Made by a program: the position numbers and the translations under genes. Below the pieces are notes generated by a model, which saw only the letters and a program-made list of their open reading frames with translations, made no database searches and was not told the DNA's origin. This document shows, one piece after another, positions 1 through 64,000 of a stretch of DNA of 64,000 bases. Positions within the stretch are counted from its first letter, which is position 1; the number at the start of each line of letters is the position of its first letter. This DNA comes from Obelidium mucronatum (Eukaryota; Chytridiomycota; Chytridiomycetes; Chytridiales; Chytriomycetaceae). The DNA lies in contig JAIVFH010000001.1 of the NCBI GenBank assembly GCA_025765595.1, positions 186,001 through 250,000 on the forward strand, given 5' to 3'.

Positions 1-279
1 GTCGACGACTTGAGTCGTTATCAGAGAAGAAGCAACGTTGTTTTCCTTGGCCAAGGCAACAGCCTTTTCGAGACCAACTTTGCTCAAATCAATGCAATGC
101 ACAGAATGTCCCATTTTCGCCAGGTGTACTGCGTTTCTTCCTTCGCCCTCACCAATGCTTAGGATACGGCTGTTTGGTGGAAGCAAGTGGGCCTGCGCGG
201 CTACAAAGTCGTTGGGAAGTGTGCCATACAAGAATCCGTTGGCGGGATTGTATCGCTTGTCCCAGGACTCGGAGTTCAT
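1..279 (-). CDS. SAM-dependent methyltransferase, partial (C-terminus outside window)
   Basis: Reads from ATG at 279 to the window edge with no stop (93 codons). Near residues 38-50 there is a glycine-rich loop (LSIGEGEGRNAVHLA) followed by an acidic strand end (CIDLS). This is the motif I / motif II pattern of class I S-adenosylmethionine methyltransferases, closest in style to small TehB / thiopurine-type enzymes. The N-terminal WDKRY-P pattern is also typical of that group. The substrate cannot be told from this fragment. No signal peptide is seen, so a cytosolic enzyme is likely. The fold is fairly sure; the exact function is unknown. Confidence 0.75.
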   Translation of the reverse strand, partial: MNSESWDKRYNPANGFLYGTLPNDFVAAQAHLLPPNSRILSIGEGEGRNAVHLAKMGHSVHCIDLSKVGLEKAVALAKENNVASSLITTQVVD

Positions 280-525
280 ATTTTTTCTGATGATGAATAA
301 TGCTATTGCACTTACTCATTTTTTTTTATATTCCTAAAATGATTTGAAATCCGGTTTTCAATGGATTTGAGACAATTTCGCCAGCAATTTCGCTAGTTGT
401 CGAAAAGAAAAAAGGTTTAAGATTTCCATAGCGTTTAACCCTTTATTATTATTCGTCCGCCCCATCTACACAACACATCGTTAAGAGAAAAAAAACAACA
501 CGCGCAGAAAACTGAAAAGGGGGCC
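280..525. other. Intergenic, convergent side of chitinase
   Basis: An A/T-rich spacer between the methyltransferase start and the chitinase stop. It must hold the methyltransferase promoter and the chitinase 3' UTR. No recognisable element was seen. Confidence 0.5.
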
Positions 526-2760
526 TTAAGCACCCCAACCAGCACGAGCAGCCTTAATCAATTCCAAATTGTAGTCCTGAGACAACTCCCAAATCATGGT
601 ACCACCAAGCTTCTGCTGCTTAGCCCAAGCAGCCTTGGCCTGAATAGAAATTGGGTCATCGTAAGAAATGAAAGTAGTTCTACCCAAGTAGCTTGGAGAG
701 TAGAGAGTTGGGTTCTGGGCAAAGTCAAAGTATTGACGAGTCCATCCGTTGGAAGCAGAGGTTGGGGAGCTGGCAAGTGGAGCGGATGCCTGGGCACCTG
801 CAGAGTTGGTTTGTCCACGAATGTTGTTGTACATCCAAACACCACTGTTGTAGCAGACTTTGCATGGGTCGCACCAGATGGCGGCGTCGAGGTAGTCTCC
901 AACAACACCTGCGCAGGATCCACCGTTGACGGATCCAGTACATTGCTGGTAGAGACCGTTGTCCTTGTTGGACTGGACGGACCATGAACGACCGTAGAAG
1001 GCAAGACCGTTTGTGAGTTGGGATGGAGAGGCACCGGCAGCAACCCAGGCCTTGACGGCGTTGGCTTGGGAAAGTGGTTGAGAGTATCCTGCGTTGTTGG
1101 AAGCTGGTTCCTGTGGGTCGTTTGGACCTGGGGAGTTCAAGGCAGAGTTGAAGTCAGAGTAAGCGCTCCAAGCTCCGTAGAAGTCGTAAGACATGATTTG
1201 GGCGTAGTTGGCGTACTTCAAGATGTTTGGAATCTGTTGGACTCCGTTGGCATCAACATAGTGGCTGACTTCAGCGGAGACAGCAAGAGAGATGGAACGG
1301 TCTGGTCCCAACTCGGCACGGAGAGCAGCGAGCAAGCTGACAAAGTTGGCAGCATCGTTCTTGTTGACAGCGTTACAGTCAATACCACCTCCAGCTGGGT
1401 ATTCCCAGTCGAGATCAACACCATCGAAACCCATAGTGTCAAGAAGAGTGTGGACGTTCTTGACAAATGTAGCAGTAAGGGACGCGCTGGCAGCGATCGT
1501 GGAGAAGTGTTGGGATCCAGACCAACCACCAATAGAAACAATAGCCTTCAATTGAGGGTACTTGTAACGCTGAGCAGTGAAAGTTCTCATCCAGTTCAAA
1601 TCAGCGTTAGTGTCGAAGGATTGGAGGTTACCAGAAGCATCAGCGTTAACTAGAAAACTCATGAGACTCCAAAACAGAAAATACAAACAAAGACGAAACA
1701 AAAAAAAAAAACTAACCGAACGCATAGTTGATTCCAGTGAATCCACTAAGATCCAAAGAGCTAATAGCGTTCTGCTTACGAGAGTAAGGAGACCACTGAG
1801 TCCAGTACCCAATCAATCCTGGAGTAGTGTATGGCTTGTAAGTGAATCCAGCACTGTTACATGGACCTTCAAGCTTCCAGCCGGAACCGGCAGCGGCATT
1901 TGGAGGACCAGCAGCTCCTTGGTAACCGACGACGTAGTTGTTTCCAGCGTAGGAAACCAAGTTACCAGTGTTGTATGGGACGGCAGCGAATGGAGTCGCA
2001 GTCCAGTTGGGGTAACAGTCTGGGAGTGGAGTTCCGGTGGGGGATGGTTTTGCCGTGGTGGTGGTAGTGGTAGTGGTGGTTTTGGAAGTGACAGGAATGG
2101 TGGTGGTAGTAGTGGTGGTGGTGGTCTTGGAGGAAGTTGGGGCAACGGTGGTTGTAGCAGCGGTAGTTGTTGCCTTTGTAGTAGTGGTGGTAGTTGTGGT
2201 GGTTGTTGGAGCCACAGTCGTGGTGGTAGGGGCGACAGTGGTAGTGGTAGTGGTAGTGGTAGTTTTTGCAGTAGTAGACGCGACACCACCAACACAGGCG
2301 CCTTGAGAGACCCAACCGCCGTCACCAGTACCTTTTAAAAAGGGGAAAAGAAAAGTTCAGAAAAATAAAAGAGTCCAATGTGGGTGTCTTATCAAATTCA
2401 AAATTTACCTGGAGCAACACCAGCGCCCTCGTACCACGAGTTCTTCCAGTTCTTTCCGTTGTAAGAAACAATAGAACCACCGTTGTAAGACTTGGTAGAA
2501 TCCCAAGCAACGACACAGTCGCTGGCAGGTGGTGGAGAGGCAGTGCCCGTGCAAGGACCTTGAGACTTCCAACCACCGTCACCGGCAGCAGCGGGCGAAG
2601 CACCAGCGGCTTCCCACCAGCTGTTTTGGTAGTTGACTCCGTTCAAGGAAACCAAAGTTGGTTGGGAGTAGGTGGTTGTGCTGTCCCAGGCGGGTGCACA
2701 TTGAGCTTGAGCGGCAGCCAAGGCTGCGGACATGGAGGCAAGGACAACCTTGAGAAGCAT
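526..2760 (-). CDS. Secreted GH18 chitinase with three CBM5/12-like chitin-binding modules
   Basis: Three exons: 2760-2409, 2331-1717 and 1649-526, with GT-AG introns in consistent phase, giving 696 aa. Residues 1-20 are a signal peptide (MLLKVVLASMSAALAAA). Two CBM5/12-like modules follow (about 21-70 and 80-130; pattern W-x-S-x-x-x-Y ... W-E/Y-G ... G-x-G-G-W), then a Thr-rich low-complexity linker (about 135-205), a third chitin-binding-like module (about 215-270), and a GH18 barrel. The catalytic motif FDGVDLDWEYP (DxxDxDxE) is intact and SIGGW precedes it. The enzyme should hydrolyse beta-1,4 chitin outside the cell, in wall remodelling or feeding on chitin. The linker DNA is a GGT/ACC-rich microsatellite, so its length may vary between strains. 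The family call is firm; the biological role is inferred. Confidence 0.93.
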
Positions 2761-3221
2761 AGAAGTGTTTGGAAAAGGGTTGTTTTGGATGAAAACAGTA
2801 TGCTGGGGAGGAAGAGCTCATATTTATCCTTTTTTTTCTTGGATCGAAATTGTCCCAGATCTGCTGACAGAACATGTGATATGAAATCAAATTTTTCCGA
2901 ATTGTGACAACCTGGAACCCGTACATCAACCACTCCTCTTACTTACGGCCGAGTACAATGCTGTCAAATGAAGCATCCCTTTTATCTTTCAATAGAAGAT
3001 TGATGGGTCCATCAAGATTGGGAGGAGCAGACGGCAACATTCAAGTGTCTGAACAAATTCAATCGGGCTTGTGTGGAAAATCGAAATGCACGAAACAGAT
3101 AAAAGAGCCACCCTGTTGACATGATTTCACAAATCCAAACGTATTTATTTCGTTTTCAACTTCTACAAACCCAAAAGAATTTGTTTTGTTTTCAACTTCA
3201 TCTTGCGTCTATACCCAACAT
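2761..3221. promoter_or_regulatory. Chitinase upstream region / TAH18 3' flank
   Basis: About 460 bases with no gene. It must contain the chitinase promoter, as the ATG is at 2760 on the minus strand, and the 3' end of the minus-strand TAH18 gene. No TATA-like or repeat element stood out enough to call. Confidence 0.4.
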
Positions 3222-5629
3222 TCAGACTGATACTGCCGTGTCTTTTCCATAGTAAGCCAAATAAGCAACGGCTTCTTCTTCTGACATACCAGCTTTCGCT
3301 TTCAGTATATCAACCAATGCGCCGTTCACACTTCTTGGAATCCGCTGTGCATTCCTGGAAGTTGGGAAATTTTCGATCCCATTAATACTACGATCAATGG
3401 AAAATGAAACCAGCCAAGAAACTTACCCAGATACATAAATAACACCACCGCGCTGTAGGTAATCCCAAATAAGCTGTCCGTTTTCTACCATACGGTGTTG
3501 TATATACACAACTTTATTCTGGGAGGTTACTTACCTGTCAGTAAACATGGACGAGAGGATGACAAAAAAAGGACTCAACTGGATCATCCCTGGAAAACGC
3601 GTTGAATAGTTTCAGCTTGCCATTCAATTCCAAAGCTTCAAATTCTGCACCATACAGATTATCATACTGTTTTCGATCGATAACCCGTAAAGAGTACATT
3701 TTCTAAAATGGCCATGTCAAGCTTTAAAAAAAAAGAAGCAAAAAGAGAGCAAATAAAGTGTGTAGTGGAGTTTTACCAGTTGCGCCTTGGTGCACTCGTT
3801 CAAGAAGCAGAGACCTCATCGGTGCAATACCAGTACCTTACAGAAAAATGGGATATTTAACAAAAACGAAAACATGAGCTGCGTGGTTGTTTTTACCGGC
3901 TCCAATAAAGATGGTAGGCACTGAAGGGTCTATTGGAAGTTTCATGGTACCTTTATCTATCTTGAAATTGACGGTATCTGTAGTTTTGAAACATCAGCCA
4001 ACGTGTCTGAGATGGAATGATACACCACGTAATTGAAAAGGACAGAATGATTCACTCTCTTCGGCGATTACAAAGAAGAGATCGACTGAAGGTTGACCGT
4101 CTTCGACGGCTGAACCAAGCCTTCGGGAACATTCTCACCTCCACACTTTAACAGAGAAATCATTTTCGAACAAATGCCTTCCCTCATTTTCACCATTCTC
4201 GTTTTGTACTTTACAATCCCGACTGTAATCTCAATAGTAGTAGCAGATGAAGGAGGTGAAGGAGTACCACTAATGGCAGCAACAGTCGTAGTAGCAACAG
4301 TAGAACTACTACGAATATCAACACCAGAAATAGAATACATTTTGGGTCTCATGAAAGGAATCAAATCAAACAAGTAATTCACTGGAATCATTCTCTTGCA
4401 AGAATGAAAATCCGACAAAACTTCGAAATACGTTCTACGCAGTTTGTGGCAGTACGCGTATAGTTCGTCTTGCCCTTGTGCGGAAGCAAACTCGAGGAGT
4501 TTTTCAGCATGCATCAAGTCGGGTGTGAAGAAGGAGAGGAGATGAAAAAAGTAGCGTTTGGGGCGACCGAAAATGTCCAAGTGGTGTGTGAATGCTTTGC
4601 GGAGGGTGAGTGTTGTTGTGGACGAGTTCTTTATAGTGGAAGGGAGAGAGACGTTGGGTCTGTTAGGAATCAGTTTGATGGGTTTATCGGCAATATCATT
4701 CCATTCCAAAAAGTCGAGCACTTCTTGGACGTCAGCGTCCAAGTTTCGCGGATTGATTGTCATTACATCAGCAGGGTCATAACTAGCAGCAGTTTTGCAT
4801 GAGTGAGTGGGTTTAAAAACGACGAGATATCCGCCTTCAGCGGTAGTAAAAGAAAAGAAACAAAAAGCGCCTTAGGCAATATTCCTCCTCTTGCATACCT
4901 CAAATTCTCAGCCCCATTGACATTAAAAACAACATGCCTCACGTCCTGAAAATGATCAGCATGAGTGATTCGTGTATTTTGAATGCACGTAGCGACATTC
5001 GACGAACAAGACGGCTCAATAGAATCAACGGCATTGACCGAATCAACAAACTCGACAACAAAAGACGGACTGGGCAAAACAGTTTTCGAAACGAGAACCG
5101 TCGTCGATGGAAGCGGGAATTTGTTATCCAGAGCTTTCCACAGCTCCTCGGACCAAGGGTCCAGCACGCCGTCGACGCCAAGCAGGTGCTGGTCGTCGGC
5201 AAGCCCGAGCGGGACGATAGCCTCCGCGCCCAGCTGCAGCAGCCGCTTGTGCAGCTTCTTTGCGGCCCAGTTGAACTTGGCGAACGCCGAGTCGCCAAGC
5301 CCGAGCACGGCGACGCGCGCGCCGCTGTTCGCGAGGCGCGGCGCGCGCTTGCGCATCAGCCGGCGCCAGAAGCGCTGCGCATTGCGCGGCTGCGCGCCGT
5401 CGCCGGCCGTGGCGACGACAAAAACGAGGAGCGGCGCCTCGCCAAACGCTGACTCAGCAAACTCAAACTCGTCCAGCGGCAGCACCGCGACGCTCGGAAA
5501 CTGGCGCCGCTCGGCTTCGCGCCCAAGCATCTGTGCGCACTCCTCGGCGGTGCCCGTTTCGGACCCAAAGAGAACTGTGAGCGGCGGGCGATGATGATGG
5601 TGTTGTTTGTCTTGATGATGTTGGTTCAT
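3222..5629 (-). CDS. TAH18: NADPH-dependent diflavin oxidoreductase 1 (Tah18/NDOR1)
   Basis: Seven exons: 5629-4899, 4782-4139, 3977-3897, 3836-3777, 3702-3580, 3518-3427 and 3354-3222, about 620 aa. An N-terminal flavodoxin domain (LFGSETGTAEE near residue 20; GLGDSAFAKFNWAAKK near 110) is followed by the FAD domain (RPKMYSISG) and the NADPH domain (GAG-TGIAPMRS, VYIQHRM). The C-terminus has the family's EEEAVAYLAYYGKD-type end. In yeast, Tah18 passes electrons from NADPH to Dre2 for cytosolic Fe-S cluster assembly. Family homology places NVLFTGYRSK and QYDNLYGAEFE in one exon, but they lie in different frames. The shift is at the T run 3670-3673 (A run on the coding strand), so there is a one-base indel here, either a sequence error or real. 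Exon 1 is strikingly GC-rich (5150-5560). Confidence 0.9.
4831..4845. repeat. Single palindromic hairpin unit in TAH18 intron 1
   Basis: On the minus strand the intron holds ACCGCTGAAGGCGG, one base off the hairpin unit ACCGCCGAAGGCGGT that is tandemly repeated in the PPZ intron at 14.8-15.35 kb. Confidence 0.55.
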
Positions 5630-5720
5630 TTCGATTTGTAAAAAATCGAGAACGCAACTTTATTTGATTTGCACTTGAATTCGAATCAGTGTAATCGCCG
5701 CAACGCTTCGGAATTCGATA

Positions 5721-6346
5721 TCATACGTAAAGGTCATCCAGCTTCCAATCCACCCCGTTTTTCATTCTTCGAAAATCAATCACACAAAATTCGCTACACT
5801 TCTCCAACATATTGTCATACCCACCACCAGCCTGAAATCTTTTCAAATGGTTCATGAGTACATTTCTTTCGCGAAGGAGTTCGATACCCCAAAAAGTTTC
5901 CATATTTGCTGAATGAATAGTGAAATCGATAAATCCGCCGGAATCATTGAAACTTTGAAAGAAATATTTTCGTTGATTTCGCGTCAGAGGAGCATCTGAA
6001 ACGCCTTAGACCACGTGAATAGAGGTCCGACTATTTCCATTTTAAGTTTGGTTTTTCCTTACGTGAGGGACGAGGCACCACAATCATCACTGGATCTTCG
6101 TCCGACTGACCAACTCCAGCCACGCTTGCAGAGACTCTTAGTGGTTTGTTTGCGGCAAGAGAAGCTTGGTTCTTGTAGACCTTAAGGTCAGAGGCGTCGA
6201 CTTGCTGTTGACTCAACAGACATTTGTTCTCCTTCCACACGGCCTGCTTCAAGTCATCAATATCAGCTATTGCGCAAAAGAACAGTTTATGACTTTTTGT
6301 ATTTGGCGATTAGCTGTAGTCAGGGCAGACAAGGCCGTACCAGATT
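5721..6346 (-). pseudogene. Crinkler (CRN)-like gene with nuclease-type C-terminus, N-terminus broken
   Basis: The two-exon layout matches the intact CRN upstream: exon 6063 and up, intron 6062-6005, exon 6004-5721. The CRN ubiquitin-like N-terminal block (DLKQAVW, DASDLKVYKNQAS, VMIVVP) is nearly identical to that at 8034-8328. However, the position equivalent to the start ATG reads ACG, and a CAA-to-TAA change puts an in-frame stop shortly after it. The C-terminal part is different from the kinase gene. It has FIDFTIHS, WGIELLRER and VIDFR, resembling the PD-(D/E)xK-like nuclease modules reported for CRN proteins. It is either a dead copy or one that starts at an unseen upstream exon. The family call comes from recalled motifs, not a search. 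Confidence 0.6.
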
Positions 6347-6522
6347 AGGTGGGACGTGATTTATGATTTTTAGGCTTTTGTATTTTCCTTTTAGTCAAAG
6401 TTGAACATAACTCGTTTTCAGTTAACAACTTCATTCGAAGAAATCATAACAATCATTTCTCAACAGACAAACTACACCGAGAGCAAACCTGCGTATCGCT
6501 GGTTAATCATTGGAACCGAAAC

Positions 6523-8328
6523 TTACAGACAGAGAGCCATACTCTTGATTTGCGCCAAGAGAACATCCACTCCCGGCCTGAGAGTAGGGTTGACTTCCAA
6601 ACAACTTTGTTGAATAACTCTCAATTCGTCAGGAACCGTCACGATAGAGGTTTTGAGAAGATATCCAATCGACCAAATATCGACGGAAGGGCCACGTTGA
6701 TGGTTGGTTTCAGGTGCATGACTTTCGGGCCCCAATTGAGAAATTCCAACTGCTTCGTCAAAATCTATGAGAAACCACTGCGTGTCTTCTTCAGATTTAT
6801 CATCGCGAGAGCGACCAACATTCACCCATCTGATGTCTCTATGGTAGATGCCTTTGGCGTGAATAATCTGCAATGTCTCCAAAATACACACGAGCGACTT
6901 CAAAAGACCCCGTATTGTTATTGGCTGTCTTTGAACTACACGAGGCAAAAAAGTAATTGATCGGTGCTCCATATTGCTTGAGAAGATTTGTTCAAATTTC
7001 GGGGGATCCATTTGTCCCAGTTGCCTAAAAAAAGGTAATTTATTCAGCAATTTTATAACGTTTAGCAATTAAAAAAAACTTGAAAGTTACCGATACAATC
7101 CGAGCACTTTGGAATATGTATCCATTGTTTTGTAAGTCTTTTTTACAAAATTACCTTGTAACCTAACAGTCTTGGTTGTTCGTTCGAAGTCTTCGTCCTC
7201 AATAGCACCGACTTTGACACAAAGTTGAGCAATCATTTTCAACAACGGAGCAATATGAAACAAAGCCGTGATCAATGCCAAACGGTGGTCAACAAATGTC
7301 AAGTCAAATGACATCAAGTCATAAACATGGACCACTTTCTGGTAATTATAAATGGCACACAGCGTTACATTATAGGCACGAGCATAATAGGCTAGCACAT
7401 ATGGGACTTCTTTGAATGACCAATCTAATTTGCTAGACAACTCTTCTTTTGGATTTCCGTTAGAGGAAGGGCCAATCTCTTGGCCTCGAAAAACGCAAAA
7501 CTTGTCCACTGTAATGGTCAAATTAGGGCGCTGTAAACCAAATACCGATGCATCTTGTCTGGAGTTCCGATTGTAAGCCAAAGATGTATTGTTTGCCGTC
7601 GCAGTGAAGGTGATGACATTGGAAATAAACGTGTCCCAAAATGAATGGAATGACTCTTTCGTATCTCCAACAGGAGGAGGATATACAGCGTTTAGCAGAA
7701 ACTTGGCAGCAAAGAGCGTAGAATGCGATTCGTCAGACACTTGACAAAGAAAATTCAGAAAAGAGGTATCATTACAAGCTGAACGGATGGACGCAAATGA
7801 TGCAGCGTTCAGTGGAAAGCGATATGCAAGAGGCTGAGATATTCGTTCTTTCAATTGATGCATATCAGGCAAAATATTGGTTGTTTGTTTCCAGTTCATT
7901 ATCGCATAATCTTTAGAGCGGTCAACAGGATAAAGTTGATTTTGAGCCAATAGAGCATTTGAAACGCCTAGAGGTTTGTAAAATAAGGTCAAACATCCCA
8001 CATGATATAATGCGTTCAGTGGTTATTCCTTACTTGAGGGAAGAGGCACCACAATCACCACTGGATCTTCGTCCGACTGACCAAGTCCAACCACGCTTGC
8101 AGAGACTCTCAGTGGTTCGTTTGCAGCAAGAGAGGCTTGGTTCTTGTAGACCTTAAGGTCAGAGGCGTCGACTTGCAGTGGCTTTAAGAGGCCTTCATTC
8201 TTATTCCACACGGCTGTCTTCAAATCAGCAACAAGAGTAACAGTCGAATCCTCAAATACGTCATCATCCGTATTCGGCAGTTGCCTGTGGTCAGGGTGGA
8301 CAAGGCGATACCAGATTGGGTGGGCCAT
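6523..8328 (-). CDS. Crinkler (CRN)-like protein with C-terminal protein kinase domain
   Basis: Exons 8328-8034, 7967-7091 and 7024-6523 join in phase to 557 aa. Residues 1-98 look like the CRN N-terminal domain: a ubiquitin-like stretch with DLKTAVW, DASDLKVYKN and the VVIVVP end where the header domain meets the variable part. The middle (about 99-390) is unassigned. The C-terminal exon carries kinase catalytic motifs: YHRDIRWVNV (HRD loop, about residue 450), FLIDFDEA (a DFD in place of DFG) and an APE-like triplet, in the style of FunK1/CRN kinases. CRNs are proposed to act in a host nucleus or between competing cells. An in-frame ATG 13 codons upstream (8367) would add a hydrophobic leader. 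A second damaged CRN lies just downstream on the same strand and a relic lies upstream. Confidence 0.75.
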
Positions 8329-8404
8329 AATCACGATTAACAATCTTAGAAGAAAAGAGCAAAGCATTTTCTATCAGAGCTGACATTGAGACTAGTGAAA
8401 CAAG

Positions 8405-8820
8405 TCCTTTGTAACATTAGCTCAGAAAACTACTTCATTCGAAGAAATCATAACAATCGTCCCTCTCCTCCTTTTGTCTGAAACTAAGGTTATCACTTCC
8501 ACCAGTTTTCGCTCCAACAATCCCCAATAAATCATTCAAAAGCTTTTGCTGTTCGCTGTTTAGCCTTTGAATTGTGTCCAACCGCTCATGAAGGACCGAG
8601 GCTTCGTTGCTGGTGATACTGGTGAATTCGCAGCCATGTATGCAAAATGCCCAACATCGTTTGCCGGTTCATCAGGTTCGCTGATTAATGGCGTTGCAAG
8701 ACGGCTATTTTTTGCAGCGTGGACTGAAGGTGATAAATTTGGACTTATTTCAACAGGTGATGCGAGCTGAGATGTTGAATTTTCATCATCGTGGCAATAA
8801 AACATCTGTTCAAGACATCA
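8405..8820 (-). other. Possible coding fragment, unrecognised
   Basis: On the minus strand one frame is open from about 8675 down to a TGA near 8450. It encodes a polar, helix-prone stretch (LHERLDTIQRLNSEQQKLL). Another frame is open over 8805-8560. It may be the rest of the third, decayed Crinkler copy, whose N-terminal relic lies at 9050-9215. I cannot assign a product. Confidence 0.3.
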
Positions 8821-9049
8821 TTCGCAGTCACTCTAAAGCGAATTGCCCTCGGCGATGATCCTACCAGTGATACAACAGGGCTGGTTGTTGCTGCCGCTGG
8901 TAACTCAAAAGACCGTATTGCTTGAATAGAAAATCTCGCTATAAATACGGGAATCGCGTGACTCTGAAGAAGTACTGGTCACACTTTGCTGTAAGTGTTG
9001 GAAGCATCATCGGCAAGCCCATTTTGTTTGTTGTTGCGGGGACGATGGT

Positions 9050-9215
9050 GATTGATAGAGGCACCAAGAGGCTGTCGCTCTCCTTCCACAGACGCCTTCT
9101 TCAAACGAGCAAGCAAACAGAGTAACAGTCAAATCCTCGAATATGTCTGCATCTGTATTCGGCACGGGGCTGTGGTCTGAGTGGACCAGATTGTTGTGGA
9201 CAAAAATAAAAAATA
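9050..9215 (-). pseudogene. Relic of a third Crinkler N-terminal domain
   Basis: The minus strand reads NLVHSDHSPVPNTDADIFED, closely matching the start of the intact CRN at 8328 (LVHPDHRQLPNTDDDVFED). Then the frame shifts: the expected DLKxAVW block is still visible in another frame (RLKKASVE). It is a damaged N-terminal fragment. Confidence 0.7.
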
Positions 9216-9229
9216 AATAGAGTTCAAAA

Positions 9230-9770
9230 ATGCAGTCTCTCATTTCCAACTTCACTGATGATGACCATCAAGACATTTGGGATGCCGTTATTGTTGGATC
9301 CGGGTACGGAGCTTCTATCGCTGCTCTTCGCTTTACTGCAAAGCATCCTAATGCTAAAGTTGCCATTCTGGAGAAGGGCAGAGAGTGGTGAGTTGTTTGT
9401 TATTTAAATTGATGTGTCTGAGATTCAACATACCGGTTCTTTTTTTTTCGCTTTCCTACCGCCGCATGCGGTGTGTTCCTTTTTTATTGTATATGCATCC
9501 TTGATCCTTCTGCTGCCGAAGGCGGGTATCCACCACCCGTGAATGTATTCTTTTGACTGTATACTGAACAGAAACTCATTTCATTCAATCCCTTCTTTCG
9601 CTATCTATATACTCAGGATTCCAGGCCATTTTCCAACGACAGCCGTTGAAGCTGTTGAGGAAATGAATTTAAAGATTGGTACAAAAGGTGTCCACGTGGG
9701 ATCTAAAACGGGGCTTTATGAATTGCATGTTTTTCAGGATTTAGTGACTTTGACTGGTATGTGTGTGTTA

Positions 9771-9803
<33 letters not shown>

Positions 9804-11845
9804 GTGTTTCGTGTTTTTCTGTTTCGTAGTCGCCGAAGGCGGCGTTCTTCCAGCCGAAGGTCGCTGTATAAATATATATATATCTCTCTCGTCAAGATGG
9901 AGCAAGGAACGAGCGGAATTTCAGACGTTCACGGCATTCCATCCCACCCCCTAACCCATGCTATACAAAATACAACATCAAAAATGTCTCATTCAACTGA
10001 AAAAACAACCCTTCCCCAAAAACAATAAAAGGATGCGGACTCGGCGGCGGCTCTCTCATCAACGCAAGCGTCATGATTGAACCAAACGATATAGTCTTCA
10101 CCGCCAAACAATGGCCCACGGCGATTCGAAAGGAATTTATCAGGGACCCTGGTTCAAACAAGAGGGCTTTCGATGTGTATTTTGATCGTGCACGGGAGGC
10201 TTTGAAGGTTTAACTATTTTTTCCTTCGCCCAGATTACGTCCTTTTTCTAAAAAAAAAAAAAAGGTTAACGTGTACCCGGAAAACTATCGACCTCTCACG
10301 AAACTGGAGGCACTTCAAGAATCTGTAGGCAAACTTTGTGCTGCTTCGACTCCTGCAACTACTGCTGCTTCTGCTTCTGCTGTTCCTCCTGCTGAAAAAG
10401 ACTGGGTTCGATTCAGCAAGACGCCTCTTGCTGTTGCGTTTGAAGAACAAGTGAATGACGCCGGGTTCACAAAGCCGCCTTGTAATCTTTGTGGGGGGTG
10501 TATTTCGGGGTGTAATACGGGCGCTAAAGGTTTGTTTCTGTATTTTTTTTGTCTTGCCGTATACACTGAAAAAAAAAAACCATTTCAAGGCGCATTAAAC
10601 ACAACTTTACTGGCAACCGCATGGAAAAGGGGCGCTAAAATCCACACTGAAACTCTCGTAAAAAGAATCGAAAAGGACGACAGCGCAAACAACGAAACCG
10701 TCTGGATAGTCTACTTTACAAACTCAACCGACGACCATAAATCTCAACACCAAATGAAGACCCGTCGCGTATTCCTGGGCGCGGGTGCAATGGGATCTTC
10801 TGAAATCCTTATGCGTTCTGCAAACCATATTTCAATGTCACCGCTTTTGGGGACGGGGTATTCTGGGAATGGAGATACGATTGGGGCCGCGGTGGGGATT
10901 AATGACCCTGTGGTTACGTTTGGGAACAAGTCTTTTCACGATGATCAGCAAAGCCCGGAGCTTTCTCCTGGTCCTTGTATTACAAGTATTTCGCATGTCG
11001 ATAACACAAAGAACCCTTCGGCCATCGCTCCCTCTGTTTCAACCGAGTCCAACAAGGCCGCCGCCGGCCTGATGGATACCTTGACCCACGCGCCCGAGAA
11101 AATCACACAGTTCTTGACAACTATGGTCGACATGATACGTACACCGACGTCCCGTCGAGTCTCCAAACCGCCACCAGCCGCCGCCGCCGCCGCGAGAAGC
11201 CAAACCCCAGACATTGAAGACCTCCTAAGCAACCAAATGGTAATCCAAGACTGTTCCATCCCATACGCCATGAAACCGCTCTTCAAACCAACAGTCAAAC
11301 TCGCAGCCCTCGCGACACACTTGACGCTCATTGAAGCAGCACTAGCCGACCAAGCGCCGAACCTTCTCCACGCGTTACGGAACTGGGTTCTCGATGACAC
11401 GGATCAAGACCTGGCGCGGTTTCAATCGTATTTGGTAATGTCGCATGACGATCCCCGGAAAGCAGGGGTGATGCGGTTAGATGCTGAGACGGACGCGTTT
11501 AGTATCCATTGGCCCGGGTGGAAGTCGCAGACGAATTATGGGCTTGCCAAGGAGGTTTTGAATACGGTTGGGCAGGCGATGGGGCAGGATTTTTTTGTGG
11601 GGAATCCGTTTATTGAGGAGATGGATCGGGCTGTGAGTGTGCATTGTTTGGGGGGTTGTGTTATGGGGGATGATGTTTCGAGTGGGGTTGTGAATGATCG
11701 GGGACAGGTTTTTAGAGGGGATGGTCAAGGGGTTTGGGAGGGGTTGTATGTTGTTTGTGGGGCCATTGTGCCAAGAAGTTTGGGGATTAATCCGGCTTTG
11801 ACTATTACGGCGTTGGCTGAGCGGGTTATGGAGTTTGTTGAGTGA
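9230..11845 (+). CDS. GMC-type FAD oxidoreductase (cholesterol-oxidase-like)
   Basis: Five exons: 9230-9387, 9617-9756, 10032-10207, 10265-10529 and 10590-11845, all in phase, 664 aa. The N-terminus has the FAD-binding Rossmann loop VIVGSGYGASIAALRF, then LEKGREW and GCGLGGGSLINASV. The C-terminus has VHCLGGCVMG and LYVVCGAIVPRSLGINPALTITALAERV, the GMC C-terminal signature as seen in cholesterol oxidase-like enzymes. A Cys-rich CNLCGGCISGCNTGAKG segment (about residue 235) is conserved in that subgroup. The substrate is unknown (sterol or another alcohol). Intron 4 (10530-10589) is exactly 60 nt with no stop, so its retention would insert 20 residues. Introns 1 and 2 carry hairpin-repeat remnants and a GT run. 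Confidence 0.9.
9458..9527. repeat. Hairpin-repeat remnants in GMC intron 1
   Basis: Two units related to ACCGCC-GAA-GGCGGT: ACCGCCGCATGCGGTG near 9458 and GCTGCCGAAGGCGGGT near 9512. A further pair sits in intron 2 near 9829-9852. Confidence 0.5.
9775..9802. repeat. GT dinucleotide microsatellite in GMC intron 2
   Basis: A run of GT repeats just downstream of the donor at 9757. It is simple sequence with no coding meaning. Confidence 0.9.
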
Positions 11846-13805
11846 TTTTTTTTTTGGTTTTTGGGAGGGAGAGGAAAGTCTTTTTTGACAAAGTTAGAAT
11901 TTAGTATGTAAAAACCCAACAATGTGATTAGAAAGAAAACGAAAAAAAAGACATGCAGATGAATAAAACATTTTGTGTTTGTCTAAAGCTTTGGGACCTG
12001 TCCTAAAGGTGGGTTAACACGGGTAGTGAAATCCAGCCCTCCCCGGTCCTACCGTCTTGGCCTCTCCTCTCCCGGTTTCTCGCTGTTCAGTCTCTCGCTC
12101 GTCTGCTCGGCTCGTGGCGGGTGTCGAGATTTTTCTTCCTCGAAATCTCGAACACCTTTCCCCGTACGCCATGTTCTCCTCCACCCATCACAACCATCTA
12201 ACCCCATCAAACCTTCAGAGGTTCGCTATCGATCTGCAATCTCTTGCTCAGCAATAGCAGCACTCACTGACTTACGCTGCTTTAAAGGTTTGAGGTGGTA
12301 GCATGACTTGTGCATCTCTAACCTCGAAATCTCGAACACCTTTCCACCCGCCCTTCGCCCAACCTATGAAAAATTTTCCCCTTCTTTTGTTTCGATTTGT
12401 TTATCACTTGGTTATTCCCTCTCAGGGTCGGTCATCGAAGTAATAAAACCCCGGTGGGTGTTTTGGGCTCGCGACTTTCGGTCGCAGGCTTGAACGCTCG
12501 CCCTTTTTTTGCCCAACCTTTGTCTCTCGCGGTTTGCAACGATGGGGGGTGTTAACACTTGTTTGTTTACTTGCTTTTTGGTTCCCACCACCCCAAAAAC
12601 TACCCTGAAAATGAAGCAATACAATTGATTGCTCCGTTTATATATATATATATTATATAGATATCAACTTCAAAAGAGTGGAGAATGGTATTTCGCTGCA
12701 ACTGAAGAAGACTGGCCAAAAACCCCACATTGGACGAGATATTTTTCAGGTTGCTCGACAGATCTACTAAACCTGTGCAGATCTGGAACGCCAGATTCCG
12801 CAAAACGAGCTCAAAAGCAATCAAGGCTCATGGGTCCACGGCCGCTTTTCCTGGAAGTCGGAAGAGAAAAAAACAAATGCGCCGCATGCTCATTATTTAA
12901 CTTTGTTCTTCTTCTCACCAAGACGAACTCTTTCCTAAAAATGCTTTTAAGCTGCGCGGTAATTTGATCTACTTGAACCTGACCATATCAAACCTTGCAA
13001 AAACTTAAACACAATCAACTTTTGCCTTTTCCAGAACGAATCGCTTGACAAGTTGGCGTACTTTTGATTTCAAATCTCTTGAAATCTACAAGACGCGACG
13101 TAAAACAAACGCGAAGAGCAACAAATAACAACAGCGGATCTTGTCGTCTCCTAAACTCTATCCTCAATCAATAACGTAATAGATTATAGCGTTCTAGTCT
13201 AATGAGCCACTCCAACACTTTTGGTAAATCTTTGGAAATCCTTGGGTGTTTTTCAATAACTTTGACGTTCATTTTCACAGAACAAAACAAATCTTTCAAA
13301 AAATGCTTTTTAACAACCGCAAATCAAATGTTCCTTTTTGTGTATTTTTATTATTATTAACTTCCGTCCTAATCAAAAGCGGAGTTGGTCAAAAGTAGAA
13401 GTAACTGCAGAACTATACATTGATCAAGCAACATACTACCAAGACAATCGCGGAATCATCAATTAGACTTCTGAATGAAGTGCAACTTGATGTCATGAAA
13501 TCTGAATTGGAGGAACTAACAGATACCCTTTTTTTTAATTCTTTTTTTTTTCCATTCCTGCTATTTGACCTTCTAGTGGGTACATGCTGTAACATGCCAT
13601 TTGTTTCAGTAAGTGTTGCTGTGGGACACTGAGTATTCTGTTGGAGTCCAAAAAAAAAAAAAGTTCCACACATGCACTTGCAGCAGCAGAAAAAGAGTTG
13701 AATCTACGCTAAATGATAAGAAAATCATTGGATCGCTGTAGTGATGACTCTCGAATAAGAACATAAAATAAAAAAGAAATAATAAAAAAACAAATAAAAG
13801 TTAAA
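11846..13805. other. Gene-poor 2-kb stretch, no supported gene
   Basis: No conserved coding signal was found on either strand. A 21-base phrase beginning CTCGAAATCTCGAACACCTTT occurs twice (near 12138 and 12322). A short palindrome GCGACTTTCGGTCGC lies near 12470 and an AT microsatellite near 12640-12655. The part at 12026-12560 is richer in C and may be an old insertion. The promoter of the downstream phosphatase must lie near the right end. Confidence 0.45.
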
Positions 13806-16703
13806 ATGGGCAACACGCCGTCCACATCGCCCGCGCCGACGCCGCAGCCGCCCGCCACGCCGGTGCCCGGCGACGCCGACGGCGCCGAGTCGCCGTCGCC
13901 CGCTGCGGCCGCACACTCGAACGCAAACTCAGTCCTCGGGCGCCTGCGCGACAGGCGGAAAAGCGCCTCGCAGTTTGCGGCGGCGCCGAGCAGAGAAAAG
14001 GAGAAAGAAGAGGAGAAAGAAGACGGCGCCGACGAAGCCGCGTCCGCCGACTCTCTCGCAGGCGCGCGCGCCGAAGACACCCCCGCGCCGGCGGCGCTGT
14101 CGGCGAGCGCGCCCGCCGCCTCGCTGCTGCTGGCGCACAAGCCCATCCTGGTCGTGAACCAGCCAGGTGCGTCTGTGCGTCGGATGCGTCGGATGAGTCA
14201 CTGGAGGAATGCGAGAGAGTGGACCACTCCTCCACTTTCACTACCACACTCACTCACTCACATCCAACCGGATATCACTAACCTCTTGACCCTCTTTTCT
14301 TACATGCAGCTTCAAACGCTGGAACGTCTCCATCAACACGAAATACCTCTTTTGAAACTGCTGCTGCTTCAGGCGGTGCTGCTTCTGCCGCAGCAACATC
14401 ATCAGCAAACACTCGATCCTCAACACCAAACCCTGCGTATCCCTTCAGCATCCTGAACCTCACACGAACATCCACAACAGACTCTTCTATTTCCGTTTCA
14501 AACAACAACAACAACAACAACAGTTCAACGACAAACAACACTAATCGATTCTCGGCTGGAATCAGTAGTCTTGCAGCGAATGCAAATACTTTGGATGTTG
14601 ATGCGTGTATTTTGAAATTGTTGGATGCTAGAACTAGGAGACAAGGAAAAGCTTTTTGTTTGAGGAATTCGGTCGTTATTGCTATTTGTCAGAAGGTTCG
14701 CGAGGTTTTTATGGATCAAAGTGTGCTTTTGGAGATTGAAGCTCCAGTGAATCTTGTTGGTGGGTGTGTTCACCACCGCCGAAGGCGGTTCAATACCACA
14801 TACCGCCGAAGGCGGTAGATTTCTTTTTTCTTTTTATTTAATACCGCCGTAGGCGGTTCACCACCGCCGAAGGCGGTCCTATACCGCCGAAGGCGGTTCA
14901 ATACCGCCGTAGGCGGTACATTTCTTTTTTCTTTCGTTAAATACCGCCGAAGGCGGTGCACCACCGCCGAAGGCGGTTCAATACCGCCGTAGGCGGTACA
15001 TTCTTTTCTTTTGCGGTATATCCATATTCCTTAATCATTCTCTTACCACCTTTGGTGATAGTCCATCGCCGTAGGCGGTATATCCGTCTTTTTATCGGTA
15101 CTCCACCGCCGTAGGCGGTATATCCTTCTTCTTTTATCAGTACTCCACCGCCGTAGGCGGTATATCTACCTTAATTCATCATTCTCTTACCACCTTCGGT
15201 GGTACTCCACCGCCGTAGGCGGTATATCCTTCTTCTTTTTTCAGTACTCCACCGCCATAGGCGGTATATCCTTCTTCTTTTATCGGTACTTCACCGCCTA
15301 CGGCGGTATATCCTTCTTCTTTTATCGGTACTCCACCGCCGTAGGCGGTATATCCTTCTTTTTTTCAGTACTCCACTGCCTACGCTGGTACATCCTCCTT
15401 CTTTAATTCGTACTTTACCAACTTTCTTCGCTCTTAAGCTTCCCATGTATACTTACTTTGCATCACTTTGTGCAGGAGATGTACACGGCCAATTCGAAGA
15501 TTTGCTACGAATCTTTGACAAATGCGGATACCCACCCAACTCAAACTACTTGTTCTTGGGAGATTACGTGGATCGCGGCAAATTCTCTTTGGAAACCATC
15601 TTGCTTCTCTTTTGCTACAAACTCAAATACCCACTCAACTTTTTCATTCTTCGTGGAAACCATGAATGTGCATCGGTTAATCGAGGTTTGTATAACAAAA
15701 AAATTTGGGGTGTTCATTTCTCTGACGTTTTTTTTTTTTTTTTTCGCATTGGACCCATACTATTTATTAGTTTATGGATTCTATGATGAGTGCAAACGAA
15801 GGTGTAATTTGAAAATCTGGAAAGTGTTCACGGACGTATTTAACTGTTTGCCTATCGCTGCTATTGTTGCCGGTTTGTATTTGATGTGTTGTATTCATTT
15901 TTATTTGACTGACATATATTTTTTCGCATCTTTCCAGGCAAGGTACAAAAAACCATCTCGACAAGCGGTCTCCATACTTTCATGTACTAACGGTTTCTCC
16001 CTTTTTTTTTATAAAGATTTTCTGTGTACATGGGGGGCTGTCACCAAGTTTGATATCGTGAGTAGTTTGATGGCCAAGTGTGAACCAAAAAAACTGTATG
16101 ATTCTCATTTGGCCTGTTTATTTTACAATAGAATGGATTACATTCGAGCAATCCCTCGACCAAGCGAGGTGCCAGAGTTTGGTCTGCTAAACGACCTGTT
16201 GTGGTCTGACCCAAGTGCCAATGCAACGGACTGGGAAGATAACGATCGAGGAGTGAGCTATTGTGAGTTGTCAATGTCCTCCGATTCTTTTTTTTTTTTT
16301 TTTTTTTTTTTTTGTTGAATCTCACTTTTTTTTTTGCATATTCCACAAAAAGGCTTCGGAGCGAAAATCGTCAATGACTTTGTGGCAAAGTATAATCTGG
16401 ATCTTGTTGCTCGAGCGCATATGGTGGTTGAAGGAGGCTATGAGTTTTTCGCGGATCGGCAGCTTGTGACGATATTTAGTGCACCAAATTATTGCGGCGA
16501 GTTTGACAATAAGGCTGCGATCATGATTGTGGATAATAATTTGTTGTGTTCTTTTGGTAAGTGTTGTGTTTCTTCTCGAAAACAGAAGATGGGTGCCTAA
16601 ACAGGTTTTTTTTTCTACAGAAATTGTGGAGCCGCAGTTCACGAAGCGTGTCGGTGCTGCGAGGCGGACAACGCACGTGTTTAAAGGAGCGGGAGGGGCA
16701 TGA
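13806..16703 (+). CDS. PPZ1: PPZ-type Ser/Thr protein phosphatase
   Basis: Nine exons: 13806-14166, 14310-14759, 15476-15685, 15771-15872, 15938-15942, 16017-16057, 16132-16262, 16353-16556 and 16621-16703. All are in phase, 528 aa. The protein begins MGNTPS, an N-myristoylation-type start as in yeast Ppz1. A disordered Ala/Pro/Ser-rich and Asn-rich region (1-220) precedes the PP1-like core. The core has GDVHGQF, GDYVDRG, GNHE, the [11 protein letters not shown] segment, VHGGLSP and the [11 protein letters not shown] end, so the metal and catalytic residues are present. In yeast Ppz1 regulates cation homeostasis and the cell-wall stress response. Exon 5 is only five bases (GCAAG), needed to encode the Gly-Lys before IFCVHGG. 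Exon 1 is very GC-rich and intron 2 is filled with hairpin repeats. Confidence 0.93.
14775..15349. repeat. Array of at least 15 palindromic hairpin units inside PPZ intron 2
   Basis: The unit is a perfect inverted repeat ACCGCC-loop-GGCGGT with loop GAA, GTA, ATA or TAC, for example at 14775-14789, 14802-14816, 14843-14857, 14883-14897, 14943-14957 and 15251-15265. In the first part units are spaced 20-40 bases apart by short T-rich linkers. In the second part they sit in a tandem repeat with a period of about 45 bases whose linker reads TATATCCTTCTTCTTTTATC. The whole array is within the intron 14760-15475 of the phosphatase. Stem conservation with loop variation suggests selection on, or copying through, the hairpin. 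Confidence 0.9.
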
Positions 16704-17110
16704 TATTATTGTGTTATTGTTTTTTTTTTTGTGTTTGTGTGGGGTATTTTTTTTTTACTTGTCTGTTGTTTGTATTCAAAAACCAAAAAGTCTCGATTTT
16801 TTTTTCATGGAGTGATACTCTCTGCGTTTTGTAGCATTGCTTCGGTTTCATTGATTGATAGTCGGATGATGCCTATTTTCCGTTCTTTTTTTCTTGACTG
16901 AAGACAATTTCTTGTATGCATACTATATAATACGTGTAAAAAAAGAAAGAAATTAATCGAATATGAGTAATATCAAGACCACGTCTCTCTCGGCTCTTTT
17001 TCCATCCAATCTTGAAAATCTCCACAATGAAAGAAGAGACAAACTCGATGGTATAGAAAAAAAAAATAGAAAAAGATTCCCAAAAAAGCAACTCCCCCCA
17101 AAACGACAAA
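16704..17110. other. Intergenic between PPZ and family copy A
   Basis: A T-rich 3' flank of the phosphatase followed by the upstream region of copy A. No element was recognised. Confidence 0.4.
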
Positions 17111-18126
17111 ATGATCAGCCACACTGCTACTACTACTACTACTACTACTACTTCTGCTACTACTTCTGGTGAGTTTCTTGTGTTCCAAGTTTCTCCAGCA
17201 GCAGCTTGTGTCTCAACTTAATCACCTTCCCCACACATAGTTGCAAAAACTTTCTTGGACTCCTTCGTGACTATTTTAGACGATATGAGCGCAGTTGACA
17301 AGGAAATTGTAGATCGCGTGTTTCTCAAGATGATGGCGGTCAGGGTTTTTGTTTTTTTTATTGGGAAGATTTCCACACTACTACTTAACACGCGCTACTA
17401 TCCGCTTTGTTTGTTTGTGCAGACTTACTACTCCCTCCAGAATAAATCTTGTGAAGATATGTCACCAGTTAAAGACGCCGCGGCAACAGCAGAAACAGCA
17501 ACCACAGCAGCGGTAGCAGAAGCAGCAGAAGCCGCAAGTGTTCCAGTCCCTATTGTATCGCGTCAAGAGACGGTGAGTTTCAGTGTTTTTTTTTATTCTT
17601 CTTATGGTTCTTCTTAAATGTGAGAAAACACGCGTAGTTGAATGAGCTTGACGTTCCGGAAGCAATGCCATTGTACCAAGAATCAGTAACCGTTGAGCAC
17701 AATCTTGTCATCACCAGTGGCGGGAACGGTGGCGACGGCTCTTCTTCTTCTTCTTCCCAAGCAGTAGTATCGCAAGTCGCTGGTAAGGCTGCAGTGAACC
17801 CTTGTCCTTCTTTGGAGCCGGAAGTCATCCCAAAACTGTCGCGCGCCCAACGAAGAAATCGCGCTGCGAAACTTAACCTTGAAACCGCAGCAGCGGCAGC
17901 GACAGCAAAAGCAGCATTAGCAGTAACTGTGATGAAAATTGAGGTTTGTCTTGCTTATTTCTTTCAATTGCATAACTGCCAAAAAACAAACAAACAGGTT
18001 ACCACAAAGAAGGCTTGTCCTCCAACCCAGCCTCCAAATATTCCCGTAGTACAAACTCCTGTGCAGACAGCTAGCGCTAAGCGAAACCAGCGCAAGCGCA
18101 AGGCCAAGAAACATGGTCAAAAATAA
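17111..18126 (+). CDS. Unrecognised multi-copy family, copy A
   Basis: Exons 17111-17168, 17241-17338 (98 nt), 17423-17572, 17638-17943 and 17998-18126 join to 246 aa. The second exon has the family signature FLDSFV-ILDD...EIVDRVF-K. Exon 3 ends RQET directly before the donor, as in copies B and D, and the next exon begins Leu-Asn-Glu where others have Leu-Val-Glu/Asp. The C-terminus differs from the other copies: Ala-rich, then strongly basic (RNQRKRKAKKHGQK), which could be a nuclear or RNA-binding tail. Exon 1 carries an ACT repeat (poly-Thr). Intron 4 (54 nt) has no stop and a length divisible by three. No known domain is recognised. Gene structure is likely right; function is unknown. 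Confidence 0.7.
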
Positions 18127-18366
18127 AATGCATGCTCCACCCCCCTCGAGTTATTTCCTGCTTTTCTTCATATAATCACTCTTTTATTTTTCCTTTCTGA
18201 GCATTGAAAATAAAATTAACGTTGCCTTAATTCTTATATATTTAAGTTACAGCCAAAGATGACTAAGATGTCTGTTATTGTATGGTCGCCTGGCTATAAC
18301 GCTCTCTCGCAAACTGCTTACTAATAAATATGCTTTTTATTTCATTCAAGCTTCAGTTTCTCCTGA

Positions 18367-18867
18367 TCATCCACTAGCGTGACGGCCGAGTCTCTTGATA
18401 CTCCACTCAACTCTGTGGACGAGTAAGATTCCCGCTGCGATGGCCAAAGACGCCAGAGCGATTGAGAAACATGCGAGGGCCGAGCTAAAGTCTCTTTCAG
18501 GGTTTGGCGCGGCTTGGCAGAAGTAGACAAAGCAGCAGAAGAAGACGGCGAAAACGGCCATGTAAGCATAGAGGGCAATGGACCAGGGTCTGTCCGCTTC
18601 GTGAGAATAAAAAACACAAAACAGCAGAAAGAATTTCGAAGCAAAGTGCCACAAACCAGGTGAATCAACGGCTGTGGCTGTGTGGTGGGATCTGAAGTAC
18701 TCCTGCAAATTGCTGTGACTCCACTTGTATGCGTCGAATCGCCTGTCTGCCTCCTCCTGAAGCACTGGACGCAAAGGGTTATCAAGAGATATAGCTGCGA
18801 GTTCCTGTTGTGCTACTTCCCACTTCTGTTTGGCGTATGCCATGTCGTTGTGAAGTGTTGCTTCCAT
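18367..18867 (-). CDS. Small membrane protein, unrecognised
   Basis: A single exon from ATG 18867 to TGA 18367, 166 aa. The N-terminal half is charged and probably helical (MEATLHNDMAYAKQKW...). Three hydrophobic segments follow: roughly residues 73-90 (LWHFASKFFLLFCVFY), 96-118 (ALYAYMAVFAVFFCCFVYF) and 128-150 (ALACFSIALASLAIAAGILL). I do not recognise the family. It faces copy A tail to tail. A diverged fragment of this gene, cut by the retrotransposon insertion, lies at 20599-20614 plus 31391-31575. Confidence 0.6.
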   Translation of the reverse strand: MEATLHNDMAYAKQKWEVAQQELAAISLDNPLRPVLQEEADRRFDAYKWSHSNLQEYFRSHHTATAVDSPGLWHFASKFFLLFCVFYSHEADRPWSIALYAYMAVFAVFFCCFVYFCQAAPNPERDFSSALACFSIALASLAIAAGILLVHRVEWSIKRLGRHASG

Positions 18868-20614
18868 TTAAACGTGAAACAAAAAAAGTAATTAGGCAAT
18901 TGCATTGTCTTTCAATAATTGATTGCCATCAATGCCATGGTTGCTGTCAATTAAGAAAAGCTCTATCCTAGTAGCTCCATACGATTCCGCTAACAGAGTT
19001 GCGTTGTTTCCCTTTGTTGCCTTTCAATATTCATTATTTCAACTATTGCGCTCACAGGAGAAATTGCGCAGTGAAGCTTAACCTTTGTACTTGCAGTCGC
19101 AGCGGCATCTGTTGTGAATATTGAGGGTTTGTCTTGATACTTACAAAATGCCTGCTTTTTTTAAAGCGCTGCAGTGCAAAATTTTTTAAAGTTTTAACGT
19201 CCATTGTGAGGATATAAAAAAAACATTGAGTTTCCAATTCAATGCCAAATGATACTTGGCACACCAACAAACAAAATGCTAGGCTCAGTGTCAGCCCTTT
19301 CACCAATTGCAAATAAAGACAATTTTGTCAAATTTGTTTTTAAGACAAGAAAAGGGAATTCCCAACAGACAGATACAGATAACCATATGTGCTGGAACGC
19401 CTCAAAGGCACAATCTGCAACAAACACTCTTCCTTCAGGCCTTCATTCATCAAAGCCTGCCTCATTTTGGGCAATCTGCTACCCCTACATCCAAGACACC
19501 AAGGACGCCAGATCCAGGACAATGGCGGCCTATTTCAGACACCTCAAAGTAATGCAGGAGTCTGTCTATGACTTCAACAACAAATACAGGAGGGCAGCCA
19601 GCATCACCAATGCGTTCGGCTCTCCCTACTGATAGTTTTCTGATGGTTGTTGGAATTGGTTGAAACTGAATTCGCGTTTCAGATTGGTTCAACGCTGTGA
19701 TTAAATTTTTGGGCCTGGAATTTGTATTTAAGGAGTGGTTTTCCCCTTTGTTTTTCTTCATTGAATTCTGTGTTATTTATTTGGTTTGACACATACAAAC
19801 AAATAGGTAAAATATATTGTGATTGAATTCTGTGTTATTTATTTAGTTTGACACATAAAAACAAATAGAATATCCGCGGACACGTTGTCAGCACCAAGTT
19901 CTACGATTACGATTGCGTTCCTTAGACTATGGGTGACAATTTCTACAAGGCAATTCAGTCCTTGAATCAAGAAGTAAAGATTGGCCGCATTTCTATTTAA
20001 AGTTTTCAACTGTCCTCGAAGCAAAAGATATATTGCATGTCTTGGACAAGCCACCGACGGAAGCCAAGGATGCAGCTGCTCATGCAATTGAGTTGAATTA
20101 ATAGAAGCAAGACAATGCCAAGGCTAGGGCCTATTTGGTCGGCAAATTAGGTTGTGACACTCTCAACCTCATTGAGCACTGCAAGACTGTAGCAGATATG
20201 ATTGCGGTCTTTAAACTCAGTATGAATCTGATTCAGCGTCTTCATCATTGTCAAGACTGGATTGATTACTGGATGTGTCCTACAAAACTATGAGCAACTT
20301 ACCTCAGTACAATGAACAGAATAGGTATTTTATGTTGCTTGTACAAGTCAAGAGTGCCTTGTCTTCCACTGTGCTCCAATCTTTTGCATTGGCGTACTGG
20401 ACTTTGGGTGGCATTTTAGTTAAGTTTTTGTGTGAACAAAAAAAGGTATGTTTCCGGCTTTTTTTCAGGCTTTTTTTTCTCAAAATCAGAAAATTTCTTC
20501 CAAAAAAAACACCTTTGCATTTCACGCAAGAGGGTCAGATGGGAGTGTTATTTATTTGGTTTGACACATACAAACAAATTGAATATCCACCGACACTGGG
20601 TCTGGCGCGGCTTG
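18868..20614. other. Relic-rich region without intact gene
   Basis: It holds a degenerate copy of part of family gene A (19055-19140, matching 17855-17955). There is an open frame 19249-19632 on the plus strand with a polar product that I cannot place (DFNNKYRRAASITNAFGSPY end), possibly an old gag-like fragment. A phrase with TTATTTATTTGGTTTGACAC is repeated near 19772, 19830 and 20550. No complete gene is supported. Confidence 0.45.
19055..19140 (+). pseudogene. Fragment duplicated from family copy A exon 4/intron 4
   Basis: Shared words in the same order (GAAATTGCGC..., AAGCTTAACCTT, GCAGCGGCA, ATTGAGG then GTTTGTCTTG) match 17855-17960, including the donor site of intron 4. It has diverged and has no open frame. 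Confidence 0.6.
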
Positions 20615-20767
20615 TGTTGACTTTCGCTATTATTAATTGTGTATTTATTATTATTAATTTCACTCTGCACGCGCTCATTCTAAATGAGAAAACTTAATTG
20701 TATGATTAAAAACAAAAACAAGTATAAATTAAAGGATAAGACAAAATAAAAGAAACAGAGAATTGAA

Positions 20768-20966
20768 TGTTATAATATGATAGCCGCTTATCGTATCTAT
20801 TACATTACCAATGTGTGTTCAATAATAAAGGGAGATTCTTTGGAGAAAAATCAAGCGTTCTTCTAGAACTCAACGCCCACGTTCCCACTAAGTCACATAA
20901 GCCGTCGCTTAGACTATATTGCCGATCTAACTCTGTTTATTTAATCACGCATAAAGGAAAATAACA
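20768..20966 (+). repeat. Element 1 left LTR
   Basis: 199 bp, TG...CA, matching 25793-25991 with five substitutions. Confidence 0.95.
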
Positions 20967-21074
20967 AGTTATGAGCCCAAAGGCATTGTCTTTGGTGATT
21001 GTGAAAGGGAACAAAGAAAGACGGAACTGGCCGGCAACAAGGGGGAAGAATCAAACGCGACCGATTCTAAACGA

Positions 21075-22180
21075 GTGATTCTCAATGAATCAAATTACCC
21101 AGTCTGGCAGAAACTTACGCTTACGGAGATTGGTTCTCAAAATGCGAGGACTTTGGAAGTTGATTTCAAACCTTATGTCAATGTTTATCAAAGACCAACA
21201 CCACCAAACATTTGGTTGAACAAGATGAAGCGACTTACCGAGGTAATCGATATTAGTCTTGGAATGGGTGTTGAATCCAGCTCTGCTGCTTCGGCCGCTT
21301 TGGCTTCTGGAACAACAACAACTGGAACGGCAAAAACGGCTGCAGAAGTTTCTTTCGAAGAGTTCGAGCAATTGGAAAAACTCTGGCAAATCGAACAGAA
21401 ACGCGAAAAGCAGGACGCTGACGATGTCAAGGAGACTTTGAAAGCGATCAACGGGGGCATGTCAAAGCGGATGCAGGCTGCCTACGCAAACTTCAACACA
21501 CCTGCTACTTAATGGGCTTAGTTGAAACGTACCAAGGATCCGAAGAATCGAAAGCTCGATACTTCAACGGCTGACGATTACAAGACTTTGTCTATTCGCA
21601 TGAATCAATCGATTCCAGACTATTTGAAGCTTGTACGCTAAACAGAAGACGCTTGTACTGCACAAGGCTTGAAAATTTACGAAGGCAGCGGGAAGTTTGT
21701 TTAAAGCTGGATCATCGTTTTGCGCAAGCGGTGATGAGTCTCAGCTGTACCGAATACAAAACGATCGAAGATCTTGAAAAGGCGATGATTAATCTCTGGG
21801 ATGGTTATCGTCAAGCTCTTGGTCAAAACGCTCCTGGTGGTAAGTTAGCACAAGTGACCATCAATGGAAATGGGAAACGCCCTGCAACAAATCAAAAGGG
21901 CAGAAACAACGGAAATGCGAAAAGGACTTATTCTGGAAAATTACCGAAATGTCCTAAGTGTCCGGGTTATCATAAGACGACTTGGAGTTGCGAATCTTGC
22001 TGGAACTGTGGTTCTTCAGAGCATTGTCGAACGGCTTGTCCTGAAAAGAGCAAAAAGAAAACGGGTTCTGCGAATCATATAGATTCTCCGAGCGCTCCTG
22101 TGATTAGTAACGCTGCTATCGCAAGCGGTGGTGTAAAACATGTTGGATGGGTTCCATCTTCAGGTTTATTGAATGGCTGA
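21075..22180 (+). pseudogene. Element 1 gag with zinc knuckle, frame interrupted
   Basis: Two open segments, 21075-21512 and 21653-22180, separated by stops. The second has a basic stretch, then CPKCPGYHKTTWSC and a CCHC zinc knuckle CWNCGSSEHCRTACP. It would be the capsid-like RNA-binding protein of the element. Confidence 0.8.
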
Positions 22181-22320
22181 ATCTGAAAATTCGCTTCTAT
22201 TTTCTTGATTCTATTTCTTTTATTTATTTAATAATTGATTGTTATTTTTGGAATTTGTCTTACGCAGATGAATTTGTTTTATTTTATTTTAATAATAAGT
22301 GATTTGCCGTTGATCTTTCA

Positions 22321-23827
22321 ATGTCAAAAACGTATAAGGGTTATTTTGACCCCGGCTGCAACAAGACTCTGATTCCAGACTCTAGTTGGTTTGAGAGTTT
22401 TGTTGAAATCAAGACTCCGATTGGTCTTGCTGATAATAACTCGATTGTTGGTACGCAGCAAGGTGTTGTTCACTTTGACATCAATGGTCAAATTGTGACT
22501 ATACCTGATGCGATTTATTCGAAGCCGTGTTACGTTACGTTATTTTCGGACTTGGATCTATTGGCTGGGTGACCATCGTGGAAGTGTTCTATTGATCAAG
22601 AAGGCTCTCGCGCTGTTTTCTCTGATAGTCAAACAAAGAAAGTTTTATTCACGGCTGTCCAAGGTCCAAACGGTTTAAAGGAACTTCAATTCAAGATAGT
22701 TCATCGTTTATTCGCGAATATTTCTAAAAGTCTACCGGCTTCTTCAGATATTATTCATAAAAGATTTGGTCTTCTCAACGCTATGTATCTTCGCAAGTTG
22801 ATTCACTCAGATTCAATAAATTCAAATCAATTTAAATCTATCGCGATTCCCGATATTTATCAATGTGAATCTTGTGAGGCGGGGAAATTTAAACGCGCTA
22901 AAGTCGGATCCGAATCTCGATGGGTCGCGATTAAAGCTCTCGGTCCAGGTGAAATGATTCATGTAGATATTACCGGAAAATTCAATACTGGATTTTATTA
23001 TAATTCACGCATGTATTATTATTTCTTGATAGTCGTGGATGATTTTTCTCGCTATTCATTCCTTCGATTATTGAACAAGAAATCTGATGCGTTGGCGGAA
23101 TTGTTAGTGGTAATGGCGCTTATTGAAGTAACCACTCAACGTCAACTTCGGTTTATTCGCATCGATAATGGCGAAATTGCAACAAGCGCAATTTTCACGA
23201 ATCATTGCGACGTTCGCGGTATAACTGTTGAAACCATAGTGGTGGATTATGTGGATGCTGTTTACTATTGGTCACGTCAAGTCTATTGCGCGTACTATTC
23301 ACGTTCACGGTCAATTTGCGAAGAATATCTGGGGATATTCATCAATTTTGGCTTATGATTTACGGAATTTGTGGCCAAATGGTCATAATAATTTGGAGTC
23401 ACCTTTTATGCGGTATTTTTCGTGTAAACCGGAGATTCAGCACTTTCGTGTTTTCGAATGCAAAGTTTCGGTGCCAATCTATAGGAAAGGCAGTAAAGGA
23501 GAGTTGTCCTCGGATGTAGCTACTAAAACGTATGTTGGACCTCACTCACCTTCGATTATTCGGTGTATTGATAGTCATGGGTCTTTGAGTTATCATCGAT
23601 TCCAAGATTGCTCTTTTCATGAAACGGTATTTCCGCAATTGATTTCAGTAGATGCTACTGATTCTCAATCGTCAACGCGTGAGTTTCCAGAGGATTCTCA
23701 AATTATGTCTGCAGATGAAGAACGGGACTTTAATTCAGAACTTGACAATGCAGTCTCTGAAATTATTAGTCTGAGAAAACGCAATTCTCTTGATAAAACG
23801 GATGGTATTGTAGATCCTTTGGTTTAG
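22321..23827 (+). pseudogene. Element 1 protease-integrase region, broken
   Basis: 22321-22572 resembles the aspartic protease but reads DPGC where DSGA is usual. A TGA at 22570 separates it in the same frame from the integrase (22573-23358). The integrase has an HHCC-like zinc part (HKRFGLLN ... CESCEAGK) and catalytic-core segments HVDITGKF and RIDNGEI. The frame shifts near 23250-23350 and continues to a TAG at 23825. It is not functional as written. Confidence 0.75.
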
Positions 23828-23875
23828 GGGGAGGAAAGTACCACTGGAAAATCAACAACACGTCAAACAGGCTCT

Positions 23876-25705
23876 ATGAACAGCAAACGAGCAAAACTTG
23901 TTGAAAGTGATTCGGATTCGGATGAAGAGGATGAAGATTCATCATCGGATTTTGAAGAAACTATCGATGAAGTTGGTAGTCGCGCGATGTTGACGCATTC
24001 GCTAAGTGTTTTACCTATATTTCCTGTTCCGGAAACTTTGGTATATTCAATTAATGCGGTTTCTATTAAGGAAACTTCTATTGGCATGGATTGGGACGGG
24101 ACTATTCCAACGCGTCACACAGATATTAGAAGAACTCAGAATATCAAGGAATGGTTAGCTGCCGAAGAAGCGGAATTGAAGAATCTCGAAAATCATAATA
24201 CTTATCGCGAGATTCCTGAGTCCGAAGTTCCTGAAGGTGCGGAGATTATTCCAACGATGGAAGTCTATGCTGTGAAGAACCATAAGGATCTACCACCGGA
24301 CAAAGTCTTGAAATATAAAGCTCGAATTAGTGCTCGCGGCGATTATCAGACTTACGGAGTGAATTTTGTCAACACGTATTCGCCAGTTATCAAGACTACA
24401 ACGTTAAGATTTCTAATTGCGATGAGCACTTGGTTGGGAATTGGAATGTTCCTTGCTGACGCGGTTGGTGCTTACTTGAATGGGGTACTTGATGTTACTG
24501 TTTACGTCAGACCGCCTGTGTGCCATCCGAAGAAAAATGTCATTTGGCTTTTATTGAAAGGTCTTTACGGTTTAAAACAAGCGGGATTATTATGGTATCA
24601 GAAATTGTGTGATATCTTGAAATCTCTCGGTTATACTGCAAGTTATGCGGATCCATGTCTGTTTCAAAAATACGCTAGCGGATACTGGATTTGGATAGCG
24701 TTCTATGTCGACAATTTATTAATTTGCTGTCACGATTCAATTATCGATTTGGTTATTGCGTCTTTGAAAGCGAAAGTTGACATTGTGTAACCAAGGCCGC
24801 TGTGAATATCACCTGGGTCTTGAAATTGAATACGCGTCTGATCGAAGCTATTCGTTTCTTCATCAGTCAAAATATGTTCAACGCATCTTACGTCGATTCA
24901 GGATGGAAGCGTGTAATGGGACTCAAACCCCGATGGAAGTCAAAGCGAATTACAAACCTAAGAGGGACAACGAAGAATCTTTGGATTGACAAAGTTCGAT
25001 TATAACTCGTTAATCGGAAGTTTAATGTATCCATGCAATATTGCTCAATTTGATATTTCTGTTAGTGTTAGTTTGTGGCTAGCGGTCTTGGAAATCCTGG
25101 ATGGTGCAAAACGCGTCTTAAGATATTTGAAGCACTCGTATGATATGGGGATAATTTATTATCGCGCCCCGAATCCTATTCCCAAGCAGATCTATATTAT
25201 CGGTTTAACAGATGCATCGGAACCTGACAGAGAAAGTGCGAAAGCTCAAACTGGATGGTTGTTTAAGTTTATGGGGAAGTCGCCTATTTCTTGGCGCTCC
25301 AATAAGCAAAAGTTGGTCACCGCAGACCAAACGGACGCTGAACATGTCGCGTTCTACGAAGGTTCTCTCGAAGTACCTTACCTCTTGAATCTTTGCGAGG
25401 ATTTAAAGATTGATATTGTAAAACCATTGTCGATGTTTAGTGACAATGAGGCTTTTGTGAAACGCGTTTGCGAGAACAAACACACTGAAGCTTCGAAATG
25501 GATGGATCGCAGATATTGGAAAGCTATGGAGTTTTATTCGGAGAAAATCCTTGACTGTTCCCATATTCCGGGTAAACGCAACGAATCGGATATGTTGACA
25601 AAAGTGCTTGTTAAAGTGTTATTTGTACAACATCGTCGCAACGGCGGAATGCAATACCTTCGGTTTATCCGCGGCAAAACAACGGAAGATAAATTAGATT
25701 GTTAA
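23876..25705 (+). pseudogene. Element 1 reverse transcriptase and RNase H, broken
   Basis: The Copia RT begins in 23876-24790, in the same frame as the upstream integrase part after a stop. It includes KARISARGDYQ, LADAVGAYLNG, LLKGLYGLKQ and the catalytic box FYVDNLL, where YVDD is usual. A shifted segment (24777-24989) is followed by RNase H in the original frame (24986-25705) with GLTDASE, TADQTDAEHVA and an HTEASKWMDRRY end. Confidence 0.82.
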
Positions 25706-25792
25706 TTATCTAATCGATTTTTAATGGGTATGTTGTAATCTGACGGCTTTAATTGTAAAGATTACCAACAACAAATTATTGAACATGGGAAG

Positions 25793-25991
25793 TGTTATAA
25801 TATGATAGCCGCTTATTGTATCTATTACATTACCAATGTGTGTTCAATAACAAAGGGGGATTCTTTGGAGAAAAATCACGCGTTCTTCTAGAACTCAACG
25901 CCCACGTTCCCACTAAGTCACATAAGCCGTCGCTTAGACTATATTGCCGATCTAACTCTGTTTATTTAATTACGCATAAAGGAAAATAACA
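25793..25991 (+). repeat. Element 1 right LTR
   Basis: 199 bp copy of the left LTR; a purine-rich GGGAAG lies just upstream. Confidence 0.95.
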
Positions 25992-26113
25992 TTGAATCCT
26001 AAAATAGTGACAATAGATAATAGTTAATAAGTTATCAGCACCAATGCACTACCACCAACTTACCAACGACAACTAAAAGACAACTGAAAGACAACTTAAA
26101 GACAACCGCTACC

Positions 26114-27681
26114 ATGAACAACAAAAGCTACAACTCCGCCACCAAGATCCCCAAGTTTGGACAAGACACACATGATTTCAACATGTGGATCTTCATGGTC
26201 ATGACCGCCGCTGCCGCCAAGCACTCCGCTGACATGGCCTTCTCTGCTATTGCACCCCTGACGATCCTGTCCTCCGGGCCGTTGATCCAGCCAACCCAAC
26301 TCCAGCCCAAATGACAGCGCACACCACCGCCCTCCAGAAGCAGCGGGCCGATAATGCTGCAATTATAAAGAGTTCCGCTGTTGCTAAAGACATTCTTGTT
26401 CAAGCGTTGAGCAAAGGCAATAGACGTTTGATTTCTCCCTTAAAGACACCAAGGGCCATGCTTCAGAAACTCCGCCAACAGCATGAGACCCTAACGACAC
26501 AAGATAAAATGACATAACATTCTGAAATGAAAGCACTTAAATATAAGCCACGCACAAACATTTCTTCACACCTTGGAGCCATCCAAAGTTATCAGAACAG
26601 ACTTTACGGTGTCATCGCCGCACCTAGTGACACTCAGGTTGAGGAACACATTGCTACGATCTTAGGATTGCTCCCTGATAATGACAATTGGCGTACCTTA
26701 GTAAACATGCTCTCAGCAAGCTTCGCCATTACTGATAAGACACTTACCCTTGAGACTGTAATTGCCCAAGTCACCAAGCACGCTTGCCAGCTCATCATGA
26801 AGGCTGAAAATAGCCCAGACGCTGGAAAGAATAATAGCAGGTTATTTGCCAGAAATAACAACAATAGTAAAGTTAAAGAGTTACATTCCTGTAACTACTG
26901 CCACACTCAAGGACACCTGTGGAAGGACTGCCGCAAGAGAATCAGCGCTGAAAGTAGCTCAGGGCCATCCCCAGGTACCAAGTACCAAGGAAACAACAGT
27001 CGCAGCCGCAGAAGTCATTGAGGCAGAAAGCCTTCAAGAGGAAATCACCACGGGCAATTTAGAAACAACAACAACAGTAACTCAAGTTACATTGCACTCA
27101 CCGCTTATAATGTCCACCCATATGTCTGCCCCATCTCCAGCCGTCTAGGAGGCAAGACTGACAGGGACAAGCCCATACTTTTGCGGCTTGGTCCAAGATT
27201 GAAGGACTCACCAGAAAAGCCTCAAATTCCACCTCCACACGTTTCAGAAACACCTGCCGCTGTTATGCCAATGGATTGGACAAAGATTGAAGCTATGGAT
27301 ATTAAAGAATACGACAAGATCTTTGATCAACTGATTAATGACAATTTTACAAGCAAAGAAGCAAACGTACTTACATGGGTTGACATCCTTCCGCAGCGCT
27401 CTTTGCCAGACACCCTGATGTCCACCGCAGCAACAAGTCCTCCAACCAACGACATTGAAAACAAGCCCCGCCGCACCGAGGAAGACCTGATCAGCATCCC
27501 TGATTTTGTCGACACCCTGTTTTGGGATTTTGATTTGCGCAACAATACAGCAAAACAAGAGCGGCGTGCCGAAAGAGAAGCAAGAAAGGATAGCTACAAA
27601 ACTTGGCGTTGGAGAAACAAGGCGTACTTAAAGCGCCGAGAGGAATTCCTAAAAGAACAGCAATTTAATGCCACAGTTTGA
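26114..27681 (+). pseudogene. Element 2 gag and adjoining region, broken
   Basis: It starts with an open frame from 26114, shifts near 26300, and continues 26311-26517 and 26527-27021 in one frame. A zinc knuckle CNYCHTQGHLWKDC lies near 26890-26935. After a TGA at 27019 the same frame is open again over 27181-27681, with a highly charged end (RREEFLKEQQ). That last part has no domain I recognise. Confidence 0.7.
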
Positions 27682-27819
27682 GGTGGGACTGACCCATTCA
27701 AGGTCAACAAAGAAAAGTGGGACAAATTTATAACTAACCGGTACAACATAAACCGGGAACTCCGCGGATGCCGTTTCCCTTATCCTCCCACGTTCTTCCC
27801 GGCCCGCTTCAAGAGCGTC

Positions 27820-29286
27820 TTGTCACCGCTGACGCCAGTAAACAAGGACGGCCATCAACAACCTGTTTTTGAATACAACATTAATGAGTATGTTAAGTAT
27901 AACATTCCCTGGCAAGCTGCACCGGATGAAGAAACAATTGCTAAATTCTTTGGACCATGCGACGCACTTGCCCTAGTTGCTCAATGCAAAGTTAATGACA
28001 ACAGTGACAAAAATGACAATAAAGCCCTTAACGCTTACCCGCTCTCTAGTGACACTAATGACACCAACAAGTTTGACTCAATTATTGACTCCGGCGCCTC
28101 CAGTCACTTCTTCGTGAACCTAGCCAATTTTCAGGACTATTCAACGACAGACGGAAAAGTAACTGTTGGTGGTGGAGGAACAGTTAATATAGTTGGAAGA
28201 GGTTCCGTCACGTTATTTGCTAACGGACAGGAAGTGAAGCTTCAAGAAGCTTACCATGTCCCAGAGTTTGAATCCAATCTAGTCTCAATGTCCGCACTCT
28301 GTAACAAAGGATGTTTAATAACAATGGACAACAACAAAGTTGAAATTAAACTGCGGGAGAGACAATACTTACGGCAAACAAGTCTGGAAACCTCTACGTC
28401 CTAAACGCCAAAGTAGTTGCCACCCGCCACATCTAACCAAGCCGCACTGACGGCCAGTAAAAACACAATCTTGGCAGAACTCCTTCATCGACAATTGGGA
28501 CACTGTGGAAAACATGCAATTAATATGTTAGTAAAGAACAGAGACATCTTGAAGGGCTTACAGAAAATCAATGGAAATTTGGACTTCACATGTGAACATT
28601 GTATCGAAGCCAATCTCCACAGACGCTCCTTCAAGACACCACGACAAGTCAACGCGGTACCTGGCTCCACTTGGAACCTTGATACCTGTGGACCAAGTCA
28701 AGTGGAGGCCATGGGTGGCTACAGAAAATTCTTGGTTCTCGTCGATGACGCAACTTCAACAATTTTTGCTTACCTACTACAGGGAAATGATGAAGTCCCT
28801 GACAACATCAAAGCGTTTGTTGAAGAGATGAACACCAGAGGGAAACAAGTCTGCAAGCTATGTTCTGACAACGGTTCTGAATTTACAAATAATGAGTTAA
28901 AAGAGTTTTGTAAATCAAAGAACATCAAGCAAATGTTAACCGCACCTTACAATCCAGAACAAAACTGCCGCGCTGACTGTGCCATCCAGACGCTCATGAA
29001 CAAGGTCCGCACATCCCTCCGTGACTCAGATCTCCCAAAGAGATTTTGGGGCCACGCGCTACAAGCCGCAGTATACGTCCACAACCAAACTCCACGCGAA
29101 AGCCTTGCAAAGACACCGTACAAAGCTTTCACCAGCAAAGTACTGGACATCTCAAGGTTAGGCGTGTGGGGGAGTAGGGCTTATGCGCTCGAACCAGACG
29201 CCAAGCGTAAGAAACTGGACAATAGTGGCGTTCCCTGCAGAATTATTGGTTTTAAGCACAAAATTATCTTGTTTACAACAAAGTAA
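27820..29286 (+). pseudogene. Element 2 protease and integrase, broken
   Basis: Protease: IIDSGASSHFFVN with the DSGA active site near 28080, then the Copia-type YHVPEFESNLVSMSAL. A TAA at 28402 interrupts the frame. Integrase follows (28417-29286): HRQLGHCGKHA, CEHC zinc part, WNLDTCGP and CSDNGSEFTN catalytic aspartates. The third acidic residue, usually Glu in PQQNGxAER, appears as Asp in NPEQNCRADC. Confidence 0.8.
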
Positions 29287-29829
29287 GCAAAACAACTTAC
29301 GCAGTTGCCACACTGAAATCCATCGAAACCCAAACGACACACAACGACACCCCTGATTCCGATTCGGATGAAGGGCCTCTAGTACAAAGACAAATTAATG
29401 ACAAAGACAGTGATAGTCAAGCCAAAAATGAAGATGAAACACGCATACCTCGTTCCGAGGCCCCAAGCCCATCTACCATCACTGGGGCAATGACAGCGTC
29501 ATATCGCACTCCAGCCTCGAGATATTCGTCGCCCAGCGTTTGATTTCAAGAAGATGAAGCACAGACACCAACCCAGGCACAACGGACATCTGGCAGAGAA
29601 AGAAAGCCGGTTATTAAATATACAGCAGGAATCGCAAAGTCTACCTTACGCGCCCTAGCTGCCCAAGTTTCGACCGTTTCGACTGACCCGGCTCACTACA
29701 ATGATTCAAATGCGTCGGAACAAGCCTACAATTGGGTTCATGCTATTAACAACAAATTAGAAGTGTTAATAAGAAATGACACATGGACTGAAACAACATT
29801 GCCTGAGGGACACAAAGCTCTTGTAAGCT

Positions 29830-31146
29830 GATGGGTTTTCAAAACCAAAAGAGATGCCGCTGGGAACTTTACCAAGTTCAAGGCGCGCCTGGTTGCCCAA
29901 TGTTTCACTCAAGTGCCGGGAATGGACTACTATGAGACGTTTGCGCCCGTAGTCCAAATCACCACAGTAAAGACACTTTTTGCAATTGCTGCAATTAGAA
30001 ATTACAAAGTCCACGCACTGGATGTAAACAACACTTACCTTCAGGGAGAGCTGGAAGAGGAGATTTACATGAAGCCGCCTCAAGGCTACCAGTTGACCAA
30101 GCGCAACCATGTCCTCCGCCTCAAGAAGGGACTTTGTGGTCTAAAACAGTCCCGCTGCGCGTGGAATGAAACGTTAAGTGACAACCTTATTAGCATTGGC
30201 TTTGTTCAACTTGTAAACGATGAATGCGTTTATAAATTGGATATCCCAGGCATGGAAGTTTACCTAATGGTGTATGTCGACGACTTAGTACTATTCGCAA
30301 AAGACACAAACACAATCGCTTACGCGAAGGAGAAGCTTAAGTCCGTGCTCGACGTAAACGATCTGGGGGAACTGCAAGACTACATAGGTATGAGATTCAC
30401 TTGCAACAAGAGGTTCAAGACAATTTCACTTACCCAGCCAGGATACACCGCCAAGATCCTTGACCGTTTTGGAATTACACCGGACAAGAAGACTGCCACC
30501 CCTATGATGGATATCCTAATGCTTAGCAAAGACACCAATGCACCACCCTTAAATAATGACACTCACAACTATCGCGGCCTAATCGGTTACGTGATGTACC
30601 TGGCCGTATGGACGCGACCAGACATCCTATATGCAGTGGGGACACTGTCCAGGTACGTATCCGAGCCCCAAGCAGCACACTGGGATGCAGCGATTAGACT
30701 CCTGAAGTACATTGCTAACATGCCCAAATTCAGACTCACCTTCAACAAGACAGTACCAGACGCAGCAACGCTAGTCAGATATTCAGACTCGGATTGGGCA
30801 GGAGACCAAGACACCCGCCACTCTACAACCGGATATTGCTTTATGTTAGCAGGAGGTATTGTCTCAGCAAGAAGCAAGCTTCAACCTACCGTTGCTACAT
30901 CGCCGATGATGGCAGAATGGGCTGCCGCATTCCAAGCAACCACTGAAGGGATTTATTGAGACAACTTTTGGGAGAAATTTGTTAAGTACAAAATTCCCCA
31001 ACAGTAACGAGTCACACCAATGCTCTAAACACATGGATGTCAAGTACCGCTACGTGAGAGAGCAAGTACACTCGGGAAACATCAAGTTAGTTTACATCTC
31101 CACAAATCACATGACCGCAGACACTCTGACAAAAGCGTTACCATGA
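29830..31146 (+). pseudogene. Element 2 reverse transcriptase and RNase H, broken
   Basis: A long open frame 29913-30959 with YYETFAPVVQ, LDVNNTYLQGELEEEIYM, GLCGLKQS, the catalytic box MVYVDDLVLF, and RNase H SDSDWAGDQDTRHSTTGYCF. A TGA at 30957 ends it. The usual Copia tail HMDVKYRYVREQV ... ADTLTKAL is still visible up to about 31146. RT residues look intact; the element is dead because of the stops. Confidence 0.88.
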
Positions 31147-31204
31147 ATCAAGTTCTTGCAGCACCGCGAAGCAATAGTACAACGCGTACAGAACAGAGGG
31201 GGAG

Positions 31205-31390
31205 TGTTGACTTTCGCTATTATTAATTGTGTATTTATTATTATTAATTTCGCTCTGCAGGCGCTCATTCTAAATCAGAAAACTTTATTGTTTGATTAAA
31301 TACGAAAACAAGTGTAAATTAAAGGATAAGACGAAATAAAAGAAACAGTGAATTGAATCCTAAAATAGTGACAATAGATAATCGTTAATA
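31205..31390 (+). repeat. Element 2 right LTR
   Basis: 186 bp, the same length as the left LTR after removing element 1 and one copy of its target duplication. Confidence 0.92.
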
Positions 31391-31575
31391 GCTTGGCAGA
31401 AGTAGACAAAGCAGCAGAATAAGACGGTGAAAACAGCCCAAGTAAGCATAGAGGGCACTGGTCCAGGGTCTGTCCACTTCAAGCAGAATTTCAAAGCAAA
31501 GTGCCACAAACCAGGTTAATCAATGACTGCAGCTGCGCGGTGGGATCTGAAATACTCCTGCAAATTGCAATGACT
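31391..31575 (-). pseudogene. Fragment of the 18.4-18.9 kb membrane-protein gene
   Basis: GCTTGGCAGAAGTAGACAAA and the following ~180 bases match 18511-18720 with scattered changes and one ~22-base deletion. The left end of the same copy (CTGGCGCGGCTTG, 20602-20614) lies on the other side of element 2, so the retrotransposon jumped into this duplicated fragment. Confidence 0.8.
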
Positions 31576-31699
31576 AGTTTTTTTTTCTTTTGATCCCACC
31601 ATCATTCTCTTTATTTCTCTATTTGATTAGAGTTCTCATTTTCATTTCTTTTGTCCACACACTCTTTCTTCTAACATTCCTTTCTTTTGTTCACTTTCT

Positions 31700-32347
31700 T
31701 TCTTCCTTTCTTTTGTTTCAAATAAAGTTGTGCAAAAGTAGACATGTCTGACAAAACCGTTGTGATAAATAGACTTCACACACAACTTGAATGATAACTC
31801 TGGCTTCCTCTTTTGCAAGAGTGAAAATTTGCTAAGCTTTCGGACATTGTTACAATTTTTTCCAATTTTTTCACCCATTGTGAATTCTCCAAGAATATTC
31901 CATTTAAAAAAGATGCAAAAAACAAAAGAAACAAATTGCTTTGGACTGCAGGCAACCCAAGCCCACTCAAGCCAACTGGTCCCAGCCAAGCCAAGCCAGA
32001 GTCAAAGGTGAACTGCCACAGGAGGCTCCATTTGAAACAGCTTATCAGGGCTGCTCAGTCTGAGGGCAGCCGCAAATTGAGTGAGCATTTGGCGATCTCT
32101 GGGGGCAGACCCCCCAATTTCCCTCAGTCGAACCCACTCCTTCTTCGTGATTTTTGATGAATTTGCGTCAATGAGATGTAATTCTGATGAGAACAACGAG
32201 CTCCCGACTGTCCCAACAAAAAATGAGCTCTCAACTGTCCAAAAAATATGAGCTCCCAGCTTACTCTCCAAATCAAATGAGCTCTTAACTGTACGACAGC
32301 TTTTGCTTTCATTTGCTTTACTCATTCAACGAATTTGAATAAATAAT
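31700..32347. repeat. Dispersed repeat R, copy 1
   Basis: About 650 bases similar in order and orientation to 38255-39010. Shared words include AGACATGTCTGAC, GTTGTGATAAATAGACT, AATATTCCATTTAAAAAAG, CTGGTCCCAGCCAAGCC and GCAAATTGAGTGAGCATTTG. Near its end is a short minisatellite of roughly 27-30 bases (ATGAGCTCCCAACTGTCC...). It lies just beyond the 3' end of family copy B. No coding frame is conserved between copies. Confidence 0.85.
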
Positions 32348-32527
32348 ACTCGGGAAATCTTTAAGCTTTAGCTGGTCTTTGAATTGAAATTTTATAATTA
32401 TCCTGCAGATTTTGTTGTGTCCCATTTTTTGCTTTATTTGTTGTTCTTTCATCGAACTTGAAATAATCACTGAAGTTCACAACGGTTATATCAGAAGAGA
32501 AATGAAGTTGAGGAAAGACAACTGGAG

Positions 32528-33708
32528 TCAACGTGGGGAAAGACATGATGTCCAAACACCGGTTCTTCTGAGAACTGTAATGGGCTTTCGTGGCCTGAAA
32601 ATTCGACGGCTATCTGAAACAATGCCAAACTCGAAAAGGGCTCGAGTATTGGGGTCCATTTCGTCAAGGGTCATCCAATCTGGTTTTAACTGAATATTGT
32701 TTTACCGCCGCTGCTTCTGAAATCACGGTTATACACTAGCAAAGAGAAGTTTGTTTGTTGAAAGCTATTTTGAATAAAGACTAAGCAGAAACTAACGGTT
32801 TCTTGGTGACAAGTATGCTGGCGCTCTTTAATAAAGGTTGTTTCTTTGTCACTTGCGGTTGATGCTGTGTCAATTGTGTTTGGCAAGCTGTGCGTTTCCT
32901 GACAAGAAGGGATATTCAGCAAAACATTTGGCCCGCTTGAGCCAGGTTTGTTCAGGAAAGATATAGACACTGGCTTTATTTTTAGGAGTTGAAAAGTGTT
33001 TTTCATTTAGTAGAATGCAACAGAGCAAACACAAGGAACATACCTCCAAGACGGATGCGGATGTTGAAATATGAGTATCTGATTCAAAAACGACTTCAAC
33101 CTCAACCAACTGGAGTATCAATCAGTACATGTAAGGCTCCCAAGTATCAACTTACGGTTTCTTGGCGTGCAGGTTGCTGGTGGGAGACAACGACCGGTGG
33201 AAGGATAATCTCACGTTTGATTGTGGTTGTGTCGGCAGAGGGAATGAGTGGGAGCTCCAGTAACTTGCACTGAATGAGCTTATGAGTAACGCACAAATAA
33301 TAATAAAGACACTCACAGTATTTGCTTGAACTTCTTGTGGATGAAATACAGCTTCTTCAATTGTTTTGAGGCAAGGAATGTGATGGTCTTCTCCAATTGA
33401 TTCTTTCGGAGCAGTTGTTTCCAAGCAAAGAATATGCTCATTGTGTCTAGATTTCTGTTCCAGAGGTGTAGTATAGGTCGAAGATATTCTATTAGATATT
33501 CAATGAGTTGCAAATCTTCAAACATACCTCCATAAATTTCGAGAAAACGCGGTCAATAATTGCTGATTCCTGTGCGTTAAGACTGTCTAGTACGATCAAA
33601 AAAGACTGCAGGAAGCTCTTGGCGTCTGGTGTCAAGGATTAAGGCCAAGGAGTAAATATGAAGAGACCGTGACACTTGAAACTCACTGAAGTTGATTTGG
33701 CTTTCCAT
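32528..33708 (-). CDS. Unrecognised multi-copy family, copy B
   Basis: Seven exons (33708-33687, 33625-33528, 33454-33317, 33269-33156, 33109-33044, 32973-32797, 32689-32528) give 258 aa in phase. Exon 2 is 98 nt with AKSFLQSFLIVLDSL ... IIDRVFSKF. Exon 4 ends ARQET and exon 6 ends CHQET, both directly before a donor, so this junction is used twice. Exon 5 begins Leu-Val-Glu-Val-Glu. The last exon carries WMTLDEMDP ... RALFEFG ... SRRIFRP, nearly identical to the end of copy E, but stops before the SMDPDEPIDY segment. Sizes of exons 1, 2 and 5 (22, 98, 66) equal those of copy D. No known domain. Confidence 0.72.
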
Positions 33709-34229
33709 TTCGTTTTTGATGTTTGCTATGATTGAAAGTTTAGAATTAGGACAACAGGAATCGGAAAGGCAGGATCACAACCAGATTGCCTGGTGTTTCT
33801 TCGGAGTTTCTAAAGTATTCTTTGACAATTCGAAAAATCATTCGATCCTTGTTGCAGATTTCCACATTCTGATTTCGACTTCCACAGAAATAGTGAATTG
33901 TTTCTTTACACGCGCTTCTCAGAGTGTGAAATTTGAGGATGAATTGTGAGGTCACCCAGAATTCGCGAAAGTAACACAATTGCCATAGTCGCTGAGATAC
34001 ATTGAACAATACCATAATACGCTCACGAAAAATGCAAGCTCAATTGGGGAGGTATAGTGCCAACAGCTTCAAATAATCAGATTGAAGCATCACTGTGAGT
34101 GTCATTCCCAAGAATGCAGTTGAATATTATAATTGCGAGTGTAGATAACGAAAACCAATGAAGCAGAGAACGAATTACTATTATGTAGGCGTTGAAAGCC
34201 TTTGGTGTGAAATAGAAACAAGGTAAATA
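33709..34229. other. Spacer between copy B and duplicated block X1
   Basis: Upstream flank of copy B. No gene or repeat was recognised. Confidence 0.35.
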
Positions 34230-36660
34230 AAAACAAGAGAAAAGCAAAGCCACCACCCACTCACCCACCGCATCACATCGCATCGCACACCAGCCGCATC
34301 CATCTACATCAACCAGGATACTTCCCTAGAACTGAAGACGCGTTTCAAGAAAACTGGATCTCACGTGTGGACCACTTGAATAACCCACATAAAGTTACTA
34401 ACAGCGCACATTCAGGTACAGCGAACATGGTGTTATTCTTTATGATGCTTTTAAGATCAGAGCTTCCTTGGAATCGTCATTTGATGTGATGTGCTGCTCC
34501 TTGCTGTTTTCCAAAGTGTCATCATCTTTGGATTTTAACGAGGACCCAACGCCGATATTTCACGCTCAAGCTTATAATTATTCAATCAATGGCTTGTGTT
34601 TTGATGGCGGAGCAGTGAACGATGGCGTGGAATCAGTTATCGGATTCAGAGGGACCGAGACTGGAGACCACAAGTCCACCAGCAGATAAGTTACCTCCTC
34701 CAAAGCCACGCTGATCCCTTCGGCAACAACCTTCATGACCTGAGGCTTCACAGCCAGAACCCGTTCAAAAGTTCATCGGCTGCTGAGAGGCATTGATCGA
34801 ATGTTTCAGAAGAAATACTCTTCAAAAGGGGTCAAGCTCTCTGTAATAACCGCAAAGTGGCAAGATTCTGATTCGATAGTTTGTGCGAAGGACTACCATT
34901 AATTGGAGCCTTTCTCAAGATGGCTTGGAATGTATGCGAATGAAAAGCTGAAGATATTGGCGGATTCAAATGTATGCGAATGGGGCGGACGATAGTTCTG
35001 CGAGACATGTGCAGAATTGAGGTCAATATTGCAGCGAGAGACATACGCTGGGAAAACATACATACATGGCAGCGATTTGAGAGAAACAAGTGGAGCCTTT
35101 GCATAAAACGTCAGAGATTTGTCACTGGGATGGACGGTACGCATATTGGTTGGTTCTGTTGAATTTGATGGAGATGCCGTTTTATTTTTAGAAATCGAAG
35201 GAACGAGGACACATCAGCAAGAATCACGACAATAACAATAGTTGCCACGGAATCCACAGTGCCTTAGCTGGAATAATCCAGATAATCTTCGATATTATAC
35301 CAAAATGCAAGCGATGGACATATTTTGGCGGGACGGTGGCCTTAAAATATTTGTCAATTTCTGGACCAATGAATCAGGCATCGCGTATAAGCCCCACCCC
35401 TGGCGCCGTGTAACTTGAAGGCATTTGGGCTCTAGGATTCATAAACTCGATCGATTCCAGGAGAGTAACAGGAGAATAATGCTCTTTAACTGCAATATCC
35501 ATTATGACCTCGTACATGTCTATTTTAATCATGGCGACGTTCTGAGGTTGGAAAAAAAATTTTCTCCCCTTTTTTTTTAAAATATTATTGTTTTCTTCGT
35601 CTCAGGCCGTTAATACGCCAACCAGCGACTAAATTTTCCTGGCACGACTTTATTCCATGGAATTTATCGCTGCTTGTAATTCCCAACGCGTTCTTCAATC
35701 ATCCCTCTCGACTTTAACAACAATTATCCCGATATGCGCCGTTTCTCCAAATACTTCCGCCACCAATGTATTCTAAGATGAGACTAGGAGAATTGTATTA
35801 CTGTTGGAGTCGGACTGCAGAACAGCATTGACTCAAAATGACAAAGAGACCGAGACGGGGAGTATTGGACACCGGAGAATAGCTGCCGGTATAGGCGGCG
35901 GATCATTTAGTATTCGGTAGTGGAAGCAGAGCCAAACAAGCAACAGAGCTTACGCTGCAGCAAAGGATTTGAGTGGCACACTATCAAAAGTCAAGCATGT
36001 ACCTATTTCGGGGATTGGAGGAAGATTCCCTGAGAAGAAGCTTATGTAGTATGGAGGCCACTTCAACTGACCCGTCGTTTATTTTTAGCAACATTCGAAA
36101 CCCAACTTAAGTCGTCGAAGAACCTAAAAAACCTCTATAACACCTGCTGTCAAATTAAGATTCTGGATTCTGCTCTGCTAGCGAGAAAGATAAAAAGCCA
36201 ACACGAAAAGCGCACTCGATACTGACATCAAGGAAAATCAGATGGAAAATGACCAAGAAATCAAATGACCAAGATATTTATATGGTCACTTGTCGTCCTT
36301 CGCCATCAAGAAATTCCTAGGAATTTAGACGCTGGGAATGTGCAATAACGCAAACGCAGTCAAGCTCACTCGATGACATGGAATACGTCATCGGAATTTC
36401 GTTCAACCTTGGTCAATGAGGATGGGTCGTTATTCAATGAAATGGAGGTTTTGAGGTTGGTCATTGACAAATTTCTTCGTTATTTTTTCTCCTTTTTTTT
36501 GACACTGAAAATAATAGGAGATGGGCAATTCAAGCCACCCCAAGCTTTCAAGCCACAAATTCTAGTCCGCTACTTTGGTTCACATCGATTCGTCCCATCT
36601 ATTAAGCCGAGTTCTTTTCTATTCCATGAACTCAAGAGTGACTTGGTAGGTGTAATGTGG
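34230..36660. repeat. Segmental duplication block X, copy 1
   Basis: Similar along most of its length to 41495-43440. Examples: AGCAAAGCCACCACCCACT, GATTTTAACGAGGACCCAAC, AACAAGTGGAGCCTTTGCAT, CAGATGGAAAATGACCAAGA and ATTCTAGTCCGCT all occur in both, in the same order. It may hold exons of one or more decayed genes: plus-strand TEDAF-E-ISRV and FERNKWSLCI-RQRFV, and minus-strand SIEFMNPRAQMPS, are conserved in both copies. None can be assembled into a full product. Confidence 0.75.
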
Positions 36661-37067
36661 CCAAGTGCAATTTGCGAAACGTTGAGCTAGTGTGTGGAAA
36701 GCGGCGGATTGAGCTTGCGTGTGATTCGCGAAACTTCAAAACTATGTACCCCGATTCCGCCTCTCGCATTTTTTTCACTTGTATTTTTTTTCTGCGTATT
36801 GTGACGTGTTGAATATCATCAAGGAATTTCATCTCAGAACTGTACTCTCTTTTAAGTTTTAATTTTCCGTTTATCATAGCATATTGCATCACCTATGACT
36901 CTGGGTGATTGGGATCTGCAAAAGAGAGTGAAATTTTGCGGAAATCCCTGCCTGACATTATTCTTTCAAAACGCAGCCCATTCAAACTCCTTGTAACTAA
37001 CGCGTTGTTTCATTGTTTTGTTGTTTGTTGAATAGCTGATCTTATCCCTTTGAAAACAGCAAACAGC

Positions 37068-37969
37068 ATGATTGGCACGAATTGTATTCTAATGGCGTCC
37101 TCAAACTAATCTAACGCGTCTTTAGACATCAAAACATTCCTGACTGCTTTTATTCAAACCATTGAATCGCTGGAAGCTGATGAAATAGCTGCACTGGATC
37201 ACGTTTTTTCAAACTTTGCAATGGTGGGTTTTTAGTCAGACTTACTGCCCATATTTTAGCACCACTGACGTTGATTCCACTGTTCAGATGAGCTTTCTAA
37301 GAACAAAATCAGATGTTGCAACAGAAAGCCCAAAACCCATCACTCAAGATCTTGTTAGTAACACGTTGAAACTGGAAGAAAACTAACAACAAGGCAACAA
37401 ACACAGACATTGAAATTTAGCCAAGAAAGCTTAGCATCACTCATTTCTCCAGTATCGCTGCTGTCAGTTAAAATGCCAGCGGACCTTCCAATCACGCCTG
37501 TTTCATCACCAAAAGTACAAAAATTATGTGCATCGTCGCCTAAGTCTCAAATAGCCCCAGCAGTTGACATACCACACAAGGTAGGTTGAGCAAGTCAAAA
37601 TATTCTTTTGCTGCTATTGAAAGTTTTTTCAAGAAAAACATAGACGCTGTTCCACTTGCCATTACCCCACAAACTGTCGCACACTCAAAAAGCAATACGA
37701 GTAAGCACGAGGGAATATCCTCAAACTGGCGTAAAAGTAGACCATTGCTGGCAACAACACGCGGAATCTGTGATTACGCAGATAGACGGCAAGCTGGTCG
37801 TGCCGATTCCAAACCGGTTCCTCAAACACTTGCAAAGAAAAGGTCCATAATTTCCCCACCAATTGAGACAGACCCCTATGCCGCTGGCTCTTGGGCTTTA
37901 ATGGATCCAGATGAGCCTATTGATTACGCTGAAATAATTGGCTGGTACAGAAATGTGGGATCAAAGTAA
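37068..37969 (+). CDS. Unrecognised multi-copy family, copy C
   Basis: Exons 37068-37084, 37127-37223, 37288-37353, 37407-37580 and 37634-37969 join to 229 aa. Exon 2 shows the family pattern (LTAFIQTIESLEADEIAALDHVFSNF). Exon 1 is one base longer (17) and exon 2 one base shorter (97) than in copy E (16 and 98), so intron 1 has changed phase while the total stays in frame. The last exon ends AAGSWALMDPDEPIDYAEIIG, matching the end of copy E; it lacks the WMTLDEMDP block and the RQET junction. Function unknown. Confidence 0.68.
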
Positions 37970-39186
37970 TCGCAGTTACTCAAGTTTTTTATTCCACGTT
38001 TGTCTATTTTTCGCCTTGCATTTGATGCTTTTCTTACTTTCTTCTCACAACCGTGATTGTTATTTTTGTTCTTTGCTTATTATCGTATTTTTCTTTTGCT
38101 CTCATACGTTTGTCTTATAATAATCACAAGCTCTTTCGCTTCTCAAATTTCTTCTCACATATCTTCTGCCGTTCGTTCTCAAGTTCTGTGATTTTCTTTC
38201 ATTCCTTTTTCTCTTTATTTATATTTGTTCTCCATCTATTTTCTGTGTTTCTTTCGTTCCAAATAAAGACATGTCTGACTCAACAGTTGTGATAAATAGA
38301 CTCACACGCAACTCGATGAGGATCCTGCTTCTCCTTTAAAACGAGTGAAAATTTTCACAGCTTTCGGACGTTGTCCGATTTTTTCACTTTCTCCAATTTT
38401 TTCACTTGTTGCAAATTCTCCAAAATCTGGAATAAAACGCGACGCGTCTGCAAAGAATATTCCATTTAAAAAAGATGCAAAAAACAAAACACACAAACAA
38501 CAAACACACTGCTTCGGACTGCCAGCCAACCCAAGCCTACTCAAGCCAACTGGTCCCAGCCAAGCCAAGCCAAGGTCCAAGGTGAACTGTCACGGGAGGC
38601 GCCATTAGAAACAGCTGATCAGGGCCGGTCAGTCTGAGGGGAGCCGCAAATTGAGTGAGCATTTGGCGATCCCCGGGGTTTGTATGCTGAGAGTCACGAG
38701 CAATTAGCAGCGGGTGAGTCCGGCAGACCCCCCCAATTTCCCTCGGTGGAACCCACTCCTTCTTCTTGTGTGTTTGATGAATTCGCGTCTCAAATGATGA
38801 TACAAATATTTTGAATGAGAACCAACGAGCTCCCAACTGTCCCAACAAAAGTGAGCTCCTAAATAACTGTCCCAACAAACATGAGCTCCCAACTTAGTGT
38901 CCCAAACAAATTATGAGATCCAAACTGTCCCAACAAAATGAGCTCTGAATGGCCCCACTTTTTTACTTTATGCTTTCTTTGTTTGCCCTATCATTGAATT
39001 TTAATAAATACCATGTTGATCTCACCACCGTGACTGCGCTTTAATGGAGAGTTAACATCCCAGCTTGTAAACCAGTTTCCAGTTTAACAGCTCTTCCGAT
39101 AACTTATATGATAGACACTCTTAATTATAATATACTTTTATTCGTTTTGATGGGTTCTTTTGAATGAAAGGCTCTTCGAAAATACA
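37970..39186. repeat. Pyrimidine-rich 3' flank and dispersed repeat R copy 2 (38255-39010)
   Basis: After copy C there is a T/C-rich run (37985-38250), then repeat R, matching 31700-32347 and slightly longer. The ~28-base minisatellite with CTGTCCCAACAAA and GAGCTC is repeated about four times near 38820-38945. It lies beyond the 3' ends of both copy C (plus) and copy D (minus). Confidence 0.82.
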
Positions 39187-40383
39187 TCACTTCTTGGGTT
39201 TCACTCGGCGACTGAGTGTTAAACGCTGTATCTCCGCATGCGTTGGGACAAGTTTCTTAGTTTGAATAGCTTTTTCCGAAACTGCTGTACATGAAATCAC
39301 GAGAGCCTGGAAACAGATTAAGTACCAATATCCCCTCACAACTGCAAGCCTTACAATTAAACTAGCGTCAATGCCATACATACTGGTCATGTCGGGAATC
39401 TGTAAATATCAGTTAGCGTCGAAGTTCACACACCACCTTACTTCGTTGGGCGGGAGGGACTCCTGTTTCATCACAAACTCCTCTTCAATTAAACTGGCCT
39501 GCTTCCGTTCGATTTCTTTCATGCCTGCCATGATCATTTCATTTCTGATTGCGTCGGACGTGTGCTCGTTTAAAATCAAGGAAAAAGGCGCGGTATTCCA
39601 CTGCGGTGCAGAGAATTGGGTCGGTGCAATAACATTGAGTGTACTTCTGGAGTTGGATTTGATCAGCACACTATCAGACGCTGGCTCCATTTCGAGACGC
39701 TGCAAGTTATTTATTAAATGGAATGGTACCCGAGAAAGAGGCACCGGCAACATACCTCCAACGTGGCTGTGGATGTTGAAATAAAAGCATCTGATTCAGG
39801 AACTGTTTCTACATCAACCAACTAGAGTATTGATCAGTGCATGACCGCCGTTCAAGAAAAAACTTACGGTTTCTTGGCGTGACAATTGTGAGTTCAGGGA
39901 GGCAACAACTGGCCGTGATGAAACTTCGGGATCGATTGCCGCTTTTTCGACGGCAGCAGGGACTGGCGTTGGATCCTGCAAGTTGGCCTGAATATGTTTG
40001 TGAATAAAGTAAAAAAAAAAAGTATGACCCACAGTATTTTCAATGCTTCCAATCACTGGACGAAGCGACTGTTCAACAGCAAGAATTTTTGTACTTGAAG
40101 AGGCGCTGTCCTCGGGTCCACAAGCCTTTGCTGCCGAAAGTGCACTATAAACCTGTAAGCAGACACATAATTAAGTTGGACGCGCCGCGGTGTTTCAAGC
40201 AGAAGACGTACCAGCATGGCTTTTGAGAACATACGATCAATCAAGGCTAACTCTTCGGCGTCAAGACTGTCCAGTGTAGTTAAAAGCGATTTCAAGAAGC
40301 ACTTTGCGCCTGATGCCAAGGGTTAATAAGCAGTTTCAAACATGATCCTCTTGAAACTCACTTAAGATATGACTGTTGCTCAT
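39187..40383 (-). CDS. Unrecognised multi-copy family, copy D
   Basis: Eight exons (40383-40362, 40309-40212, 40152-40033, 39987-39868, 39821-39756, 39699-39442, 39399-39355, 39306-39187), every junction in phase, 282 aa. Exon 2 (98 nt): AKCFLKSLLTTLDSL ... LIDRMFSKAM. Exon 4 ends LSRQET before the donor; exon 5 (66 nt) begins LVDVETVPESD. Exon 6 has APQWNTAPFSLIL ... IRNEMIMAGM, loosely like the LPxWPMSY ... IR region of copy E. The C-terminus is basic (LSRRVKPKK) and unlike B, C or E. A fragment of this last exon recurs at 48985-49055. No known domain. Confidence 0.74.
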
Positions 40384-40794
40384 TGTGTTATTGATCGAGG
40401 TTCCTGTGGAAAGAACCATATGGCTTAATAAAATAACTTTATAAAGAGTAGGAGATGGGATCATGGCGCGTACTAAAGAGATGGGTTGGCGATATTTTTG
40501 AATTTAAATGAGACAATTGCAAATCTCAAAAACCAGCTTACAGATTTCCACGCAAACTCCAGTGGCTCGAAATCAACTGCCTATTTTTACAGAATGAAAT
40601 CGGCCTCAGCCTAAGTTTCGAAGGAGGCTCCAATCAAAGAGCCCAAAATTGTAGTCCCTTCCTGTCCATTGAATCAGTCGCTCCTGTACTACCATCCAAG
40701 TGAAACGGTGGAACACCAAAAACTCAAATTACCGCAGCCAAAAGAAAACAGTGTTTATCCACGTCCCAACTAGTTGGTCGAAGCGATGGGTGTC

Positions 40795-41405
40795 AAAGCT
40801 TGGCTTTTCGTCGGAGAAGCATGGTAAATATAGCCAATAACGTGCTGGTTGGAGTCACCGATCTGAAAAATTACTTAAGGGCGCCGACCGTTTGAATACG
40901 CGGGTTGTAAACCAAGGCGATGTATTCTTTGCTTGCAGGTGTTGCATTCAAGCCAGCCGCGAATAAGACTGGCACCTCCAAGGTTTTTACATCCTCGGCA
41001 GCGGTTATAACAGCGAGTGTAATCCGACTCTCAAATTCAAGCCCGTGTAGCAACTGTTGCATCTCCTGCAGTCGAATATCCTCCCCTTCAAGTGACTTCC
41101 AGGTTCAAGTGAGTCACCGCCACAATTATTTCCCGTTGAGAATTCAAATGAAGGAACGTGCAATAATGGCAATTTGGTTCTGGGGAGTCCGATTTGAAGC
41201 TGATGTTTGAATGTCAGAATATTGAATTCACCGAGTTGTTGTTATTGAGAACTTTGCTGCCATGGAAAACAATGCACAGCCTTCGAGAGAGTAAGGCTTC
41301 TTTTTTGAAGATACCGTTATATTCCATGGATGAGAGCGTCGGATGAAGCCAGTTGGTAAAGTGGGGTCGCAAGATCTTGGAAGACCGTTTCTTCGAGTAG
41401 TAATT
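40795..41405 (-). pseudogene. Decayed copy of the EEP-family gene at 44-45 kb
   Basis: The minus strand keeps PHFTNWLHPTLSSM, YNGIFKKEALL, LFAAGLNATPASKEY and EMQQLLHGLE-like pieces of the intact gene, but in different frames with gaps. The DLNATPASK motif has lost its Asp (GLNATPASK), which in this family is part of the catalytic set. It precedes block X2. Confidence 0.82.
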
Positions 41406-41494
41406 CAATGCATTCGTATATCAGCACTAATTCGACGAGATTTAAATGGCTCTAATGTTTGGTTGTTGTTTTATGTTTGTTGTTTGTAAGAAAC

Positions 41495-43440
41495 AAATGA
41501 GAGAAAGCAAAGCCACCACCCACTTACCCATCGCATCGCATAGCATCGCACACCTGCCGCCTCCTTCTACATCAACCCGGATATTCCAGAGGACTGAAGA
41601 CGCGTTTCGAGAAGACCGGATCTCACTTGTGCACTGTTTGAATAACACAAAAAGTTACTAACAATGCACATTCAGGTCGAGCAAACATGGCGCTATTCCT
41701 TATGATAATTTCAAGATCAGTGCTTCCCTCGAATCTTCATTTGACTTGATATGCTGTTCCTCTCTGTTTTCCAAAGTGTCAGCTTCTTTGGATTTTAACG
41801 AGGACCCAACGCCGATATTTTACGCTCAAACTTGTAAAAATTGATGGCCTGCAATTTGATTTCGGAGCAGTGAATGATGGTGTGGAATCAGTTATCGGAT
41901 TTTGAGTTGCTGAGATGGAGAAACCACAAGTCCACCACATAATGCGTTCAAAGTCCATCGACTGCAGAATGACTTTCATCGAATGATTCAGGAGCGATAC
42001 GCTTCAAAAGGGGTCAAGCTCTCTGTAATAGCCGCAAAGTGGCGAGATTCTGATTCGACTGTTGGTTGCGAAGAGGTCCAATAGATTGGGCCTTTAGATC
42101 GCTTCGAATGTATGTGAACGAAAAGCAGAAGTGATTGGTGGCTTGGAATGTATGCGAATGAAAGGAAAAGGGGGGCGGATGATAGTTCTGCGAGATATGT
42201 GGTCAGTATTGCAGCGAGAGACATACGCTGGGGCAACATACATAAACGGCAGCGATTCGAGAGAAACAAGTGGAGCCTTTGCATAGAACGCCAGAGATTT
42301 GTCGCTGGGATGGAAGGTACGCATATTGGTTGTTCTTTGATAGATGCTGTTTTATTTTTAGAAATCCAAGAAAGCAGGCACATCAGCAAGAATCACGACA
42401 ATATCAATAGTTGCCACGGGCTCTACAGTGCCTTAGATGGATAAAAATCAGATTATCGACAAAATTACCCCAGAATGCAAAGCTAAAGCTATCGACATAT
42501 TTTGGCGGGACGGTGGCCTGAAAATATCTGTCAATTTCTGGAACAATGAAGCAGGCATCGCGTACAAGCCCCACCCCTGGTGTTGAAGGCATTTGGGCTC
42601 TAGGATTCATAAACTCGATCGATTTTATGAAAGAAACACGAAGAATAATGCTCCTCCAACTCAACATGCGCTAGGATATCGCGCATGCCTATTCCTTGAA
42701 ATGCAGCCATAACGAAGGTGACAACAAAAAATTTTCTCGTTTTTTTTTAAAAATTGTTTTTTTTTAGTTCTTTGTATCGAAAAAGACGCCGCTAACCAAC
42801 GGTAAAGTCTGCGGTGTTTAATTTCCGATTTGTTCTTTAGTTTCCCTTGTCAACGATACAGCCGTTTGTCCCACATGCGTCGTGTCTCCAAGCATTTCCA
42901 CCACCAATGAAAACCCACTCCGAGATTTAGCAACATTCAAAACTCATAAAAAGTCGTCCAAGAACCCCAAAAACTCTTTACAATCAAATCAAACATTTTT
43001 GATATTGCTTTGTTAGCGGGAAACATGAAAAGTCGACATGAATAGAGTGATAAACCAGATGGAAAATGACCAAGAAATTCATGTGGTCACTTGTCGTTCT
43101 TCGCCATCAAGATATTCCGAGGAATTAAGACGTTGGGAATGAGTAATAACGCAAACGTTGTTACGGTCACTCAATGACATGTGGAATAACTGTCATCAGA
43201 ATTTCGTTGAATCTTGGTCAAGGATGAAGGGGTATTATTCAATGAAATCGAGGTTTTGAGGTTGGTCAACGAAAAATTTCTTCGTTTTGTTTTCTCTTTC
43301 TGAAAATAACAGGAGATGGATGGGCGATCGATTGAAGCCACCACAAGCTTTCAAGCCAAAAATTCTAGTCCGCTGCTTTGGTTCACATCGATTCGCCCCT
43401 TCTATTAATTAGAGTGTTTTTTCATTGCATGAACGAGTGA
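41495..43440. repeat. Segmental duplication block X, copy 2
   Basis: Matches 34230-36660 in the same orientation with deletions. On the minus strand 42667-42404 is open (ESIEFMNPRAQMPS-like to FAFWGNFVDNLIF) and the same stretch is partly kept in copy 1, so it might be an exon of an unknown gene. No full gene is supported. Confidence 0.75.
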
Positions 43441-43689
43441 AGACCGAAGATTCTGATTCCACCTGGATCAAGGCACTGACTCGTATCGGTGACTTACTAT
43501 TGAGTATGAGTTTCAAATTCCAGCTTTCGAAACTGGAAAAATTGATTGCGTATTCTCAAACTTGCAATTGGCGGCTTGGATTGCCTTTTTTGTATGGAAG
43601 GACTGGAGTTTTTTTTTACTCCCTTCAAAGTAATACTGCGTCTTCAGCTACAGCGATAGACTGAGAGACGCAATACACCTCCTATTTAC

Positions 43690-43745
43690 GGTAAAGCAAA
43701 ATAAAAGAACTCCGTTGATTACGCTGAAATCGTTTTCAAATTTTC
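43690..43745 (+). pseudogene. Remnant of a family copy (C-like end)
   Basis: CGTTGATTACGCTGAAAT closely matches the end of copy C (TATTGATTACGCTGAAAT, encoding IDYAE). It is followed by a similar T/C-rich run. It sits after block X2 just as copy C sits after block X1. Confidence 0.55.
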
Positions 43746-44025
43746 ATCACTTTGGAAAGTCTGCATTCCACATCTGTTTTTTTTGTTTCATTTCTTTTGT
43801 TTCGCATCTTTCTCCTCTCTTCCTTTCTTGCTTTAATTTCTTTCATTTCATTCTTTCATTACTTTTGTTCACCCGCTCTTTCGTCGCTCATGTCTTTCTT
43901 TCCTTCTCATGTTCCGTGATTCAGGTATTTGTAATTCAAGCTCTGGGATAAAGAGCCATCTTTCTTTATTGCTGACTCTCTGCGAAAGCAGTAGAAACAT
44001 GAGGGTTTCTCTATTCCTGACCCCA

Positions 44026-45138
44026 CTACAAACGAACTTGAGAAATATCCATTTCAAACTCTGCAAACAGCGCAAAATGATCGGAAGGATATCGAAACGA
44101 AGGAATTCGCTCAGTTTCCACATGAACTGGCGTGTCCAGTGTTTTTAAGACGCGCAAAAAACAGTTTCGAGGGTTTGGATTCGTCGGAGAAGCATGGAAA
44201 ATATAGTCAATAACGTGTTTGGATTCTTTGCCTTTTCTGACTTTCCAGGTGGTGTATTGACCTGGGTCGCTGTCTGATGCCTACGTAAGTTAGAATCACA
44301 CATCTCCAAAAGTGCTGAAGAGCACCCACCGTTTGAATACGCGGTTTGGAAACCAAGGCGATGTTGTCGAATGAATGGATAAACTTTGGCTGTGTATTCT
44401 TTGCTTGCGGGTGTTGCATTCAAGTCAGCCGCGAATAAGACTGGCATCCTCAAGGGTTCTACATCCCCGCCAGCAGTTTCAGCCACAGGCGTAATCCGAC
44501 TTTCAATTTCAAGTTCGTGCAGCAACTGTTGCATCTCCTGCAGTCGAATATCCTCCCCATCAGCTGACTTTTCGGCTTTCAAGTGGGTCACCGCCACAAT
44601 CATTTCCCGTTGAGAATTCACATGAAAGAGACGCGCAATAATTGCAATTTGGTTCTGTGGAGTGGGATTTGAAGCTGATGAGTGAATGGCAGAATATTGA
44701 ATTGACCGAGTTGTTGCGATTGAGAACTTTGCTGCCATGGCAAACAATGCACAGCCATCGAGAGAATGAGGCTTCTTTTTGAAGATACCGTTATATCCCA
44801 TGGATGAGAGCGTCGGATTAAGCCAATTGGTAAAGTGGGGTTCGTCAAGCTCTTGGAAGCAGAGAATAGTTGGCGATAAAGTAGAGATCTGTTGAAGGAT
44901 TCTAAAGCAGCATTCATTTGAATTTTATATTGGCATCAAACCATAGCACTGAAACGTACTGCTGTTGACGAAAAGACCAGTCAAGGCTCTCTAAAGGCGC
45001 AAGCTCGAAGCCCTTATCGCCTTCTTTGGCACACAGAGAATCAGCCAAAAGGTTCCATTGGAGGACACTGAAAGTCATGGCTTCGTTTGAACTTTCACTG
45101 ACAACAGAGAAATTGCGGTCGTAGAGGTTGCTGTTCAT
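44026..45138 (-). CDS. Endonuclease/exonuclease/phosphatase family protein (CCR4/nocturnin/Angel type)
   Basis: Exons 45138-44960, 44901-44330 and 44273-44026 give 332 aa in phase. The EEP fold motifs are in order: LQWNLLADSLC (about residue 28), ILCFQELDEPHF (metal-binding Glu, about 75), AVTHLKAE (about 165), VLFAADLNATPASKEY (Asp/Asn pair, about 205), IDYIF and RYPSDHFAL (Asp-His, near the C-terminus). The best fit is the deadenylase/nocturnin-like branch, which removes poly(A) or phosphates from nucleotides. No transit peptide is obvious. A broken copy lies at 40.8-41.4 kb. Its start is only 60 bases from that of HSE1 on the other strand. Confidence 0.88.
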
Positions 45139-45198
45139 GGTGGATATTTAAATACTCAAAAATCAAATAAATCAAAACGCATCAAGCAGCATCCCGCG

Positions 45199-46937
45199 AT
45201 GGAAAGTCTCGTCAATCAGGTTTGTTTCTTGATTCGGTCGACTGAGTGTATTATGCCATGCTAGCTCAACTAACTACCAACTCTTTTGTGGATACCCCAC
45301 CAAAACCACCCCCCCCCCCCCCCCCCCCAAAGGCCACCGATGAAAAGCAAACACGCGAAAACTGGGCCCTTTTTATCCGAATTTGCGAAAACTGCTCAGT
45401 GTAAGCCTTTCAGCCTATGGTCCTTAGCCGGCCAATCTAACCAAAGCGCCTCAGTTCTCCCGAAAAGACCCGCGAAACAGTCGCTGCTATTGCCAAACGA
45501 GTTGCGCACAAGAATGCAAACGTGTCGTTGTTTTCTTTGACGCTGGCGAATTGTCTTGTTCAAAACTGTCCGCTGAGTGTCCATCGAGAAGTTTCCTCGC
45601 GCGGTGAGAAAAAGTCTGCATCAAAAACAGAGTTTTCTGAATTCTGAGGTTTAGTGCTTGTGGATGCGCTGGTGAGGCAACTGATGGCGAGCAGCGTCCA
45701 TAAAGTGGTGAGAATGCGTATTGCAGAGTTGCTGCAAACTTGGGCTGGACTGTTTAAAGGGAAGCAAGAACTGGGGTATTTGGTGGACACATACAACCAG
45801 CTGAAGCAGCAAGGTGTGGACCAATTTTTGCTTTGGCTGTTGCACCATTCCTCATCTCCTTCCCTATCTTGTAGGAGTACAATTCCCGTCTCCAAATGAA
45901 AAACCAGACACAGTGAAAAGCGCAGGTGTTTTGGCGAAAGAACAGGAGGAGGAAGAACTGCAGCTAGCTGTTGAGTGATTTGTTGTAAGTCTCCTTCTGA
46001 CAGACAATAATTTAGCTGGCTCTCTCCATGAGCGCCGAAGAGCAAGAGAAAAAGCAGCCGAAAAGAGAAAGCTCAAACCAAGGGGTCCAAGCTGCTCCGG
46101 CTCCTTCCTCTCGAAACCCACTCTGTCGCGTCCGTGCCCTGTATGATTTCCCTGGGTTGGAGGAAGGGGAATTGCGCCTGACTTTCAATGATATCGTCAA
46201 CGTCCATGACGATACGACGTTCAAGGAATGGTGGAAGGGCGAATGTAATGGCAGAGTTGGTATCTTCCCGTCAAACTATGTCGAAAGAATCTCCGACGGT
46301 AACCCAGGAAATGGAAACGTGAGTGCCCCTTCTGCTGGAGAATCGGATCAACAAAAAGTGGAAAGATTTGTGGGTCTTTTGGCCAACGCCAATCCACGCG
46401 AGAGTTTGAGCGAGAATGCAAAAATACAAGACGCTTATCATTCCGTATTGATGCTCAGACCCAAGTTGTTGAGCGAATTAGAGACTTCGAGGGCCAAACA
46501 AGGTGAGGTCCTCTATGACTGGCTTGTGGGTTGATGGTTTTAACGTCTTGATTTCGCTCGATCAGACGAACTGGTGTCTTTAAATGAACGGTTCGCGACA
46601 GCGTGTGCGACTTATCAAAAGTTGATGGATGCTTCTTTGGCTGCACAGCGTGCAGGTATGCTTGTTGTATTACGGGTCCATAACTATTGGTCAACATGAT
46701 TTTATTCCAGCATATCAACAACAACCACAATATGGTGCCAATTATGGAGCTGGGTATTCTGCTGCCCCATATCAGCAAGGGCATCCGCCACCCTTGCACC
46801 AGCAGCAGTACGAACAACATCCCTCTCAACAGCAGCACTACGGGCAAATGCCAACCCAGCATTACCAGCAACAGGCGCCGCCGTTGAATCAGTATGCCCC
46901 GCCGCAACCCCAAGGAGGATCGTACTACCAGCAGTGA
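45199..46937 (+). CDS. HSE1: ESCRT-0 subunit Hse1/STAM-like (VHS-UIM-SH3)
   Basis: Eight exons (45199-45219, 45333-45398, 45447-45603, 45655-45813, 45914-45969, 46016-46502, 46566-46655, 46711-46937), 420 aa, all in phase. Order: VHS domain (ATDEKQTRENW ... LTLANCLVQNC ... VVRMRIAELLQTWAGLF, about 8-135), a ubiquitin-interacting motif (EEEELQLALALSMS, about 147-160), an SH3 domain (VRALYDFPGLEEGELRLTF ... WWKGECNGRVGIFPSNYVE, about 185-240), a coiled-coil-like part, and a Gln/Pro/Tyr-rich tail. Hse1 pairs with Vps27 to sort ubiquitinated cargo at endosomes. Intron 1 ends in a run of about twenty C before CAAAG. Confidence 0.93.
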
Positions 46938-47240
46938 GCATTTGCTTTTCTTCCCTTGTAATTTGAAATTTACTTTTGCCAAGATAATAAAGCTCTCTGT
47001 CGAACTCAATTTACAAAAGTTACTATCCAGAATAAGACTTAGGCAATTTGAATTTTTAATTGAGCAGCAGTTTCGATCGAGGTATCAGATTTGCGAAAGT
47101 ATTTGTCACGGAAAAGACACAATTTATCTTCGAACAAAACAACTCTCGACTCAACAAAGTGCGTACAATTCCTTCACTGATCGCGTCTCGATCTACCTTC
47201 TTTTTTAGCAACTGATCTGGCTTCTCCCTTAGGAAGCGAT
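46938..47240. other. Intergenic between HSE1 and family copy E
   Basis: About 300 bases of A/T-rich sequence without a recognised feature. Confidence 0.35.
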
Positions 47241-48670
47241 ATGACTGCCCCATTCAGTTAATATTCTTTTCAACGGGCGTGATCTTTCATCCTGACAATT
47301 CAATGATTTCATTCATTCAGAGGCAAAAATGTTCATCAAATCAATCCTCACACTTATTGACTCTTGGAATGAGTCCGACACAGCCCTCTTAAACTGCATC
47401 TTTTCCAAAGCCATAGTGGTTAATATTTTCATTTATCTTGTTCGAGTTTGGTGAAACTGAATCGCCAATTATTTTGTAACGGGCCTATACTTGTACCCTT
47501 GCCAAGATACTCGCCTCCCCAGCTGTCAAACCCCCTTCCGCTGCCGAGAAACCTTCATCATTCAACATCGGAAGCAGACAGGACACAGTACGTTGAATTC
47601 TTTGGTCGCTTTTTCTATACATAAGTACAGTTGGTTGAATTTGACAACGTGGACGCGGTTTCCGAAAATATTGTAGAAATGGAGTTTTTAGTAAGTTTTT
47701 CTATTCTTGGTGTTTTTTTTTCTTAGAGATACACAACTTATTGATGAGGAATAGAACTACCAGATGGTCGTACCAATATTCAATGTATTGCCACAGTGGC
47801 CTATGTGCTACAGTCAAGTCCCACACAAAGCGGAAATGGACCTTGTGTTGGATGGAAAAAGTGTGTTTTTCGAGTGAACGCCTATCATACGGAAACGAAT
47901 TTCATATTGCAAAGTGTACATCTCGTAAGTTAAGCAAGCATTGTATTATGCGCTTCTTTTTCGCCAGCCCCAGAGATGAATGTGTCGCAGTTGTTTAAAG
48001 TTGAAGGAGTTGAGAATATTGCTCATTTTGAAGAATCTGGAAACAAGGTAGTCGATCGTTCATGTTTTTTGAGGTATCCAAACTGACAGCGTGGAGATTT
48101 AGTTCCCGATCATGCTGCCATTATGGCCCATGTCCTACAGATTTATCTCACAATCAATGCAACAAGAGTTCTTATTTATTGGACAGAATGACATTCGAAA
48201 ATTGAACAGACGTGTTATGGAAGCTGCGTCTATGGCTCAAACGGCCTCTACTTCCACTAAAATCGTGTCAGAGTTGGTAAGCAAAAATCAAGGAAAATTA
48301 TATCACACTAAACCTTTAACAGTTGGTTGACGTTGAAACAGTAAAAAAAGAGCCCTCTGGAAAGAGCATCGATAGCTCGACATTTGAGATCTCGCCAAGG
48401 ATTTCTGATATGCTAGAAACCAAAAAGGCACAGCAAACTGCCGACTGGATGACACTTGATGAGATGGACCCAGATGTCCGGGCTCTATTCGAATTCGGAA
48501 TGGTGACGAATAGCCGCAGAATTTTCAGACCAAAAAAGAAAGTGGCTGTTCTCAATCAGGCTGGGATATGGACATCAAAGTTACATTCTTCAACTTCAAA
48601 GTTTGCCGCTGGCTCGTGGGCTTCAATGGACCCTGATGAGCCTATTGATTACTCAGCCATAATTGGATGA
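47241..48670 (+). CDS. Unrecognised multi-copy family, copy E
   Basis: Eight exons fit in phase: 47241-47256, 47321-47418 (98 nt), 47507-47587, 47631-47690, 47755-47860, 47968-48047, 48103-48276 and 48323-48670, 320 aa. Exon 2: KMFIKSILTLIDSW ... LNCIFSKA. Exon 3 ends SRQDT at the donor, and exon 4 begins LVEFDNVD. An internal repeat is visible: LPQWPMCYSQV (exon 5) and LPLWPMSYRFI (exon 7), each after a LV-EF/LFKVE-type exon. The last exon begins LVDVETV, then WMTLDEMDP ... ALFEFG ... SRRIFRP (as B), and ends AAGSWASMDPDEPIDYSAIIG (as C). It is the most complete member. The central exon borders are the least certain. Confidence 0.7.
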
Positions 48671-49162
48671 AGCAGCGCTGTTAAGACTCAGGTTCCTCCA
48701 AAAACCAAATCCTTCACTTTCCATCTTTCATCTTTGTTTTGTTTACTGTGCTACAGTGCTACAGTTTGTGGCGTTTCTTTGGCCTTTTGAACGTTTAACT
48801 TTCGATGGTACATAACTTTCTCTTTCGCATATTCCCAAGTATTCTATGTTTCCATTCTTTCTTTCTTTATTTTATTTTCTTTCCAATTATCTTTCTTTAT
48901 TATTCTATACCTTTTTATCTTTCTTTCTCTCTATTTCTTTGCTTATTAGCTTTTATTTATTATTTTTATTTCGTTTTCCGTTGGTTCTTAAAAATAAATC
49001 ACTTCTTGGGTTTCACTCGGCGACTGAGTGTTACACGCTGTATCTCCGCATGTACGGTGGTCCGTATGAACCTGCAAAATTTCAAAAAACACAAAAGTGA
49101 CTGTGCTTATTCTTTTAAAGAAATTTTTTCGTATTTATTAAAAAATGATGACAGATATCCTG
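48671..49162. other. T-rich flank plus fragment of family copy D 3' exon (48985-49055)
   Basis: A T-rich run follows copy E. Then CACTTCTTGGGTTTCACTCG and neighbours (48990-49055) match the last exon of copy D at 39187-39240, in the same plus-strand orientation. This is a broken minus-strand copy. Confidence 0.65.
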
Positions 49163-49825
49163 TTACAATCCGAGAAGGGCAATCATCATTACACTGATGG
49201 TGACTATCCCAAACCGTCCTCCCCGATTTTGACCTTGGGCAGCAGAGACTTTAAAGGTCGACGCTGGACAAATGCTTGAACTTCCATATTCAAACTTGAC
49301 TGGTACCGATAGATCCTGCACCAGAGCTTGATTTCCACCCGTTCTTGCAGCAAAACCTCCTGTTAAATCTGAAAAACGTACTCCCCAAGCTTGTAACTGC
49401 CAGTACATTGCTGGAGGGTGATCGTTGCACCCTACAGACGATGTCCAGCTGAAAGAAACCGTACTTCCGTTAGCGTAGTACGTAGCTGCAGACAGCTTTG
49501 AATTCATGCGCATGTTTGGGTTCGATTCGACAGCTACTCTTGAGGGTGGAACTTGGCATGAAGAGACAACAGCGCCAGATGCAAAAGTTGTGTTGCTGAA
49601 AACAACGACAAGGATAACATCAGGCGTTGCTGAAGCGATCAGCTGCGCCATGTTTGGAGGGATCACTGTTCCGTTCTTGTCAAAGACGGGTGCTGGTGCT
49701 GTCAGGGTCACGTTGGCCGGGGTATATGTGTACTGCGACCAGTATGAGGTCATTGGCATGCTGATGAGGGGCATGCAGCTGAATGAGGCTGGGAGGCGGT
49801 TGTTGCCAGAAACAGAGATGTCCAT
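49163..49825 (-). CDS. Protein with hydrophobic C-terminal tail, unrecognised
   Basis: A single open frame of 220 aa from ATG 49825. There are several N-glycosylation sequons (NVT, NTT, NGS), cysteines that could pair, and a C-terminal hydrophobic end (FGIVTISVMMIALLGL) after an Arg-Gly-rich spacer. This resembles a GPI-anchor signal or single tail anchor, but no N-terminal signal peptide is visible. The true start may therefore be an unseen upstream exon, or the protein may be tail-anchored. It lies only 78 bases downstream of the actin-capping gene on the same strand. No family recognised. Confidence 0.55.
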   Translation of the reverse strand: MDISVSGNNRLPASFSCMPLISMPMTSYWSQYTYTPANVTLTAPAPVFDKNGTVIPPNMAQLIASATPDVILVVVFSNTTFASGAVVSSCQVPPSRVAVESNPNMRMNSKLSAATYYANGSTVSFSWTSSVGCNDHPPAMYWQLQAWGVRFSDLTGGFAARTGGNQALVQDLSVPVKFEYGSSSICPASTFKVSAAQGQNRGGRFGIVTISVMMIALLGL

Positions 49826-49902
49826 TGTTTTTTGTTTGGTTTGTGCAAATTAAAGGAAACAAGGCATGACACATAACCATTTTGGGAAACCACAACGAGA
49901 AA

Positions 49903-51176
49903 CTACAGTTGATTTATTTGTTGGATAGCTCTGCGCCAATCTTGTCTGTTCCATCTTTTAGCATCGAAGCAGTTAATGGGAGATAACTTACAGTTAGCAA
50001 CAGAGTTCCAGTCAAGCTTAGTACGAGTAATAGGAAGAGCTCTACGCAACGATTTGAAAGTCGTGTCAGAGATTTGTCCGTATGTTACATTGACGGCCAA
50101 TTGGTATTCCGTTTCAGCTTTCAAAATTGTCTTCACGACCGCTGAGGCAAATTCGATAGGATCCTATGAAAGAAATAGAAGAATTTGATAAATGCGTTGT
50201 GACGCCGTGAAAACAGGCGGCTCAAGATGCCTCACAGACGAAATCGAGGACAATTGCGTGTTGATATGTTTTACAGTCTTCAATTGCACATTTCCATCTT
50301 CATAGTAGTGAACGTGAGCCTTCAACTCCCCCGAGACAAGATCAGAGTCCAAAGCAACAGTCCATTCTGAAATCCATCGACCGTTCCTGCATAGTCGCGA
50401 ATTATAGAAAGAAGAATCATGATTAGAGCTTTGAACGCCATGGTGATTCAAAAATTCAAATACCAGAAGTTGGATGGGTTAAACTTGTTGTTTACAATTA
50501 CAATTACTAGAGATCGGCCTTCTCCTGCAAAAACAGCAGAATCTCCATTTGGGTAATGGTCTTGGGTGTACGCCTCAACAGAAGATTCAAGAGCAGCTCT
50601 TTAAGTAAGAGTTATTGACTGAATGAGGGTTTTTTGTCGAAAAAACTCCCTCTATTCACCTGTGGTCTGCCACCTCTGCATTGACTTCAAATGGCTGAGG
50701 ATCCGAGAGTGCCTGAAATAGCTTGTGTCATTCCAGGAGTATTCAAAGCAAGGGCAAGGAAAAATACCTGAGCCACATGATCGACCACAAACGACTGCTT
50801 TGACTTAAAATCGACGAAACGACCATCTTCAATTTGATTGTGTTTTGAGACAATCAACTGCGAGAAGCCAAAGTCAGTTTGGCCTTAACTGTGGAACTCC
50901 CAGCACAAACAGCCAGACCTTCTCTCCGCTCTCCGACCGAATCACGAGCAAAGAGTTAATATTGTACTCAGCAAAAGGCTTCACAATTCCTTCTTGGAGC
51001 AGCTCGTCGTTGTTAACTAATCCGCGAATGTCTAGACCACCAGTTTAATACTCGAGGCCACGACTAGCCACACAATCAGCCATTAGCATACCGTTAAGGA
51101 CTTCGCTGAGTTCTCCTGGTGGTGCCTCAGAGACAAAGTGAGCAATTGTTGCAAGTGTTTCTGCAGTGTCACTCAT
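49903..51176 (-). CDS. CAP1: F-actin-capping protein subunit alpha
   Basis: Seven exons (51176-51092, 51031-50919, 50857-50768, 50712-50660, 50598-50464, 50386-50236, 50163-49903), 295 aa, all in phase. Diagnostic segments: IAHFVSEAPPGELSEVLN (N-terminus), NNDELLQEG, EDGRFVDFKSKQSF, DHYPNG, FNPSNFWNGRWISEWTV, ELKAHVHYYEDGNVQL and the C-terminal SDTTFKSLRRALPITRTKLDWN. With the beta subunit it forms the heterodimer that caps actin barbed ends in cortical patches. The donor of intron 2 (GTCTGG) is weak. Length is about 10-25 residues longer than typical because of the C-terminal tail after KLDWN. Confidence 0.95.
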
Positions 51177-51250
51177 TTATTGTACAATTTCAAAGTTGAG
51201 TAAACCCAGTTCTTTCTGATTCTTCCCATGTCTTTGCATGGGAAACCAAT

Positions 51251-52168
51251 CTAAAATGCAGCCATTTTCTCCTGGTCTTTCAATCGCTTCAACCGCGCCG
51301 CGACACGCTTTTCTTCCACTAAAACGGCCTCTAACTTTGATTCCAGTAAAGACAGCTTTGTCCTATAATGTGAATCCACGGTGGGGTCTCGTTTTCTGTT
51401 TCCGGCAGTTTGCCCCATCGACTTACGAGTTTTCAATAATTCAGATTCAATGGCGCTTGATTTCTTGTGCAATTTAATGAGTGCCTTGCGATCTGTTTCG
51501 TTTGAATGCTTTGACTCTCTCACGCTTGGCGAGTTTACGATTACATTTAGTTGTTCTTTTGATGAGGCCGACGTGTTGAGTGCAGTATTCATGAAGTCAA
51601 AGACGCTTTCAGTTGACGTTGTCCGTGCTTGAGAGTTTGTCAGACTAGAGCTACTAGCTGCAGTTGCTTTTGACCGCGGAGTTTCACTGGTCGTGAATCC
51701 CAGACCTTTTCCAGGTTTCACAATCACTGGTTGAATTGGATCCACGATCCCAAGGCCATCTTTTCCCAGTCCAGCACCCATCCGATATCCCATCTTTTTC
51801 ATGTATTTTAAAGCCATGTTGTTTGAATATTGCTGCCAATCGCCCCAGTCCGTCTCCGGCAGTCGTTGAAGAATTAAAAGAGTCGTGCCCATGTCCAGTC
51901 TTCTGAGCCACATGCCAGATCCAAGTTTCTTTCACGAGTGTTTAAAACTGATTCATTTACTGCTATTGTCGTTGGCTTCATCTCCCTGTGGTGTATGAGC
52001 CTCGTAGTGACTGTTTTCGTGAAGACCGTTGAGTTGTGCTGGCTCAAAACCACCCTCCGACTGCGATGCAAACAGTTGCGACTCTAATTCATGCAATAAT
52101 TGAAGTTCCGATTCGAGGGCAGCGAGTTCCGATTGACACGAATCAATAACAACCGCTTTATCAATCAT
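51251..52168 (-). CDS. G-patch domain protein (ZGPAT-like N- and C-termini)
   Basis: An N-terminal exon (52168-51961) encodes a coiled-coil-like start (MIDKAVVIDSCQSELAALES). The second segment, open from 51913 to 51251, carries a G-patch (MALKYMKKMGYRMGAGLGKDGLGI ending PGKGLGF, in the order of ZGPAT proteins) and a C-terminal coiled coil (LLESKLEAVLVEEKRVAARLK). I could not find an intron that joins the two parts in frame: exon 1 leaves phase 1 at the GTAAAT donor. A one-base error or an overlooked exon is likely. No CCCH zinc finger is visible. G-patch proteins act with DEAH helicases in splicing or ribosome assembly; which process applies here is unknown. Confidence 0.72.
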
Positions 52169-52197
52169 TGTAATAAATATATTATTCTAGAAAATTA

Positions 52198-54175
52198 ATG
52201 TGGAACTTCAGTCAGTCAACCCCTTCGCACAGCAGAACACCGATGCAAATGTCTTCCAGCGTCAAAGCAAACGGTCAAGCTGCTGGATTCAATTTCAGTT
52301 TCGGGCTTCCGTATCTTCCTGATCAACAACAACTTGAAGGATCGTCGACGCCGTTTCCTCACCAACTACCGCAGAGGCAACAAAATGATACTACAGTGCG
52401 GCTATCGTGGCAAGCTCAGACCTCTGGTTACGCAGTAGATCACTCACAGTTGGGCAATAACTCTCGAATGACACAAAGCACAACAACGGAGGAAGACGCT
52501 ATGGATATCGACGACGAATCCTTCATACTCTCTTTGAATACTGAAATTAGTCACTTGCGGTCGTCTTCGTCGTCGTCACTGCAAACAGCACCTCCAGCAA
52601 GTTTAACTGCCAATCTCTGTCCATTGGCCATCCCCAGAAAGCGATTAAAGGCTGCAATTATTATTGATACCAATTACTGGATATCCCATTCTTCGTTTTG
52701 TTCAAAAATACTCCATCTGTTGGATTCAGATACTCCTGTTATGGTCCCGAAAGTCGTAATTCAGGAGCTGGATGGATTAAAAGTATGAAACCTCAAGATC
52801 AATTAACTTTCAAACTCATTGAATTGGCGCGGCTTACCCGCTTTTTTTTGGGGCAGGGTGCCAAAATCACGAGTCGAAGTTCTCAATATGACTTGAATAT
52901 GTTGGCGCGAACTGCTGGTGACTTGATCTATCAAGCGTTTTTGAAAAAGAAGCCAAGCGTGGTGGGGCAGCGGGATGGCGAAACGCTAATTACCAAGGAA
53001 TCCAGGGGTCAGAGTCAAGAGCGGGTATGTTTTAAACCTGTATTCTTGGGTGATGAGTTAACGTTCTTTTGGTAAGATATCGAATGATGACTTGATTCTG
53101 GATTACGCTAAATATTGTGCCTTGAACTTCGCAACGAAAGTGTACCTATTGTCTAACGGTATTAAATTGATCACCAAAGCTTTTATTTTAAACTGAACGG
53201 TTCTATTGATAGACAAGAATCTTTGTACAAAAGCAATGATTGAAGGAATCTCTACCATTTCAAACTCTAAACAAACCCCGCAAGCTTTCTACAGCCTAGT
53301 GAAAGATTGCAAGTCTCCCACCATTGGATCTGAGAAGAATCAGATCCGTGAAACATTAAACAAAGATCCCCGAGAGTTACTTCAGTCCGGGACTTCGAAA
53401 GCAAGCGCAGTCGTTTCGGCGAATGACCTTTCTCCTGGAACGAAACGTAAATTAAATGCCGATTACGAGGATGAAGACGAATATACCCACAAGAGAGCCC
53501 GCGAAAGCAATATCAACAACAGTGAAAGGAGAATTGGTGAAATCGCTGACCATCAAAAATCGAAACACTCTGTTGCACGTGAGTTCTGGAGACCTGTCCC
53601 CATTTGCTGAATTTCTGTGCTGAGTAATCATTTTAGATCCAACACCGCAAGGACTACAACGGGCTGCCACCAAAAGCGACCCCTTTCAGGAAATCATGCT
53701 AGAGATTCTGTCCATGTTTGTTCCTTCTCTCAAACCATCACTCGAGAGACTACTTCAGCGATTCAAGATTAGTATGAAACACTCTGAGGAGCACCAAGTC
53801 ACGAGCTCACAGCTTTTGGAAAGTCGACATGCTCCCAAACAAGCTGAAAAGGGGAAGGATAGGGCTTTCGAACATGAGGAACTCGCGCTCCTCTCTTTTA
53901 TTGAAAAATATTGGGCCAAAGCTTTTCTTCCCTCAGGTCTCTATACATCGCGAGAATTCCTGACAACGCAATTTCCAGCAATCAAAGCTGTGCTTAGAGA
54001 CATGTGCCGACAGCGGGGGATGAGAAAATGCAGTATGACAAAGGGTGACTTCAAAACGTTTCTAGATTTTGGGGAGCAGTTGTGGGATGTTTGTAGAATA
54101 GTAGGATTTGAGGCAGATTGGAGGCGGGTGCAGGAATTATTCAAGGATTGGAGGAGGAGGTTGGCCGCTGCATAA
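52198..54175 (+). CDS. SWT1: SWT1-like PIN-domain endoribonuclease, copy 1
   Basis: Exons 52198-52782, 52857-53024, 53077-53158, 53213-53578 and 53637-54175, 579 aa in phase. After a disordered Gln/Ser-rich N-terminus (1-145) comes a PIN domain: IIIDTNYWISH (first catalytic Asp, about 155), VMVPKVVIQELDGLK (acidic residue), NDDLILDYAKYCA (Asp pair) and YLLSNDKNLCTKA (last Asp). The C-terminal part (about 400-579) is helical and conserved with copy 2. Yeast Swt1 is a nuclear endoribonuclease in mRNP quality control. The start lies 29 bases from the start of the divergent G-patch gene. Confidence 0.88.
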
Positions 54176-54294
54176 TAAAGAAATCAAAAAGATTTCCGAG
54201 CAAGAACAATAGGATCAAAATCACCACGAGTTAGAAAATACAGTCGCGAATATTCTGTTGGATATTTGATTTTCTCCGACAACTCGTTTCCAAG

Positions 54295-56033
54295 ATGTTC
54301 TCCGTCTTTTGCAAAGCCAACAAGTCTTTTGGGACAAATATCTTTTCTGCACGCGTTTCTACACTTGCCAACAAACCAATCTCCCGACAGCGATTGAAAG
54401 CTGCGATTATTATTGATACCAATTACTGGCTATCTCATGCGTCGTTTTGTTCAAAGATTCTGGATATTTTGGGTTCAGATACTCCTGTTATGGTGCCGCA
54501 AGCTGTACTTAAAGAACTAAATGTGTTAAAAGTATGGAAACTGCTTTGAGTCTTTTCGTCTCAAAGGTTTTACTCATCCCTGCTCCTCCTCCTCACCTTT
54601 CTGTAGGCTATTAAACCTGGGACTTTACCCACCAATCAAATTTCCCAAAATGACTTGATTGCGTCGTCGCGCTATGCTGGCAACGTGATCTATCAAGCAT
54701 TCTTAAAAAGGAAACCAAGCATAGTGGGTCAGCGAGATGAAGAATCTTTAATTACAAAGGAATATAGGTTTCATAGCCCCGGGCGGGTACGTTTAAGAGT
54801 GTTCGAATATTTGTTCCTCTTTCAACTGTATCTCCCTTTTTTGAAGATAACAAATGATGACTTGATTCTGGATTACGCCAAATATTGTGCCAAGAACCTC
54901 GCAACGAAGATATACTTGTTGTCTAACGGTATCGCTCAACTGATGGCTTCTGCTGTAAATTTGAAAGTTGATCGATTCTATTTACAGATAAGAATCTGTG
55001 TACAAGGGCAATGATTGAAGGGACTCCTTCCGTGTCGATTTCCAAAGAAACACCAAAACAAACGCCTCAAGCTTTCCACAAGCTTGTGTCAGATTCCAAG
55101 CCCCCTACAATCTTATCACGGGCTGTACAAAATAAAGTACATGCGGTCGCTCCAACACTCAAGAACCAGTCCCCCAAAACGAAACCGAAATTGAGCATTG
55201 GTGACTCTTGCCAAAAGAAAGTTGGAGGAAGCCAAAAAGGAGTTCTGATTCCCAAAATATCCGGCCTTCAAAAACTAAAGAAGGTCATTGCAGGTGAGAA
55301 TCAATTAATTAAACAAGTGGCGTGTTTCCAAAAGTAACCTTTCTGCACTTTAAGATCCGAAACTTCAAAAGCCCAACAATTGTCCTGTAAAAGCGATCAT
55401 TTTCAAACAATCATGCCGGAGATCTTGTCCATGTTTGTCTCTTCTCTCAAACCATCGTTGGCGAAACTGTTGGAAGGGTTTGGAATCAGTATAAAACAAA
55501 CAAAGCCACAAGTCACGAGCTCACAACTATTGAAAAGCCGACCGAAACAAGAAGGCAAAAAAAAGGCTCCAGAAAATGAGGAACTCGTGCTTCTTTCGTT
55601 GTATGAGAAGCATCGGGCCAAATTCTCTCTTCCATCAAGTCCAGTGTATACACCAGACTTCTTTGCAACTCAATTTCCGGTAATCAAAACAGTGCTTGGA
55701 GAAATGTGTCGGCAGCGTGATGGGGGAAAAAAAAAGTTCAGGATCACGCCGGGCGATTTCGTGAAGTTTCTAAATTATGGGGATAAGTTGTGGGACTTTT
55801 GTGGGAGAATAGGATTTGAGGCAGATCAAAAGCGCGTGAAGGGATTGTTCAAGGATTGGAGAAGGAGGTTGGCAATCAAGTCAAATGTCGCCAACACTGT
55901 AGAAGCGACCCAACTTGGAACAGAGATGATTCAAAAGGAGTTACCAGCGGGGAACAAGTCACCTCCACAGTCAAAGGGAAAGGGAGAATCGAAGAAGGCC
56001 AAGCATCTTGAAAGCAAGCTAAACGCCCTTTGA
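54295..56033 (+). CDS. SWT1-like PIN-domain endoribonuclease, copy 2 (tandem paralogue)
   Basis: Exons 54295-54531, 54607-54786, 54847-54928, 54988-55293 and 55372-56033, 488 aa in phase. Four of five exon junctions match copy 1 in place and phase. PIN motifs are kept: IIIDTNYWLSH, VMVPQAVLKELNVLK, NDDLILDYAKYCA, YLLSNDKNLC. The long disordered N-terminus of copy 1 is replaced by 37 residues that begin MFSVFCKANKSFGTNIFSA, which could be a mitochondrial targeting stretch. The acceptor of exon 5 has shifted downstream relative to copy 1, removing about six residues. This is a recent local duplication; subcellular divergence is inference. Confidence 0.85.
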
Positions 56034-56135
56034 GAATTCTTCTCTTACAGTGAGAAGCCTTGAAAGAAGAAACAGGAAGCAGATAATTCAATAATTCCAC
56101 AATAATTCATAAAAGCGTATTCGATAAGTTAACCA

Positions 56136-56950
56136 ATGGCCACCATCAATCCCCAGCAGCCAACTCTCGAAATGCGACCACAAGAAGTCCTGGACATCAT
56201 AGTTGCCTTTACAGATGTCTCCACTATAGCCCCACTTTGCCAAGGTCTTCGTTCACTCAACCACATCTTTACAACGTCGGAGCTGTATTCAAAATGCCTC
56301 TTTCGTTTCTTTGGAAATACTTTTGGCTTCCTGTTGGCATCTCAAAGCAGACTGACTTTATCAAAAAGAGACTGCCCCTCCAACCGCATCTTCAAATAAC
56401 AGCGATATGATGAATGTTTAAGAGCTTGTAAAACTTATCTCACGGGTATGGAGGAATCGTGAAAGTACAAGCCTATAGTATCGCCTGCCTCGGAAGAATA
56501 CGCGTCACTGCTTCCACCTCGAATTGACTTGTAAATTGGTCTTGGCAAAGATTGCGATTGGTACTATACTTGTGAAGGCCCGGACCCCCTTGGATTCAAT
56601 CCTTGCCTCCAACATTATTCGCCCACAAAAGTCATCTGGAAACCTTGCATGGAATCTGATGACGACAAAGAAACCGTGCCAACGCCATACCTTCAAAGAA
56701 ACGGATATTATGAAATTGGCAATAACCGCATCAGCATGGGACTTCCCTTTTCCACCGCATTTTTGGAGTTCCCCAAATCTTGTACAACTTGAGTTTCACT
56801 CTTTTCCGTGTTGGATGAGTTGAATTTGGGGGGAGAAAATTGCGGGCGATATTCGGTCTCATCCAAAAGTTGGAACGGTGTGGTATTTGGAAATGTACGG
56901 CTGAATGAGCCACATTTTTTTTTGACACAAATACGTTATTGAAAGTCATG
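56136..56950 (+). CDS. F-box-like gene, possibly truncated
   Basis: 56136-56399 encodes 87 aa. After a short lead it has MRPQEVLDIIVAFTDVSTIAPLCQGLRSLNHIF, shown here only in part (MRPQEVLDIIVAF ... LRSLNHIF). This resembles the helical F-box that binds Skp1. Another open stretch follows at 56524-56823, which could be a later exon with leucine-rich character. No clean splice path was found between them, so it may be a decayed gene. Confidence 0.4.
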
Positions 56951-57859
56951 GGGGATGTTCAGATAAATCAGTGGAGGAGTCGGCGATATTTATGGATATT
57001 CTTGTGTTATTTGGAAAGAAGGCCCCATTGACCCAAGTACTTAACCCAATTTATCTAACCACCCCCAATCCCATCCACAAAAACACGATATATAAAAAAT
57101 ATATAGACAACAAAAAAATATATTTTAATTCATTGTTTCTCCCTTTTTCATAATATTGTTTTTGATTTCACGACCTGGAGTTCATGCACAAAACGCGCGA
57201 AAAAAAAAGGTGAAAAAAAACGGAATACTAGTTAATTATCTACACCAACGAAAAAAATAATTGAATTGAGAGGGGGGTGAGAGTGAGAGTGAGTAAGAGA
57301 GTAAGAGAAAATAAAATAATAGCGTTAGTAACAAAGCTTTTTGCTGGTTGCAGTTCCCCCCTGCGAAAAAAAAGAAACTATTTTCACCTGCTAGCTTCGT
57401 GAAGGAGCAAAGAGAGAGAAAAAAAAAGCAGAGAAATGAGACAACTTCAGAGACACTTTACAAAAAAAAGAGAGACGGGCATGATGCGGGGACGAAAAAA
57501 AAAAGGGTATTGGAGAGAGCCAGTTCATTCAAAATAAAAAAAAACATCCCTCTACTCGCAAGATTCCCTCCTCCCCCAACAAATTCAAAATCAGAATGAC
57601 TTCAAGTACTATTATTTCCTGAAGTTGTAGATAAGTTTTTATAAGGAAGGAAATACAAAAAGGGTGGGTGGGGACAAGAGAAAGGGGAAGGATAAAAGGC
57701 AAGTATTATACTCTAAAGAGATGAGCGCTTAGCAAAGAAAAAAAAAAGAAAGAGGATAAAACAAAAAAAAAGGTCATAAAGTGCAAAAAAAAGGGAAGGA
57801 ATCAGATTTCGAATGAGGCGCGGGGGGATGGGGGGAAACATGCTTTGTAGCTTTTTGAC
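56951..57859. other. A/G-rich gap without gene
   Basis: From about 57180 to 57835 the plus strand is almost entirely A and G with many A runs (GAGAGAAAAAAAAAGC type), a strong strand asymmetry. Part of it may be the 3' region of the minus-strand gene at 57.9 kb. No coding signal. Confidence 0.5.
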
Positions 57860-58290
57860 TTACCGATCATCGTCAAAAACCCAAGTAGTAAAGATATGAA
57901 TTCCTCGCGCGCTGAATGGTCCCACAGCCGTGATCCCAGAATCTACTAATAGTGTTGATGTTTGAACCTGTGTGTGGTTTTTTTTTTTGTAAGCGAGTCA
58001 TTCAAGTTTTTTTTTTTTTCCTTCTCCAGTTTCCACAGAGAGTGAACACAGAATTTTGTATTTACCGCATTTGTAAACAAGTTTGATCGCATCGGTGGTG
58101 GTGGAGAATTGAAGGAAGACGATGAAGTGTTTGGAGTGGATGATCCTGATGTTGATGAAAATGGAGCAAATCCAGGAACAGATGAAGAAGAAGCAAATGC
58201 CGGCTTTGCAAAGAATCGCGGAACTGAATTAGATGAAGTTGAAGTGCGTGCGGCGAATGCTGCTGTCCGCTGAAAGCTGCGGAAACTCAT
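57860..58290 (-). CDS. Small protein, probably mitochondrial, unrecognised
   Basis: Two exons, 58290-58066 and 57967-57860, in phase, 110 aa. The first 30-40 residues are rich in Arg, Ser, Ala and Phe and lack acids (MSFRSFQRTAAFAARTS), typical of a mitochondrial presequence. The end reads GPFSARGIHIFTTWVFDDDR. Its stop codon TAA is part of CG|GTAAGT, a perfect donor, so a further exon is possible downstream. Family not recognised. Confidence 0.6.
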
Positions 58291-58441
58291 TCTAGTTGTT
58301 TTTTTTTATGGAAAAAAGAAAATCAATAAAGATTTGATGGTATTTTTATTATTTATTTCTCATCAAAAATGCGATAATATAATCAGTTCGCTTAGAGACT
58401 GTTTTCCCAAAAAAAAGCAAAGTATAGTCCCGCCGATCAAT

Positions 58442-61400
58442 TTAGACGTCGTGGAAGAACTTTCCAGCTGTTGTGGCCTTGATGTATCCCTTGCGAATAA
58501 CAAAGTCTCCAAAGTGCTCTCCATCAATTTTAGATCTGGAATAGTCTTGGATCAGGGGAGTGAGCAATTGAATGATTTCTGGTTCAGTCACGTTTTCACG
58601 GTAGATCTTGTTCAAACGTTCACCAGCGAATCCACCTCCAAGGTACATGTTGTAAGTTCCAGGAGCTAAAAAGGAAAAAACAACAATTAAAACAATGTCC
58701 AGTACACAAATAACTTTTGCAAGAATAATTGCGTACCTTTTCCAATAAAAGCGATTTCAGCCATCTGTGGTCTAGCACATCCATTAGGACACCCAGTCAT
58801 ACGAATAGTAATCGCCTCCTCTCTCAACCCATTCGCCGCCAAAACATCCTCAATCTTCCCCACCAAATCCGGCAAATACCGCTCACTCTCAGCCATAGCC
58901 AACGCACACGTAGGCAACGCAACACACGCCATACTATTCTGTCTCAATCCACTCAAATTCCCATTCTCCAACTCATACTTTTTCAAAAACGCATCCAACT
59001 TCCACTTTTCAGACGCTGGCACCCCGGAAATCATCAAGTGCTGGTTCGGCGTCAATCGGAACTCGATTCCTTGGACATTGCGTCTCACAAAGTCATCGGC
59101 AATCGCGCGGAGACCCGTCTTCATTAACCGCGTGCTTTCATCCTTGACTCGGCCGTTCTGGATAAACAGCGTGTATGCCCAGAGGCCTTTGACGCCTTCG
59201 CTCCATCCGTAACGGTCTCCGTTGCTGGTGAATGTGTATGGGCGGGCTGGTTCCAGTTTGTATCCAAGTCGGTTTTCAACTTCGCCACGGAACCAGTCGA
59301 TTCCACGGTCGTCGATGGTGTACTTTAAACGTGCGTGCTTACGGTTGGTACGGTCACCAAAGTCTCTTTGGACAGTGACAACCTTTTCTCCAACTTCAAC
59401 GGCTTGAGCTAACAGTACAGAATCCGAGGTGGTCTCCGAGACGTGGGTATGTGGTTTTCATACCGTGGGTCATTCCCATACCTCCACCAACAGTGACTGT
59501 ACAAAGAAAAAAAAAAACACAGGACGAGAATTAAGTCTAAACCATCCAAACTTTCACAGAACTTCAAAAAAAAAAAAAAGACCAACCGTTGAAACCAATC
59601 AAGTTATCCCCCTCAGTAACAGCAATATATCCCAAATCATGAGCAAACACATCCACATCATTATGTGGGGGAACAGCAACAGCCACCTTAAACTTTCTCG
59701 GCAAATACGTCTTTCCATAAATGGGCTCAATATCCTCACTCGTGACAACCATCTTCTTGTCCAACCAGATTTCATGGTACGCATTCGTACTGGGAGTCAA
59801 ATGGTCACTAAACTTTTTACTAAACTCCAAGACTTGACGGTGAACATTGCTGCTCGTTGGGTTCGGGTTACACATGACGTTCCGGTTCACATCTCCACAG
59901 GCAGCGATAGTGTCCATCAGGGCGTGGTTGATTTCTTGGATCGACTTCTTGAGCTTGGATTTCACGATTCCGTGGAATTGGAAGGCTTGACGTGTTGTCA
60001 ATTTGATGGTTCCATTGGCGAGCTTGTCGGCAATGTCGTCAATAGCGATCCACTGTTGAGCAGTCGAGACACCTCCTGGAACACGAACACGCACCATGAA
60101 GGAGTAAGCGGCTTCCAAACCAGCGCGAAGACGGGCTTCGCGGATATCACGGTCGTCTTGTTGGTAGATTCCGTGGAACTTTGTGATTCTCGTGTCCAGT
60201 TCGCAGAGAGCGCCATGTGCTGGTGTCCAATAAACCAGGAGCAATGGTTACCACGCAAAAAGTTGGATGACTCCTTGATGGCAGTCGTCAGATGGGAACC
60301 ATCACAGCAGCTCCAGAAACTTCGACAGAGTCAACACCGAGGGATGCCCACAAGTCAGCAGTGAACACACGGTATCCAGTCTGCCAACCATCGGCATCAC
60401 GATCGTTACCAAGACCAACGCTAACCAAGCGAGGAGCACCAAGAGCCTCCAACTTGGCATCCAAGTCCTTTCCAGACTTACAGTAAAAGTGTGCATCCTC
60501 TGGGAGTGGCCAGTAGTGACTGTCTCCCATGGCAAACACACCAAATCTCATCTTGCTGAAATCAACTTCTCCACCCTTCTTGAGTTGCTGCAAAGCCTTC
60601 CAAGTTTCTCTCGCGTTTCCTGGGAACTCTCCCTGACCAGCCGTGGAAACGACAAAGACAACGTGCTCATGGCCGACAAAGTCTTCCACAGCGTATTCAG
60701 TCCATCACGCTCAACTTTGGCTTCAACCCTCTCTGCTTGGCCTCAGCCGCCAAACGCTTGGCTGCATTCGTAGCAGCTCCACCATCACTACCGTACAAAA
60801 TCAAAACAGGAGTGGTGTTCAAGTTGGCAATCAAGGCTTGGTAACTGTCCTTGATCTTGGATTCCACATTTTCTCTCAATTCGGCTTCAACAGAAGCTGG
60901 AATCGCCAAAGTGGGTTCCGCGGCAGCAATCATACTAATGTGACGGTCACGTTCAAGGAAGGACTCGAGTTCTCCACGCATCTTTTCACTGTCGAGATGG
61001 AATTGAGCTTCTCCGGAAGAGATGGATTTGGGTGTCCATCTGTAGAGGGGCCAGTATCCTTCGTCAACAGCTTGCTTGGTTTCCTTCAAAGCAGCGAGGG
61101 CAGCAGTCGCAGCAAGACCGGCGCCTCCCTTCACAAGGACTCCGCTTCCTGCAGCAGCGCTGGATGGGATGATTGGAACACGTGGGGCGTAGGCGATGAC
61201 AACAGAGGGACCGTTGTACGCATCAGCTTCAGTCAATGCACGAACAACACCCGCAAAACTGCTCTGAAGAGCAACACTGGCCACATAGACTCCTCCGTAA
61301 GTCATGGCGTACAATCCAATGTCCTTCTTGCGCACGTCAGCGCCGGTTGGGTTCTTTTTTTCAGTGTATGGCTGAGTAGTCGAGAATCAAAATGTTGACG

Positions 61401-63519
61401 TTGGCTTTTGAGGCAATCACGTGGTGAACACCGCTGCTTCCAATGTCGTAAGCGAGACGGTCTCCTCCGAGGAGCCAACGAGATGGTGGCTTGCTAAGAA
61501 GGTGCACAGCGCTTTCAGCGTAGAAGTCACGAAGGGACTGCGTGGCGGCGCTGGCATCTCCGAGCTGCTTGTAGGCTTCTTGGCCGTGTGCGACGGATGT
61601 AGCGGCGGTGCTGGATCCAACAGTTTGAGCTTCAATCCAAGCAGCAAGTGGGTTGATGGCTGCCTTTGGCAAGGTTCCAGCCGCAATGGCCGCCTTGGCC
61701 TTCAAGACGTAACGTTCACGTTCCTGCATTTGAGACAAGTGGAGACCAAGACCAAACTCGGCACTTGTTCCGGATTGAACAGCAGAAGTGGCAGAGGGCA
61801 GCCACAGCAGCTGAAGAGTTTGCTTGTTGCTCTGGAGCAGAAAGGAAGTATGCTCCAGAGTCAGCATAAAAGTCTCTCAGTTCCTGTCTGTAGGATGATG
61901 CAGTTCCCAAAACATCATGAGCTTTTCTACCCAAGGAGACAGAGTCTTGAGCAGTCGCAGCACCTGGAGCTTGAGCAGCAATCCACGCCTGCAAGGGAGA
62001 AACTACTGCAGCTGAAAGAGTTCCTGAAGCAATAACAGCCTTGGCTTGCTCAATGAAACGAGAGCGGCCGGAAGACACTGTTTGTAGAGGTGCGGATTTG
62101 GCCGCTGGTTCAAGCACGGAGGGCTCCTTGACAACGTTGGCCAAATTCAAACGGTCCTTGAAAACTTGCGAAAGAAGGGAAACATAAGGTCCGTCAATGT
62201 CAGTTTCGTTGGCCAAGGCTCCAGCAAGAGACAAGTTGGCCAATGGGTTGCTCTTGAAATATTGAATTACACTTTAGAACAACGACACGAGCAAATCTCA
62301 ATGGTTGAATACAAACCAGATCTCCCTGAACAACAACAAATGGAGCATCTCCGCCGCTAGACGCCGCCCTCAAAACTTCATTCACAACAGATGGACTGAA
62401 ATCTCCCTTCAAGCGAACTTCGTGAACGTTGCTTCCGACAGCAGATCCAATCAAAGACGATACGACATCCAAAAACAAGAAACCAAAAGTGGACTGCTGG
62501 GAATCTGAAGACGAGACATCCAAGACTGCAACTCTGGTTACAGAGTGCGGAAGAGCAGCTTGCAAGTGAGCTGAAGACCATGGTCTGTATACTTGAACTC
62601 TCAAAACACCGACAGAACCAGACGCGGCTTGGTCGATGGAAAGTGGAGCAGTACCTGGTACGACCAAGACAGTAGATGGGGAAGATGGTCCAGAGTATTT
62701 GAAGAAAGATGGCTTTGAAGCCAATGGAAGAGACGCAATAGCAGCTTCCACCTTCTGAACAGCATCCAAGGTGCTCGATCGTTCCTTGTTGTGGATCTGA
62801 GATACATTTTTTTTGTTAGTAAGCCGTTGGGAATACAGACTTCACGCCAACCTTGAAAGCAGACGCAGTAGACGCGTGTTGGGGCGATGAGGCTTGTTTC
62901 GCGATAGTCACAGCCGGCAAGCCAGGCTCGGCGACGGCGTGGGCCAGCAGCGCCAGGTCGGCCTGGTTCTGGTCGGATTCCTCGGCGGCGAGCAGCACGA
63001 CGAGCGGCGCAATGTGTGCGACGGCGCCAACAACGGCGCGCGACGACGCGGCGCCGACGGCCGCCAGCGCGACGTGGGCGACGAGCGTCTGCGGCGCCGG
63101 GCTGCGCAGCGCCGCGTACAGCAGCGGCACGAGCTGCGCGACGGCGTCGGCCCGCGCGAGCACCGCGTTGGCGCCCGCCGGCGACGCCGCGACCGCGTCC
63201 ACGGCGAGCGCCGCTGTTGCCACGCTCACCACGCCGACCGCCGCGCCGTGTGCGTTCGCGCGGTGCTCGGCGCCCCACTGCTGGATCGCAGCCGCCGCCG
63301 CCGTGCTCGAGGCGCTGCCGACAACATGCACCCGCTCGCTGTGGCTGTACACTGTCGACGCCAGAGCCTGCGTGGACAGTTCGGTTAGCAACCATGCTTG
63401 GTAAGGTGCACCTCCACACCACACTCGCTCTGACACTTTCAGACACAATCGTTGATCGTATTCAGAACGCAGCTGGCGGCAGGCAAGCTTCTTCTTACCA
63501 ATGTGCTGTTGGTCGACAT
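58442..63519 (-). CDS. MET5: Assimilatory sulfite reductase (NADPH) beta chain, frame apparently broken
   Basis: Clean exons: 63519-63499, 63367-62852, 62796-62317, start of exon 4 at 62252, 59408-58737 and 58665-58442. The N-terminal part is the pyruvate-ferredoxin-oxidoreductase-like region of fungal Met5. Then come a flavodoxin-like domain ([34 protein letters not shown]) and the hemoprotein part ([29 protein letters not shown] and ACVALPTC, the Cys set for the 4Fe-4S cluster and siroheme). It reduces sulfite to sulfide for Cys/Met synthesis together with the Met10 alpha chain. About six single-base frame changes interrupt it, near 61810, 61368, 60702, 60295, 60240 and 59440. Most fall inside conserved stretches. 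Intron 2 has a textbook TACTAAC branch site. Confidence 0.88.
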
Positions 63520-63964
63520 TTTGGTTTTTTTTTTCTTTTTGGAGAATTGCGACATTGGTGGAGATAACAACGAATGTCATCACTGTTTCGCTGATTTCTA
63601 AACAAAAGATGGAGGAATTTATCAGTGAATAAACTATTGATGTCGGTCTGTAGAACCCATTTCATCAGTTTTAGTTGCCATTCACCCAGAAATCACTCCA
63701 CAAGAAAACTAATGGTTTCTTTACGCAATGATACCTTTTAGCAATATTTCTACGCTGTGTTGATTCTCACTTGTTGCAAGGAAAGCCGCAGAAACCCAAG
63801 ATTTGACGCGTTTGATTCGAAATTTCTCCAAAATTGCGCAATCGAAAAAACAAAATCGTGTTTGAAATTCGCTTTCCCCCCATCGAAAAAAAAGATAAAA
63901 AAAGGGACCCAGCGAAACAGACTCTCCCTCCAAAATCCTATACCAAAATCAAATCTATTACCAA
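63520..63964. promoter_or_regulatory. Divergent intergenic region upstream of MET5
   Basis: About 445 bases between the MET5 start (minus) and an ATG at 63965 (plus). It should hold the MET5 promoter. No sulfur-regulator site was recognised with confidence. Confidence 0.4.
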
Positions 63965-64000
63965 ATGACTCCTGCATCTTCAGTTTCAGCTTCTGCCCCA
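63965..64000 (+). CDS. Possible start of a gene running off the window
   Basis: ATG at 63965 opens a frame of 12 codons (MTPASSVSASAP) to the window end. Ser/Ala-rich starts are common in this genome. Only the position opposite the MET5 start supports it. Confidence 0.25.
   Translation, partial: MTPASSVSASAP

Follow-up and report, generated by a model that had tools for sequence, protein, structure and literature searches.

A spliced gene family around a common second exon at one locus of the chytrid Obelidium mucronatum

What holds together a set of neighboring genes whose proteins begin alike and end differently? The window, a 64,000-nucleotide stretch of contig JAIVFH010000001.1 (C1 below) of Obelidium mucronatum, contains five such genes, A to E. 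An earlier note on this DNA described them as a spliced family with a constant N-terminal module, swapped C-terminal modules, and no recognized domain, and took them for an undescribed system.

A second exon common to five genes

All five genes are spliced, with five to eight exons each. Gene A (17111..18126, plus strand; exons 17111-17168, 17241-17338 [exon 2], 17423-17572, 17638-17943, and 17998-18126) encodes 246 amino acids ending in a basic tail. Gene B (32528..33708, minus strand) encodes 258 amino acids in exons 33708-33687, 33625-33528 (exon 2), 33454-33317, 33269-33156, 33109-33044, 32973-32797, and 32689-32528. Gene C (37068..37969, plus strand; 229 amino acids) has exons 37068-37083, 37126-37223 (exon 2), 37288-37353, 37407-37580, and 37634-37969, and gene D (39187..40383, minus strand; 282 amino acids) has exons 40383-40362, 40309-40212 (exon 2), 40152-40033, 39987-39868, 39821-39756, 39699-39442, 39399-39355, and 39306-39187. 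Gene E (47241..48670, plus strand; exons 47241-47256, 47321-47418 [exon 2], 47507-47587, 47631-47690, and 48323-48670) encodes about 200 amino acids without its middle region (approximately 47728-48277), which is an open frame in the sister copy E30 and is frame-shifted in E relative to it. Exon 7 of gene D was adopted from the public model P0001, with which the remaining junctions of exons 3 to 8 agree. P0001 (D type) begins within exon 2 and the second public model, P0002, at exon 3, both at internal Met codons, and neither covers exon 1 or the complete exon 2; the join of exons 3 and 4 in P0002 differs from that in our model of gene C.

In all five genes, exon 1 (16-58 nt) ends in phase 1 and exon 2 (98 nt) ends in phase 0. 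These lengths had been noted before, except that exon 2 of C was given as 97 nt and becomes 98 nt with the donor 37223|GTGGGT. The introns after exon 2 are all phase 0 in the models of A to E, a count that is partly by construction because some splice sites were picked to preserve the frame. The exons after exon 2 are symmetric (45-348 nt), and given the phase-0 introns that follow exon 2 in the models, the loss, gain, or skipping of a block would leave the frame intact.

Exon 2 encodes a module of 33 residues, F5 and F28 among the conserved ones. Among 1,625 six-frame peptides of the window (at least 25 amino acids), a profile built from any four copies of exon 2 finds the fifth at E values from 4e-6 to 3e-16 (A, 3.7e-6; B, 2.9e-16; C, 1.2e-6; D, 9.3e-15; E, 4.1e-6), and together with the exon models this confirms five homologous copies at the places proposed earlier. 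The runner-up peptide scored 0.03 with A omitted, 0.04 with B, 0.03 with D, 0.22 with C, and 1.4 with E. With A, B, or D omitted, it was a peptide at 43493-43630, part of a probable decayed sixth copy of C type (43549..43730, plus strand). This copy comprises an exon-2 remnant (43549-43577; 2 of 500 shuffles score as well) and a tail remnant (43715-43730; 0 of 500); a search for an exon-1 remnant there found none. Pairwise exon-2 scores exceed those of all 2,000 shuffles in nine of the 10 pairs, and of 1,998 of 2,000 in the pair E-C. Between types, pN is below pS in exon 2 in every one of the 10 pairs (p<0.05 in eight), and the encoded protein is conserved beyond synonymous saturation.

The module is predicted to form a two-helix hairpin (pLDDT 91). 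P0001, a D-type sequence that starts late in exon 2, was predicted without an alignment at a mean pLDDT of 36. The tails are probably disordered, although a low pLDDT from one orphan sequence is no proof of disorder.

A single locus rich in repeats

Outside Obelidium mucronatum, the family had no match among 5.8 billion proteins searched. No Pfam family scored above its curated cut-off (best E, 0.1-0.2); the names returned below it (Mucin15, L_lactis_ph-MCP, and Cir_Bir_Yir) differ between types and were set aside. A profile of exon 2 gave 12 PDB matches at E values up to 10 (best, 0.015), six of them to one bacterial toxin aligned over a 16-residue stretch. Because a PDB search with the whole-protein profile and a fold search with the predicted hairpin both returned no match, we judged these to be chance helix matches. 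The statement of the earlier note that no recognized domain is present holds for Pfam. Its description of the family as undescribed is consistent with the literature searched. Scanning the window against Rfam and for tRNA genes gave no hits.

Within the genome, 13 copies of exon 2 lie at 31-233 kb of C1, and a further five lie on small contigs that match C1; the window thus samples part of a larger cluster. The surroundings of the family include a phosphatase gene at 15-16.7 kb and an SH3 gene at 46-47 kb. When the whole genome was searched with A, B, and D, no convincing exon 2 turned up outside this locus, and neither A nor B has a close duplicate in the genome. A match on contig C9 that spans exon 2 of A (E=0.0096) consists of Thr and Ala runs, and the exon-2 profile scores E≥13 there on all frames. 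Matches on C30 and C260 to a guessed DNA pattern for FDSVFSK were likewise dismissed as chance, as no later family search matched there. A subtelomeric position is unsupported, all 29 exact (TTAGGG)4 matches being on other contigs.

The C and D types are each represented on C1 by four intact copies, with no coding indels and dN/dS values of 0.24-0.62. Ten of the 12 within-type pairs, which are not independent of one another, depart from neutrality at p<0.05, and two do not. The introns of these eight copies carry indels, whereas their coding sequences carry none. C and D are convergent neighbors at three places (61-65, 124-127, and 223-226 kb), and these units were duplicated jointly with long flanking repeats. 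The fourth copies, C35 and D46, are not adjacent to each other, and the interval examined around D46 (44-50 kb) contains no C copy.

Two repeats accompany the genes in the window. Repeat unit R lies upstream of C (34231..36640, plus strand), and a diverged second unit (41491..43434, plus strand) precedes the probable decayed copy. A 754-bp element lies between convergent C and D (38192..38945) and is repeated near other family copies, including a diverged copy (72%) downstream of B (31740..32292). The 66 listed matches of R are on C1, C404, C429, C459, and C551, save one of 83 bp on C138. For the two repeats together (at least 32 and at least 66 matches listed), the listed matches off these five contigs are eight short pieces on C37, C60, and C138, none longer than 83 bp.

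Probable exchange of blocks between members

Exon 2 is common to A to E, so that the constant N-terminal module stands, and the other shared blocks were found only in subsets of the genes. The motifs reported earlier are present. A, B, D, and E have RQ(E/D)T ahead of a donor and followed by an exon beginning with Leu, B and E share WMTLDEMDP...RRIFRP, MDPDEPIDY occurs in both C and E, and A and D end in basic tails.

We compared the synonymous divergence of shared blocks with that of exon 2. Between B and D, pS is 0.17 in exon 5 and 0.75 in exon 2 (p=0.0008), and between C and E it is 0.38 in the tail (last 22 codons) and 0.82 in exon 2 (p=0.015); neither p value is corrected, and both were calculated once the blocks were already known. 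The block shared by B and D includes a flanking intron as well as exon 5. These two young blocks fit transfer or gene conversion between members. By the same measure, the WMTLDEMDP exon of B and E, whose synonymous sites are as saturated as those of exon 2, fits plain inheritance. The swapping of modules inferred earlier is thus supported in part, for exon 5 of B and D and for the tail of C and E, but not for the B-E module. Since one edge of the C-E block falls within an exon, the process is better called ectopic recombination or conversion than classical exon shuffling.

We also considered whether C, D, and E carry a single C-terminal domain that has diverged instead of being swapped. The alignments do not support this: once the final stretch that they have in common is removed, C and E fail to align (hhalign probability, 0.1; 346 of 1,000 shuffles score equally), and for D and E the values are 0.5 and 55 of 1,000.

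Possible roles of the family

On balance we lean, by a modest preference, toward a taxon-restricted family that grew in one chytrid locus by duplication and recombination around a hairpin tag. The likely mechanism would be segmental duplication together with ectopic recombination, both centered on an invariant tag for pairing, with unequal recombination between the long repeats continuing to yield new combinations. The exon-2 hairpin may serve as an oligomerization or docking tag through which members pair mutually or with a common partner, a role we infer from the two-helix prediction alone, and the probably disordered tails would bear short motifs that differ between members. Inspection and hydropathy revealed no secretion signal in A to E. 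Secretion is not supported as far as these two measures reach. An intracellular site of action is the most likely one, and for A and D the basic tails point to the nucleus. The role itself could be one of conflict, recognition, or regulation.

Of the roles suggested earlier (effector, recognition, or conflict), the form of the cluster is compatible with conflict genes and is no proof of them. The wtf proteins of Schizosaccharomyces pombe are membrane proteins with several membrane helices. In A to E, by contrast, the maximum 19-residue hydropathy is 1.02-1.85, with only D (1.63) and E (1.85) on the borderline, and these proteins do not look like membrane proteins. An intraspecific or intragenomic conflict cluster, in which one member harms, another member or isoform protects, and C/D is a killer-antidote unit kept by co-duplication, is unlikely. 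It does draw on real parallels: in PMC13160552, only exon 1 groups all 25 wtf genes, and that family shares with ours a single conserved 5′ exon beside others that turn over, signs of nonallelic gene conversion, pseudogenes next to intact copies, and LTR elements close by. Our family differs in forming one cluster and in not looking membrane-like. A sequence link to wtf was neither sought nor found. The threefold pairing of C with D also speaks for conflict, as do the internal Met starts of the public models, which would give forms without a complete hairpin; the lack of close duplicates of A and B and the solitary D46 speak against it. More specifically, convergent C and D could be linked genes for harm and protection that recognize each other through the shared hairpin, with repeat recombination producing new specificities, a proposal to which we give a rather poor chance. 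If it were true, the locus would hold a killer or recognition system made of proteins unrelated to any known. To our knowledge, a conflict cluster would be the first in chytrids.

A secreted effector family directed at hosts, prey, or microbes and diversified through symmetric exons can be argued by analogy, and we find it improbable. Restriction to one taxon, rapid divergence, clustering, and one dominant intron phase would suit it, and the gene-structure parallel is partial. According to PMC9168663, aphid bicycle genes likewise evolve fast and have an almost uniform intron phase, but they consist of some 17 small exons, nearly all in phase 2, and have salivary, partly secreted products, whereas our genes have five to eight exons with phase-0 introns following exon 2. 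Schistosome micro-exon genes, as reviewed in PMC8293314, share symmetric exons, taxon restriction, and a link to transposable elements; their exons, which can be skipped without a frame shift, are mainly of 36 bp or less, against 45-348 nt here, where skipping is only a potential of the gene models. Against an effector role, the N terminus looks nonsecretory by inspection, with a lead of 5-19 residues before a charged amphipathic hairpin, and cysteines are few (1-6 per protein).

Two further readings deny the genes a role of their own. That they are non-functional by-products of local duplication, with frames open through youth only, would accommodate the frame-shifted middle of E, a stop in that region of the sister copy E84, a stop and a missing 5′ part in D81, the apparently decayed sixth copy, and the two within-type pairs without a significant departure from neutrality. 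The constraint within C and D, the confinement of indels to introns, and the conservation of exon 2 past synonymous saturation make this very improbable. It is also highly improbable that a mobile element, with R and the 754-bp repeat as its parts, carries the family or gave rise to it, despite copies within repeated multikilobase units and Copia-type elements between A and B. A dispersed element would be scattered genome-wide, and the listed matches of both repeats, short pieces aside, are confined to C1 and its matching contigs, which weakens the case; moreover, the longest frame of R is 138 amino acids, and comparing the longest frames of four R copies by eye revealed none in common.

Under the preferred reading, of a family grown around a hairpin tag, a shared hairpin that does act in pairing would make the family a new modular system. 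Within about 200 kb of the genome of an early-branching fungus, this orphan family has intact, decayed, and mosaic members side by side, so that the locus lays open the steps of gene birth (segmental duplication, block exchange, and exon loss that spares the frame). Smaller pieces are present as well: a fragment at 21.7 kb of C1 resembles the final exons of B and E alike, and downstream of E, on the minus strand, 62 bp of the last exon and 3′ end of D recur at 97% DNA identity (48991..49052).

Gene models and the shared second exon

Using reading frames and GT-AG sites, we rebuilt the exons of the five spliced genes of the window, A to E; those of C, D and E were afterwards compared with duplicate copies. 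The window occupies bases 186001-250000 of contig C1 (1,115,896 bp), within a 48.3-Mb genome in 694 contigs from Obelidium, a chytrid of the Chytriomycetaceae. Exon 1 measures 58 nt in A, 22 nt in B and D, and 16 nt in C and E, and ends in phase 1 in all five genes; exon 2 is 98 nt long and ends in phase 0 throughout. The earlier note had given 98 nt for A, B, D and E but 97 nt for C, where the donor at 37224 yields 98 nt, and every motif it listed as common to family members is found in the rebuilt genes. In the models, introns downstream of the first are all in phase 0 (three in A, five in B, three in C, six in D and at least three in E), a uniformity owed in part to the method, since splice sites were picked with frame continuity as a guide. 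The nearest database protein to gene D is "hypothetical protein BDR26DRAFT_848536 [Obelidium mucronatum]". The public protein model of D type, P0001, begins at a Met within exon 2, and that of C type, P0002, begins at exon 3; exons 1 and 2 are thus supported by sequence conservation rather than by annotation or transcripts. Junctions of D exons 3 to 8 are the same in our model and in the public one, from which exon 7 (39399-39355) was adopted, and the exon 3-4 junction of P0002 differs from that of the rebuilt C.

Profiles made from exon 2 of four copies recovered the left-out fifth among window peptides at E values of 4e-6 to 3e-16. The next-best peptide scored 0.03-0.04 when A, B or D was omitted (in these cases a probable decayed copy at 43549-43730), 0.22 without C and 1.4 without E. 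Compared with random-order controls, nine of ten exon-2 pairs beat 2000 of 2000 shuffles, and the E-C pair beat 1998 of 2000. Between the five types, synonymous sites of exon 2 are saturated (pS 0.62-0.93), whereas pN is only 0.22-0.49; pN is below pS in all ten type pairs, significantly so in eight.

Coding status and probable exchange of blocks

Four intact full-length copies were found for D (46, 61, 126 and 226 kb of C1; 282 aa, eight exons) and four for C (35, 64, 124 and 223 kb; 229 aa, five exons). Exons carry no indels within either set, whereas introns do. Copies of D give dN/dS values of 0.30-0.52 among themselves and copies of C 0.24-0.62, and dN is below dS at p<0.05 in 10 of 12 within-type pairs, which are not independent of one another; the remaining two gave p values of 0.067 and 0.17. 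Judging from such sequence patterns, we take the family genes to be coding. Against this reading, the middle region of E is frame-shifted in the window, interrupted by a stop in the copy at 84 kb (E84) and open solely in that at 30 kb (E30), and a D copy at 81 kb is broken by a stop, with its 5' half missing. Likewise, a decayed C copy, which would be a sixth family member, probably lies at window 43549-43730: remnants of 29 bp and 16 bp lie in the expected order behind the second copy of a repeat, R (as good in 2 and 0 of 500 shuffles, respectively), and no exon-1 remnant was found there (361 of 500 shuffles were as good). Among the four D copies, exon 4 (window 39868-39987) varies at 2 of 120 sites, whereas the exons and introns that follow show an average difference of 4-14%; such near-invariance would be accounted for by conversion or by an additional constraint.

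The family also carries signs of mosaic evolution, which to the earlier note had looked like exon shuffling. We compared synonymous divergence block by block, with p values uncorrected and blocks picked after sight. Between B and D, pS falls from 15.5/20.7 sites in exon 2 to 2.8/16.7 in exon 5 (Fisher p 0.0008), and the intron preceding exon 5 is alignable too. Between C and E, exon 2 differs at 17.5/21.3 sites and the last 22 codons at 5.5/14.5 (p 0.015), compared with 13.6/16.2 in the 22 codons directly before them (p 0.027). These two blocks are therefore younger than their gene pairs, and to that extent the proposal stands. It does not extend to the last-exon block shared by B and E, which is as diverged (26.0/32.2) as their exon 2 (19.2/20.5; p 0.23), and because the C-E block starts inside an exon, the process is better described as recombination or gene conversion. 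Outside the shared blocks, the tails of C, D and E have no significant similarity.

Relatives and predicted structure

Among 5.77 billion proteins, searched at E values up to 10 with D, C and a six-row alignment, the only relatives were P0001 and P0002; A, B and E entered solely as alignment rows, and the search with the alignment scored only the 7995 candidates sharing most words. Pfam gave nothing above cut-off, in agreement with the earlier note's view that the proteins have no recognised domain, and the PDB held no relative by whole-protein profile or by hairpin fold; the exon-2 profile alone returned 12 chance-like rows there. Within the paper collection searched, those mentioning Obelidium have no title or abstract opening about this gene family, a search for the locus prefix BDR26DRAFT gave no match, and the sole match of a broader search concerns yeasts. 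In gene architecture the chytrid family comes closest to wtf, bicycle and micro-exon genes, but it lacks at least one tested membership feature of each. We regard the family as real, species-restricted and apparently undescribed.

From five aligned rows, exon 2 is predicted to form a pair of helices, one spanning residues 2-15 and the other 18-32, with a mean pLDDT of 91. P0001, modeled as a single sequence, has a mean pLDDT of 36, which would fit disorder and equally the absence of an alignment. Runs of basic residues in the tails of A and D resemble nuclear signals. Most likely, the exon-2 hairpin would serve as a pairing or docking tag and the tails of members would differ in binding motifs; conflict, recognition and regulation are candidate cellular roles.

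The cluster and its repeats

When the whole genome was searched at the protein level with D, B, A and E's last exon, exon 2 matched on C1, C404, C429 and C551, and the last exons of E and B matched on C459 as well. Five rows on other contigs (C31, C9, C89, C108 and C170) all had E values of 0.0096 or worse; the C9 match, the only one touching exon 2, rests on Thr/Ala runs and scored 13 or worse with the exon-2 profile. A profile scan of about 132 kb of C1 (the 64-kb window, the 20 kb that directly follow and, from the interval 18-128.5 kb, six pieces of 6-10 kb) found 13 exon-2 copies, at 31, 35, 45, 61, 64, 84, 123, 126, 203, 219, 223, 226 and 233 kb, and scanned stretches of the small contigs add five; more diverged copies may lie elsewhere on C1. 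The small contigs, 97.6-99.97% identical to C1 over long matches, could represent second haplotypes or else duplicates arising from the assembly.

Genes C (+) and D (-) converge on a 754-bp repeat; the 2.4-kb repeat R precedes C, and another R follows D. This convergent unit recurs on C1, in reverse orientation at 61-65 kb and again at 124-127 kb; no C copy accompanies the D copy at 46 kb within 44-50 kb. The 754-bp repeat has at least 32 matches and R at least 66, and those listed all lie on C1, C404, C429, C459 and C551 except for eight pieces no longer than 83 bp (C37, C60 and C138). E adjoins an SH3-domain gene, presumably Hse1/STAM (window 46028-46937; SH3 in the ORF 46028-46531), stretches of whose neighborhood accompany E30 and E84, and behind E sits a 62-bp fragment of the 3' end of D. 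The family has duplicated and shares young blocks; from their position around the genes, we infer that the repeats most likely drive duplication and exchange, and the cluster is of interest as a gene-birth locus.

Other units of the cluster carry, beside the 754-bp repeat, another orphan protein, encoded by an open frame of 250-412 aa that contains KKRVSFN (C1:131351-131947 (-), 51303-51893, 70473-71066, 41221-41802 (+); C551:13396-13992), its copies being 91-95% identical; a piece of D's last exon is readable near C551:13356. A 210-bp piece behind A is repeated near B (window 18512-18720 and 31391-31575, 79%), adjoined by another shared piece (20614-20777 and 31204-31367, 92%). Between A and B lie Copia-type retrotransposon pieces at window 22783-24787 (RVT_2, plus rve below cut-off) and 27820-30956 (Pol_BBD, rve and RVT_2), and window 52630-55873 holds a tandem pair of related segments, 70-72% identical over 735 and 503 bp.
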